From Anadara kagoshimensis (taxonomy: Eukaryota > Mollusca > Bivalvia > Arcoida > Arcidae), in contig CM037868.1 in NCBI GenBank assembly GCA_021292105.1, positions 30,812,578 through 30,876,577 of the forward strand: a DNA stretch of 64,000 nucleotides, given 5' to 3'. Each line of letters begins with the position of its first letter. The first letter of the stretch is position 1. A program made the translations under genes and the position numbers. Below are positions 1 to 64,000 of the stretch, one piece after another. Under the pieces are notes generated by a model. It saw only the letters and a program-made list of their open reading frames with translations. It searched no databases and was not told the origin of the DNA.

Positions 1-39
1 CTTTACAGCGCAAATAGCCTAAACTGTACAATAACGTTC

Positions 40-125
40 TGAGTTGCTCAGTTGGTAGAATATATGCCTATAATACTCACTGGAGAGTCTTTCTCTGCGC
101 AAGGTTTATTTTACCGGATCAGATA
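40..125 (+). repeat. Degenerate tRNA-like sequence (SINE head remnant), left copy
   Basis: The stretch reads TTGCTCAGTTGGTAGAA, an A-box-like motif, then an anticodon-arm-like segment and a weak B-box-like segment near 105. The partner at 43,562-43,654 keeps a better A-box (TTGGTAGAG). It looks like the head of an old tRNA-derived SINE, not a working tRNA gene, because the T-arm consensus GGTTCGA is lost. Confidence 0.4.
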
Positions 126-299
126 TTTTAAAAGTAATAATCGTTTATGTATTAAGATGACCAGGCTCCTTGGGTGCCTTTGCTTTAGACATTCGAGACG
201 GAACAAAGATTTTCTTTATTGATTCTCTTATTATTGTTTTCATTCATTTATTTTATTGGCGTATACATGTAAAGTCCACTGAAAAGATAGGGCATATGT

Positions 300-1181
300 T
301 CGGGTTGTGCATATGAAAAACTCGGGCACGAGCATAGTGTTTCAATTTTAAAACCGTTGGGCTTAGCTTTAATACGTGTCTATTGAATCACAGTACAGGT
401 ATTTAAGTTAATCAAAACAAGTAAAAGAGCCATCGTGTAACTTTCATTTAACAGCTGACGTATCGATAACGATATATCATTACTAATGTTTATATAACTG
501 CCATACATATAACACATAACAGACTCATTGTTTACTGTACAAATAGATTTTGTACCACCGACAAACTAACTAAAACATCCTCCTACCAAGATCTATCCCC
601 CGAGTGAGATTCTAAGATGATAGATAGTGTGATCTGTATGGCTTTTTAGAAATCTGGGGAACCAAGTCCAAACACTAAGATTGAAACTAAGTTATAAAAT
701 ATTTGTCCACATCTATAAGAAAAACTTTTTACTATACGTAGTATATACATTGTATTATCAAAGATTTAAATTGTGTGCTTTTTGTAGTACTGAATCATAC
801 CTTCTATATAAGTTTGTTTTAACTTTGCGGTTTGACGTTCGAACTTTGAGAAGTTTATTTGTCTTGTTTTACACCAGGTCATAAAACCAACAGTTACGGC
901 AATAAAAAGTCTAAACTTGAAAAGCGCCAGTAAAAAAGCTTTGTAGTGAAGTATGATTAATTTCGAACAAGCGATTTCAAAAATGTAAAAAATAAATGAA
1001 TCGTACAATTCGAATGTACGGACATACGGTTCATTATCCAAAACATCCAAAAGGAATGGTAAGGAAAATGGGAATAGAGGGGATATATCATCTTTTTAAT
1101 CGAGATGCTTTCTAACACTAGATTTTGATTAATTATTGATTAAGAAGAAGTTCTACTAAACTTGATTTTGAGTTTAAATAT
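300..1181. other. Downstream intron flank, no gene seen
   Basis: AT-rich sequence lying 3' of the left somatomedin-B exon. By comparison with the right copy it is intron sequence of the same gene. The short open frames here have no recognisable domain and are not conserved in the other arm. A stretch of about 520 bp (roughly 420-1040) has no counterpart in the right arm and so looks like an insertion here or a loss there. Confidence 0.5.
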
Positions 1182-2192
1182 TTAACCATTATGAGAAAAT
1201 CTGGATGAAATGTTATAAAGCTTGATAATACATACCATATTGACATCGTATTTGTACCTGTTATCGTGGCACCGTTTCGACCAAAACCAATCGACCGCAG
1301 GAGAAATGTTGAATATTCCCGTCAAAACAAGGTCTCTATATCCTTTCATATCTAAAAAATCTGATGCTGGTAAAGATGGTGAAATACAATATGTTGTTTT
1401 ATTCGTACAGTAGGCATTTTTATATATCTTGTTACCTACAAGTACAGGGCTATGAAACTTTGTACATAAAGCGTTATCAAGTTCATTGTTTGTCGTAAAG
1501 TGAAAACAGCTTCGGATCTTGGAATATGGAGATGGTATAAACCAATAAGTGCATTTGTTTTCGATTACGTATTTCATTTTATTATTGATTGTTGTGTTCA
1601 ATGATTTCATTCCTTTCGCATTACATATTCCTTGATACACAAATTCAAACTGCCATGACGTAACCTTAGTAACGTTATGACAAAATGCACAATGCACGTT
1701 TCTGTAGACAGTTCCGTCGTCTGCTGATACAGGATGTTTGTTTTCTTCCATGTTACATCTATCTGAAGTGCCAGACATGGTGTATGATAGTGGACATTTT
1801 GACACTATCCATACGCCGAAATATTTCGTTTGAAATATTCCTTTTTCGCAGGACTTATATTCTTTTTCATAATCCAAGCTGCTCACTGACGTCACAGTAT
1901 CTGTTAGTGGTGCATCATTACAACAATCGTTATATTCTATGCAGGCTAAATCGCAGTAACAAACGGGTAAAATGTATCGTTCTGTGTGTTTACAGCCTCC
2001 TAAGTTATCACATTTATTTTTTACAGGGTCCACCAATTGTGATAAAGCTACTGGGTAAAATCGATGTGATATGATTGAATAAAAGGCCTGGTCTCCATCG
2101 TCGTTTACGTACATTAACTCGAAAAATATGCAATCATAAAGCAAAAAACAAATCATGATCATTGCAAATGTCTTTTTCTTGAGTCTATCCAT
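1182..2192 (-). CDS. Somatomedin-B domain exon of a secreted/GPCR-type protein, left copy
   Basis: A 336-codon open frame that starts with a hydrophobic signal peptide (residues about 8-26). A somatomedin-B-like domain follows, with eight cysteines at residues 61, 67, 78, 80, 84, 90, 91 and 115 and the typical CxCDxxCxxxxDCC core. A second cysteine-rich region contains YRNVHCAFC (163-171), a motif common in N-terminal domains of invertebrate secretin/methuselah-like adhesion GPCRs. Several NxT/S sites suggest glycosylation. The real exon probably ends at 1236, where ATG is followed by a strong donor (GTATGT), so the last 17 residues would be intron read-through. Downstream exons would lie left of base 1. 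The start is supported by an identical start and promoter in the right copy. It differs from that copy at roughly 50-60 residues, including Asn instead of Tyr after the CC pair. Confidence 0.82.
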   Translation of the reverse strand: MDRLKKKTFAMIMICFLLYDCIFFELMYVNDDGDQAFYSIISHRFYPVALSQLVDPVKNKCDNLGGCKHTERYILPVCYCDLACIEYNDCCNDAPLTDTVTSVSSLDYEKEYKSCEKGIFQTKYFGVWIVSKCPLSYTMSGTSDRCNMEENKHPVSADDGTVYRNVHCAFCHNVTKVTSWQFEFVYQGICNAKGMKSLNTTINNKMKYVIENKCTYWFIPSPYSKIRSCFHFTTNNELDNALCTKFHSPVLVGNKIYKNAYCTNKTTYCISPSLPASDFLDMKGYRDLVLTGIFNISPAVDWFWSKRCHDNRYKYDVNMVCIIKLYNISSRFSHNG

Positions 2193-2249
2193 CGTAACTT
2201 TTCTTACTGTTTCATGTAAAATAATTGATACAGTGCCAAATACCTTTAC

Positions 2250-2256
2250 TTTTATA
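2250..2256 (-). promoter_or_regulatory. TATA box of left somatomedin-B gene
   Basis: TATAAAA on the minus strand, 58 bp upstream of the start codon, with the flanking bases conserved in the right arm at 42,203. Spacing fits a short 5' UTR of about 30 nt. The promoter is conserved between copies at about 95% over 200 bp. Confidence 0.6.
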
Positions 2257-2706
2257 GCTGTTGTTTTCTATTCCCTGGTCTTAGTATACAGTGATTGTCT
2301 ACAGATAAAAAATTAAGGTAAAACTATTTTTTAATCAGTTGATTGGTCAAAGTGACAGGCGTTGTATAGTACTTGGAAGTGTCCAATAAACAAGGGCGGT
2401 ACCTGTTTACTTTCTAAACCAATGTATTGGTTATTTTTGTGCTATATTTCTACGTAATAAAACGATATATTTAGCGATATACGTATACAGATTTTCCTTT
2501 TCGGATATCGAATTACGTTATACCTATAAAAAATATCTATTCCATCCAGTTTTTATCAGAACAAAAAGAACAATTAATTACAGTCTAATCAGTACTTTTT
2601 AATGACAAATAAGCACAATATATAGTTTCGCCACTGAGCGGCTATCTCTGCTGGTGACTGGTGCCCCGAGAAAATCACAAACTTAGTAGGCAATAATTGT
2701 GTATTA

Positions 2707-3069
2707 TTGTCGGAAATATACGTCTTTTGTCTAAATTTGCTGCTAATACGTGATATCGCGATTACCAGAGGTTACTTACCGTTTCAGGGCATCCTTAACT
2801 TCTGTAAACAAGAATGTAACCATGACGGCATGACAAAACAAGGCCGACTTTTCATTACATTGCTGAAGGCTGAACGTCTGATAGTAGACAGGGAATCGCA
2901 ATATTTCTTTTTTCTCACTTCCAAAGGTACGAAGTGTAAGAAAAACTGGCAAAGATTCATTCGTAGAGATGGATTAGAGGAGCAGACAAATACCAACTTG
3001 GCAAGAAATCCCTGCTACTACCGGGCGATACGATTTCCGCCATTTATTAGTCTGCTTTCAACATTTTGA
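2707..3069 (+). other. Open frame of unknown nature, left copy
   Basis: An open stretch of about 100-120 codons that is also open in the partner at 41,336-41,635 on the minus strand, with mostly conserved residues (for example NHDGMTKQGRLFITLL). I do not recognise a domain. It lies about 500 bp upstream of the somatomedin-B gene and runs away from it. The opposite strand is also open over part of the region, which weakens the coding argument. It may be an exon, part of an old transposon, or chance. Confidence 0.25.
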
Positions 3070-3099
3070 AGATGAAGAGCCCATACCACTTATTCTATG

Positions 3100-3780
3100 C
3101 CCCACACTGTATAACAACTTTTAACAACGGGGAAAGGCAGGGAAACGAAAAAAAAACCATCATCGGGACATGGTAACGATAATGGGTTAAATCTGGAAGG
3201 CCAAGAATGTCACCTGTATATAAAAGAAGAATAACATAACAATAAAGGAATCTGGGTCAGATAAGTCATCTGTCTACTACCCATATGTATATGGTGAAAT
3301 GGAAATAGAATATGACACATTATATGAGCCAGAGCATACTCTGGTAATTGTTTTGACAGTAATACAAAAAATTACAAATGACGATAGTCAGCTACTTTAG
3401 CAAAGTGTTTTGTTACATATTGAAATTCTATGTTGGATGGGACCTTGATACTGAAAGACCCACTCCCCAGTGTCATTAAACCTGGCATATTACTAAAGCC
3501 CATCAAAATGCATAGGTATATTTTACCACATTTAGCAACAATTTTATGATCTTGATATAAGTGAAATAATCTTGACTAAAAGTATAATTTTATTCACTCA
3601 GACTACTAATAATGAATATATTAACTGAACTTAGATAAAGTAGTAATGTAATTTTTTCACGGGGGGATTAGAACACATCAGATGAAAGTATGAAAATTAA
3701 GTGACCAATTTACTTGCAAAGAGCCAAAATTTTTTATGTCATTGTAGCCGAGTTGTAAGATTGCTTACTATGTATTTTCG
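3100..3780. other. Non-coding arm sequence, nothing recognised
   Basis: AT-rich sequence shared with the right arm (about 40,640-41,330). No gene, RNA or terminal repeats seen. Confidence 0.5.
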
Positions 3781-3990
3781 AGATTAGAGAATTTAAAGTT
3801 TTCACAAAGTACGACATATATGCCACCGTGAGCTAATGAAATTTGATCAGAAACGCTAGAACCATGACTTTCAGTTGGTAATGCTGATTGCTTGGCGAAA
3901 GAACAGTCACTACTCTCTTTCAAGTTTTGGGTCAAACTCCGTTGGGGTTCGAACCTACAACCTCCCACTTATGGAGCAAGCTCAACGATT
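3780..3990 (-). repeat. tRNA-derived SINE fragment, left copy
   Basis: On the minus strand the sequence has a tRNA-like head with a B-box (GGTTCGAACCCCA-like) at about 3,945-3,960, followed by the body AACTTGAAAG...GTGACTGTTC. The same body occurs in full-length minus-strand copies at about 48,525-48,770 and 61,150-61,415. Translation of this SINE gives a spurious 66-residue peptide. The partner is at 40,395-40,600. Confidence 0.7.
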
Positions 3991-3999
3991 TGAATGAAG

Positions 4000-5625
4000 A
4001 ATGAATAAAACAGCTATAGATTCTTCATTGAATTCATTAAATTTAAAATAACTTTCTTACTTAAAAATGACAAAGTAGATAAGAGTAAAGAAAATGCTGA
4101 CAGAAAACTTTGAGTTCAGTTGATACAGAGTTCCATTAATTTGCATTGAATGGTACAAGTTCAATATAAATACCTTTCTGAGTATAAAGAATGAAGTCAC
4201 AAAAAGGTGCATTACACACTGCCATTTGTCTCAAAATCTGAATATAATAAGGTGAGTTCTCACTTATTTGGGTAAATTATTACTCCTATAATGTAAAGCA
4301 CTATAAAACTGTGATTGTTAGTCTGTCCCTCCTTTGACAATTCCATAAATAATTATCTGATTGTCCAGTAGTGCACTCGCTAACATTTTCATGTCATCGT
4401 CATACATAAATTGGTTAATTTTGCAATCTCAATATTTCTTAATTATGTCTATTATATACAGAGTATGTTTATCAAAATCTACACTTTTATCTTAATCTGA
4501 GCAAGTGCTACACTTGTTAAATTTGACTGTTTTAATAATATTGTGATATCTCTTTCTATTTTCTTCCTGCCCAGTGTCTCAAGGTAATGTCTGGTAGTCA
4601 TCATGTGGTGTGGGACCAGGTTTCTTATAAACAGTAATATCGCATCTTAAATATATTAGATATAAATTTATCTTTCAAAATGTTTAACACAAGGCTTTTT
4701 TAACATGCTGGTTACTGGATTTGCTTTAATTACTTATTATGTATTTTAATGTATGACTTGCTAACGTCAGAGAAGTTAGGGAAGATCTTATGGTTTTATC
4801 ACTGCTATAAACCATGATCTCAATGTACAGGTAAACCTTGACAAATCACCGCTATTTATCTTATTTGGTCAAATAGTAACATAATAAAGGATTTTAGTGT
4901 TACATGAAGGTTAACATGGAGATCAAATCATAAAAAAATTGTATTTGAAATTTCAAAATATTGTGAGAAGGTGGTAAAATTATTAACTTATCTTGGGGAA
5001 TAAAAAACACATGTTTTACTGTATAGGTGTCTTAAACTTATTTCTGATTCAGTGTTCAATCTAGGATTATTCAGAGAAGCCTTTTTTTCAAAAACATTCC
5101 TCAACAACACCATAACATTTTATTGTCGCATTCATGTAATGTTAAATATGGTACACTAAGACCTTAAAAATGGGGTCAATTGGCAAAATAAGGGCCCAAC
5201 CAACGTTTCTATAATAAACACTGACTTTTAGAAAAGAGATCTGTTAAAACCAAATAATTTGCCTCAAATAACCTCTAAATAAACATCTCCGATCAAACCA
5301 GAAATGATAAGTCATTTGGTTTACATTATTAGATGTGGTTCTGGTTTAACAACCATTGGTTGTCTAATAGATTTGCACTTTTGGTAAAGATGAGCTTCAA
5401 AAGAGCAATTCATTCTGGTATATATACCTGCCCAGTATTTTCTAACAAAATCCATAATTTATCAGGTTCTGTATATTGTCTTGTCTCTCGTACACATTTT
5501 ACTCTGATGTATATCATACCGTTACCTGAAATAATAATTATAAGATGCAACAATACATTTTAGATATACTAGTATTTGTATAAAAGGACTGTTTACAAAC
5601 CTTTTCTTTTTTTATTTACATTGTA
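4000..5625. other. Non-coding arm sequence, nothing recognised
   Basis: Matches the right arm from about 39,100 to 40,390 as reverse complement. There are no long open frames with recognisable domains and no tRNA-like or terminal-repeat structures. Confidence 0.5.
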
Positions 5626-5626
5626 A

Positions 5627-5628
<2 letters not shown>

Positions 5629-5689
<61 letters not shown>
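5629..5689. repeat. (AT)n microsatellite
   Basis: About 30 uninterrupted AT dinucleotides. In the right arm a (AT)n tract occurs at 38,653-38,731, at a nearby but not identical position. Confidence 0.95.
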
Positions 5690-5692
<3 letters not shown>

Positions 5693-6859
5693 ATTTTTAG
5701 TAAAATAAACATAATTTATCACGCATTCACGCGATACAGGCTTATACAGGATTTCCTATGCATAACAAGTGTACGTCACGGACTTACGCATTACATTTGT
5801 TTATAAAATAGCACAAACATCAAAATAAAGAAAATGTTCATTGATTATACGTTTGACCTATAACGACAGAATTTTTAATTTTATGCTTTAAAATTACACC
5901 TAACAAAGCCGAGATTTTTGTCTCAAAAGATGAAATCATTATTGGTGACAATTCATTTTACTACGTGATACGTATTGTTATTTGAATTCCAATGCGCGTC
6001 TAATAAACATGGGATATATTTGATTTTCAAAATGATATAAGAAAATTAACCGCATTATTTAAACACAGGTTAATGAAATTTGAGGTAAGTAATCCACGAT
6101 ATAAGTATAAGTCCACATCGGTATTCCTTACTAAATAAGTGACCATACCATAAACTAAGTCTGTAATACATTGTATTCAAAGCTTTCGACATCAATTCAA
6201 ACTTTACGTGCATTCATGAAAGAGATAACAAAAGGTAAAGTTATAATGTTGTTTCTGATGTTTAATATATATATATTGTATGTAAGGATTACATATATAA
6301 TATGTACTTGTGGTTCTGTAAAAGGGTTATCTTTCATAATCATAATAGTTATAATAATTATTTCACGTTCGATTCCTGAACTCTTTGTTATTTATTTATT
6401 TATTGATTTTTGGATTTGTGTCATATAAAAAAATCCTATTCCTATTTGTTTCAATCATTTTGATTGGTCATATCTTCTTGGTTACGCTTGCATGAATGGA
6501 CTTTTCTCAATGACGTCATCGTATTATGGATGATGGCTAACTTATTATATAAATACTTGATTTGATTTTGAAAAAATCTATAAATTGAAAAACCCTTATT
6601 TTTGTGCCGGAGAAATATTATTTAAACTCAAGTATTTATTTTTATAACGTCATCTTATTCATGTTTATTTAAATGACTTTACGAGGCTTTTTATATGCAA
6701 CATTCTACATTTTTCCAACATGTGCTCTTGTATATTATTGTATGTTCATTTTATCAAAGTAGCAGTTTTATTTACAACGTCAGAAATCGATATACATATC
6801 TAAATTTGGTCATTACAAACTCAAATTACTCACAAAATTAATTTCTTACAAAAATTAAT

Positions 6860-6995
6860 TGCTGACCCTTACGGAGCACCCAACATCACTTTTCAGTTGT
6901 TTTTCACGTGTTTAATTTAATATGCCGGAATTAAAGTTTTTGTTTGCTTTGGAATTGTGATTTGGACATTGATTAATAAACTTGTTTTCATTAAA
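6860..6995 (-). repeat. Diverged E-family terminus
   Basis: Contains the recognisable order of E-family motifs: GGAGCACCC, a CACGTG segment, GCCGGAATTAAAG, GGAATTGTGATTTGGACATTG and a degenerate form of the terminal motif. It is more diverged than the copies at 7,941 and 36,708. Its partners in the right arm are at about 31,830-31,960 and 37,930-38,060. Confidence 0.5.
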
Positions 6996-7940
6996 CCATC
7001 ATAACGATAAAATTTAATTACATTTCAGCTAAAACAGCGGTTGATCTTCAATCTTGTTTTTTACCTAAAATTTTGTATATTTCTCTGTGATTTCAATAAA
7101 ATCAAGACAATTGTTTGTAAGAAAACCATCTTTGTTGCATACATTGAGATCATTAATGTAGGAATTCACTTTTAAATACTGCAGTCACGTCATATTTCAA
7201 ATCAATAAATAAAATTTGACATGATGATTATAATAAAAATCTATGTCAAATATTGATAGTTATTTATGGATGACAGAGTAAGAATAGCTATTAAGTTAAA
7301 ATGTTTGTGTTTAGTTTTCTCAAAAAATATTTATCAGAAATTAAAAAAAGAGATAACAAACAATTCCCAAATTTAAGTGAGCGAAAATCTAAGCTAAGAA
7401 AAGATTGTGCACAAAAAACGAAAAAGGGACCATTTATACCCTAAATCAAACAAAAAGTTGGTTGTTAACTTGTACATATAATCATCTAGATGTTGTCATT
7501 ATTCAAACAAAACCCTACGATATTTAGATTTATTAACAGGATAAAGAGGGTTCTTGCCCTAAGTTGCGTTTTACTTTCAGTAATATTTTCTATAGGAACC
7601 ATTGCTTTATAAAGATCGTTTGTTCTGACAGTAAAAATAATTTGTAATTTGACAGACATTGTTTTTTAATATAAATATAACATAAAACTACACATAAACC
7701 GTTATTTTTTAATTTACTTATTTATTTCTTTAATGAGTTATTTATCATTATTATTTTTGCTGAAGGAAATTACTACTGATGGATCTGGGTAATATATACA
7801 GTTCACTCTACAAGCTTTAGTTACTATATAGCATGGATAACACCTGCGTCACTTCCAGTTTTGTGCCTTTTACTACAAAAGGAAGGTAACACCGTATTTT
7901 AACAATTTTAGGATTTTATTTTACGCTGAAAAAAAGCACA

Positions 7941-8216
7941 ATCAAAAACAAACATACTAATCCATGTCCGAATCACAATCTAGAAGCAAAGTAAAAACTT
8001 TGGAACTGACAAGTCAGGTTACACACGTAAACTTCTACCAGGGAAGTGAGGCCGGGTGGTCCGGAAGGGTAAGCATCTCCTGTTTAGCTAGCTACAACCG
8101 CCACACATGTAATCAAAATTGTGTGAAAGTAACATGGAACTTTGAGATGTCAAATATATCAAGGGCAATTCTGGACACAGAGACATCAAACTTATTAACA
8201 ATATTGTGATGACAGA
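7941..8216 (+). repeat. E-family dispersed repeat with a short open frame
   Basis: Starts with the family terminus ACAAACATACTAATCCATG and runs through a GTGAGGCCGGGTGG segment, a TTTAGCTAGCTAC segment and a CCAGAG-like end. One strand is open for 81 codons (MSESQS to NLLTIL). Copies at 30,608-30,805 and 36,707-37,042 encode nearly the same residues (TCQVTHVNFNQGSEAGWSGR). Other copies in the window are interrupted. It is a moderately repetitive element of unknown class. I see no transposase and no clear terminal inverted repeat. Confidence 0.7.
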
Positions 8217-8229
8217 GATTAAAAACAAT

Positions 8230-9400
8230 TGTACCTAAATCGACTCTTTATTATGTAATCTTTCATATGGTACTAAAAGTTCGGTTTTGCGTGACCGGGT
8301 ATCTTTTAAATCTATAATTTGATCTTTATATCGGCCTACAGAGATCATCACACAATTACAATCACTTTATCAACTTTCGCCTATGTTTGCTCTAAAAACT
8401 GCCATAGCACATATTTCTGTTTATGTTACCTGTCTTAACAGTTAAATCTGTTATATCTTTATTAAAAGTTTACTGGTAAGTTGACTGGAATATATTAAGG
8501 TTCTTAGCATGTATTATTATTACTATAATTATTATTATATTTGATAGAATCATAATTAATATCATTCTATTTTTCGTCTTCTTCTTACTTCTTATAATCA
8601 TAATTCTTTAGATTTCTCGATTTTTTAATATATTTTTGTTGATTTATATCCGAACGTCTAATTGATGAGTATCCTGATATCATGGTCAGTTTGTAAGCGG
8701 ATTTAATTATCTATTAAACTAAAACTGCGTGTATTAGGTAAAATTAAAAGCCAATTTTTCTCATACTAGGTCTCTATACGACTATAATTAGTGATAATTA
8801 GTTTCTGTAAACCGCAAAACCAGTTGTCTACCCTATTTTTATGTTCTGAAACATGGATTTTATATTCTTCAAAAGTGCCTTGTGGTATAACTATAAGATT
8901 ATCTATCGTAGAATTACATTTATTATGACGCAGATATGTATTTGGATTCATTTTACAACATATAAAAGAAAACTTCTTACTGATTTATATCTTCGTAATG
9001 TCTTTGAACGCATTATTGCATATTAAAATTTTCAAATCAGCTGATGGACGCTACTAAAAAATAAAATCAAAATGTTTTGATGTATATGGAGTTAAACGTA
9101 TTGTTTATTGCCTTACTATATTGAAATATTGAAATATCAAACATAAAAAAGAATTGTTTGTATGACAGAACTAACCCTAGCTTTTTCTTTATTTTTCTAT
9201 CGTCTGTTTCTATCCAGGTGATATATTTTTTTTCAACTATTTTTATCATTTTAAAAGAATGTTCAGTGTTTTCCAACTTTATTCTGAAACAACACGCATT
9301 GTTGTATAGGGTTATTTACTAGTTTTGTTTACGTTTGTATTAAATTTAGATTGTAACACATATACATGTATATTTCACTTTATTTCATCAAAGACAAGAT
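8230..9400. other. Non-coding arm sequence, nothing recognised
   Basis: AT-rich; repeated in both right-arm tandem copies (about 29,450-30,600 and 35,530-36,700). Short open frames are not preserved among the three copies, which argues against coding. Confidence 0.55.
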
Positions 9401-9429
9401 CTCTCATCAATACAAAATATGTTCATAAT

Positions 9430-9650
9430 GTCAAAACGTCTTTTATATGCAGCAATGTACCTAATTTTCCTGCCTATGGTGTATTTAATTCACAACCAAT
9501 AGGGTAAAACTTTTTCCCACTGTATGCAATGAAGCAAGCGGCTAACTAATAAATTGTTGACGCAATGATATTAGAGGCCTAGATGTATCAATGCCTTCAA
9601 AAAGTTTTATGGACGTCATCATAACATCGCATTATTAACGATAAGCGTAT
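9430..9650 (-). repeat. Diverged E-family far-end segment
   Basis: Resembles the better-preserved segment at 11,735-11,950 (GCAGCAATxTACCT, GGTGTATTT, CCCACT...AAGC, TTGTTGACxC, CTAGGC-like, TTATGGxCGTCATC). Related copies lie at about 29,110-29,330 and 35,200-35,400. Confidence 0.5.
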
Positions 9651-9839
9651 TTGTCTATGATTTTTCAAAGAATGGCATTTATCTAACAGTAAATTTTATT
9701 GCCAACGAATACGTCATCTATTTTGATCACATTTTGGTGCGTGCTCTTCCTGTTTCATATAAATTACAACTTCATCTCAAATAAGTGTATTTAATAAATG
9801 AATTTCAAAACTTCACCGGATATATCTACAAACAATAAG

Positions 9840-10180
9840 CAGGCTTAAAACAAAATAAATTACTGTGTATGTGTGATTAAATTTGGTAACAACACATTTT
9901 AAATACACTTTATGTTATTTTTGCGACTATATTTTCCGCCTTATTAGAAATGGCAGCGATCTTGAATTTAAAAACATTACCGCATATAACTAAAATTAAT
10001 AATAAGCTGAAAAAACAAAATCAATTTCTGTAAATATGTGATGAAAATAGACAATAAGACACTTTAAATACACTGTGATTTTGGTGGCCATTTTGTTCAT
10101 CATATAGAAAATAGGGACCATTTTGGATTTTTTGGTTGGCCCCATATCTGAAAATAATTCCATATCATGACTAATAATTA
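9840..10180. repeat. Two direct copies of a ~170-bp module
   Basis: Two consecutive modules share the order AAAxTxAATTxCTGT, TGTGAT, ACACxTTTTAAATACACT, then a G/C-richer segment containing GGCAGCGATC or GGTGGCCATTTTG. The whole pair recurs in the right arm at about 28,730-29,030 and 34,680-34,990. No coding potential seen. Confidence 0.5.
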
Positions 10181-11104
10181 TGCCAATTTTCATGCATTTA
10201 ACACAATTTTTTTCACGATTCTGTTGGATTAAAGTAAAAACATAAGTGTACTTAAATAGGTGTGTTGACAGATATTTGTGAAAATAAGAAATATGAGAAT
10301 TCCATTGTATATTGACTGTGAAATTGCTGTAAGATAAGTTTAACTTGGTCTATCAGTTTCAACGTTTCTACTTTTATTTTGTATGATACTTTTGATTGTT
10401 ATGTTTGTTTTTGATAGACATCTGTAAAGTCGCATATAATTAATTATGTAGAAATAAAACAGAACTTCTGAACTTTCAGTATTTATTTTCTTGTATTATA
10501 AAGCTTTAAAAAAGACTCAATAACACACCTGGTTCGACAGCATTATCTACGTCAGCCATCGGCAAAAAATGTACTAGTTACCACGAAGTTGACTTTTAGA
10601 ACCACAACGGTTTCTTTAACAATCAGAGTTCCATAAACGTCTTATAAATAATGTCTTAATAGAAATAAAAGAAGATTCTGGAACGCACCTGGTTCAATGT
10701 GAATCACCGGTCATAAAGTAATGAATTTATTAGAATCACGTGAACGGTCAATGGTCATTAAATAGTGTATTGATAACGCCAGGTTTACTAACTTGTGACA
10801 TTACAACATGTACAGATTTTAACTAGCAGGAACTTTAGAATATTCTTTTGCGAAAATAATAATATTAATAAAAATTGGGAAAAATATCCATTATTTCTGT
10901 ACCTAAGTTTTCATATTTTTACGTATATAACATATGACAAATAATTAATAAGTGTATCTATCTGAAACAAAGTTCCAACCTAAACATTTTTGAAAGATTC
11001 CTTCTTTCGATGATGATTAATACCATAATTAATTACAGAACTTATTTTACAAAATATGAACATATGTTTCATTATTGTGAAATTTTTGCATCTTTAAGTA
11101 TTAA

Positions 11105-11470
11105 TCAAACACAAACATACTAATCCATGTCCGAATCACAACCAAGAAGCAAGGTGAAAACTTTTTAACTGACAAGTTAGGTTAGACACGTGAACTTCCA
11201 CCAAAAAGTGGGATCGGGTGCTTCGTAAGGGTAAGCACTTTCTTTTTAAGCTAGCTTCATCCAACACTAATCAAAGTTTTGTGAAAGGAACATGGAACTA
11301 TGGGACGCCAAATATACCCAGGGTAATCCTACACAAGGAGACATCAAACTTTTCAACAATACTGTTATGACGGCCATAAAACATGTTGAGGTCTTGATAA
11401 GCCTAGGCTTGAAATATCCCTGGGTCAACAATTATTTGTAAGCAGTCTGCTTTTTATACAAAGTCCCCGT
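11105..11470 (+). repeat. E-family repeat, nearly full length
   Basis: Starts with the terminal motif and continues past the CCAGGG region through AATACTGTTATGACGGCC, CTTGATAAGCCTAGGCTT and AGTCTGCTTTTTATACAAAGTC. It therefore contains both the near-end part seen at 7,941 and the far-end part seen at 26,915. The short frame that is open in the 7,941 copy is interrupted here. Confidence 0.65.
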
Positions 11471-11734
11471 AGTAGGAAAAATAAAGATGATCTTAAGTCT
11501 TTTTTTTCAGATAACGTTTATTACACATCAACAAAATACGGATTCTGAAAAAAATTAAAATCATTAGAAAATTTTTAATACTTTATCTCATAAAACTTGA
11601 CTTTTGTCAATTTTGCGCTACTTTTCCTAACTTAAAATTGAAAGAAAGTCTAAAGCAAATGATCTATTCTTCATAAATTTATTAAATGTTTAACAATGAT
11701 TAAAATTTCAACTAAAAAATACTTTCCCTTTTTA

Positions 11735-12200
11735 TGCAGCAATATACCTGCTTCTCCTGCTTATGGTGTATTTGTTTCCCAATGCATACGCTATGGTAGA
11801 GCTTCTTCCCACTACGGGGACTTTGTACAACGAAATAGGCTGCTTGCAAATAAATTGTTGACTCGGGGATATTGCAAGCCTAGGCTTATCAAGGCCCTCA
11901 AAAAGTGTTATGGCCGTCATCACAGTATTGTTGATAAGTTTGATTTCTCTGTGTCCAGGATTGCCCTGGATATATTTGACGTCTCATAGTTCCATGTTCC
12001 TTTCACACAATTTTAATTATACACGTGACGTGACGGGTGTAGCTATCTAAACAGGAGGTGTTTACCCTTCCGGAGCACCCGGTCTCACATCTCTGGTGGA
12101 AGTTCATGTGTCTAACCTAACTTGTCAGTTCCAAACTTTTTACTATGCCTCTGGATTGTGATTCGGACATGGATTAGTATGTTTGTTTTTGATTTTGAAA
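11735..12200 (-). repeat. E-family repeat, longest copy, inverted relative to 11,105
   Basis: Reads from a far-end region (GCAGCAATATACCTGC) through GGGGACTTTGTACAA, TTGTTGACTCGGG, the central ATTGCCCTGGATATATTTGACG segment and out to the terminal motif at about 12,170-12,200. Together with 11,105-11,470 it forms an inverted pair present in the left arm only. A further short piece of the central segment recurs at about 12,410-12,470. Confidence 0.65.
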
Positions 12201-12479
12201 CAAAACATAAGTGTTATATTTGGTAATACAATTTTCAATAATCAAAAACTGTGCACCGTTGTGTCTTAATTCATATAAAAGTGAATTTATAGAAAACTTT
12301 GTTGAATCTTGAGAAAAAATTGTCACCAAATCATTCAACTTCACACAAAGATATATCAATGACGTGCTCTCTAAATAAGCAACTTAAAAATAGAGTATAA
12401 TTTTTGTTTCTAAAATTACCCTGGATATATTTGACATCGAACTCTCCATGTTCCTTTCATATCCATTTGTGAGTGAAAC

Positions 12480-13135
12480 AAGCCGCCTACCTCTTCGGCT
12501 GCCATTTTTAACGTTTTTATAATATTTTGGACATTTGAATTAAATGTAGTTAAGTATATTTGATTATAATTTGATTATATGTCTATTTGTTCGCTGTTCT
12601 TTCTGATTTGTTGAGAACAATGGTTTTATTATAACCACGAATATTTCGCTTTTTGTGCAAAGTCCGTGCCTAATCAGAATACAAATACATGTTCAGGTAT
12701 TCTAGTGGGATTAGTGAAAAATTTAAAACATCTCAGATTGATTTCATTTTCTGGTAAACACATACTCTAAATGCGGTATGCAAATAATGTGATAAATTTT
12801 GAATCAGTTCATGAACTTTCCGTGGTAATCTTTGGTATTATAAAAAAGTGTATATTCAGTAACACAACTGGTCCGACGGCCTTATTCCACGTTAACCATC
12901 AATAATAAAGATACAAATAAGGACCAAGGTTACTTACACTATCACGATTTCTTTCAGAAGATGGTTCATTAAGTTTTAATAATTTCTGCAGTAACAAAAG
13001 GAAGAACGCACCTGGGCCTTGTTGCTCATTAATGTGAATGAAATGAATTATTAAACCCCAGATCAACTTTAGACACTAAAAGAGAACACCGCACCTTTTC
13101 AATGCAAGTTTTGTTACGAAAAATAAAAAATGTTA
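12480..13135. other. Non-coding arm sequence
   Basis: The part at about 12,850-13,060 matches the right arm at 26,470-26,640 as reverse complement, and more weakly the modules at 28,140-28,380 and 34,090-34,320 (AACCAGGTGCGTTC ... GCTGTCGAACxAGG). This suggests an older duplicated module within the arm. No gene seen. Confidence 0.45.
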
Positions 13136-13136
13136 T

Positions 13137-13285
13137 ATGCTAGCTAAACAGGAGGCGTTACCCTTCTGGCGCACACGGCCTCACTTCCCTTGTAGACGTT
13201 CACGTGTCTAACATGACTTGTCAGTTGCAAAGTTTAACTTTGCTCTGGATTGTGCTTAGTACATGGATTAGTATGTTTGTTTTTT
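13137..13285 (-). repeat. E-family terminus, truncated
   Basis: Contains TAGCTAAACAGGAGGCG, the CGGCCTCACTTCCC segment and the terminal motif. It is truncated at the TAGCTAGC point exactly as its mirror partner at 26,205-26,352 is, so it was present before the inverted duplication. Confidence 0.65.
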
Positions 13286-13360
13286 ATATAATTATTTAAA
13301 AAGAATACGAAAACAAAGCCAACATCTCGCTTTTTTGACGACAGAAGTCTATCAATAAAA

Positions 13361-13414
13361 CCTGTCTACAAAGGCCACTTGAAGGAATGACTGAAAGTGG
13401 CCTTTGTTGACAGG
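13361..13414. repeat. 20-bp-stem hairpin
   Basis: CCTGTCTACAAAGGCCACTT and its near-perfect complement flank a loop of about 14 nt. The same hairpin follows each SINE in the central array (near 17,360, 18,930, 20,500, 22,780 and 26,070), next to TGTAGACAGG repeats. It could be a small foldback element or the terminus of the composite unit. Confidence 0.8.
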
Positions 13415-13504
13415 CGACTTTGTAGACAGGGTCTATAATTCCACCACAAGTCACTGTACTTTCTATGGTTTGAATTAGACACATTAAGCAGTATTCTTCT
13501 ATTA

Positions 13505-13883
13505 GGCCGCTGTGGCCTAATGGATAAGGCGCCAGTCTACAAATCCAGGGTCTCTCACCGCAGTGAGTTCGAGTTCCGCTCAGACCACATTTGGGAAAGT
13601 GTTTTTTCTTGCAGTTGGCCTTTACTCCTTCACTCAGTGTCAGTATAAGGTGACAGATGGAGTGGTACGCTTGTCGGCTGCAGCATACTGACTCTGAGCT
13701 AGCACCTTAAAGTCGGCCTAAGTGCGAGCTACTAGAAGGCAGACCATACAACACACTCGCACTTCACATGCATACACGAAATTGTCCATAGCTTAATCCA
13801 TAGAGATAATAAAATTATTGTCGTCGCAAATAGCTAAAAATTGTTGCTGCGACGTTAACAACATTCAAGCCAACCAACCAACC
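13505..13883 (+). repeat. tRNA-Arg-like SINE, plus strand
   Basis: The head GGCCTAATGGATAAGGCG is a good A-box region of a tRNA-Arg-like sequence, and GAGTTCGAGTTCCG is a B-box. The body of about 300 bp ends in ACGTTAACAACATTC followed by (CCAA)n. The same SINE occurs on the minus strand in each unit of the central array, which fits the inverted layout. It is a tRNA-derived SINE. I cannot assign it to a named molluscan family without a library. Confidence 0.8.
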
Positions 13884-13889
13884 ATTGAA

Positions 13890-14780
13890 TATTCATAATT
13901 TCATTTTTTTAATTCACAATCAATATCAATAACTAGATAAATTGTTTATACGAATATTTTATTTTCATATTTAAATGGAGTTAAAATTATTGATGAAAAT
14001 ATATCATTTGACCAAGAGTCAACGTCAAGGATCAAGGACAAGAGGTTAAATCTTTGGAATGACAACTCAGCAATTCTTTTATTTGTCTCTAGTTTTACGG
14101 TTTCAAAACAAAGTTTGTAATTAATATGGTAATCGTGACCAAAATTTCAAATCCCATTGTCTATAAATTGTAAAACGAAATTCAGCAATCTTTTAATCTA
14201 ATAAAAATATAAAAAAGAAAATCCCTTTTAAGTTCTACTCTCACCTGGAGTTTACAATGCCGGCATCAGCATTGGAATGAATAATTGTTTCTTTATACTA
14301 AATCAACACGAACCTGTAGAGCTCGCTTTGTCTCAATTGAATTATGGGACATATTCTGATAAAACAGCAAAGAGTTTGAACCTATCATTTGATTAAACAA
14401 GAACTTTTCATCCCCGTGTTTTAAAAGAAAATTTATAAATCAGCAATATAAGGTTTTTTATGACGTCCAAATAATGAAATATATCTTGATTTATGAATAA
14501 ACCCATCCGTTCATTTGATTTATAAGTGCATTAACTCTTTAATTGTTTTAACCTTTTAAAGCAAGTTGGAAAATCAAATTTGTAAACAAGTAACATAAGT
14601 AATTTATGATTTTTTTGAAAACAAATATGACAATACATATATCTCCTCTCAAACTGTTGCAGAAACGCCTTTTAAGAAAAAGCAGCAAAAGAAAACGCTT
14701 GATAACACGTGACAATAAAAAAAACCTCATTGATGGTGTGGGGAAGCGTCTTTTTGCGCTAATCACATATTTTTAGAGGT
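13890..14780. other. Composite-unit body, inverted copy
   Basis: Reverse-complement match to the body of the array units (for example 24,840-25,600), with landmarks AAAGCAAGTTGGAAAATC and TGGGACATATTCTGAT. No coding potential recognised. Confidence 0.7.
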
Positions 14781-14784
14781 GTCT

Positions 14785-15005
14785 TCCCCGCCCATAATTT
14801 AAATTGTGTAGGGTTTTAATTCTGCAAGAATCAGGAGGTCTTTTGTGCCAGTGATGTCATTTCCGCACAAATTTAAACGGCTAGTGTTTTAATTTCGCCA
14901 AATCTGGAGGTAGGTCTTTTTCGCTAGTGGTGTCATTTTCGCCACTAATTTAAATGGCTAGTATTTTAATTCCGCAAGAATCTGGAGGTCGTTTGCGCCA
15001 GTGGC
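14785..15005 (-). repeat. 73-bp minisatellite, inverted copy
   Basis: Three units with the order GGCTAGTGTTTTAAT, CGCCA(A/G)AATCTGGAG, TCGTTTGCGCCAGTG. Same minisatellite as 15,780-16,030 and 24,465-24,720 on the other strand. The symmetry with the right arm ends here. Confidence 0.75.
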
Positions 15006-15040
15006 TTTTGGAAGCGACTTTGTAGACAGGTTTTATTGAT

Positions 15041-15088
15041 AGACTGTTGTATATATATATACATATATATGTGTGTGTGTGTGTGTGT
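15041..15088. repeat. AT/GT microsatellite
   Basis: (AT)n followed by (GT)n at the junction between the left arm and the first direct array unit; the same GT tract type heads every later unit. Confidence 0.9.
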
Positions 15089-15779
15089 GATATCAATATA
15101 CAGGTCCAGGCAAAACATTACATCATTCGTACATTTCCAAAACGAAACGTAACCCCCTTGTTTCCATATGTAAGAAGAACTTGAGAGTTAACATGACTTA
15201 TTTAATGACAAAAACCTACTTCTCTACGTTCAAAAATTAATTTTTTAATGAATGCTCATGTTTTGATGACAGCCATTATTCGTTTTGGCATACTGTCAAA
15301 GAGTTCTTTCCACTTTGCTTTTGTAATATTATAAGATTATAAGTGGATTACGTTGTAATTACGTAATTCTGTGTCTTATTAAAAAGTTTAACTTAAATTA
15401 TATTACCTATAGCAGAAAAAAATGAAACAAATGATTTTAGATTCTACACAAGTGGGTGACGTTTCTTATTTAAATGTCAAGGGTGACTTTACGTTTTAAA
15501 CGGACCTGTATATAAATTGTGTTTAGTTTATGTAAAAGAGCCATATCCATTCCAATCCATTATGAGTATCCATGTAGGTTGGAAAATCTCACTTAAGCCT
15601 CACTCATAATGAATTGTTTTTCTCCCAAATTTTGGCTTTAAATTCGATTTACATAGACATCGACGACATAATGGAAACACTTAACTTTGTTATTCAACAT
15701 TCTACTTCAAAATAAATATCACCATCGGAAGGTTTGAAACACTTACCTATTAACATTTATAACATGAATTTACCTTACA

Positions 15780-16030
15780 GGTAGACTGGCGCAAAAGATT
15801 TCCAGATTTTGGCGGAATTGAAACACTAGCCATTAAAGTTTTGGCGGAAATGAAACCACTGGCGCAAACAAACTCCAGATTCTGGCGTAATAAAAACACT
15901 AGCCATTTAAATTTGTGGCGGAAAAGACACCACTGGCGCAAACGATCTCTAGATTCTGAATAAAAACATTACACATTTAAAATAGTGGCGGGAATGACAT
16001 CTCTAAAAATATGTAATTGGCGCAAATGAA
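15780..16030 (+). repeat. 73-bp minisatellite in unit 1
   Basis: About 3.4 copies of a unit of the form ACTGGCGCAAACxAxCTCC, GATTCTGGCG, ACACTAGCCATTTAAA, GTGGCGGAAA. Tandem cores beside a microsatellite resemble the layout of pearl-type and non-autonomous Helitron elements of bivalves, but I see no diagnostic Helitron termini. Confidence 0.75.
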
Positions 16031-16905
16031 CGCTTCCCCACGTCATCAATGAGTTTTTTTATGTCACGTAGTATAAAACGTTATCTCTACCTTTTTCTTA
16101 AAAGGCGTTTTCATAATCTTTTGAGAAGAGATATATGTATATATATTGTTAAATTTCTTTTCAAAAAGCTCCTTCAACAGTCATAAAACACTTATATTTC
16201 TTGTTTACAGATTTGATTTTCCAACTTGCTTTAAAAGGTTAAAAGATTAAAGAGCTGATACACTTATATATCAAACAAACAAAACTGTTTTATTCATAAA
16301 TCAAGATATATTGAAATTTTGTTTTCCACATAATTATTTGGACGTCATAAAAAGTCTTGTATTGCTGATTTATAAATTTTCTTATGAAACACAGGGGTGA
16401 AAAGTTCTTATTTATTTAAATGGTATGTTCAAACTCTTTTCTGTTTTATCAGAATATGTCCCATAATTCATTTGAGACAAAGCAAGTTATACAGGTTCGC
16501 GTTGATTTAGTATTAAAGAAACCACTATTAATTCCAATGTTGATGCCGACATTGTAAACTCCAAGTAACCGTAAAACCTAAATGAGATTTTCTTTTTTAT
16601 AATTTCATTATATAGACAATGGAATGTGAAATCTGAAATTTTGGTCATGATTACCATATCAATTACAGAATTATTCTTTTTAAAACACTAAAACTAGAGA
16701 ATTCTCGACCAAGACAAAGATTGCCGAGTTGTTATTTCCACGATTTGACCTCGTGTCCTTAATCCTTGACCATATATATTTTCATTAATAATTTTAACTC
16801 CGTTTTAAAACTGAAAATAAAATTTAGTATAAACAATACTTTATCTTATTCGATTAATATTGATTGTGAAATAAGTAAATGGAGTTATAAATTAAAAGAT
16901 TGTTT

Positions 16906-17269
16906 GGTTGGTTGGTTCAATGTTGCTTAACGTCGCAGCAATCATATTTTAGCTATTTGCGAAGAGAACTTATTCAATAATCTCTATGGATTAATCTGTG
17001 AACAATTTCGTGTATGCATGTGAAGTGCGAGTCTGCCTTGTACTATCGCGCACTCAGGCCGGCTTAAAGTTGCTAGCTCATATCAGAACACTGCGGACAA
17101 CAGGCGTACCACTACATCAGTCACCTAATACTGACTTGGGTAAAGCAGTAAAGGCCAACGACAAGAAAAATTCACTTTCCCACATCTGAACTGAGCGAAA
17201 ATCGAATTCACTGCGGTGAGAGACCCTGGATTTGTAGACTGACGTCTTATCCATTAGGCCACAGCGGAC
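16906..17269 (-). repeat. tRNA-Arg-like SINE in unit 1
   Basis: Minus-strand copy of the SINE at 13,505. The tail (GGTT)n is at the left edge and the head, ending CCGCTGTGGCCTAATGG on the minus strand, is at the right. A 63-codon open frame over it is repeated identically in units 1, 2 and 3, which reflects copy identity and not coding. Confidence 0.8.
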
Positions 17270-17430
17270 TACTATAATAGAGGAATACTACTTAATGCAA
17301 ATCAAAGAAAGTACCGTGACTTGTGGTGGAATTATGGACACTGTCTACAATGTCGCCTGTCAACAAAAGCCACTTTCAGTCATTCCTTCAAGTGGCCTTT
17401 GTAGACAGGTTTTTTTCTGATAGAATTCTG

Positions 17431-17439
17431 TGTGTGTGT

Positions 17440-17488
<49 letters not shown>
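17431..17488. repeat. (GT)n microsatellite between units 1 and 2
   Basis: About 25 GT dinucleotides with single-base interruptions; polymorphic in length and interruptions among unit junctions. Confidence 0.95.
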
Positions 17489-17489
<1 letters not shown>

Positions 17490-19014
17490 ATATCAATATA
17501 CAGGTCCAGGCAAAACATTACATCATTCGTACATTTTCAAAACGAAACGTAACCCCCTTGTTTCCATATGTAACAAGAACTTGAAAGTTAACATTACTTA
17601 TTTTATGACAAAAAACTGCTTCTCTACGTTCAAAAATACAAAAATGAGAATTAATTATTTAATGAATGCTAATGTTTTGATGACAGCCATTATTCGTTTT
17701 GGCATACTGTAAAAGTGTATTGTTAAATTTGTTTTCAAAAAGCTCCTTCAACAGTCATAAAACACTTATATTACTTGTTTACAAATTTGATTTTTCAACT
17801 TGCTTTAAAAGGTTAAAAGATTAAATAGTTGATGCACTTATATATCAAACAAACAAAGGTCTTTTATACATACATCAAGATATATATAAATTTTGCTTTC
17901 CACATAATTATTTGGACGTCATAAAAAGTTTTGTATTGCTGATTTATAAATTTTCTTATGAAACACAGGGGTGAAAAGTTCTTATTTATTTAAATGGTAT
18001 GTTCAAACTCTTTTCTGTTTTATCAGAATATGTCCCATAATTCAATTGAGACAAAGCAAGTTATACAGGTTCGCGTTGATTTAGTATTAAAGAAACCACT
18101 ATTAATTCCAATGTTGATGCCGACATTGTAAACTCCAAGTAACCGTAAAACCTAAATGAGATTTTCTTTTTTATAATTTCATTATATAGACAATGGAATG
18201 TGAAATCTGAAATTTTGGTCATGATTACCATATCAATTACAGAATTATTCTTTTTAAAACACTAAAACTAGAGAATTCTCGACCAAGACAAAGATTGCCG
18301 AGTTGTTATTTCCACGATTTGACCTCGTGTCCTTAATCCTTGACCATATATATTTTCATTAATAATTTTAACTCCGTTTTAAAACTGAAAATAAAATTTA
18401 GTATAAACAATACTTTATCTTATTCGATTAATATTGATTGTGAAATAAGTAATGGAGTTATAAATTAAAAGATTGTTTGGTTGGTTGGTTCAATGTTGCT
18501 TAACGTCGCAGCAATCATATTTTAGCTATTTGCGAAGAGAACTTATTCAATAATCTCTATGGATTAATCTGTGAACAATTTCGTGTATGCATGTGAAGTG
18601 CGAGTCTGCCTTGTACTATCGCGCACTCAGGCCGGCTTAAAGTTGCTAGCTCATATCAGAACACTGCGGACAACAGGCGTACCACTACATCAGTCACCTA
18701 ATACTGACTTGGGTAAAGCAGTAAAGGCCAACGACAAGAAAAATTCACTTTCCCACATCTGAACTGAGCGAAAATCGAATTCACTGCGGTGAGAGACCCT
18801 GGATTTGTAGACTGACGTCTTATCCATTAGGCCACAGCGGACTACTATAATAGAGGAATACTACTTAATGCAAATCAAAGAAAGTACCGTGACTTGTGGT
18901 GGAATTATGGACACTGTCTACAATGTCGCCTGTCAACAAAAGCCACTTTCAGTCATTCCTTCAAGTGGCCTTTGTAGACAGGTTTTTTTCTGATAGAATT
19001 CTGTGTGTGTGTGT

Positions 19015-19058
<44 letters not shown>
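17489..19058 (+). repeat. Central array unit 2 (1.57 kb)
   Basis: Same start as unit 1, but lacks about 850 bp between GGCATACTGT and TTGTTAAATTT that carries the minisatellite. It is nearly identical to unit 3: I see only single-base or few-base differences (for example one A missing near 18,451). This implies a very recent tandem duplication or active homogenisation. Confidence 0.88.
18478..18841 (-). repeat. tRNA-Arg-like SINE in unit 2
   Basis: Minus-strand SINE, essentially identical to those in units 1 and 3. It spread by unit duplication, not by separate retroposition. Confidence 0.8.
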
Positions 19059-19060
<2 letters not shown>

Positions 19061-20045
19061 TATCAATATACAGGTCCAGGCAAAACATTACATCATTCGT
19101 ACATTTTCAAAACGAAACGTAACCCCCTTGTTTCCATATGTAACAAGAACTTGAAAGTTAACATTACTTATTTTATGACAAAAAACTGCTTCTCTACGTT
19201 CAAAAATACAAAAATGAGAATTAATTATTTAATGAATGCTAATGTTTTGATGACAGCCATTATTCGTTTTGGCATACTGTAAAAGTGTATTGTTAAATTT
19301 GTTTTCAAAAAGCTCCTTCAACAGTCATAAAACACTTATATTACTTGTTTACAAATTTGATTTTTCAACTTGCTTTAAAAGGTTAAAAGATTAAATAGTT
19401 GATGCACTTATATATCAAACAAACAAAGGTCTTTTATACATACATCAAGATATATATAAATTTTGCTTTCCACATAATTATTTGGACGTCATAAAAAGTT
19501 TTGTATTGCTGATTTATAAATTTTCTTATGAAACACAGGGGTGAAAAGTTCTTATTTATTTAAATGGTATGTTCAAACTCTTTTCTGTTTTATCAGAATA
19601 TGTCCCATAATTCAATTGAGACAAAGCAAGTTATACAGGTTCGCGTTGATTTAGTATTAAAGAAACCACTATTAATTCCAATGTTGATGCCGACATTGTA
19701 AACTCCAAGTAACCGTAAAACCTAAATGAGATTTTCTTTTTTATAATTTCATTATATAGACAATGGAATGTGAAATCTGAAATTTTTCATGATTACATAT
19801 CAATTACAGAATTATTCTTTTTAAAACACTAAAACTAGAGAATTCTCGACCAAGACAAAGATTGCCGAGTTGTTATTTCCACGATTTGACCTCGTGTCCT
19901 TAATCCTTGACCATATATATTTTCATTAATAATTTTAACTCCGTTTTAAAACTGAAAATAAAATTTAGTATAAACAATACTTTATCTTATTCGATTAATA
20001 TTGATTGTGAAATAAGTAAATGGAGTTATAAATTAAAAGATTGTT

Positions 20046-20410
20046 TGGTTGGTTGGTTCAATGTTGCTTAACGTCGCAGCAATCATATTTTAGCTATTTG
20101 CGAAGAGAACTTATTCAATAATCTCTATGGATTAATCTGTGAACAATTTCGTGTATGCATGTGAAGTGCGAGTCTGCCTTGTACTATCGCGCACTCAGGC
20201 CGGCTTAAAGTTGCTAGCTCATATCAGAACACTGCGGACAACAGGCGTACCACTACATCAGTCACCTAATACTGACTTGGGTAAAGCAGTAAAGGCCAAC
20301 GACAAGAAAAATTCACTTTCCCACATCTGAACTGAGCGAAAATCGAATTCACTGCGGTGAGAGACCCTGGATTTGTAGACTGACGTCTTATCCATTAGGC
20401 CACAGCGGAC
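20046..20410 (-). repeat. tRNA-Arg-like SINE in unit 3
   Basis: Minus-strand SINE, same position and sequence as in unit 2. Confidence 0.8.
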
Positions 20411-20569
20411 TACTATAATAGAGGAATACTACTTAATGCAAATCAAAGAAAGTACCGTGACTTGTGGTGGAATTATGGACACTGTCTACAATGTCGCCTG
20501 TCAACAAAAGCCACTTTCAGTCATTCCTTCAAGTGGCCTTTGTAGACAGGTTTTTTTCTGATAGAATTC

Positions 20570-20622
20570 TGTGTGTGTGTGTGTGTGAGTGTGTGTGTGT
20601 GGTGTGTGTGTGTGTGTGTGTT
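20570..20622. repeat. (GT)n microsatellite
   Basis: GT tract with interruptions at the boundary of units 3 and 4. Confidence 0.95.
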
Positions 20623-20705
20623 TGATCAATATAAAGGTCCCTTCAACAAGTTACATCAACCCTACATTTCTAAAACGATATGTAACCCCCTTTTTCTGTA
20701 TTTAA

Positions 20706-21628
20706 CCCTCTTGCTGCCACACGGACATATGTCTCCTCTACCGGCAGCCTGCCTGTAGAAATAACAACAACTATGAAGCTAGTTCAACTTATGTATTTCT
20801 TTCCTCTGGCGAGGGCGAAAGCTACAACAAATGAAACAAAAACAAACCTTACTAAAATGTCTGTATAACAACCCAGGTGAGCCAAAATGACCCAATCCAT
20901 ACTTTCTGACTTGGCATACAATTACCAATTAAGACCTTCTGATTTACATACAATTACAACATAATTAACATAAAATACAAACAATAAAATATGTCTCAAT
21001 AAAATCCAAAACCAAATCAATCATCATAATGTTGTTGTATGAAATATAACGATTAACATCATGTTTACATGGATGAAGGGAAGTAACTCTTACAATTTTA
21101 TGCCATGTGCTCAGGAAGTAGGTAGCGTTGAAACATGATATTTAATGTTATAAAAAAGGCTTACATAGATAATAACCTGATATGTGGTTAATAGGACTGA
21201 TGTACAGTTGATTTTCACAAAAGAGGGTTAAACTTACTCTTTTAGGAGGCCAAAATCACTAAAAATTACTAACTAAATTATTAACCAGACAATCGGGAAC
21301 ATGGAAATAGAAATCCAAAGCTAAACACAAACCCACAAACCAAAAAACGGTATACGTCTGAATCCGGCATGGAGACGTCACACTGCCATATGGCCTTTCA
21401 ACGGAATTAACAGATAAAAGACGAAAATATACTTATAATCTTAATGTAAAATAAAAAAAAGCAAAATGTTGACTATTGAAATTATAATCTACAATTAACT
21501 AATGACGTCATATGACTACATACGCTTCTGATGTCATTTTCTATTGTTGACGTCATATCATTTCGCATTGTGAACTTTAATTTGGCACTGCCAACACTGC
21601 GCTGAAAATTAATTTGGCAGCAAGAAGG
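20706..21628. mobile_element. Non-autonomous piggyBac-type element (923 bp), copy 1
   Basis: The ends are CCCTCTTGCTGCC and the inverted partner GGCAGCAAGAAGG (12 of 13 matching), flanked on both sides by TTAA (20,702-20,705 and 21,629-21,632). TTAA duplication plus CCC-type termini is the hallmark of the piggyBac superfamily. No transposase open frame is present, so it would need a transposase supplied in trans. Units 1-3 show the uninterrupted site (ATGTAAGAAGAAC or a variant). The element also holds three TGACGTCA-like palindromes near 21,503-21,550. Confidence 0.82.
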
Positions 21629-22326
21629 TTAAGAAGAACTTGAGATTTAACATGACTTATTTTATGACAAAAACCTGTTTCTCTTCGTTCAAAAATACAA
21701 AACTGAGATTTAATTTTGGCATACTCTCAGAGAGTTCTTTCCACTTTGCTTTTGTAATATTATAAGATTATAAGTGGAATACGTTGTGTATTGCTGATTT
21801 ATAAATTTCCTTATGAAACACAGGGGTGAAAAGTTCTTATTTATTTAAATGGTATGTTCAAACTCTTTTCTGTTTTATCAGAATATGTCCCATAATTCAA
21901 TTGAGACAAAGCAAGTTATACAGGTTCGCGTTGATTTAGTATTAAAGAAACCACTATTAATTCCAATGTTGATGCCGACATTGTAAACTCCAGGTAACCG
22001 TAAAACCTAAAATCTCTTTTTTATAATTTCATTATATAGACAATGGAATGTGAAATCTGAAAGTTTGGTCATGATTACCATATCAATTACAGAATTATTC
22101 TTTTTAAAACACTAAAACTAGAGAATTCTCGACCAAGACAAAGATTGCCGAGTTGTTATTTCCACGATTTGACCTCGTGTCTTAATCCTTGACCATATAT
22201 ATTTTCATTAATAATTTTAACTCCGTTTTAAAACTTAAAATAAAATTTCGTATAAACAATACTTTATCTTATTCGATTAATATTGATTGTGAAATAAGTA
22301 AATGGAGTTATAAATTAAAAGATTGT

Positions 22327-22692
22327 TTGGTTGGTTGGTTCAATGTTGCTTAACGTCGCAGCAATCATATTTTAGCTATTTGCGAAGAGAACTTATTCAA
22401 TAATCTCTATGGATTAATCTGTGAACAATTTCGTGTATGCATGTGAAGTGCGAGTCTGTCTTGTACTATCGCGCACTCAGGCCGGCTTAAAGTTGCTAGC
22501 TCAGATCAGAACACTGCGGACAACAGGCGTACCACTACATCAGTCACGTAATACTGACATTTGGTGAAGCAGTAAAGGCCAACGACAAGAAAAATTCACT
22601 TTCCCACATCTGAACTGAGCGAAAATCGAACTCACTGCGGTGAGAGACCCTGGATTTGTAGACTGACGTCTTATCCATTAGGCCACAGCGGA
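22327..22692 (-). repeat. tRNA-Arg-like SINE in unit 4
   Basis: Minus-strand SINE. It differs from units 1-3 at several bases, for example the CATTTGGTG segment near 22,560. Confidence 0.78.
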
Positions 22693-22852
22693 CTACTATA
22701 ATAGAGGAATACTACTTAATGCAAATCATAGAAAGTACCGTGACTTGTGGTGGAATTATGGACACTGTCTACAAAGTCGCCTGTCAACAAAAGCCACTTT
22801 CAGTCATTCCTTCAAGTGGCCTTTGTAGACAGTTTTTTCTGATAGAATTCTC

Positions 22853-22857
22853 TCTCT

Positions 22858-22905
<48 letters not shown>
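22853..22905. repeat. (CT)n(GT)n microsatellite
   Basis: Short CT tract followed by about 22 GT repeats at the boundary of units 4 and 5. Confidence 0.95.
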
Positions 22906-22907
<2 letters not shown>

Positions 22908-22988
22908 TCAATATAAAGGTCCCTTCAACAAGTTACATCAACCCTACATTTCTAAAACGATATGTAACCCCCTTTTTTCTGTATTTAA

Positions 22989-23885
22989 CCCTCTTGCTGC
23001 CACACGGACATATGTGTCCTCTACCGGCAGCCTGCCTGTAGAAATAACAACAACTATGAAGCTAGTTCAACTTATGTATTTCTTTCCTCTGGCGAGGTGA
23101 AAACTACAACAAATGAAACAAAAATAAACCTTACTAAAATGTCTGTATAACACCCAGGTGAGCCAAAATGACCCAATCCATACTTTCTGACTTGGCATAC
23201 AATTAGCAATAAATACCTTCTGATTTACATACAAATACAACATAATTTACATAAAATACAAACAATAAAATATGTCTCAATAAAATCCAAACCAAATCAA
23301 TCATCATAATGTTGTTGTATGAAATATAACGATTAACATCATGTTTACATGGATGAAGGGAAGTAACTCTTACAATTCTATGTCATGTGCTCAGGAAGTA
23401 GGTAGCGTTGAAACATGATTTTTAATGTAATAAAAAGGCTTACATAGATAATAACCTGATATGTGGTTAATAGGACTGATGTACAGTTGATTTTCACAAA
23501 AGAGGGTTAAACTTACTCTTTTGGGAGGCCAGAATCACTAAAATTTACTAACAACCAGACAAGCAGGAACATCGAAATACAAATCCGAAAATAAAAGACA
23601 AACCAAAAAACGGTATACGTCTGAATCCGGAGACGGAGACGTCAACTGCCATATGGCCTTTCAAAGGAATTGACAGATAAAAGACAAAAATATACTTATA
23701 ATCTTAATGTAAAAAAAGCAAAATGTTGACTATTGAAATTATAATCTACAATTAACTAATGACGTCATATGACTACATACGCGTCTGACGTCATTTTCTA
23801 TTGTTGACGTCATATCATTTCGCATTGTAAACTTTAATTTGGCACTGCCATTACTGCGCTGAAAATTAATTTGGAAGCAAGAAGG
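22989..23885. mobile_element. Non-autonomous piggyBac-type element (897 bp), copy 2
   Basis: Same element as 20,706-21,628, at the same position within its array unit and again flanked by TTAA (22,985-22,988 and 23,886-23,889). The right end reads GGAAGCAAGAAGG, one base off the unit-4 copy. Shared position shows that it inserted once and was then copied with the unit. No transposase. Confidence 0.82.
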
Positions 23886-24464
23886 TTAAGAAGAACTTGA
23901 GATTTAACTTGACCTATTATGACAAAAACCTGCTTCTCTACGTTCAAAAATACAAAACTGAGATTTTATTTTGGCATACTCTCAGAGAGTTCTTTCCACT
24001 TTGCTTTTGTATATTATAAGATAGAAGTGGATTATGTTGTGTTAACGTAATTCTGTGTCTTATTAAAAAGTTTAACTTAAATTATATTACCTATACAGAA
24101 AAAAATGAAACACATGATTTTAGATTCTACACAAGTGGGTGACGTTTCTTATTTAAATGTCAGGGGTGACTTTACGTTTTAAACTGACCTGTATATAAAT
24201 TGTGTTTAGTTTATGTAAAAGAGCCATATCCATTCCAATCCATTATGAGTATCCATGTAGGTTGAAAAATCTCACTTAAGCCTCACTCATAATGAATTAT
24301 TTTCTCCCAAATTTTGGCTTTAAATTCGATTTACATAGATATCGACGACATAATGGAAACAATTAACTTTGTTATTCAACATTCTACTTTAAAATAAATA
24401 TCACCATCGGAAAATTTGAAACACTTACCTATTAACATTTATAACATTAATTTACCTTACAGGT

Positions 24465-24720
24465 AGACTGGCGCAAAAGATTTCCAGATTTTGGCGGAAT
24501 TGAAACACTAGCCATTAAATTTTTGGCGGAAATGAAACCACTGGCGCAAACGAACTCCAGATTCTGGCGTAATAAAAACACTAGCCATTTAAATTTGTTT
24601 CGGAAAAGACACCACTGGCGCAAACGATCTCCAGATTCGTTATTAAAACAATACACATTTAAAATAGTGGCGGGGATGACATCTCTAAAAATATGTAATT
24701 GGCGCAAATGAACGCTTCCC
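24465..24720 (+). repeat. 73-bp minisatellite in unit 5
   Basis: Three units matching 15,780-16,030, for example ACTGGCGCAAACGATCTCC. It is the mirror partner of 14,785-15,005. Confidence 0.75.
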
Positions 24721-25626
24721 CACGTCATCAATAAGTTTTTTTTTATGTCACGTAGTATAAAACGTTTTCTCTACCTTTTTCTTAAAAGGCGTTTCCATAA
24801 TCTTTTGAAGAGATATATGTATATATATTGTTAAATTTCTTTTCAAAAAGCTCTTTCAACAGTCATAAAACACTTATATAACTTGTTTACAGATTTGATT
24901 TTCCAACTTGCTTTAAAAGGTTAAAAGATTAAAGAGCTGATACACTTATATATCAAACAAACAAAACTGTTTTATTCATAAATCAAGATATATTGAAATT
25001 TTGTTTTCCACATAATTATTTGGACGTCATAAAAAGTCTTGTATTGCTGATTTATAAATTTTCTTATGAAACACAGGGGTGAAAAGTTCTTATTTATTTA
25101 AATGGTATGTTCAAACTCTTTTCTGTTTTATCAGAATATGTCCCATAATTCAATTGAGACAGAGCAAGTTATACAGGTTCCCGTTGATTTAGTATAAAAG
25201 AAACCACTATTCATTCCAATGCTGATGCCAACATTGTAAACTCCAGATGACAGTGAAACCTAAATGAGATTTTCTTTTTTATAATTTCATTAGCCTAAAA
25301 AAATTGCTGAATTTCCTTTTACAATTTATAGACAATGGAATGTGAAATTTTGGTCATGATTATCATATCAATTACAGAATTATTCTTTTTAAAACCATAA
25401 AACTAGAGAATTCTCGTCCAAGAACCCAAGATTGCCGAGTTGTTATTTCCAAGATTTGACCTCGTGTCCTTGACCTTTGACCTTGACTCTTGACCATATA
25501 TATTTTCATCAATAATTTTAACTCCATTTTAAATATGAAAATAAAATTTCGTATAAACAATAATTTATCTTATTTTATTCATATTGATTGTGAATTAAGT
25601 AAATGAAGTTATGAATTAATAGATTG

Positions 25627-25975
25627 GCTGGTTGGTTGGTTCAATATTGCTTAACGTCGCAGCAATCATATTTTAGCTATTTGCGAAGAAACTTTTCATT
25701 AATCTCTATGGATTAATCTATGAACAATTTCGTATATGCATATGAAGTGCGAGTGTGTTGTATGGTCTGCCTTGTACTAGCGCGCACTCAGGGCGGCTTA
25801 AAGGTGCTAGCTCAGAGTCAGTATGCTGCAGACGACAAGCGTACCACTCCATCAGTCACTTTTTACTGACACTGGGTGAAGCAGACTAACGACAAGAAAA
25901 ATTCACTTTCCCACATGTTGTCTGAGTGGTACCCTGGATTTGTAGACTGCCGTCTTATCCATTAGGCCTTAGAGG
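25627..25975 (-). repeat. tRNA-Arg-like SINE in unit 5
   Basis: Minus-strand SINE, more diverged from the copies in units 1-4 and closer to the plus-strand copy at 13,505 (for example GTATGGTCTGCC and TATGCTGCAGACGAC segments). It is the mirror partner of that copy. Confidence 0.78.
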
Positions 25976-26204
25976 TCTACTATAATAGAGGAATACTGCA
26001 TAATGCGTCTAATGCAAATCATAGAAAGTACCGTGACTTGTGGTGGAATTATAGACCCTGTCTACAAAGTCGCCTATCAACAAAGGCCACTTTCAGTCAT
26101 TCCATCAAGTGGCCTTTGCAGACAGGTTTTATTGATAGACTTCTGTCGTCGAAAAAGCGAGATGTTGGCTTTGTTTTCTTGTTCTTTTTAAATGATTATA
26201 TCAA

Positions 26205-26352
26205 AAACAAACATACTAATCCATGTCCGAAGCACAATCCAGAAGCAAAGTAAAAACTTTGAATTGACAAGTCAGGTTAGATACCTGAACGTCCACCAGG
26301 GAAGTGAGGCCGGGTGCTCCGGAAAGGTAAACGCCTCCTGTTTAGCTAGCTA
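26205..26352 (+). repeat. E-family terminus, truncated
   Basis: Begins at the terminal motif and stops at TTTAGCTAGCTAC. Mirror partner of 13,137-13,285. Confidence 0.65.
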
Positions 26353-26914
26353 CTAGTATATAACATTTATGATTAAGTTTCTTTTATTTTTTCGCTTCAT
26401 AACATGCGTTGAAACGGTGCAGTTAGTCTCTTGTAGTGTGTACAGTTGATATGAGGTTTTTTAATTCATTACATTGACTGGTGTTTCACACTGAATGAGA
26501 AACTCGGACCAGTTGCGTTCTACTTTTATTTCATCACAGTGGAAATTAATTATTGAAACTTAATGAACCATCTTCTGAAAGAAATCGTGATACTGTCAGT
26601 AACCTTGGTTCTTATTTATATCTTTATTATCGATTTTAAAATTGACAGAAGTCAAGTTTTATGAGATAAAGTATTAAAAATAAGTTCTAATATTTTTAAA
26701 TTTTTTAGAATCCTAACATTTTTTTTTTATTTACAGACTCAAGATCATTTTCACGGACATAAAAAGCTGTGTTCGATTATTGGTAATGATTCGGTGATAC
26801 GTTTAGAGGAGCCTATAATATATCTTTCCTTTTGTTGGTATATGTGAAATCTAAGAATCAAATTCAAGTAAGAAATGTAAAATTATTCATTTTTATTTAT
26901 TCTGTTTTTATTAT

Positions 26915-27250
26915 TTTTCCCATGACGGGGATTTTGTACAAAGAAGCAGACTCCTTACAAATTAATTGTTGATCCACGGATATTTCAAGCCTAGACTAAT
27001 CAAGACCTCAAAATGTTTTATGGTCGTCATCACAGTATTGTTGATAAGTTTGATGTCTCTTTGTCCAGGATTGCCGTGGGTATATTTGACGTCCCAAAGT
27101 TCTATGTTTCTTCCACTAAAATTTTGATTACACACATGGCGGGTGTAGCTAGCTTAAATAGAAGGCGCTCGGCCTTCCGGAGCAGGCGGCCTCACTTTCT
27201 GGTGGAAGTTCACGTGTCTACTCCGAAAACAAACATACTAATCTATGTCC
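26915..27250 (-). repeat. E-family far-end and central segment, copy A
   Basis: Runs from GACGGGGATTTTGTACAAAG through the CCAGGATTGCC centre to a shortened terminal motif at about 27,226-27,245. It matches 32,890-33,215 in copy B. Confidence 0.6.
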
Positions 27251-27299
27251 AAATTACAATCCAGAAGCAAAGTTGTGCTGAATGATAGATTCGACTGGG

Positions 27300-28700
27300 C
27301 TAATGGTATCCTTGGGGAAAATTCCTCCAGCAGAGACACTGACCCAGTAGTCATAATCAAAAAACAAACATACTGATCCTAACTTGTCATTTCGTTTTTA
27401 CTCTGCTTCTTGTTTCTGATTCGGACATTGATTGCTATGTTTGTGTTTCATTAATACTTAAAGATGCAAAAATTTCACTATAGTTAAACAATTTTCATCT
27501 TTTGTAAAATAAGTTCTGTAATTAGTAGGGTTCTTCGACATAATATTCAAACCAACCCCTTCATGAAGTATTCAAGATATAGAATCAATAATGTTATGAC
27601 GAAGACCATTTTCCTGTATTGTATTTATCATCACCGAAAAATAGAATCTTTAAAGTTAAGGTTGAAATTTTGTCTCAGAAAGATAAACTTATTAATTATT
27701 TGTCACATATCATAATTTATACCGTATAAAACATGAAAACATAGATATATAAACTACAGATGTTTTTCAATTTTTTATTAGTAATATTATTTTAATAGAA
27801 ACAATATACTAAAGTTCCTAATAATTAAAATCTAAAAATCCTCATAAAACGAAGGTAACTGCCTCATGCAATTATAACTTAGGTATATTAGGAAGACGTT
27901 GTGCTTTCACAATTTTAGTCCAAGCACTACTGATCAGGAATTGTTTTCCGAAACGGCCGTCTAGTGCTGTAAAATGAACACGGATATACCATGTAATAAC
28001 GTCGCAAATTTATTTCTTTCATTATGGTAGAAAATATGAGCTAAAAAGGAATATTCATTGTACATGTTGTAATATCACAAGAAATCCTGGCGTTAATAAA
28101 TACACTATTAAATAACCATTCCACTGTTCATGTGGTTCTAATAAATTCATTACTTTATGACCGGTGATTCACATTGAAAGAACAATGAACCAGGTGCGTT
28201 CCAGAATCTTCTTTTATTTCTATTAAGACATTATTTATAAGACGTTTATGGACCTCTGATTCTTAAAGAAACTGTTGTATTTCAAAAAGTCAACTACGTG
28301 GTAATTAGTACGATTTTATTGCCGATGTCTGACGTAGATAATGCTGTCGAACCAGGTGTGAATCTTTTTTAAAGCTTTATTATACAAGAAATTAAATACT
28401 TTAAGTTTAGAAGTACTGTTTTTAGTTCTACCTAATTGATTATATGCGACTTTACTGATGTCTATCAGAAACAAACATAACAATCAAAAGTATTATTCAA
28501 AATAAAAGTAGAAACGTTGAAACTGAAAAACCAAGTTAAACTTATCTTACAGCAATTTCACAGTCAATAGACAATGAATTCTCATATTTCATATTTTCAC
28601 AAATTTCTGTCAAAACACCTATTTAAGTACACTTATGTTTTCACTTTAATCCAACCGAATCGTGAAAAAATCGTGTTAAAAGCATGAAAAATGGCATAAT
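27300..28700. other. Non-coding sequence of copy A
   Basis: Matches 33,250-34,640 and, inverted, about 9,990-11,105. No gene recognised. Confidence 0.5.
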
Positions 28701-30604
28701 TATATTCATGATATGAAATTTTTTTCAGATATGGGGCCAACCAAAAAATCCAAAATGGTCCCTATTTTCTATACGGTGGACATAATGGCCACCAAAATCA
28801 TATATAGTGTATTTAAAGTGTCTTATTACCTATTTTATCACATATTTACAGAAATTGATTTTGTTTTTATCAGCTTATTATAAATTTAAGTTATATGTGG
28901 TAATGTTTTTAAATTCAAGATCGCTGTCATTTCTAATATGGCGGAAAAATTCTCGCAAAAATAACATAAAGTGTATTTAAAATGTGTTGTTACCAAATTT
29001 AATCACACATACACAGTAATTTATTTTGTTTTTAGCCTCCTTATTGTTTGTAGATACATCCGGTGAAGTTTTGAAATGCAGTTCTTCGAAAAATCATAGA
29101 AAAATACGCTTATCGTTAATAATGCGATGTTATGATGACGTCCATAAAACTTTTTGAAGGCCTTGATACATCTAGGCCGCTAATATCATTGCGTCAACAA
29201 TGTATTAGTTAGCAGCTTGCTTCATTGCATACAGTTCTCATAGTGGGAAAAGTTTTACCCTACTGTATTGGTTGTGAATCAAATACACCATAAGCAGGAG
29301 AAATAGGTACATTGCTGCATAGGAAAGGAGTTTTGACAATGTTAACATATTTTGTATTAATGAGAGATCTTGGCTTTGATGAAATAAAGTGAAATATACA
29401 TGTACTATATACAAAACTAGTAAATAACCCTATACAACAATGCGTGTTGCTTCAGAATAAAGTTGAAAAACAAAATGATAAATCAGTAATTTGAGCTTTT
29501 TATGACACTGAGAATTCTTTTAAAATGATAAAAATAGTTGAAAAACAAATATATCACCTGGAGAGATAGAAAAATCAAGTAAAAGCTAGGGTTAGTTCTG
29601 TCATACAAATAATTCTCTTTTATGTTTGATATTTCAATATTTTAATATAGTAAGGCAATAAACAATACGTTTAACTCCCTATATATCAAAACATTTTGAT
29701 TTTATTTTTTAGTAACGTCCATCAGCTGATTTGAACATTATAAAATGCTATAATGCGTTAAAAGAAATTACGAAAATATAAATCAGTAAGAATATTTCTT
29801 TTATATGTTCTTATATTACATGTGTAAAATGAATCTAAATACATATCTTCGTCATAATAAATGTAAGTTCTACGATAGATAATCGTATAGTTATACCACA
29901 AGGCATTTTTGCAGATTACAAAATCCATGTTTTAGAACATAAAGATATGGTAGGCAACTGGTTTTACGGTTTACAGAAACTAATTATCACTAATTATAGT
30001 CGTATAGAGACCTAGTATGAGACAAATTGGCTTCTAATTTAACCTTATACACACAAGTTTAGTTTAATAGATAATTAAGTCCGCTTACAAACTGACCATG
30101 ATATCAGGATACTCATTAATTAGACATTTGGATATAATCAACAAAAAATATATTAAAAAATCGAAAAATCTAAATAATTATTATTATAAGAAGTAAAAAG
30201 AAGACGAAAAATAGAATAATATTAATTATGATTGTATTAGATATACTTATATTTATAGTAATAATAATACATGCTAAGAACCCTAATATATTCCAGTCAA
30301 CTTACCAGTAATCTTTTAATAAAGATATAACAGATTTAACTGTTAAGACAGGTAACATAAACAGAAATATGTGCTATGGCAGTTTTTAGAGCAAACACAG
30401 GTGAAATATGATAAAGTGATTGTAATTGTGTAAAGTTCTTTTACTTCATGTGATATTCAGAGGTCTATAAGTTGGATGTAAGTCAAAATAAAGATCAAAT
30501 TATAGATTTAAAAGATATCCGGTCACAAAAAACAGAACTTTTAGTACTATATGAAAGATTACATAATAAAGAGTCGATTTAAGTACAATTGTTTTTAATC
30601 ACTT

Positions 30605-30870
30605 TCATCACAGTATTGTTAATAAGTTTGATGTCTCTGTGTCCAGGATTGCCCTGGAAATATTTGACGTCTTATACTTCCATATTCCTTTCCTTTCAAC
30701 GTGGTTGTTGTAGCTAGCTAAACAGGAGGTACTTACCCTTCCAGACCACCCGGCCTCACTTCCCTGGTTGAAGTTTACGTGTGTAACCTGACATGTTAGT
30801 TCCAAAGTTTTACTTTGCTTCTGGATTGTGATTCGGACATGGATTAGTATGTTTGTTTTTGATTGTGCCT
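30605..30870 (-). repeat. E-family repeat with open frame, copy A
   Basis: Minus-strand copy. Its 65-codon open frame agrees with the plus-strand copy at 7,941 except where a short segment (NHVERKGIWKYK) replaces the RHTCNQN part. Confidence 0.65.
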
Positions 30871-32560
30871 TTTTTCAGCGTAAAATAAATCCTAAAATTG
30901 TTAAAAATACGGTGTTACCTTCCTTTTGTAGTAAAGGGCACAAAACTGGAAGTGACGCAGGTGTTATCCATGCAATATAGTAATTAAAGCTTGTAGAGTG
31001 AACTGTATATATTACCCAGATCCATCAGTAGTAATTTCCTTCAGCAAATAATAATAATGATAAATAAATAATTAATTAAATAAATAACTAAATTGAAAAA
31101 TAACGCTTTATGTGTAGTTTTATGTTATATTTATAGTAAAAAAAACAATGTCTGTCAGATTACAAATTAATTTTACTGTCAGAACAAACGATCTCTATAA
31201 AGAAATGGTTCCTATAGAAAATATAACTGTAAAATAAAACGCAACTTGGGGCAAGACACCCCTTTATCCTGTCAATAAATCTAAATCTCGTAGGGTTTTG
31301 TCTGAATAATGACAACATCCAGATGATTATATGAAAAGTTAAAAGCCATCTTTTTGTTTGATTTAGGGTATAAATGTTCACTTTTTCGTTTTGTATGCAC
31401 AATCTTTTCTTAGCTTAGATTTTTGGTCACTTACATTTGGGAATAATTTGTTATCTCGTTTTTTTAATTTCTGATAAATATTTTTTGAGGAAACTAAACA
31501 CGAACATTTTTATGTAATAAAAAGGAATTACTCTTACTCTCTCATCCAAAAATAACTATCAATATTTGACATAGATTATTATTATAATCATCATGTCAAA
31601 TTTTATTTATTGATTTAAAATATTGACGTGACTGCAGTATTTAAAAGTGAATTCCTGCATTAATGCTCTCAATGTATGCAACAAAAATGGATTTTTTTAC
31701 AAACAATTGTCTTCGATTTCATCAACATTACGGACAAATATACAAAATTGTTGGTAAAATACAATATTGAAGATCAACCGCTGTTTTAGCTGAAATGTAA
31801 TTAAATTTTATCGTTACGATGGTTTTATGGAAACAAGCATATTAATCCATGTCAAATTCACAATCCTAAAGCAAACAAAAACTTTAATTCCGGCATATTA
31901 AAATAAACACGTGAAAAACAACTAGGAAAGTGATGTTGGATGCTCCGGAAGGGTACGCAATTAATTTTTGTAAGAAATTAATTTTTTGAATAATTTGAGT
32001 TTGTAATGACCAAATTTAGACATGTGTATCGATTTCTGGATGACGTTGTAAATAAAACTGTTACTGTGAAAAGATGAACATACAATAATATACAAGAGCA
32101 CATGTTGGAAAAATGTAGAATGTTGCATATAAAAAGCTTCGTAAAGTCATTTAAATAAACATGAATAAGGTGACTTTATAAAAATAAATAGTTGAGTTTG
32201 AATAATATTTTTTCGGCACAAAAATTAGGGTTTTACAATTTATAGATTTTTTCAAAATCAAATCAAGTATTTAAATAACAAGTTAGCCGTCATCCATAAT
32301 ACGATGACATCATTTATAACAAGTCCATTCATGCGAGCGTAACCAAGCAGATATGACCAATCAAAATGATTGAAACAAATAGGAATAGGATTTTTTTATA
32401 TGACACAAATCCAAAAATCAATCAATAAATAAATAAATAAATAAATAAGAAAGAGATCAGGAATTGAACGTGAAATAATTCTATGTACTATTTATGATTA
32501 TGAAAGATAGCCCTTTTACAGAACCACGAGTACATATTATATATGTAATCCTTACATACA
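30870..32560. other. Non-coding sequence of copy A
   Basis: Matches about 36,965-38,650 in copy B and, inverted, 6,270-7,940. It includes a diverged E terminus at about 31,830-31,960. No gene seen. Confidence 0.5.
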
Positions 32561-32562
32561 AT

Positions 32563-32652
32563 ATATATATATATATATATATATTAAACATCAGAAAACA
32601 TCTCATATATTTTTTTAATTATTGATTTGTTTTTTGTTTTTTTTTTATTTTT

Positions 32653-32686
<34 letters not shown>

Positions 32687-32690
32687 TAGA
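32563..32690. repeat. (AT)n and T-rich junction between tandem copies A and B
   Basis: About 12 AT repeats, then an interrupted T tract from about 32,604 to 32,685. The A/B duplication boundary sits here. Low-complexity tracts at the junction suggest slippage or unequal exchange. Confidence 0.85.
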
Positions 32691-32889
32691 ATAAACGTTA
32701 TCTAAAATAAGACTCAAGATCATTTTTACGGATATAAAAATCTATGTTCGATTATTAATAATGATTCGGTGATACGATTAGAGGAACCTATAAGATATCT
32801 TTCCTTTTGTTGGTATATGTGAAATCTAGGAATCATACAAGTAAGAAATGTAAAATTATTCATTCTTATTTATTCTGTTTTTATTATTT

Positions 32890-33215
32890 TTCCCACGACG
32901 GGGATTTTGTACAAAGAAGCAGACTGCTTACAAATTAATTGTTGATCCAGGGATATTTTAAGCCTAGGCTAATCAAGACCTCAAAATGTTTTATAGTCGT
33001 CATCACAGTATTGTTAAGTTTGATGTCTCTTTGTCCAGGATTGCCCTGGGTATATTTGACCTCTCATAGTTCCATGTTTCTTCCACTCAAATTTTGATTA
33101 CACACGTGGCGGGTATAGCTAGCTTAAATAGAAGGCGCTTAGCCTTCCGGAGGAGGCGGCCTCACTTTCTGGTGGAAGTTCACGTGTCTGACCCAAAAAC
33201 AAACATACTAATCAT
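32890..33215 (-). repeat. E-family far-end and central segment, copy B
   Basis: Counterpart of 26,915-27,250, with the same order of motifs and a degenerate terminus. Confidence 0.6.
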
Positions 33216-33249
33216 TACTGTCCGAAACACAATCCAGAAGCAAAGTTGT

Positions 33250-36200
33250 GCTGAATAATAGATGCGACTGGGCTAATGGTATCCTCGGGAAAAATTCCAC
33301 CAGCAGAGACATCGACCCAGTAGTAATAATCAAAAACAAACATACTAATCCTAACTTGTCATTTCCAAAGTTTTTACCCTGCTTCTTGATTCTGATTCGG
33401 ACATTATTTGCTATGTTTTTGTTTGATTAATACTTAAAGATGCAAAGATTCCCCTATAGTTAAACCTATTTTCATCTTTTGTAAAATAAGTTCTGTAATT
33501 AGTAGGCTTCTTCGACATAATATTCAAACCAACCCATTCATGAATTATTCAAGGTATAGAATCAATATTGTTATGATGAAGACCATTTTTCATGTATTGT
33601 ATTTATCATCATCGAAAAAAGAATCTTTCAAAAAAGTAAAGGTTGTTTCAGATTGACAAACTTATTAATTATTTTTCACATATCATAATTTATACCGTAT
33701 AAAACATGGAAACATAGATATATAAACATCGAATATTTTTCTTTTTTTATTATTCATAATATTTTGATAGAAACAATATACTAAAGTTCCTCATAGGTAA
33801 AATCTGAAAATTCTCATAAATCGAAGGTACACTCTCTCATGCAAGTATTACTTAGGTATATAAGAAAGAAGTTGTGCTTTCACAATTTTGGTCCAAACAC
33901 TATTCATGAGAAATCGTATTCCGAAACGGCCGTTTAGTGCTGTAAAATGAATACGAATATACCATGTAATAAAGTCGCAAATTTATTTCTTTCATTATGG
34001 TAGAAAATATTACAATTCATTGTAAATGTTGTAATCCTGGCGTTAATAAATACACTATTAAATTACCATTCATCTGTTCATGTGGTTCTAATAAATTCAT
34101 TACTTTATGACCGGTGTTTCACATTGAAAGAAAGATAAATCCAGGTGCGTTCCAGAATCTTCTTTTATTTTCATAAAGACATTATTTATAAGACGTTTAT
34201 GGACCTCTAATTCTAAAAGAAACCGCTGTATTTCAAAAAGACAACTTCGTGGTAACTAGTACGATTTTATTTGCCGATGACCGACGTAGAAAATGCTGTC
34301 GAACAAGGTGTGAATCTTTTTTAAAGCTTTATTATACAAGAAATTAAATACTTTAAGTTTAGAAGTACTGTTTTTAGTTCTATCTAATTGATTATATGCG
34401 ACTTTACTGATGTCTATCAAAAACAAACATAACAATCAAAAGTATTATACAAAATAAAAGTAGAAATGTTGAAACTGATAAACCAAGTTCAACTTATCTT
34501 ACAGCTATTTAACATTCAATAAAAAATGAAATTCTCATATTTCATAGTTTCACAAATTTCTGTTACCACACCTATTTAAGTACACTTATGTTTTCACTTT
34601 AATCCAACAGAATCGTGAAAAAAATCGTGTTACAAGCATAAAAATTGTCATAAATATTATTCATAATATGCAGATTATTTTAAGATATGGGGCCAACCAA
34701 AAAATCCAATATGGCCCTATTTTCTATATAGTGGCCATTTTGGCCACAAAAATCACATATAGTGTATTTAAAGTGTCTTATTACCTATTTTCATTACATA
34801 TTTACAGAAATTAATTTTGTTTTTTTTACCAGCTTATTATTAATTTTAGTTATTTGGGTAATGTTTTTAAATTCAAGATCGCTGCCATTTCTAATATGGC
34901 GGAAAAATTGCCGCAAAAATAACTTAAGTGTATTTAAAATATGTTGTTACCAAATTTGATCACACATACACAGTAATTTATTTTGTTTTAAGCCTGCTTA
35001 TTGTTTGTAGATATATCCGGTGAAGTTTTGAAATTCATTTATTAAATACACTTATTGGAGATTAAGTTGTAATTTATATGAAACAGGAAGATAACGCACG
35101 AAAATGTGATCAAAATAGATGACGTATTCGTTGGCAATAAAATTTACTGTTAGATAAATGCCATTCTTTGAAAAATCATAGAAAAAATACGCTTATCGTT
35201 AATTATGCGATGTTATGATGACGTCCATGAAGGCATTGATACATCTAGGCCTCTAATATCATTGCGTCAACAATGTATTAGTTAGCAGCTTGCTTCATTG
35301 CATACAGTTCTCATATTGGGAAAAGTTTTACCCTACCGTATTGGTTGTGAATTAAATACACCATAAGCAGGAGAAATAGGTACATTGCTGCATAGAAAAG
35401 AAGTTTTGACAATATGAACATATTTTATATTAATGAGAGATCTTGTCTTTGATGTAATAAAGTGAAATATACATGTATATGTGTTATCTAAATCTAAATT
35501 TAATACAAACTTTAACAAAACTAGTAAATAACCCTATACAACAATGCGTGTTGCTTCAGAATAAAGTTGAAAAACAAAATGATAAATCAGTAATTTGAGC
35601 TTTTTATGACACTGAGAATTCTTTTAAAATGATAAAAATAGTTGAAAAACAAATTTATCACCTGGATAGATAGAAAAATCAAGTAAAATCTAGGGTTAGT
35701 TCTGTCATACAAACAATTCTCTTTTATGTTTGATATTTCAATATTTTTATATAGTAAGGCAATAAACAATACGTTTAACTCCCTACATATCAAAACTTTT
35801 TGATTTTAGTTTTTAGTAACGTCCATCAGCTGTTTTGAGCATTATAAAATGCTATAATGCGTTCAAAGAAATTACGAAAATATAAATCAGTAAGAATATT
35901 TCTTTTATATGTTCTTATATTACATGTGTAAAATGAATCTAAATACATATCTTCGTCATAAGAAATGTAAATTCTACGATAGATAATCGTATAGTTATAC
36001 CACAAGGCATTTTTGCAGAATACAAAATCCATGTTTTAGAACATAAAGATATGGTAGGCAACTGGTTTTGCGGTTTACAGAAACTAATTATCACTAATTA
36101 TAGTCGTATAGAGACCTAGTATGAGACAAATTAGCTTCTAATTTAACCTTATACATACAGGTTTAGTTTAATAGATAATTAAGTCCGCTTACAAACTGAC

Positions 36201-36700
36201 CATGATATCAGGATACTCATCAATTAGACGTTTGGATATAAATCAACAAAAAATATATTAAAAAATCGAGAAATCTAAAGAATTATTATTATAAGAAGTG
36301 AAAGGAAGACAAAAAATACAATAATATTAATTGTGATTGTATTAGATATAATAATAATTATAGTAATAATAATACATGCTAAGAACCCTAATATATTCCA
36401 GTCAATGTACCGGTAATCTTTTAATAAAGATATAGCAGATTTAACTGTTAAGACAGGTAACATAAACAGAAATATGTGCTATGGCAGTTTTTAGAGCAAA
36501 CACAGGTGAAAGATGATAAAGTGATTGTAATTGTGTAAAGTTCTTTTACTTCATGTGATATTCGGAGGTCTATAAGTTGGATGTAGACCGATATAAAGAT
36601 CAAATTATAGATTTAAAAGATGTCACCAAAAACAGAACTTTTAGTACTATATGAAAGATTACATAATAAAGAGTCGATTTAAGTACAATTGTTTTAATCA
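33250..36700. other. Non-coding sequence of copy B
   Basis: Direct match to copy A and inverted match to the left arm (about 8,230-11,100). Short open frames are not preserved in the three copies. No gene recognised. Confidence 0.5.
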
Positions 36701-36707
36701 CTTTCAT

Positions 36708-36965
36708 CACAGTATTGTTAATAAGTTTGATGTCTCTGTGTCCAGAATTGCCCTGGAAATATTTGACGTCTTATACTTCCATATTCCTTTCCTTTCAACG
36801 TGGTTGTTGTAGCTAGCTAAACAGGAGGTACTTACCCTTCCGGACCACCCGGCCTCACTTCCCTGGTTGAAGTTCACGTGTGTAACCTGACATGTTAGTT
36901 CCAAAGTTTTACTTTGCTTCTGGATTGTGATTCGGACATGGATTAGTATGTTTGTTTTTGATTGT
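36708..36965 (-). repeat. E-family repeat with open frame, copy B
   Basis: Nearly identical to 30,605-30,870. The open frame is extended upstream here to 111 codons, running into non-repeat sequence. Confidence 0.65.
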
Positions 36966-38648
36966 GCCTTTTTCAGCGTAAAATAAAATCCTAAAATTGT
37001 TAAAAATACGGTGTTACCTTCCTTTTGTAGTAAAGGGCACAAAACTGGAAGTGACGCAGGTGTTATCCATGCAATATAGTAATTAAAGCTTGTAGAGTGA
37101 ACTGTATATATTACCCAGATCCATCGGTAGTAATTTCCTTCAGCAAATAATAATAATGATAAATAAATAATTAAATAAATAAATAACTAAATTGAAAAAT
37201 AACGCTTTATGTGTAGTTTTATGTTATACTTATAGTAAAAAAACAATGTCTGTCAGATTACAAATTAATTTTACTGTCAGAACAAACGATCTCTATAATG
37301 AAATGGTTCCTATGGAAAATATAACTGTAAAATAAAACGAAACTTGGGGCAAGACACTTCTTTATCCTGTCAATAAATCTAAATCTCGTAGGGTTTTGTC
37401 TGAATAATGACCACATCCAGATGATTATATGAAAAAGTTAAAAACCACCTTTTTGTTTGATTTAGGATATAAATGATCCCTTTTTCGTTTTGTGTGCACA
37501 ATCTTTTCTTAGCTTAGATTTTTGGTCACTTAAATTTGGGAATAATTTGTTATCTCGTTTTTTAATTTCTGATAAATATTTTTTGAGAAAACTAAACACG
37601 AACATTTTTATGTAATAACTATTTTTAAGGAATTACTCTTACTTTGTCATTCATACATAACTATCAATATTTGACATAGATTTTTATTATAATCATCATG
37701 TCAAATTTTATTTATTGATTTAAAATATTGACGTGACTGCAGTATTTAAAAGTGAATTCCTACATAAATGATCTCAATGTATGCAACAAAGATGGTTTTC
37801 TTGACAAATAATTGTCTTGTTTTTATCGAAATCACGGAGAAATATACGAAATTGTAGGTAAAATACAAGATTAAAGATCAACCGCTGTTTTAGCTTAAAG
37901 TTATTTAATTTTATCTTCATGATGTTTTAATGAAAACAAGCATATTAATCCATGTCCAAATCACAATTCCAAAGGAAACAAAAACTTTACTTCCGGCATA
38001 TCAAATTAAACACGTGAAAAACAACTAGGAAAGTGATGTTCGGTGCTCCAGAAGGGTAAGGAATTAATTTCTTATAAGAAATTAATTTTGTGAGTAATTT
38101 GAGTTTGTAATGACCAAATTAAAACATGTATATTGATTTCTGGATGACGTTGTAAATAAAACTGTTACTGTGATAAGATAAACATACAATTATATACAAG
38201 AGCACATGTTGATAAATGTAGAATGTTGCATATAATATGTTTCGTAAAGTCATTTTAAAAAACATCAATAAGGCGACTTTATAAAAATAAATAGTTGAGT
38301 TTAAATAATATTTTTCCGGCACAAAAATAAGGGTTTTACTATTTATAGATTTTTTTCAAAATCATATCAAGTATTTAAATAACAAGTTAGCCGTCATCCA
38401 TAATACGATGACGTCATTTATAACAAGTCTATTCATGTGAGCGTAACCAAGAAGATATGACCAATCAAAATAATTGAAACAAATAGGAATTGGATTTTTT
38501 TATATGACACAAATCCAAAAATCAGTAATAAATAAATAAGAAAGAGTTCAGGAATCGAACTTGAATTAATTATTATAACTATTTATGATCATGAAAGATA
38601 ACCCTTTTACAGAACCACAAGTACATATTATATATGTAATCCTTACAT

Positions 38649-38652
<4 letters not shown>

Positions 38653-38731
<79 letters not shown>
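38653..38731. repeat. (AT)n microsatellite
   Basis: About 38 AT repeats. The YIYIYI open frames on both strands are products of this tract, not proteins. Confidence 0.97.
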
Positions 38732-38733
<2 letters not shown>

Positions 38734-38779
38734 CATCAGAAACATCATTGTAACTTTACCTTTTGTTATCTCTTTCATA

Positions 38780-40390
38780 AATGCACGTTAAGTTTGAATT
38801 GATGTTGAAAGCTTTGAATACAATGTATTACAGTCTTGGTTTATGGTATGGTCACTTATTTAGTAAGGAATACCGATGTGGTCTTATAAAAGATCGTGGA
38901 TTACTTACCTCAAATTTCATTAACCTGTGTTTGAATAATTCAGTTGATTTTCTTATATTATTTTAAAAATCAAATAAACCCATGTTTATTAGACGCGCAT
39001 TGGAATTCAAATAACGATACGTATCACGTAGTAAAATGAATTGTCACCAATAATGATTTCAGCTTTTAAGTCCAAAATCTCGGCTATGTTAAATGATCTT
39101 GAAAATTAAAAAAGAAAAGGTTTGTAAACAGTCCTTTTATACAAATACTAGTATATCTAAAATGTATTGTTGCATCTTATAATTATTATTTCAGGTAACG
39201 GTATGATATACATCAGAGTAAAATGTGTACGAGAGACAAGACAATATACAGAACCTTATAAATTATGGATTTTGTTAGAAAATACTGGGCAGGTATATAT
39301 ACCAGAATGAAATTGCTCTTTTGAAGCTCATCTTTACCAAAAGTGTAAATCTATTAGAAAACCAATGGTTGTTGAACCAGAACCACAGCTAATAATGTAA
39401 ACCAAATGACTTATCATTTCTGGTTTGATCGGAGATGTTTATTTAGAAGTCATTTGAGGCAAATTATTTGGTTTTAACAGATCTCTTTTCTAAAAGTCAG
39501 TGTTTATTATAGAAAGTTTGGTTGGGCCCTTATTTTGCCAAATGATCCCATTTTTAAGGTCTTAGTGTACTATATTTAACATTACATGAATGCGACAATA
39601 ATTACGTTATGATGTTGTTGAGGAATGTTTTTTGAAAATGGCTTCTCTGAACAATCCTAGATTGAACACTGAATCAGAAATAAGTTTAAGACACCTATAC
39701 AGTAAAACATGCTTATTTTTATTCCCCAGGATAAGTTAATAATTTTACAACCTTCTCACAATATTTTGAAATTCCAAATACATTACTTTTATGTTTTGAT
39801 CTCCATGTTAACCTTCATGTAACACTAAAATCATGTTACTATTTGACCAAACAAAATCAATAGGGGTGATTTGTCAAGGTTTGTCTGTACATTGAGATTA
39901 TGTTTTATAGCAGGGATAAAACCATAAGATCTTCCCTAATTTCTCTGATGTTAGCAAGTCATACATTAAAATACATAATAAGTAATTAAAGCAAATCCAG
40001 TAACCAGCATCTTAAAAAAGCCTTGTGTTAAACATTTTGAAAGGTAAATTTATATCTTATATATTTCAGATGCGATATTACTGTCTATAAGAAACCGGGT
40101 CCCACACCACATGATGACTACCAGACACTACCTTGAGACACTGGAGAGGAAGGAAATAGAAAGAGATATACATGTAACAATATGACTTCATTCTTTGTAC
40201 ACAGAAAGGTATTTATATTGAACTTGTACCATTCAATGCAAATTAATGGAACTCTGTATCAACTGAACTCAAAGTTTTCTAACAGCATTTCCTTCACTCT
40301 TATCTACTTTGTCATTTTTAAGTAAGAAAGTTATTTTAAATTTAATGAATTCAATGAAGAATCTATAAGCTGTTTTATTCATTCTTCATT
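38780..40390. other. Non-coding arm sequence, nothing recognised
   Basis: Inverted match to about 3,990-6,210. It lacks the left-arm AT tract of 5,629-5,689. No gene seen. Confidence 0.5.
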
Positions 40391-40394
40391 CAAA

Positions 40395-40600
40395 TCATTG
40401 AGCTTGCTCCATAAGTGGGAGGTTGTGGGTTCGAACCCCAACCGAGTTTGACCCAAAACTTGAAAGTGAGCAGTGACTGTTCTTTCGCCAAGCAATCAGC
40501 ATTACAAACTGAAAGTCATGGTTCTAGCGTATCTGATCAAATTTCACCAGCTCACGGAGGCATATATGTCGTACTTTGTGAAAACTTTAAATTCTCTAAT
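40395..40600 (+). repeat. tRNA-derived SINE fragment, right copy
   Basis: AAGTGGGAGGTTGTGGGTTC leads into a good B-box (GGTTCGAACCCC), followed by the body AACTTGAAAGTGAGCAG. Mirror partner of 3,780-3,990. Confidence 0.72.
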
Positions 40601-41335
40601 CTCGAAAATACATAGTAAGCAATCTAACAACTCGGCTACAATGACATAAAAATTCTTATAATCTTGTCCGAAGTACAATTTTGGCTCTTTGCAAGTAAAT
40701 TGGTCACTTAATTTTAATACTTTCATCTGATGTGTTCTAATCCCCCCGTGAAAAAATTACATTACTACTTTATCTAAGTTCAGTTGATATATTCATTATT
40801 AGTAGTCTGAGTGAATAAAATTATACTTTCAGTCAAGATTATTTCACTTATATCAAGATCATAAAATTGTTGCTAAATGTGGTAAAATATACCTATGCAT
40901 TTTGATGGGCTTTAGTAATATGCCAGGTTTAATGACACTGGGGAGGGGGTCTTTCAGTATCAAGGTCCCATCCAACATTTAATTTTAATATCTAGCAGAA
41001 TACTTTACTAAAGACGATGACTATCGATCATTTGTAATTTTTTGTATTACTGTCAAAACAATTACCAGAGTATGCTCTGGCTCATATAATGTGTCATATT
41101 CTATTTCCATTTCACCATGACATATGGGTAGTAGACAGATGACTTATCTGACCCAGATTCCTTTATTGTTATTTTATTGTTATTTTATACACAGATGACA
41201 TTCTTGGCCTTCCAGATTCAACCCATTATCGTTACGATGTCCCGATGATTTTTTTTTCGTTTCCCTGCCTTTCCCCGTTGTTAAAAGTTGTTATACAGTG
41301 TGGGGCATAGAGTAAGTGGTATGGGCTCTGCATCT

Positions 41336-41635
41336 TCAAAATGTTGAAAGCAGACTAATAAACGGCGGAAATCTTATCGCCTGGTAGTAGCAGGGATTTC
41401 TTGCCAAGTTGGTATTTGTCTGCTTCTCTAATCCATCTCTACAAATTAATCTTTGCCAGTTTTTCTTATACTTCGTACCTTTGGAAGTGAGAAAAAAGAA
41501 ATATTGCGATTCCCTGTCTACTATCGGACGTTCAGTCTTCAGCAATGTAATGAAAAGTCGGCCTTGCTTTGTCATGCCGTCATGGTTACATTCTTCTTTA
41601 CAAAAGTTCAGGATTCCCCGCAAATTTCGCGACAT
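41336..41635 (-). other. Open frame of unknown nature, right copy
   Basis: A 99-codon open frame corresponding to 2707-3069, open in both copies despite several substitutions. Both have GILNFCKxECNHDGMTKQGR and KNPCYY-like segments. I do not recognise it. The other strand is also open for 76 codons. Confidence 0.25.
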
Positions 41636-42202
41636 TTAAGGTAAAATATACGTTTTGTTTCATCACTAAAGAGTTCTGAAACGGTAGGTAGCCCCTGGTA
41701 ATCGCGATATCACGTATTAGCAGCAAATTTAGACAAAATACATATTTTCGACAATAATACACAATTATTGCCTACTAAGTTTGTGATTTTCTCGGGGCAC
41801 CAGTCAACAGCACAGATAGCCGCTCAGTGGCAAAACTATATATTTTGCTCATTTGTCATTAAAAATGCTGATTAAACTTGAATTAATTGTTCTTTTTGTT
41901 CTGATAAAAACTGAATGGAATAGATATTTTTTATACGTATTACGTAATTCGATATCCGAAAAGGAAAAGCTGTATACGTATATCGCTAAATATATCGTTT
42001 TATTACGTAGAAATATAGCACAAAAATAACCAATACATTGGTTTAGAAAGTAAACAGGTACCGCCCTTGTTTATTGGACACTTCCAAGTACTATACAGCG
42101 CCTGTCACTTTGATCAATCAACTGCTTAAAAATAGTTTTACCTTATTTTTTCATCTGTAGACAATCACTGTATACCAAGATCAGGGAATAGAAAACAACA
42201 GC

Positions 42203-42209
42203 TATAAAA
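42203..42209 (+). promoter_or_regulatory. TATA box of right somatomedin-B GPCR gene
   Basis: TATAAAA, 57 bp before the start codon at 42,267, in a region highly similar to the left copy. Transcription would start about 30 bp further on, giving a 5' UTR of about 30 nt. Confidence 0.6.
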
Positions 42210-42266
42210 GTAAAGATATTTGGCACTGTATCAATTATTTTACATGAAACAGTAAGAAAAGTTACG

Positions 42267-43277
42267 ATGGATAGACTCAAGAAAAAGACATTTGCAATGA
42301 TCATGATTTGTTTTTTGCTTTATGATTGCATATTTTTCGAGTTAATGTACGTGAACGACGATGGAGACCAGGCCTTTTATTCAATCATATCACATCGATT
42401 TTACCCAGTAGCTTTATCACAATTGGTGGACCCTGTGAAAAATAGATGTGATCATTTAGGAGGCTGTCAACAGGCAGAACAATACATTTTACCCGTTTGT
42501 TACTGCGATTTAGCCTGCATAGAATATAACGATTGTTGTTATGATGCACCACTAACAGATACTGTGACGTCAGTGAGCAGCTTGGATGATAAAAAAGAAT
42601 ATACGTTCTGCGTAAAAGGAATATTTGACAGGAAATATTTCGGCGTATGGATGGTGTCCAAATGTCCACTGTCGCACACCATGTCTGGCACTTCAGATAG
42701 ATGTAACATGGAAGAAAACAAACATCCTGTATCAGCAGACGACGGAACTGTCTACAGAAACGTGCATTGTGCATTTTGTCATAACGTTACTAAGGTTACG
42801 TCATGGCAGTTTGAATTCCTGTATCAAGGAGAATGTACTGCGGAAAAAATGAAATTATTGAACACAACAATCAATAATAAAATGAAATACGTAATCGAAA
42901 ACAAATGCACTTATCGGTTTATACCATCTCTATATTCCAAGATCCGAAGCTGTTTTCACTTTAAGACAAACAATGAATTTGATAACGCTTTATGTACAAA
43001 GTTTCAAAACCCTGTAATTGGAGGTAATAAGATATATAAAAATCTCTACTGTACGAATAAAACTACAAATTGTATCGAATCACAGTTAAAAGCATCAGAT
43101 TCCAAAGATAGGAGAGGATATGAAGGCCTCCTTTTGACGGGAATATTCAATTTTTCTCCTGCGGTCGATTGGTTCGGGTCGAAACTGTGTCACGATAGCA
43201 GGTACAAATACGATGTCAAAATGGTATGTATTATAAAGCTTTATAACATTTCATCCACATTTTCTCATAATGGTTAA
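42267..43277 (+). CDS. Somatomedin-B domain first exon of an adhesion/secretin-like GPCR, right copy
   Basis: A 336-codon frame: signal peptide about 8-26, somatomedin-B-like domain 61-115 (cysteines 61, 67, 78, 80, 84, 90, 91, 115), then a cysteine-rich ectodomain with YRNVHCAFC at 163-171 and several NxT/S glycosylation sites. The coding exon most likely ends with ATG at 43,221-43,223, followed by donor GTATGT; the remaining frame is intron. The next in-phase exon is proposed at 46,299. Somatomedin-B domains usually bind extracellular protein partners. With the 7TM part downstream, this is the ligand- or matrix-facing part of a receptor. The ligand is unknown. Confidence 0.85.
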   Translation: MDRLKKKTFAMIMICFLLYDCIFFELMYVNDDGDQAFYSIISHRFYPVALSQLVDPVKNRCDHLGGCQQAEQYILPVCYCDLACIEYNDCCYDAPLTDTVTSVSSLDDKKEYTFCVKGIFDRKYFGVWMVSKCPLSHTMSGTSDRCNMEENKHPVSADDGTVYRNVHCAFCHNVTKVTSWQFEFLYQGECTAEKMKLLNTTINNKMKYVIENKCTYRFIPSLYSKIRSCFHFKTNNEFDNALCTKFQNPVIGGNKIYKNLYCTNKTTNCIESQLKASDSKDRRGYEGLLLTGIFNFSPAVDWFGSKLCHDSRYKYDVKMVCIIKLYNISSTFSHNG

Positions 43278-43561
43278 ATATTTAAAACTCAAAATCAAGT
43301 TCATCTTAATCAATAATTAATCAAAATTTAGTGTGAGAAAGTATCTCGATTCACCAGATGATTTATCCCCTCTATTCCCATTTTCCGTGCATATGCCCTA
43401 TCTTTTGAGTGGACTTTACATGTACACGCCAATAAAATCAATGAATCAAAACAATAATAAGAGAATCAATAAAGAAAATCTTTGTTCCGTCTCGAATGTC
43501 TAAAGCAAAGGCACCCAAGGAGCTTGGTCATCTTAATACATAAACGATTATTACTTTGAAA

Positions 43562-43654
43562 ATATCTGATCCGGTAAAATAATACCTTGCGCAGAGAAAG
43601 ACTCTCCAGTGAGTATTATAGGCATATACTCTACCAACTGAGCAACTCAGAAAG
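43562..43654 (-). repeat. Degenerate tRNA-like sequence, right copy
   Basis: Minus-strand counterpart of 40-125, with A-box-like TTGCTCAGTTGGTAGAG. Probably an SINE head remnant. Confidence 0.42.
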
Positions 43655-44044
43655 TTATTGTACAGTTTAAGCTATTTGCGCTGTAAAGATATCAATATTT
43701 TCCCTTGACCTTAAGCTGATGGAGTATCAAAATAAATGAATTGGCTTTAGTCGTTGTATAAAATTTAATCATTCTGCTTAAAATCTAAAATAAATTGGTA
43801 CCGTTCTCAATAGATTATGTCTATTTTTAGTAGTGGTCTGTCGCTAAAACACTCGTATTGAGCACGATTAGGTATCCGGTTACTCCCCCTGCCCGATCCT
43901 TATGTGACAGTTGGTGGTCAATGTGACCATCGAAAGTAGGCAGGCTTTCGGCTTGAAACATATAAAGGTGTCACCATTCCATATCAAGTATGAATGTCTT
44001 TAAGACTTTAGCAATTTACCTGTTTATGTCTTGCATTTCACTCA

Positions 44045-44253
44045 AATTGACGGATCGCCGGCCACGCCCACAATGTTCCGACAAGGCCCAAAATGCTTAA
44101 ATTGCATACCAAAAGAATTAAAATACAGCCTGAATTGTGCCATTAAATGACGTCACTGATACTAGTAAGTCATTTGTTGCCGTGACGCTAATTTGGTGCC
44201 GTGATTGCGGCCTTTGTCGGAACATTGTGGGCGTGGTCGGCGATACGTCAATT
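44045..44253. mobile_element. MITE with ~43-bp terminal inverted repeats (209 bp)
   Basis: AATTGACGGATCGCCGGCCA at the left end is matched by the inverted right end TGGTCGGCGATACGTCAATT. The match continues through CACGCCCACAATGTTCCGAC and on for about 43 bp with few differences. The interior of about 120 bp is non-coding. No clear target duplication, so the superfamily is undetermined. Confidence 0.72.
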
Positions 44254-45544
44254 CTGAAGGTCCTTCACAACAATACATTTAACATACATCAATGTTAAAA
44301 TATATTAATTTATTCCGATCATTACTTTTTTGACATGTCATTGTGTAAGACAGTTACAGACCTCGACGTTGATGTCCATGACTTGAAAAACCTGACTCGG
44401 TCGGTAACTATTACATAAAATATACTGGTCCAAAACATAAACACGTTGCCATCAGATCATGTACGACCTTTATCTAGCCTCACACATTCCAATCCTCCTT
44501 GGTTTGAGTTCAAGCTTTAGAAAACTTTCTCTCCCACTCCGACCTACATGCTTCCTGTTTATTTTCAGGATAAAAACTATTCCTTTGGCCTTACAAATGA
44601 CAGTATTTGGTACACATGTAAGCCTATTTCGCAGCGCATGTTCTCTGACTTTATTGCCAAAATATAATAAACAGTGGTTGCAACACAAAATACACGGCAC
44701 ACAGTCTAAGGGCCACTGCAATCCAAATTTTAAGTGACTTTTTGGCTTAACTCCGTCACATTATGCTAATGTCGGGCCATAGAAACAATCTTCATCAGTA
44801 GCTATAGTAGAGACTGTCAACTAATCAGAAGCGTATAATCACTGACAAATTAAGTATGCCAACAGTCCCTTGTACTTCACAAATATCTCTTGTATCGTCA
44901 AACCCGACAATGACGACACCCGTATCTCCAATCGCTCCCCTACCCATTTCAGTTATTTCTGAAAATCCACCTTCAAATCACATGGTCTTTCACAAAACAT
45001 GTCCAATTCGCTGACCTCTTCTACATTAAGTACATCCAATGGTTTTCTCAACAGTGCAACATTTAACAATTGACAAATATTCTTCGGTTTAGCAAATTAC
45101 CCACCGACAATGTAAACTCCTTCCACCCCTTTCAATTTTTTTTTACAGTTTCAACTTGTTATGACGTCACATTGAGCTCGATCAAAACAGTTTCCCGTTA
45201 TGGATGACATGTCGGTAAAATGTTCAATGAAAAACATGTACATATGTTTCAATAATGGAAATAAAGAATGAAATTTCTTCGTATTTTTTTGTGTGTTTTG
45301 TTGTTCATCGTGGTTCAGTTGGTTGCTATTTTTGGCAGGTGTCCAAGTGAGTCGTAGCCTTGGAAGTAGATCACTACGCTATCGTACACGAAATAGTCCA
45401 ATATTTCTTAACAGGATCCCAGGTCTTTTTTTCCAAACATACGGTTTGTATTCATATGGATGACGCTACGCAATTTATACAATTATTTTCCGTCATAGTC
45501 ATGTTATACTTCAATAAATCTGCAAAAAATAGAGAACAATCCAT

Positions 45545-45960
45545 TAATACGTAAATACGTCACAACAAATTAACATTTATTCCGGTTATAATGTGAGAAT
45601 CATCTCTAATACCGATCGTATATTGGAAAATTATTAATAAATCATAACAAATATTGTGTAATAAAAAGCTCTGATCTTCACAATAAAAAAAAACAAGATA
45701 AAAATCATAACAAATGATCTGATTTTCAAACTAAAAAAGAAAAACATGAAAAAACACGTTAATGCCTCAAAAAATTTAATTAAACATTTTCTCCAGTTAT
45801 TATTTGAAAATCTCTATGATAGTCATAGTATATTTAATTAAAAAAATATGTCTGTAAAAGTTCTGATTTTCAAAACGAGTGAAAAAATGACAAAATTCGT
45901 GAATGCGTCACATAAAAATTGAATTAAACATTGTATTCGGTTATAATGTGGAAGTCGGCT
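45545..45960. repeat. Short tandem of ~140-210-bp direct repeats
   Basis: Three starts (about 45,545, 45,758 and 45,899) share AATxCGTCAC/CTCA, AATTAAACATT, a CGGTTATAATGTG segment and CTGATTTTCAAA. Diverged copies, non-coding. Confidence 0.5.
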
Positions 45961-46298
45961 CCTTCACTGTGACAAATCTGTTGTTCAGTGCAATCGACCT
46001 AAGTAATATTATTATTATATCGCTGATTAGTTACTCGGTTGCCAGTTAAAGTCCCAGGTTTTATAATTATTGGCCCCAACATGCAATTGTTTTTCTTATA
46101 TCTTCTTGTTTTGCTAGATTTTTTCCGAGTTAATTTTTGTATTTCTCTTGATAGATAAACGTTTTAGTCGCAATGTTCTGCTTTCTAAATGAGAAATAAT
46201 AAATTCGTCACTATCCTCTAGATATTTCCATGGTTTAAGTAACTTCTTTGATTTCTAAATACAAAGATAAGCCTTAATGTATATAACTCTTTTTGTAG

Positions 46299-47826
46299 GG
46301 TACATGTGTTCTAACAGACTGCATAGAAAAGCCGTGTGATAGTGAATTATTCCGTAACTATAAGTGGATTAAAACTATTACATTTATCACTAGTGGTATC
46401 ATCGACAGAGATTTCATTATCCGCTTTGTAACTTTTGTCTTTTTGTCTTTGCCTATAGACACATACGATATTACAACTGGAAATGTGGCAGTGGATAATA
46501 AATGTGGAACGAATATGGCCGATGGTACCCAACCTTGTTGCAAAACAAGTACTTATATTGATTTTAAAGCTCGTTTACCCATAACGGAAGAAAGTGCTAT
46601 GAAAATTGAAGCTGAAATAACAAAAATGACATGGGAGTACCAGGAGATTCAGAACCAAACAATAATAACGACAGTCGAAGCATCAGAAAAAAGAAACATC
46701 ACAGATACTTGTTATTCTAAAGGAATACAACAGAAATATTTTATTGGAATGATCAACATAAACAAAGTGCAGCCTGTATTTTCGAATTTCATCACGGAAA
46801 AACAGCCTGGATTGGTACCATATCATATTAAAGCCGCTGTACGTGTGTCAAACGCGATACCAAAACAGAATATGGGGGATATATCTAAAATACAATCTGC
46901 ACATTTTGAATTCCATTACAAGAAGAAAAACGAGACGATTACCAGCAATAAAGATCCTGTAAAAAAAAGCTGGTAGTCGGAACAATAATGACATACATAA
47001 CGATAGGATGTTCATGTTGTTGTCTTCTATTTACTCTTGCTGTTTATGGGTACTTAGGTTTGTTCAAATCATCTCAAGGGGTTATCTCAAAACATATGAT
47101 GGTAACTATGCTGGCAGCACAATTATTGTTCATTGTAGGTGTTGGGGCCAATTATATAAAACTGATATGTACTATTATAGGAATCGTATCACATTATCTT
47201 TGGTTAAGTTCTTTCACCTGGATTTCACTTTTTCTGTTAGTATTTTGAAGATGATGAGACAGTTAAGTAGTTGTCCTGGTGCCCTCGTAAATGATCAAAA
47301 TTTATCAAAATATGTTTATTGTTTTGGATATATGGGGCCTTTACTAATTGTCTTACCCTGTGCATTACTCGAATTTTTGACAGAAATATATATCGGTTAT
47401 AGCGGTCGTATATGCTTTCTCAGTGGATTTTTGGCTAATTTCTTTTCATTTACTCTTCCAGTAATTCTATCTCTATTGTTCAATGTCATTGCACTAATTG
47501 TCTCCTCCATATCACTGGCTAAGTACAACAGCACTGCTAAACGTATACAATCGGTTCGACAGGCTCGTTCATTTATACCCATCTATATTAGACTTACCAT
47601 ACTCTGTGCATGTCCCTGGTTGCTTGGAATCATAGCTGCTATAGTTCAAATCGACGTTTTAAATTATATCTTCATTCTTCTGTCTGGTTCACATGGCACA
47701 TTTGTCAGTATTTCATTCCTGTGTGCCGGGAATGTAAGAAAATATATTTGCCGCCGTAACAATAACTGCCAGTCTAGGAACACACATGATATAGAGTTAC
47801 GAGCTGCAATAAAAACACAAAAATAG
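46299..47826 (+). pseudogene. Stalk and seven-helix region of the secretin/adhesion-like GPCR, frame disrupted
   Basis: After acceptor TTTTTGTAG, phase 0 gives GTCVLTDCIEKPCDSEL, which fits directly after the exon at 42,267. The stretch to 46,976 is extracellular stalk with NxT/S sites; the CT-rich tract ending CCTATAG at 46,459 may mark a further small intron. An 8-A run (46,961-46,968) separates the stalk frame from the TM1-3 frame (KKKLVVGTIMTYITIGCSC). Near 47,240 another shift leads to TM4-7 (YVYCFGYMGPLLIVLPC, LSGSHGTFVSISF, end at 47,826). Seven hydrophobic segments and the TM7 pattern place it near methuselah-like/secretin-family receptors. Two single-base-type changes mean a recent pseudogene or assembly error at homopolymers. 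I see no cleavable GPS motif. Confidence 0.72.
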
Positions 47827-47829
47827 GTA

Positions 47830-48090
47830 GCTTGCCAAGGAATTTCTTTCGTCCCAAAGTTGAATCTCATGTCATTTAAGCTACATAACTACATCACTCA
47901 TTGCTGGATTAGCAAACGTGTTGTGAAGTTTATTTCAAGTATCAATGATAAATGTCATGGCACGTTATTGCTTCTTAATAAATGTTGACAGGGGAACGTT
48001 AACATGAACTAGAGAAACATATCAGTTTGGAACAACTTTTGTGACTTGGAGTCGAGTAAATGTGTTTAACGTCCAAGTCAAGAATAATCC
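47830..48090. other. 3' flank of the GPCR gene
   Basis: Contains AATAAA-like TTAATAAATG at about 47,974-47,984, a possible polyadenylation signal. Nothing else recognised. Confidence 0.35.
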
Positions 48091-48095
48091 ACTTT

Positions 48096-48249
48096 TAAGG
48101 AATGATTGTAATTTTTTTCTATCTATGGGGTCATAGATAAAATTATTTGGTGCACGCGACATAAAACCGTGAAGCGGTTTATGCATACGCGTGCACCAAA
48201 TAATTTTATCTATGACCCCATAGATAGAAAAAAATACAATCGTTCCTTA
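48096..48249. mobile_element. Near-perfect 154-bp palindrome (foldback MITE)
   Basis: Arms of about 62 bp, with outer ends TAAGGAAxGATTGTA and inner ends GGTGCACGCG, are complementary apart from a few bases. The centre of about 30 bp has its own hairpin (AAACCG...CGGTTT). A related half-arm, inverted, occurs at about 48,440-48,470 (CTATGGGATCATAGATAT, AAAAAATTACAAC). The whole may therefore be one element of about 365 bp with a palindromic left end. Confidence 0.75.
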
Positions 48250-48524
48250 TAATTAAATTCAAAAATAAGTTCAATATTCATAACAGTCGTGTAATTATAC
48301 ACATGAAACAAAAAACCAGCGCATTGAAACAAAAAATGGCGCATAAATCTAAAAGCGGAACACAGCTGATTACCAATGGCAACCGCCGGTAGCTAGCCTT
48401 GCATGAACATTTTCTGCACAATATGACGTCAGAAAATTCTGTCTATGGGATCATAGATATAAAAAAATTACAACACTGGATAGTATTAAAATTTAATTAT
48501 ATTATTGAGCCGTCGACTAATGTG

Positions 48525-48770
48525 CAGGATTTTTTCTGTGCGTTGCGCTGGTGACATTATACAAAAGTGTTCTTTATCTTGTCACGCCTACCGTGACACG
48601 GGACCTCGTTTATTTTAAGTTCCTATCCGTGTAAACGATGGCTTTCATTTCGTTTCGTAATAGAAATAACATTCACTTCACATTTTCAAGTCTTGGGTCA
48701 GACCCGTTTGGGGTTCGACCTCCCACTTACGGAGCAAAGACTCTACCAACTGAACTACTGCAGTGGTAAA
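48525..48770 (-). repeat. tRNA-derived SINE, minus strand
   Basis: On the minus strand: A-box TAGTTCAGTTGGTAGAGTCT, TAAGTGGGAGGTCGAACCCC, then ACTTGAAAATGTGAAGTG and body ending near GTCACCAGCGCAACGC. The same family is at 61,150-61,415 and in fragments in both palindrome arms. Confidence 0.75.
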
Positions 48771-48779
48771 CAACTCCTA

Positions 48780-49180
48780 GTTGACAACGCCGTAAATCAT
48801 GATTCCAAACATTAAAAAATATATTACAGAAACATAATGCCTATCTTCAAAATAGCTAAAAATTTATTTTACGTGACCCATGAATAATTACTTATTATAC
48901 TAGTTTTATATTTACAGCACTAGACGGACGTTTCGGAATACAATTCCTCATTAGTAGTGCTTGGACCAAAATTATGAAACCAAAATTATTTTGAAGATGT
49001 TGAAATCTACCTAAAGGACCAAAATATATTTTACCAAATTAAGCTAAGGAAAAAAACTTTGCATGAGGGAGTATACCTTAGTTTTTGAGAAATTTCAAAT
49101 TTTAACTTGCAGGAAATTAAGACAAATAAAATAGAATAAGCTAGTAATTAATATAATGTAATGAGGTGCTTACTTCTGAG
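48780..49180. other. Non-coding, partial arm-like repeat
   Basis: The stretch around 48,905-49,000 (GCACTAGACGGACGTTTCGG, TTAGTAGTGCTTGGACCAAAAT) resembles the reverse complement of sequence at 27,910-27,970 and 33,890-33,950 in the right arm. The arm repeats therefore have a relative outside the palindrome. Confidence 0.5.
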
Positions 49181-49184
49181 ATTC

Positions 49185-49255
49185 AAAGTTTTTCTTATAT
49201 TGCCTCTGGGTTGTGATTTGGAGATGGATTAATATGTTTGTTTTTGATAATATAA
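49185..49255 (-). repeat. E-family terminus outside the palindrome
   Basis: CAAAGTTTTTCTTATATTGC, CTCTGGGTTGTGATTTGGAG and ATTAATATGTTTGTTTTTGAT form a diverged terminus. It shows that E is a genome-dispersed repeat and not specific to the duplication. Confidence 0.6.
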
Positions 49256-49559
49256 ATACTTAAACTACAGTTACGTACACTTCGTTTGGAAAAACCAATA
49301 ATATCTAATTTATATTTAGTTATACGATCGAGCAAAGCATTATCAAAATCCTTTAGTCAGAACCGTGAAAATTTCTTACATGAAATAGTTAAGAAGGTCA
49401 AAACCGCGAAAGTTTCCTACCACTATTTTTTTCTTATGTAGTATGTTTGATTTTGATTATTGTTTAATACAGATTGAGTTAATTATTGTGGATCTATTCT
49501 TGTGTCAAGCAGAATATTAGTATTGTCATTTATATCGCATGAGTTTTTTTTTTTAACTT

Positions 49560-51090
49560 TTATTGTTATAAATAGTTATATAGTTGAATTGTTGAATTTC
49601 AAAGCAGCATTTGTTGAGCAAGTCTTTTCTTTTTCTTGTATATAATACATAATACACTTTGTGTTGTCTTTTTTAATTATAATGTCATATAATATTTGGC
49701 CATTGTCACTTATCTACTATGAGCTTTTGCACTTCTATTGATAAAAATAGTTGAATGGTTGAATTGTTGAAGATGTTTTTAAAAAATTTTGTTGAGCAAG
49801 ATATATGTGTTTCGTGTATATTATACATAATACACTTTGTGTGGTGTTGTATAATTATATGGTAATATGATATTTGGTCATTTGGCCATTGTCACTTATC
49901 CGGCATGGGTTTTTTTTACATCTATTGTTACAAATAGTTGTATGGTTGAATTCTTGAAGATTTTTTAAAGCACCATTTGTTGAGCAAGACATTTTTTCTT
50001 CTATATAATACATGATACACTTTCTGTTGTGTTGTATAATGATATGGTCATATGATATTTGGTCACTGTCACTTACTTTGAATGAGCTTTTTAACTTTTC
50101 TAGTTAAAATAGTATTATGGTTGAACTGTTGAAGATTTTTTTCAAGCAGCATGGTTGAGCAAAACATTTCCTTTTCTTGTATATAATACATAATACAGTT
50201 TGTGTTGTATAATGATATGGTCATTACGAGGGCTTAGAGGTAACGGGTGCTATGATAAATATAGATTATCATATAAGTCTTTTCATATCATACTCCATAT
50301 CAGCCCGAGATCCACATATCAGCCAGAGGACCGATAGTCTGAAAAATCTGGTGAAGATCAAATGTGGTGTACGTCATCGAATTTTTGTTGACGTTCTCAC
50401 TTAGAAAAATTATGACGTCATTCATTAAGTATGCGCAAATGATTGTGAGTTATCCGGAATTCCTGTTATTTTTCATAGAATAAGATGGGAGATCATGCGT
50501 GTGATCTCTCTCATCCAGGGCGAAACAGGAAACTTGTAAAACAGCTAGATTTTCATGTCACATTTGTGAGAAACCATTGTAAACCAGAGTGTCACAGTAG
50601 CCAAATTGTATATTTAAACAGTTATGGACTTTCTTATGGCTGTATATGGTGTGATATTGACCGGAAAAAATAAACATTGATCTCTGATGTCGCCTCGTTC
50701 AATATTTATTTTTCTTGTCAATATCACCATATACAAGCATAAAACAGTCCATAATTGTGTAATACACTTTGAGTTATGTTGTATCATTATATGGTCATGT
50801 GATATTTGGTCACTGGGACTTATCTGGAATGAACTTTTTACTTCTATAGAACATATAAATAGTTGTATGGTTGAATTGTTAAAGATGTTTCTAAAAAAGC
50901 CTTGGCTTAGCAAGATATTTATTTTCCGTGTATTTACAATACATAATACGTTTTGTGTTATATTGTATAATAATATGGTCATGTGATATTTCATCGTTGT
51001 CATTTATTTTAATTGAGCTTTTTAACATCTATTGTTAATAATAGTTGTATAATTGAATTGTTGAAGATTTTTCTAAAGCAGCATTGGTTA
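49560..51090 (+). repeat. Tandem array of ~180-bp units, interrupted
   Basis: Units contain ATGGTTGAATTGTTGAAGAT, GTTGAGCAAGACATT, TATATAATACATAATACACT, TTGTGTTGTATAATxATATG and GGTCATxTGATATTTGGTCA. Unit starts are near 49,580, 49,755, 49,941, 50,116, then after an insertion 50,868 and 51,050, spacing 175-186 bp. Diverged copies, non-coding. Confidence 0.75.
50222..50750. mobile_element. Insertion within the 180-bp array, with an internal inverted repeat
   Basis: This stretch of about 530 bp does not match the array. Its right part contains a ~60-bp inverted repeat (about 50,615-50,680 against 50,685-50,755) with GTATATGGTG and GATATTGACxxGAAAAA in both arms. The left part holds TGACGTCATTCATT and other complex sequence. 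No transposase or clear target duplication; nature uncertain. The 62-codon frame at 50,485 has no recognisable domain. Confidence 0.5.
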
Positions 51091-51096
51091 AGCATT

Positions 51097-51192
51097 GGTT
51101 GTGTTGTGTTGTGTTTTGTTGCGTTTTGTTGTGCTGTGTTCTGTTGTGTTGTGTTGTGTTGTGTTGTGTTGTGTTGTGTTGTGTTGTGTTAT
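51097..51192 (+). repeat. (TGTTG)n microsatellite
   Basis: Pentamer repeat GTGTT with TTTTG and GCTGTG variants near its start and perfect copies at the end; the cysteine/valine-rich frames over it are artefacts. It appears to grow out of the TTGTGTTGTGTTG motif of the neighbouring 180-bp array. Confidence 0.9.
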
Positions 51193-51289
51193 ATGGTATC
51201 TACCACTTCATTATTTGTATCTTGGTTTGCTTGTCATACCATTGTGTTTTGGCTTGCTTCATTCAATTGATTAAATAAATCTGAAGATA

Positions 51290-52171
51290 TTTGGCTATTG
51301 AGTTAATCTGTTTGGCTATTGAGCAAATCTGTTTGGCTATTGAGCAAATCTGTTTGGCTATTGAGCTAATCTGTTTGGCTATTGAGCTAATCTGTTTGGC
51401 TATTGAGTTAATCTGTTTGGCTATTGAGCTAATCTGTTTGGCTATTGAGTTAATCTGTTTGGCGATTGAGCTAATCTGTTTGGCTATTGAGTTAATCTGT
51501 TTGGCTATTGAGTTAATCTGTTTGGCTATTTAGCTAACCTGTTTGGCTATTGAGCTAATCTGTTTGGCTATTGAGCTAATCTGTTTGGCTATTGAGTTAA
51601 TCTGTTTGGCTATTTAGCTAACCTGTTTGGCTATTGAGTTAATCTGTTTGGCTATTGAGTTAATCTGTTTGGCTATTGAGTTAATCTGTTTGGCTATTGA
51701 GTTAATCTGTTTGGCTATTTAGCTAACCTGTTTGGCTATTGAGTTAATCTGTTTGGCTATTGAGCTAATCTGTTTGGCTATTGAGCTAATCTGTTTGGCT
51801 ATTGAGCTAATCTGTTTGGCTATTGAGCTAACCTGTTTGGCTATTGAGTTAATCTGTTTGGCTATTGAGTTAATCTGTTTGGCTATTGAGCTAACCTGTT
51901 TGGCTATTGAGCTAATCTGTTTGGCTATTGAGTTAATCTGTTTGGCTATTAAGCTAACCTGTTTGGCTATTGAGTTAATCTGTTTGGCTATTGAGTTAAT
52001 CTGTTTGGCTATTGAGTTAATCTGTTTGGCTATTGAGTTAATCTGTTTGGCTATTGAGTTAATCTGTTTGGCTATTAAGCTAATCTGTTTGGCTATTGAG
52101 TTAATCTATTTGGCTATTGAGCTAATCTGTTTGGCTATTGAGTTAATCTGTTTGGCTATTAAGCTAACCTG
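51290..52171 (+). repeat. 21-bp minisatellite, 42 copies
   Basis: 882 bp equals exactly 42 units of TTTGGCTATTGAG(C/T)TAATCTG. Variants include TTTAGCTAACC and TTAAGCTAACC. Because 21 is a multiple of three, one plus-strand frame stays open and reads LAIELIC repeatedly, for 80 and 187 codons. The other two plus frames contain stops in every unit. Mutations that keep the length constant have preserved exact 21-bp phase over all 42 units. Confidence 0.95.
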
Positions 52172-52431
52172 TCTGGTTAATTGTTCTGTTCCCAGTTTCA
52201 CATATTTTCTTTTACTCTTGCCTTCTAAACGGATAATTTTAATAGTTCAGGTTAAACGAGTATTTTGGTTATTTGTAGTGTATGCAAAAATATAATAATA
52301 TAGCAGGTCTGAGCTAGTCAAGGTCAACGATTTGTTTTGGGGATCTGAAATGCATGGATAACTATAACAATGTATCGGAACTGAGCTAGTCAGGATGCTG
52401 TATATTATAGATATAATAGAGTGATTTACCG

Positions 52432-52600
52432 CTGAACTTTCTAGTCCAAATCGTGTAGCCTAAGCCGCCAATATAGCTAGGAAATGGATTTCCAGGCATT
52501 TCTTGCCCCTGTTACAATATTAAACAGTACAGGCCTGTCGAAAATTAAACACTGAGCTAACGAGAAAGATTCGAAATTCCATTGACGAATGAGACTAATA
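52432..52600 (+). repeat. Direct repeat, copy 1
   Basis: Contains TGTAGCCTAAGCCGCCAATA, GCTAGGAAATG, ACAGTACAGxCCTGTCGA and GAAAGATTCGAAATTCCATT. Repeated at 53,080-53,262, about 650 bp away. Confidence 0.8.
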
Positions 52601-52725
52601 GAACCTGTCACCTGTTTGTGACCGATACAGGTTGATCTCAGTCGAGGGTGATGTGATGTAACATATATCCCAATCGAGGCTGTGATCAACCGGTATCGGT
52701 CACAAACAAGTGATAGATTCTATTT
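52597..52725. repeat. Inverted repeat with ~40-bp arms
   Basis: TGTTTGTGACCGATACAGGT (from 52,613) and the complementary right arm (52,686-52,725, CGGTATCGGTCACAAACAAG) flank a centre of about 45 bp that itself pairs partly. Probably a small foldback element; it sits directly at the end of the direct repeat. Confidence 0.65.
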
Positions 52726-52729
52726 CTCG

Positions 52730-53080
52730 TACCATTTAAGTGTCTATAACTGCGAAACATACAAAACAAAACACGTACCCTCATAAAGCCTCTTGCATTC
52801 CTAATGCATTGTACAAATCCGCCCTTTGAAAATAATATCATCGACAACTCTTCAAAATTTTAAAATATCAACGATTTGTATTCAATGCAAATATAAAAAA
52901 CTCTGACAATGAAATATTTTGAATAAAAAGTAAAATATAACACATATGTGAAAAATAAAGAAACGCTTTGTTTTGATGACGTCAAGCGCAATGATTGGAT
53001 ACGTCATCCTGATTATTCAATTGTCGCGTGAGGCAGTACCAGACAGACTGGACAAGACAGCAAAATCTAGCACTGGTGAA
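52730..53080. other. Non-coding, nothing recognised
   Basis: AT-rich spacer between the two direct repeats; contains TGACGTCA at about 52,978. Confidence 0.45.
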
Positions 53081-53262
53081 GAACTTTCTGATCCAAATCT
53101 TGTAGCCTAAGCCAAGCCGCCAATATAGCTAGGAAATGAATTTTCCAGGCGTTTTTTTTTTTTTTTGCCACGAAAACAATATTATACAGTACAGACCTGT
53201 CGATAATTAACAACTGAACTAACGAGAAAGATTCGAAATTCCATTGACGAATGAGACATATA
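53080..53262 (+). repeat. Direct repeat, copy 2
   Basis: Matches 52,432-52,600, with a T tract expanded near 53,153 and AAGCC duplicated. The end AATTCCATTGACGAATGAGA is identical in both. Confidence 0.8.
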
Positions 53263-53540
53263 TGGATAGGTAGTGGCTGAAAAGCTTCCGAGAGATAAAT
53301 GACAGCTGTCGAAACATGCTGGCGATCGAGTTAGGCCGAGAAAGCCTGCTTATTTGTCATTGATTTTTGAGCTTAGTGTTTAACTTTCGACTGGTCTGTA
53401 CCATAGTTATATATGTATATATATTTTATTTGTACCAAATCGCTGTAAACAGAATGTATTAGTGTTTTGTCAGTAGTAGATTAATAAAGTGTGAGAAAAA
53501 AACGTCTTAATATTATATAGAACAATAACAGTGAAGAAAT

Positions 53541-54436
53541 ATTATTTCACTGATATCGAGCTGGTCAGGCCTTTTGAAGTGACGTTATGACGTTTCAAGT
53601 CCCAATCAATATTATTTCACTGATATCGAGATGGTCAGGCCTGGTGTAGTGACGTTATAACGTTTAAAGACCCAATCAATATTATTTCACTGATATCTAG
53701 ATGGTCAGGTCTGGTGAAGTGACGTTATGACGTTTAAACTCCCAATCAATATTATTTCACTGATATCGAGATGGTCAGGCCTGGTGTAGTGACGTTATGA
53801 CGTTTAAAGTCCCTATCAATATTATTTCACTGATGTCGAGATGGTCAGGCCTGGTGTAGTAATGACGTTTAAAGTCCCAATCCATTTTATTTCACTGATA
53901 TCGAGATGGTCAGGTCTGGTGAAGTGACGTTATGCGTTTAAACACCAAATCAATATTATTTCACTGATATCGAGATGGTCAGACCTGGTGAAGTGACGTA
54001 ATGACGTTTAATGTCCCAATCAATATTATTTCACTGATAATGAGATGGTGAGGCCTTATGTAGTGACGTTATGACGTTTAAAGTCCTAATCAATATTATT
54101 TCACTGATATCGAGATGATGCGGTCTAGTGAAGTGACGTTATGACGTTGAAAGTCCCAATCAATATTATTTCACTAATATCGAGATGGTGCGGCCTGGTG
54201 AAATGACGTGATGACGTTTAAACTCCCAATCAATATTATTTCACTGATATCGAGATGGTCAGGCCTGGTGTAGTAACGTTATGACGTTTACAGTTCCAAT
54301 TAATATTATTTCACTAAATAAATATCGAGATGGTCAGGTCTGGTGAAGTGACGTTATGACGTTTAAAGTCCCAATCTATAATATTTCACTAATATCGAGA
54401 TGGTCAGGCCTGCTGTAGTGACGTTATGACGTTTTA
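53541..54436 (+). repeat. 70-bp tandem repeat, about 13 copies
   Basis: Unit starts at 53,541, 53,611, 53,681, 53,751, 53,821 and so on. Each has ATTATTTCACTGATATCGAG, ATGGTCAGGCCTGGTG and GTGACGTTATGACGTTTAA. Two TGACG half-sites per unit resemble CREB/ATF sites, so the array offers about 25 of them. Whether that matters is unknown. The units are about 85-95% alike by eye. Confidence 0.92.
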
Positions 54437-54439
54437 AAG

Positions 54440-55610
54440 GCATATGCTATAAATAGAACCACCATTCAAAACAAGCTAAATTTTTCACTGTTTGTTCTAT
54501 ATGAACATGCAAACAAAAATATGCAAAAATAATGGTAGGTCACCGCATGCAATTTTTCAACAACTCTTGTTCAATATATGCAGTATTTCAAGGATTTTGC
54601 ATTTTTACCCAAAAATCGGTAAATTTGAAAAATCAACCACAAACAAACTCAAGAAATTCATTAAAATGTTATAAACAGCAAAAATACATTATACCCATAT
54701 TAAACATGTTTAAAAATGTCAAAGTTGGCAGTTTAATACACATTTATTAAAATAATTGGTAAAAAATACATTGGAGAAAGTGCTCATTTTACCGTCTTTT
54801 TCACAAAAATTCCATACATTTTCATGTATAAAAAAAATCTACCATTCGAAATCTTTTCAAAATTTGCCAAAAGTTTAACCACACTATATACTTCACAAAA
54901 ACAAAAAAAAATTGATAGGTCACCAGGATATTTTCGGATTTAAAAATAAAAAACTATCCCTACCCCCATGTTTTTTTCAAATTTTCCATTGAAAAAAATG
55001 AAAAAAAAATCCCCAAAAGATTTTCTCTCTTTGGTAATTCAAATATTAGCATCAGATTCAAGATAATACACAAAACAAAGCAAAACAAAGTATATTTTTA
55101 CATATAATTTACAATATTAATCTTTGTTTTATAATCTTGATATGAAAAATAGATTCATAATTATCGTAAAAAATATCTGTGAATCTATAAAATTTCAAAA
55201 ACTCCAATGAAAAGAACAAAATAGACGGTTTTGTTAAACCATATTAACATTCTAATATCTCTTGGAACTTGCATAAATTTCCATTATTTTGTGGTACATG
55301 GTCAATGAGAGATAACTCTATGCCATGGTTAGTTTTTTTACCGCTAGATACTCGGATTATAGACCGTACCGTTTTCCATTTTGGATCACACAAGATAGAT
55401 AGAACCTAGTCGCTGCAACGTTGTGATGAAATTTGGACAATTCACCATTGTGTGGTTTCCGTTTGTTTATGTGTACTGTGATAGACATAATTTTATCATT
55501 TTTCATCACTCTTGTCTGTATAACTATGCATTTTCATGTGTAAGGGTATATATTTTATTAATATCCATCTTATGCGGTATCAGTGTAACTCCCTCCATGA
55601 TTAGGAACAC
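54440..55610. other. Non-coding, nothing recognised
   Basis: Very AT-rich with many A tracts. No open frame with a recognisable domain and no obvious repeat structure. Confidence 0.45.
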
Positions 55611-55617
55611 CTTTATT

Positions 55618-55864
55618 AGTATCCTCGACCGTCCGTGATTCGAGACTCTAATAGAAAACGAACTAAATTTGCTAACGCAACAAGAATTTTAGAGCTGAAA
55701 AATAGACAACTGATTTTTCTGGATAGTTTCACAGTAAATACCTAAATTTTGTCTTTACTGCATGAAATCGTCACTGCAAAGACGATACTCGCGTATAATA
55801 ACTGAAAACAAAAATGGCCTCGAATCTTAGGACGCTCTCGATTTTAGGACGGTCGACGATACTA
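55618..55864. mobile_element. Possible MITE with ~17-bp inverted ends (247 bp)
   Basis: AGTATCCTCGACCGTCC at the left and its inverted counterpart GGACGGTCGACGATACT at the right (16 of 17 matching), followed inside by GATTCGAG-like motifs on both sides. No clear target duplication, so confidence is modest. Confidence 0.5.
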
Positions 55865-55869
55865 CATTA

Positions 55870-56730
55870 CTGTGTAACTTGGTTATGTGATGGTTGTTTG
55901 AATGTCACTTTGAGACATCTATTATTGTTTTTTAATCAGTTTAGTCATCCTGTTTACCATTTATTACCCTAGTCATCAATTATTTAGCTTCGCTGACCTA
56001 CATCCCCCTATTAGTAATGCATTGTCACACTGAGCATATGAATATATAATTAGGTGTAACTTGTAGTTATATAGTTTATATTTCTATTTGTAGGCATGTA
56101 TACACATCATATCATCTCATATCTCATGATATAGCATCTCATCTCAGCTTGCATCATATTGTGATAGAAATAGTGACATATTTTCATGGGCTACTGGTAC
56201 AGAAATTTTGTTATCTTGGCATCAATAAAGTGAATGTTTATGAAGGACGCCATTGTTATTACATGTACAATATAACCTGCTATAAAGTCCATCTCTATAT
56301 AAAGACCACCTGTCTACAGCAATCAGTCTAAAGTATCCCTAAAGGATTTTACTGTATAATGACCCTTTACATAAAGTCCACCTGTCTAATGTAAATAGAG
56401 TTGACTCTTTTTAGTCCCAAATGACTTGTCAACCTGTCTATAAAGTCCAATATTTCAATAAACCTATTTTAGGTTTTAGAATTTGATCATTTCTAAAAAT
56501 TTAAAATGCAAAAAAAATATTTACCAAGTAATTATTATATTTAAAATGCATGAAAATGAGAAATACTAGTACCGGTATATAATTATTATAACTATTATTT
56601 AAATCTTTGATCACTGTATATAGTGACATAAAAATAAGTTTTACAATTGTCTGATGACTTGTACAATAAGAGGAAAAGTGTATGAAGTCATTATTCTCAT
56701 GTCAATGACTGAAGCCATTAGATCAGAATG
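55870..56730. other. Non-coding, nothing recognised
   Basis: Contains a short region of CATCTCAT-type repeats near 56,107-56,150 and repeats of AAAGTCCA(C/T)CTGTCT around 56,285-56,460. No gene recognised. Confidence 0.4.
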
Positions 56731-56737
56731 TAGTGTA

Positions 56738-56810
56738 GCGGTCTTGGTAGCTCAGTGGTACAGCAATCACCTATAGTGCCAGAGGTCCTGGGTTCGATCC
56801 CCGGTCTTAT
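56738..56810 (+). repeat. tRNA-like sequence 1 (SINE head)
   Basis: GGTAGCTCAGTGGTACAGCA is a good A-box and GGGTTCGATCCCC a perfect B-box with T-arm pairing. The anticodon arm pairs poorly and the acceptor arm is imperfect, so this is more likely the head of a tRNA-derived SINE than a functional tRNA gene. Confidence 0.6.
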
Positions 56811-56937
56811 CCTGCCTGTTACATTTAGGGGCTCGTCCAACCCTAGAAAGTGGACAACCAATAGGTTGGTATTAGGATGGAACCTGGTGGTTTCGATTCA
56901 GGGAGTTGAATAAAAAAATGGAAGGGAGGAATGTAGT

Positions 56938-57009
56938 GGTCTGGGTAGCTCAGTGGTAGAGGACTTGCTTATAGTGTGAGAGGTCCCAGGTTTGATCCCT
57001 GGTCCAACC
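56938..57009 (+). repeat. tRNA-like sequence 2 (SINE head)
   Basis: GGTAGCTCAGTGGTAGAGGA (A-box) and AGGTTTGATCCCT (B-box, one base off). It lies 200 bp after sequence 1 and is preceded by the same GAATGTAGTG, so the two form a tandem SINE dimer. The anticodon loop would read TTATAGT. Confidence 0.6.
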
Positions 57010-57069
57010 CTGGATTTTTTTCTCTTTCATGTTACAGTAGAAATAGTCTTTGTTATTTACAGATAATAT

Positions 57070-58940
57070 TTCAATTCAGTTCAATTCAATATGGTCTTTA
57101 TTGGCTCTAAATATTTAATACATTTATAGCCACAACAAATATCCAAGGCGGCAAATACATAATAAATACATGTTCAATCTTAATTAATATTTAAACAATA
57201 TCTTCTTTTAAATGCATAATATAAAAGTTTGGCCAAATTAATAATAAAATCCTATCCACATATATGCTAAACCTAAGGAATCTAATAAAAATTTTAACAT
57301 GAGATGCCCAATTACAAGCTTTATAGTTATTGTCAGCATCAACTCTTAAAATATTATAAACATTATATAACAAAATGTTATTACATTTTAAAATTTGTAA
57401 CCAATATTTTATTATTTTTAAATTTCTTGCATAAGAGAGAGGAAATCTCCCTCATTCACCATAAATAGCTGTGTTACAAGAAGACCTTTTTAACTTTTAA
57501 GTATGTGCTTACAAAATTTAATATGCAGGCATTTAGTTGCATTTGCCGGGTGGAATCCCCAAACCTCAGCATCATAATTCAAAATAGATGAGATCATAGT
57601 ATCAAAAATGTGTAATCTATTTAAAACATCTAAAAACAATTCACCTGTAACATTAAATAAGTTATTAACAGATTTTGTACCAATGTCACAGATTACATTT
57701 TGTGTTTGATTTCATTTACCATTTGTAGAAAAATTAACACCAGGATGCACATGATTTTTAACATGTTCAGTTTGTACCCCATCAAATGTAATATTTGGAT
57801 CAACAACTTTACCACTATTTTGAAAAACCATAACCTTTGTTGTATCAGTATTTACTTCAATACTCCATTCATTACAATAACATGTCAATTTATTAACTAA
57901 TGTTTGTAAACCTTTTTTTGATTTGGAAAATAAGATGGTGTCCTCAGCATGTAACACAGAAAATAGATTGACACCATTTACATGAAAATACTCAGAATCA
58001 TTAATCTTTAAATATTCTTGCATATCATTAATAAACAATCAAAATAAAATCAGTGATAAAGGCTCACCTTGTTTAACACCACAAGAAGATTCAAAACATT
58101 CTGAAACATTTCCACTGAATTTAACACAGGACCTTACATTTTTATATATATTGATTTAATAATTGCAACAATCTTAGAGCCAACTCCTTCAAAAACAGCT
58201 TATACCACAATACATTTCTAGGTATCTTGTTAAAAGCTTTCTTAAAGTCTACAAATACACCATATAATTTTCTTTCTTACTCAAAACCTTGGTAACAATG
58301 GAGTGTTTTAAAAAAGAATACAATCGGTGGTAGATCTTTTTGGTAAAAATCCTAACTGATTTATATTTATAACATTATTATTTTCAACCTATTTCATTAA
58401 TGTAATACATGTATTTACTATCACATTGTTAAAAATAACAACTAAGTAAGGAATAAGAAAATCATCTATACATTTTATAACTTCACTTAATATACCATCT
58501 ACACCTGGACTTGCACTGTTTTTCATATTATTCAATACAATTGATATTTCAGCTGCTGTAATTTCTGAATCTAACATTTCATTAGTGTCAATAATAGATC
58601 TGTATTGATCGCTCTTACTAGAGTCCCATATCAATCTGGTTTCATGTTTAACTTCATTTTTTTACACAGTCTACATTACATTGTATTGAGAAGTACAATG
58701 GTGTATGTGCGAAAAAATTATTCTGATCTATTACTAAAAAATCACAAATAACATCTACAGAAGCTTCGTCTATTATTAAATAATCAACAAGACTAGCTCA
58801 ATTATTTGAAAAATAAGTACAACTACCCAATGACTTGTCACCACCAAGTCTACTGTTTACAATTAATATACCTGTATTTTTACATTGATAGTTATGCTCT
58901 AAGATTAAGTCATTGGTCTTTATACACAGGTTATACTGTA
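57070..58940 (-). mobile_element. 5'-truncated, inactive non-LTR retrotransposon (LINE)
   Basis: Minus-strand fragments in order: end of an APE-type endonuclease (NSRLGGDKSLGSC, LVDYLIIDE), reverse transcriptase motifs NMKNSASPGVDGI, QLGFLPKRSTTD, FVDFKKAFNKIP, GVKQGEPLS and FINDMQEYL. The catalytic YADD box is replaced by HAED. Stop codons and frame changes separate the parts. The 3' end is a run of AATTGAA-type repeats (57,070-57,095), as in CR1/Jockey-like elements. The clade is not resolved. Its 5' truncation point lies almost at the stop codon of the gene at 58,946. Confidence 0.85.
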
Positions 58941-58945
58941 TTTGG

Positions 58946-60968
58946 TTAATTAGCTGGTTGCGCCAGCATAGCATCAACATCAAAGTGTGCTGCTAATTGA
59001 GCAATTATGCGTTTTGTTGAGGTTACTCTGATTCTTCCATTTATTCTTTCTGACAACAAATCTGTTAGACCATCAAGTCCACAACGAGTATAAGCCAGTT
59101 TCAAATGCCGGTAATTTAGACCACTACCTCCAATTTTTTCAACCATAGATTTTGAGAGTACTTTCTGACTGATCAACTCCGACATGGTGGCTGTGTTCCT
59201 ATTGGCAACCTGATAATGCTCTAACATTTTTAGACCCCATGAAGTTGTGAAACTGTGTCGAAAGAATAATGAGTTGCTAATACTAGAAGCTACAAATAGT
59301 TTTTGCAAGCTTTCAACATCACTTACAGCATTGTGAGCCTCATAAGTTTCATGTAAAATGTCAGATACCAAAGATTCTTGTGTGTAGACTGTACGATCCG
59401 GATAAATTTCTTTGAACAAGGGTAATGTATCAACAGCACCCACAACTCTTTCCTTGAATGCGGTGCTAAGATTTACACTATCAACTGCCCGAATAATTCT
59501 TGGAAAGTCAAAAGTACGGAAATTGTGGCCTATCAAAATAGCTGGAGCCCTATCATCAAGCCATGCAATAAACTGATGCACTGCACTTCTCAAAGGCAGG
59601 GCAGTAACTGGTGTTCCATGAAGAAACAAAACACCACCTTGTGCTGTCAGTCCAGTAACTGCTGTGGCTCCTGGTGCCACAGATTTGGTTGGAGTGATGT
59701 ACTGATTAAAAACATCAGTATCACAAATTGCAGAGATTTGGAGAATGTCTGCATCCTTCTGTAGTGATGAGGTTTCAATGTCACAAAATATGTTTGAAAA
59801 AACACCATTTGCAACTGGCTGAAGTAATGGTGGGAAAATGGCTCCTGGAATTTCTTCTGTATTCTTATCATCACTTTGTGTAGTAGCCACAGCTGATTGG
59901 TAGGTGATACCTTCCCTAAGTTCTTTTGCAGATTGAGTATATTGCTTTTGGAGCTTGTTGGTGATTTTCCTTTTTTTAACTTCTGTTCTATTTGAATATT
60001 CTAGTTGTCGTTTCCGTACTCTGTCTTGTTTTCTTGCATGTTCGTGGTATATTTTCCCTGGTGACAATCCTGCTGTTATATTTACCTTGTTGATATAACT
60101 GTTACCAATATTTTTTTGTGCAACTGCGCAATCAACCCGACTTTTAAGACTACCAGAGGAGGAGAAATGACACCGCTTTGGTGCTTTAGTAGCAACCATG
60201 TTATTAAAAGATTCTACATCTTTTGTGGAACCTCTTGGGGCTAGTTTTTCTGCATTATTTGCAAAAACTTGAAATACAGCAATCAGATCTTCATGCAGTA
60301 TTTCTCCAGTAAGATCTTTAGAGATATTGGAGTGATGATACATTTCAGGGTTTTGTGTGTATCCACACCAAGATCCACATTCAGAATGCTCACCAAATGC
60401 ATGTGGTACAATTTGTAGAATTCCAGATCTGCATTTATCAGCATCTCCCCTGTTTTGAGCCAGTGTGTAGTTGAAACATTTCTTTAGGTATTTAATGGCA
60501 CTTGTTGTCAACTCTTTATGCTTTTTTTGTAAGGAATACAGACTATTAGTTAGGTGTTTTGAAGTATGGTTAATGTCACTCCATTTTGTTATGTCATGAT
60601 TAATTACTTTTCGAATGTGAGCCATGGTTGTTGTGTCATCATCCATTATAATAACATTTACGTCAACTCCTTTTTTTTCAACAGTTTTGACAAGCTGACA
60701 ACCTACGTCTGGTTCCATTGCCTTTGAACTTCCACTCCAGTTTTTGTGACATATGTGAGGTGGTGGTGTGTTCCCTCTGCTTTGATGATACTGGCACATC
60801 CGACAGTTTGTGATACGGACACCATATGCACATACTTTGCCTTTCTTGTTGCCAATCAGTGTTCCCACTCCAGATCTACTATCATATGCTCTTCCAGATC
60901 CCCTTTTCTGCCAACCCATGTCATATTTGAATTCTCCTGGCTGTCTAGCTAGTGCTGTCTCATTAGAC
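58946..60968 (-). CDS. Mutator-like transposase domain fused to a DEDDh exonuclease, last exon
   Basis: An acceptor (TTTCATATAG) precedes 60,968; the frame reads SNETALARQPGEFKYDMGWQKR and ends at 58,946. Numbering from the internal Met at 60,919, residues 1-300 resemble the Mutator-like transposase domain of many invertebrate proteins (YDMGWQKRGSG, IMDDDTTTMAHIR, KWSDINHTSKHL, two Cys/His clusters at 39-58 and 181-185). A basic linker (297-325) resembles a nuclear localisation signal. Residues 375-545 form a DnaQ-type exonuclease with all key residues: D380 and E382, D471, H529 and D534. The exonuclease and following tail closely resemble the C-terminal domain of PML-I and fish PML-like proteins. 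Possibly a domesticated or still mobile transposase; I found no terminal repeats. Confidence 0.82.
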
Positions 60969-60969
60969 C

Positions 60970-62437
60970 TATATGAAATGGAAGGAAAAAATAACAGTCA
61001 GTATTGCAAACAACACATGTCCCTGGGCGGGAACAACTCAAAAACCCTTACCGGTGTTTCTCTAAACTATATTGACTATTGAGTGAGAAAATAATGGTGT
61101 TTAACATCAAGAATATTTCAACTATATCAAGATGTCGCCAGCTATAGGTGTAGGTGCAGAAAATTTGCTAGTGTGTTGTGCTGATGGCATTATACAGCAG
61201 AGTTCTTTATCGTGCCAAGCCTACCATGTGCATGACATGGGACCTTTTTCATTTAAATTTCCCATCCAAAAGAACTGTGAGTTTTTTTTTGTAATGCTGA
61301 GTGCATGGTGAACAGTCGCTACCCACTTTCAAGTCTTTGGTCAGTCCCAGCCGGGGATCTAACCCACAACCTCCCATTTACAGAGCCAACACTACCAACG
61401 GAGCTACTGTAGTGGTGTGTATTGACTATTAGTATTTTTCATTTATGAAGATGCTTGTCTACTGATGACAGAAAGCTTTTAAATAATCCAAGCATAACTA
61501 GGTCATATGCTTACCATGTCTACCATTTTTCATCAATCCCTTCAGTGGTTTTAGAGGACATGCAAATATAAGTTTTGAAGACAGAAGGATGGATGGACAG
61601 ATGACCAAGCTCAATATGTGGCATTTACACAATGTATAACTAACTAGTTCAGATACTAGTGTGAGAAAATTTTTCAGCTCTCTTGAAGTCTAGTCAATCT
61701 AGGAAAAAATAGGGTCAAACCTCAAAGTATTTGCAACAGAAAATATTTTTATGTGATTGTTTTTAGGAATGGTGTTTTTATTGACCATAAAAAATATTAT
61801 CTATTTCAATCCAGTGGAATTTTTTTTTTTTTTTTTTGCCAATTAAAGTTGCTAATATGCTGAAAAGAGGCATAATGAAGAGATGAAAAAAAATTAACCT
61901 TAGATATATTCTATTATGCACAGATGATTTAACTTTATAATATGAACTCAGAGATGTTAAATGTATATATGAAAGCAATTATGATTAAATAATGCCAGGG
62001 TTTTTGCTTTACATTTTGTTCAAACAGCAAAACCATATGATAATGGGACTAAGCTCCACCTGGTTTACAAGAGTTATCTCCCTTGTCTATGAAATTCCCA
62101 TAAGAAATTAAAACTCCTCAAAAACTAATTTCCTCTCATCAGATTTTGGTAGACTGTTAATTATAATAATCATTTCATGTATTGAGAGCATATTAGACAC
62201 AAAATATATTCTGTTGCAATTAGTTTGAGGTCAAACTGTAGATTGACTAGACTATTATAGAGGATTGATGGTTTTCAATTTCTTCAGGCACTCCAGTTTC
62301 TTCCACCATTCCTGAATTAAACAGCTCAATATAAGTAGTGAGAGAATCTTGACTGAGATGTTAAATGCGATTATTCAACTTGCTCAACTATATTATTGTG
62401 ACCATGTGTGAAATAATTATTAGCAATTTTTAGTTAC
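60970..62437 (-). other. Intron of the Mutator/exonuclease gene
   Basis: Between donor GATGG|GTAACT at 62,437 and the acceptor before 60,968. Phases fit: joining gives EETSIDGSNETALARQPGEF, which reads continuously. It contains an SINE. Confidence 0.65.
61150..61415 (-). repeat. tRNA-derived SINE, minus strand, full-length-like
   Basis: On the minus strand: GTAGCTCCGTTGGTAGTGTT (A-box), GGGTTAGATCCCC (B-box), then GACTGACCAAAGACTTGAAA and a body ending near GCACAACACACTAGCAAAT. The same family is at 48,525-48,770; the two agree along the full 250 bp. Confidence 0.78.
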
Positions 62438-62615
62438 CCATCTATACTTGTCTCCTCTTTGAGAGCATCATTACAAGATCTTTGTGCCACTGCTGTTATA
62501 TAAGGACTGATTTCAAGCTCCCTAGCTTTCATTGAGGTATGATGTAAGCCACGTATCTCAAGAGTAGACAGGAAATTCTTCATTTGCTGATGACCTACTC
62601 CAGCATGAAACATAC
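62438..62615 (-). CDS. Upstream exon of the Mutator/exonuclease gene
   Basis: Acceptor TATTTATTTTAG, then MFHAGVGHQQMKNFLSTLEI through KARELEI and SCNDALKEETSIDG, ending at donor GG|GTAACT. The segment matches the region normally upstream of the YDMGWQ motif in Mutator-like transposase domains (helical G-x-GHxQ, FLSTLEI, KxxE). Its 178 bp join in phase to 60,968. Confidence 0.7.
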
Positions 62616-62769
62616 CTAAAATAAATATAAAAAAACTATTTTGTTCAAATGAGACAAAACCATTACAGGTCACACAACAAGCAAAAAGATAAAACGTATA
62701 AATTATTATAATTTTGCTTTTTTTAAATTATGTTGTAGAAATGTACAGGTAAATGTACACATAGAATAT

Positions 62770-63067
62770 CAGGGGCGGATACAGGATTTTTTGAAAGGGG
62801 GGTTGAGAACTATCCAGGATTTTTTGAAAGGGGGGGGGGGGGGGTTGAGATCTATTCAGGATTTTAAAGGGAGGGGCGAGCATTATATCAATGCTAGATG
62901 CGAGCGCTGAAGGCGCGAACTTCCAGAGACGATGGGTCTAGGGCAGAGCCCTGATGGGGGTCAAGAAAATAATTTTAATCAGTCAATATCTCACTCTCTC
63001 TCTCTTTAAATTTTTCAAAGGGGGGGGGGTTGCAACCCCCGCAACCCCTCCCCTAAATCCGCCACTG
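62770..63067. mobile_element. hAT-like MITE (298 bp)
   Basis: Ends CAGGGGCGGAT and ATCCGCCACTG, imperfect inverted repeats of the common CAGxGGCGGAT type, flanked by AATAT on both sides (62,765-62,769 and 63,068-63,072). The interior has G tracts and GAGCGCTGAAGGCGCGA. The termini suggest hAT, but the visible target duplication is 5 bp and not 8. It lies in the proposed intron upstream of the 62,438 exon. Confidence 0.72.
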
Positions 63068-63079
63068 AATATACAATTA

Positions 63080-63570
63080 ATGTAATTATTATATAACAGA
63101 CAATATACAATCTGTAAAAGTTTTATAACAGACAAGTTACAGGCCCATTATATTAGTGTGCTATTTTAGTTATCATGCATGTGTAGGAAAATTATAGAAA
63201 TGTACTCGAAAATTATCAGAAAAAAGTAGCAAACATAAGAAAGGAAAAGTTGCATGAAAAGAGTGCATGACAAAAACAAAAGTATGATGTTCATTCTTGA
63301 CATGCAAGGCAAAAAAAATGTGCAAGATAATAGAAAGAGAGAAGTGATAATAAATCCAACACCACAAGAAAAAAATGTGCAAGACAAAAATGGAAAGATG
63401 ATTATCAACCTTTTATGTTTTGTTTTTGTGTAAGCTTTAAGAAATAAATTCCATGTTAATATTGAAAATAATTGTCAAGATAAATTAATCATTTCAAAAG
63501 AATCCACCACCACAAATAAAGCAAGCACATACACATATATATAATAGTGCACTAAAACAAGTATTACTTA
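63080..63570. other. Non-coding, proposed intron
   Basis: AT-rich, with several related short motifs of the type GTGCA(A/T)GA(C/T)AAAA spaced irregularly between 63,260 and 63,390. No exon recognised. Confidence 0.4.
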
Positions 63571-63571
63571 C

Positions 63572-63588
63572 TCATTCCACATAAAAAT
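63572..63588 (-). CDS. Possible 17-nt micro-exon of the Mutator/exonuclease gene
   Basis: TTTTCAG precedes it and GTAAGT follows. Joined to the exon at 62,615, it reads FLCGMSMFHAGVGH in phase, which fits the residues expected before this motif. It is short, so chance cannot be excluded. Confidence 0.35.
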
Positions 63589-63599
63589 CTGAAAACAAT

Positions 63600-64000
63600 T
63601 TTAGTTTAAAAATACCTTTTTTAAAAAAAAAATAATATGACATAAGATATTTCTCTTGTTACACAACAGTTGATTCAAAATTTAAAGAAATAAAAGGATA
63701 TTTTATTACACCCTAACAATCTTATACCAACAAAATTTTGAATCCAGTTAATTACATATTGCTTTATGCTAGTGAACTGCAATAGCAAAGTGCTAAAACA
63801 CTGTAGCATAATGTTGCAGATTAAAATTGTACACCACCTGGTGACATTACAATGACACAGATCTAATCACTAGGGGTAATAATAATTATAATAATAATGA
63901 TAAAAATAATTTTAAGGCAAATTCTCTTTCTTACATGTGGCCAACCAGGGGTTCTTGTCCACAGGAGTGGAAATTTATTATTACTTTAATATATTTGGTT
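63600..64000. other. Non-coding, nothing recognised
   Basis: AT-rich sequence to the window edge, including a run of AATAATAATAAT near 63,878-63,900. Earlier exons of the Mutator/exonuclease gene probably lie beyond 64,000. Confidence 0.35.

Follow-up and report, generated by a model that had tools for sequence, protein, structure and literature searches.

Two copies of one receptor gene face away from each other across a mirror of repeated DNA in Anadara kagoshimensis, and the question they raise is whether the arrangement is a genuine duplication and, if so, whether its arms have been kept alike by gene conversion, as in vertebrate sex-chromosome palindromes. The window, that is, the whole stretch of DNA analysed here, comprises 64,000 nucleotides (assembly GCA_021292105.1, contig CM037868.1, positions 30,812,578 to 30,876,577). 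We think it likely that the locus is a real but old and imperfect inverted segmental duplication, which probably nucleated at pre-existing inverted repeats and later underwent patchy exchange.

Self-comparison of the window yields reverse-complement matches that chain in order, from 1-298 against 43,688-43,390 to 12,898-15,002 against 26,634-24,467. The open frames of the first exon lie at 1,182-2,267 on the minus and 42,192-43,277 on the plus strand, which bears out the original prediction of a large inverted duplication with one gene's copies facing outward (Table 1). That the match persists past base 1 was also correct: the mirror was traced leftward to -13,285 and rightward to 54,437, a span of about 68 kb, both arms ending alike on entry into a 70-bp satellite, and the chain sits in a 144-kb stretch without N. 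The arms had been described as reverse complements over nearly their full length, and this stands for the ordered chain but not for 10.8-12.9 kb of the left arm, which matches the right arm in patches only. As controls, 1-15,005 gave no inverted match to 55,000-64,000 at an E value of 1e-5, and unrelated 2-kb stretches were 43.8% identical in one global alignment, against 84-97% for the arm blocks. A segmental duplication is conventionally at least 1 kb long, at least 90% identical, and more than a mere dispersed repeat; the mirror belongs to this class through most of its blocks (92-97%), with identity below 90% in the axis unit and in the outermost block. An Rfam scan at gathering thresholds returned a single weak tRNA match.

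Table 1. Features of the mirrored locus, in window-relative coordinates (negative values precede base 1).
Feature	Position	Strand	Remarks
Left arm within window	1..15005	-	Inverted match to 24,467-43,688; runs on to about -13.3 kb; holds left exon 1 and upstream DNA
Right arm within first-noted interval	24467..43688	+	Inverted match; runs on to about 54.4 kb
Outer right arm	48500..54437	+	3' flank and 178-bp, 21-bp and 70-bp repeats; matches left flank -9416..-13285
Insert, ~10.3 kb, in right 70-bp satellite	54440..64000, on to ~64,710		Mutator-like transposase ORF
Left exon 1, coding	1236..2192	-	ORF 1182-2267; first ATG of open frame at 2192; donor GTATGT after 1236
Left exon 2	-7641..-6124	-	Open, 505 aa
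Right exon 1, coding	42267..43223	+	ORF 42192-43277; donor GTATGT
Right exon 2, stalk and 7TM	46299..47826	+	Reading frame broken by two single-base shifts, near 46,974 and 47,236, as compared with left copy
Odd tract in right exon 1	43021..43152	+	132 bp with 28 right-only differences, against left and C16
Left-intron segment, ~765 bp, absent from right arm	299..1062		Also in C16 copy
Left-arm upstream part inside dispersed repeat	2787..5600		Matches elsewhere in genome
Middle block, left (L)	6307..10814	-	Occurs twice in right arm (R1, R2)
R1, first copy of 6-kb tandem duplication	26735..32584	+	Self-match
R2, second copy of 6-kb tandem duplication	32710..38675	+	Self-match
Innermost left-arm unit	12898..15002	-	Gap-excluded identity to right-arm units 84-86%
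True spacer, ~0.8 kb	15008..15784		15,171-15,784 copied at 23,887-24,466
Innermost-unit tandem array	15785..24466	+	Right-arm orientation; partly truncated copies; unit matches start at 15,785; 17,716; 19,286; 21,789; 24,467
Array members	15,785-17,431; 17,716-19,004; 19,286-20,572; 21,789-22,854	+	Spacer-like stretches in between

The centre of the mirror had been taken for a loop made of a direct-repeat array. Tandem copies are indeed present, mutually 95-98% alike and with a (TG)n run behind each, but most of the 9.5 kb consists of the right arm's own innermost unit; a unique loop of that length is thereby rejected, and the true spacer shrinks to its tabulated length. The right arm is the longer because it carries the middle block as a tandem pair, and identities of 92.7% (L-R1), 92.4% (L-R2) and 94.5% (R1-R2) mark three diverged copies on one contig. 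The left-intron segment missing from the right arm is also found in a relative on contig C16, whose alignment to -1777..2593 is unbroken, so that either the right arm lost it or the common ancestor of the left and C16 copies had already gained it. Part of the upstream DNA belongs to a dispersed repeat: the best 38 of 7242 candidates include at least 31 matches elsewhere, on 15 contigs and at 81-84%, which cover 3,994 to at least 5,585. Over 2787-5600 the two arms share 95-96% identity, whereas their identity to the dispersed copies is 72-84%. No inverted repeat of at least 12 bp was found in 290-1075 or 4190-4560. The insert in the right-hand satellite has no counterpart in the left flank and was therefore excluded from the arm.

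The gene is a two-exon receptor of the secretin/adhesion 7TM type. In the left copy each exon is open, whereas the exon 2 frame of the right copy is broken twice; exon 1 aligns between them gap-free over 1086 bp. Left exon 2 matches the secretin-family 7TM model PF00002 at residues 229-470 (59.9 bits, cut-off 20.6), and its 7TM part matches 14 distinct PDB sequences, all adhesion GPCRs (best ADGRL3, E 2.4e-14), beginning at residue 222 or later. In a profile search of this exon PF00002 was the sole model listed at E up to 5, with no GPS/GAIN match before TM1, where a diverged GAIN domain may nonetheless lie. Somatomedin-B exons had been expected to point outward at both ends: the exons and their orientation are as described, but the PF01033 matches are sub-threshold, at 15.0 and 15.1 bits against a cut-off of 23.1 (18.9-20.3 bits in three database relatives). 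Protein database searches returned three relatives of exon 1 and two of the right 7TM piece; our literature search found no paper on somatomedin-B GPCRs of bivalves or Mytilus. The family is large, with at least 110 exon-1 matches in the genome (113 rows merged to 110), and among the 41 neighbouring pairs no more than 100 kb apart, 30 are tandem, 5 divergent and 6 convergent; opposed pairs as a family rule are thus rejected. Simple counting gives a dN/dS between left and right of 0.19 for the 7TM region (five nonsynonymous and eight synonymous changes), while exon 1 reaches 0.90 and the stalk 1.17, a contrast with few synonymous changes behind it (Fisher p 0.003 on rounded counts). The 7TM core therefore appears, on these substitution counts, to have been held while the ectodomain changed about as fast as neutral DNA.

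With gaps excluded, the two arms are 84-86% identical at the axis (12.9-15.0 kb) and about 92% identical in the middle block (6.3-10.8 kb). Identity reaches 92-97% in the part outward of 5.9 kb that spans the receptor gene and 3' flank, and is 89-91% where the arms end; the uniform 93-96% first estimated gives way to an uneven 84-97%, with the axis least conserved. A fold-back read would have made the axis the most identical section, and we reject that kind of artefact. The other kind, in which the two haplotypes of one locus were misjoined as a mirror, had been named as the finding that would overturn the prediction, and the assembly does seem to hold unpurged haplotypes elsewhere, given that some family pairs, kept in the same order and separated by about 0.6-1.2 Mb of a single contig, resemble them. 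Seven such presumed allelic pairs, hand-picked as same-order neighbours in the exon-1 match list and hence themselves a presumptive yardstick, are 96.0-99.7% alike. In the main alignment they differ by about 0.2-3.1%, against 3.1-16% between arm blocks, and only the 3' flank (3.1%) and exon 2 (3.5%) approach the upper end of that range. Misjoined haplotypes should present allelic divergence and at most two versions, yet by this presumptive yardstick the arms diverge further, the middle block comes in three diverged versions, and the 144 kb run without N; judged from such comparisons a wrongly joined haplotype is unlikely, and an assembly artefact of either kind seems to us improbable. We are similarly doubtful that the mirror arose by chance from two paralogous blocks inserted or rearranged independently. 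Pieces of the block do move, as the relative on contig C16 is a second opposed pair with a different junction, in which copy b, part-way through its intron, joins DNA upstream of copy a. Moreover, the left and right axis units (83.1 and 84.7% identical) are about as distant from each other as each is from a third local copy on the window's contig (C12:30742529; 83.4-85.0%). Against independent origins, each arm stays collinear with the other from close to the axis out to its satellite, and at quartet sites in two intron blocks left groups with right, and the two C16 copies together, by 24 sites to 3 and 2.

The C16 pair also informs the reading in which an old inverted duplication behaves like a Y-chromosome palindrome, its outer arms kept alike by ongoing arm-to-arm conversion that fails near the axis. 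The lower identity of the axis than of the blocks outward to the 3' flank would follow, and site patterns are clustered, with 231 runs against 273 expected among L, R1 and R2 and 292 against 348 among left, right and C16, neither reached in 2000 shuffles; the latter count omits block -7924..-7642 (which has no C16 partner), gapped sites and 12 three-letter sites. The nearest relative also switches inside one arm: on the gene side 218 sites join left with C16, 112 left with right and 84 right with C16, and on the upstream side 38, 56 and 38 (left-right against left-C16, Fisher p 1.4e-5), which suggests arm-to-arm homogenisation. Farther upstream, however, block 4743-5447 has no clear grouping (20 left-right, 13 left-C16, 21 right-C16), and since the intron quartets pair left with right, the closeness of left and C16 on the gene side may partly reflect a long right branch. 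The strongest exon-1 tract (43021..43152) sets the right copy further apart from the left, the remaining 954 bp of exon 1 holding 32 right-only differences. A donor elsewhere was sought for this tract and rejected, as a genome search gave three matches, namely C16 and the locus's own right and left copies, and among 28 exon-1 loci the C16 copy was best. With outer blocks still 3-8% diverged and one gene broken beside an open one, the arms are far from homogenised, and we consider sustained conversion of this kind unlikely. The clustering is compatible with gene conversion and in part also with uneven mutation rates, and R1 and R2 appear to take part in these exchange-like patterns; conversion between arms, as originally proposed, thus keeps the clustering and the switch of relative in its favour, while homogenisation is only suggested and the quartets allow other readings. 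We found no paper on palindrome or inverted-repeat gene conversion in bivalves.

For the old, imperfect inverted duplication that we favour, we infer the following mechanism of birth, order of events and exchange. An ancestral block of receptor gene, upstream DNA and 3' flank, bounded by the 70-bp satellite, would have been copied mirror-wise beside itself, such that transcription of the two genes runs outward on either side of an axis at roughly 15.4 kb. Fold-back or template-switch repair is the most likely route, presumably at a diverged, pre-existing inverted pair of the local 1.6-kb repeat that now forms the axis. Nucleation at older inverted repeats predicts a step in identity from the axis unit to the outer blocks; the next fully alignable blocks outward are 92-96% identical, although a more diverged axis would also be expected had conversion avoided it. 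In favour of the fold-back step, 50 sites join the two right units against left and third copy (alternatives 4 and 3); against it, the comparison depends on a single outlying copy of the axis unit, and 10.8-12.9 kb aligns patchily. The right arm may then have amplified its innermost unit and duplicated the 6-kb block in tandem, elements were gained and lost, the frame of the right gene was broken, and the copies probably swapped patches, as the clustering of sites supports, leaving two diverging family members with a conserved 7TM core, one of them broken. It is a far-fetched extension that the opposed pairs on C12 and C16 represent a recurrent route of renewal for this receptor branch, each pairing a copy with long open exons with a broken copy that would serve, through patchy conversion, as a reservoir of ectodomain variants around a fixed 7TM core; C16 copy a, when compared with the left copy, shifts frame just where exon 2 begins, which leaves its integrity uncertain.

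The locus offers a delimited animal-chromosome example of an inverted duplication old enough to read. Its least-conserved axis helps to separate homogenisation by conversion from an origin by fold-back at older repeats, and its receptors would illustrate a fast, near-neutral ectodomain beside a held 7TM core. Among invertebrates, PMC5490193 counts 11 palindromic collinear gene blocks in Folsomia candida and, as cited there, 17 in Adineta vaga, both parthenogenetic; the palindromes described hold two times eight and two times five gene copies, and the Dscam2 copies have a synonymous rate of 0.2. Ours shares with those accounts a gene block inverted within one scaffold, an expanded receptor-type gene (there Dscam2) and appreciable divergence, but has one receptor gene per arm. 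The 7TM part of left exon 2 resembles latrophilin (ADGRL), ADGRE and ADGRD structures in the PDB, unlike its stalk, which is unmatched. By domain description, the family recalls the ten amphioxus adhesion GPCR genes with Kringle and somatomedin-B domains (PMC2246102), where adhesion-type 7TM receptors bearing somatomedin-B at the N-terminus likewise expanded within one lineage, although here somatomedin-B is sub-threshold and GPS unmatched. Human and ape Y-chromosome palindromes, as described in PMC6790999, owe their high arm identity to gene conversion and include further inverted and tandem duplications. The original likeness to vertebrate sex-chromosome palindromes proves weak: mirror arms carrying gene copies are common to both, but here the arms lack near-identity, being 3-16% apart (84-97% alike), the axis is least conserved, and one gene is out of frame.

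Self-comparison of the window, C12:30812578-30876577 in the assembly, together with 50 kb of left and 30 kb of right flank returned an ordered chain of inverted matches between the arms, bearing out the inverted pairing of the original prediction as well as its claim that the structure exceeds the window, as the chain continues past base 1 to -13,285 (negative coordinates lie to the left of that base). Given that the chain is followed on both sides by a 70-bp satellite, which terminates both arms, the mirror totals ~68 kb (see table). Taken per block, with gaps excluded and left-only stretches (e.g. 299-1,062) and outermost repeats omitted, arm-to-arm identity is 86.0% in the axis unit, the innermost arm repeat (84.2% when the first array copy is used instead); 92.3-92.4% and then 92.3% in the next blocks outward; 95.2, 96.0 and 95.2% upstream of exon 1; 93.0% in exon 1; 92.6, 93.8 and 94.5% in the intron; 96.5% in exon 2; 92.2 and 96.9% in the 3' flank; and 91.3 and 89.5% at the outer ends. 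Between 10.8 and 12.9 kb the match is patchy only. In both arms a dispersed repeat (2787-5600 in the left one) directly precedes the receptor exon; it is present on at least 15 contigs and is 72-84% identical to its other copies. A 66-bp satellite of ~207 copies occupies -43881..-30236 in the left flank.

Coordinates of features at the mirror locus and its C16 relative
Feature	Left or sole position	Right position	Strand	Remark
Inverted match	-808..298	44,506-43,390
Inverted match	-7924..-4315	48,094-44,529
Inverted match	-9416..-7924	50,020-48,500
Inverted match	-12,109..-10,777	52,595-51,284
Inverted match	-13,285..-11,952	54,437-53,085
70-bp satellite	-15,598..-12,385	53,538-54,439, then ~10.3-kb insert, then 64,712 to ~69.4 kb
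Insert, ~10.3 kb		54440-64000, to ~64,710 in contig		interrupts right satellite
683-aa ORF in insert		58946-60997	minus
Axis-unit copy		15,785-17,431		complementary to left unit
Axis-unit copy		17,716-19,004		complementary to left unit
Axis-unit copy		19,286-20,572		complementary to left unit
Axis-unit copy		21,789-22,854		complementary to left unit
Axis-unit copy		24,467-26,634		complementary to left unit
C16 copy a, exon 2	34,399,951-34,401,435			protein 92% identical to left from residue 5 onward
C16 copy b, exon 2	34,424,795-34,426,297			broken

The 683-aa ORF matches Mutator-like transposase and PML_C models, with exonuclease models marginally above cut-off, and a nearby reverse-transcriptase match (57712-58038) is sub-threshold. 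An intron at the related C16 locus (34404787-34406272) matches both ends of the insert without its interior. A tRNA-like gene at 56938-57011, called tRNA-Tyr (ata), is weak in Rfam (31.8 bits vs a cut-off of 29).

As judged from sequence, the loop (15,005-24,500) is right-arm sequence amplified in tandem, since the left axis unit (12,898-15,002) is complementary, wholly or partly, to five units rightward. Array copies are 95-98% identical to one another; with gaps counted, the first full copy matches the last at 88.5%. Outside the locus, one longer relative of the unit was found (C12:30742529-30744171) among the 40 of 5321 candidates scored. The unit contains a short dispersed element with many genome copies (79-82%); this element, and a second at 7938-8214 (many copies, 91-93%), we take to be SINE-like. 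Inverted repeat pairs can nucleate palindromes, and an older inverted pair of the axis unit may have nucleated this duplication: axis units are no closer across the arms (83.1, 84.7%) than to an outlying third copy (83.4-85.0%), whereas identity across the arm blocks themselves is 92-97%, as expected under such nucleation. Gene conversion along the arms that spared the axis is retained as a rival account of the same contrast.

Both gene copies retain splice donor and acceptor, an exon 1 whose product opens with a hydrophobic segment and weakly matches somatomedin-B, and an exon 2 encoding a stalk and secretin-type 7TM. In P0004, a database protein related to the 7TM part, stalk and 7TM are continuous in one frame. 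Left exon 2 is open (505 aa), while the right, aligned to it, has single-base gaps at two sites. Between arms, dN/dS is 0.90 in exon 1, 1.17 in the stalk and 0.19 in the 7TM (ectodomain vs 7TM substitutions, p 0.003), and conservation is lower in exon 1 (93.0%) than in the DNA upstream of it (95-96%). Searching the assembly (1.115 Gb, 36 contigs) returned at least 113 exon-1 matches (at least 110 once merged), several bearing stops; among neighbours no more than 100 kb apart, 30 of 41 pairs are tandem. Three divergent exon-1 pairs of this receptor family lie in series at ~9-10 kb spacing in G000:C9:54759326-54829060.

Site patterns are clustered both among L, R1 and R2, the left and two right copies of the middle block (231 runs vs 273 expected), and, at the gene and its upstream DNA, among the left-arm (L), right-arm (R) and C16 copies (292 vs 348). 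In this second comparison L is nearest to C16 on the gene side and to R on the upstream side (p 1.4e-5), the farther of two upstream blocks giving no clear grouping. Variation in mutation rate along the sequence could underlie part of this clustering. In right exon 1, a 132-bp tract has 28 differences unique to that copy, vs 32 in the remaining 954 bp; as synonymous change is elevated as well (dS 0.19 in codons 271-361), selection on protein alone does not account for this tract, and the genome search found no donor.

The C16 locus is likewise terminated by the 70-bp satellite. Its copy a has an open exon 1 and a 512-aa open frame in exon 2, and in-frame splicing is uncertain because that frame is shifted relative to the left copy at the exon's very start. 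Copy b, opposed to a, starts within intron sequence at 34,419,458, and exon 1 is absent from the stretch covered. The two are 96.9 and 97.9% identical in the two intron blocks compared, where 24 quartet sites, vs 3 and 2, unite a and b on one side and L and R on the other. Differing junctions of the opposed pairs at C12 and C16 would fit independent events; an ancestral mirror, afterwards homogenised and rearranged at each locus, may instead underlie both.

The assembly is not above suspicion, as family loci in same-order pairs ~0.6-1.2 Mb apart within a contig (on C13, C14 and C3) resemble, and probably are, unpurged haplotypes; seven such pairs, hand-picked among the exon-1 loci retrieved, are 96.0-99.7% alike over the alignments listed. 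The arms, however, diverge more than these pairs in nearly every block, the axis is their least similar part, and the middle block exists in three copies (two in tandem, ~6 kb each, on the right), making a misjoin of haplotypes unlikely. On balance, we think it likely that the mirror is an old inverted segmental duplication, probably nucleated at pre-existing inverted repeats, with patchy exchange among copies, a reading tempered by the frame-shifted exon 2 start in C16 copy a and by the one upstream block without a switch of relative. These same observations further weaken the very improbable proposal that opposed pairs are a recurrent renewal route of this receptor branch, the broken copy serving as a reservoir of ectodomain variants. 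For comparison, we refer to published accounts of springtail palindromes (PMC5490193), Y palindromes (PMC6790999) and amphioxus receptors (PMC2246102).
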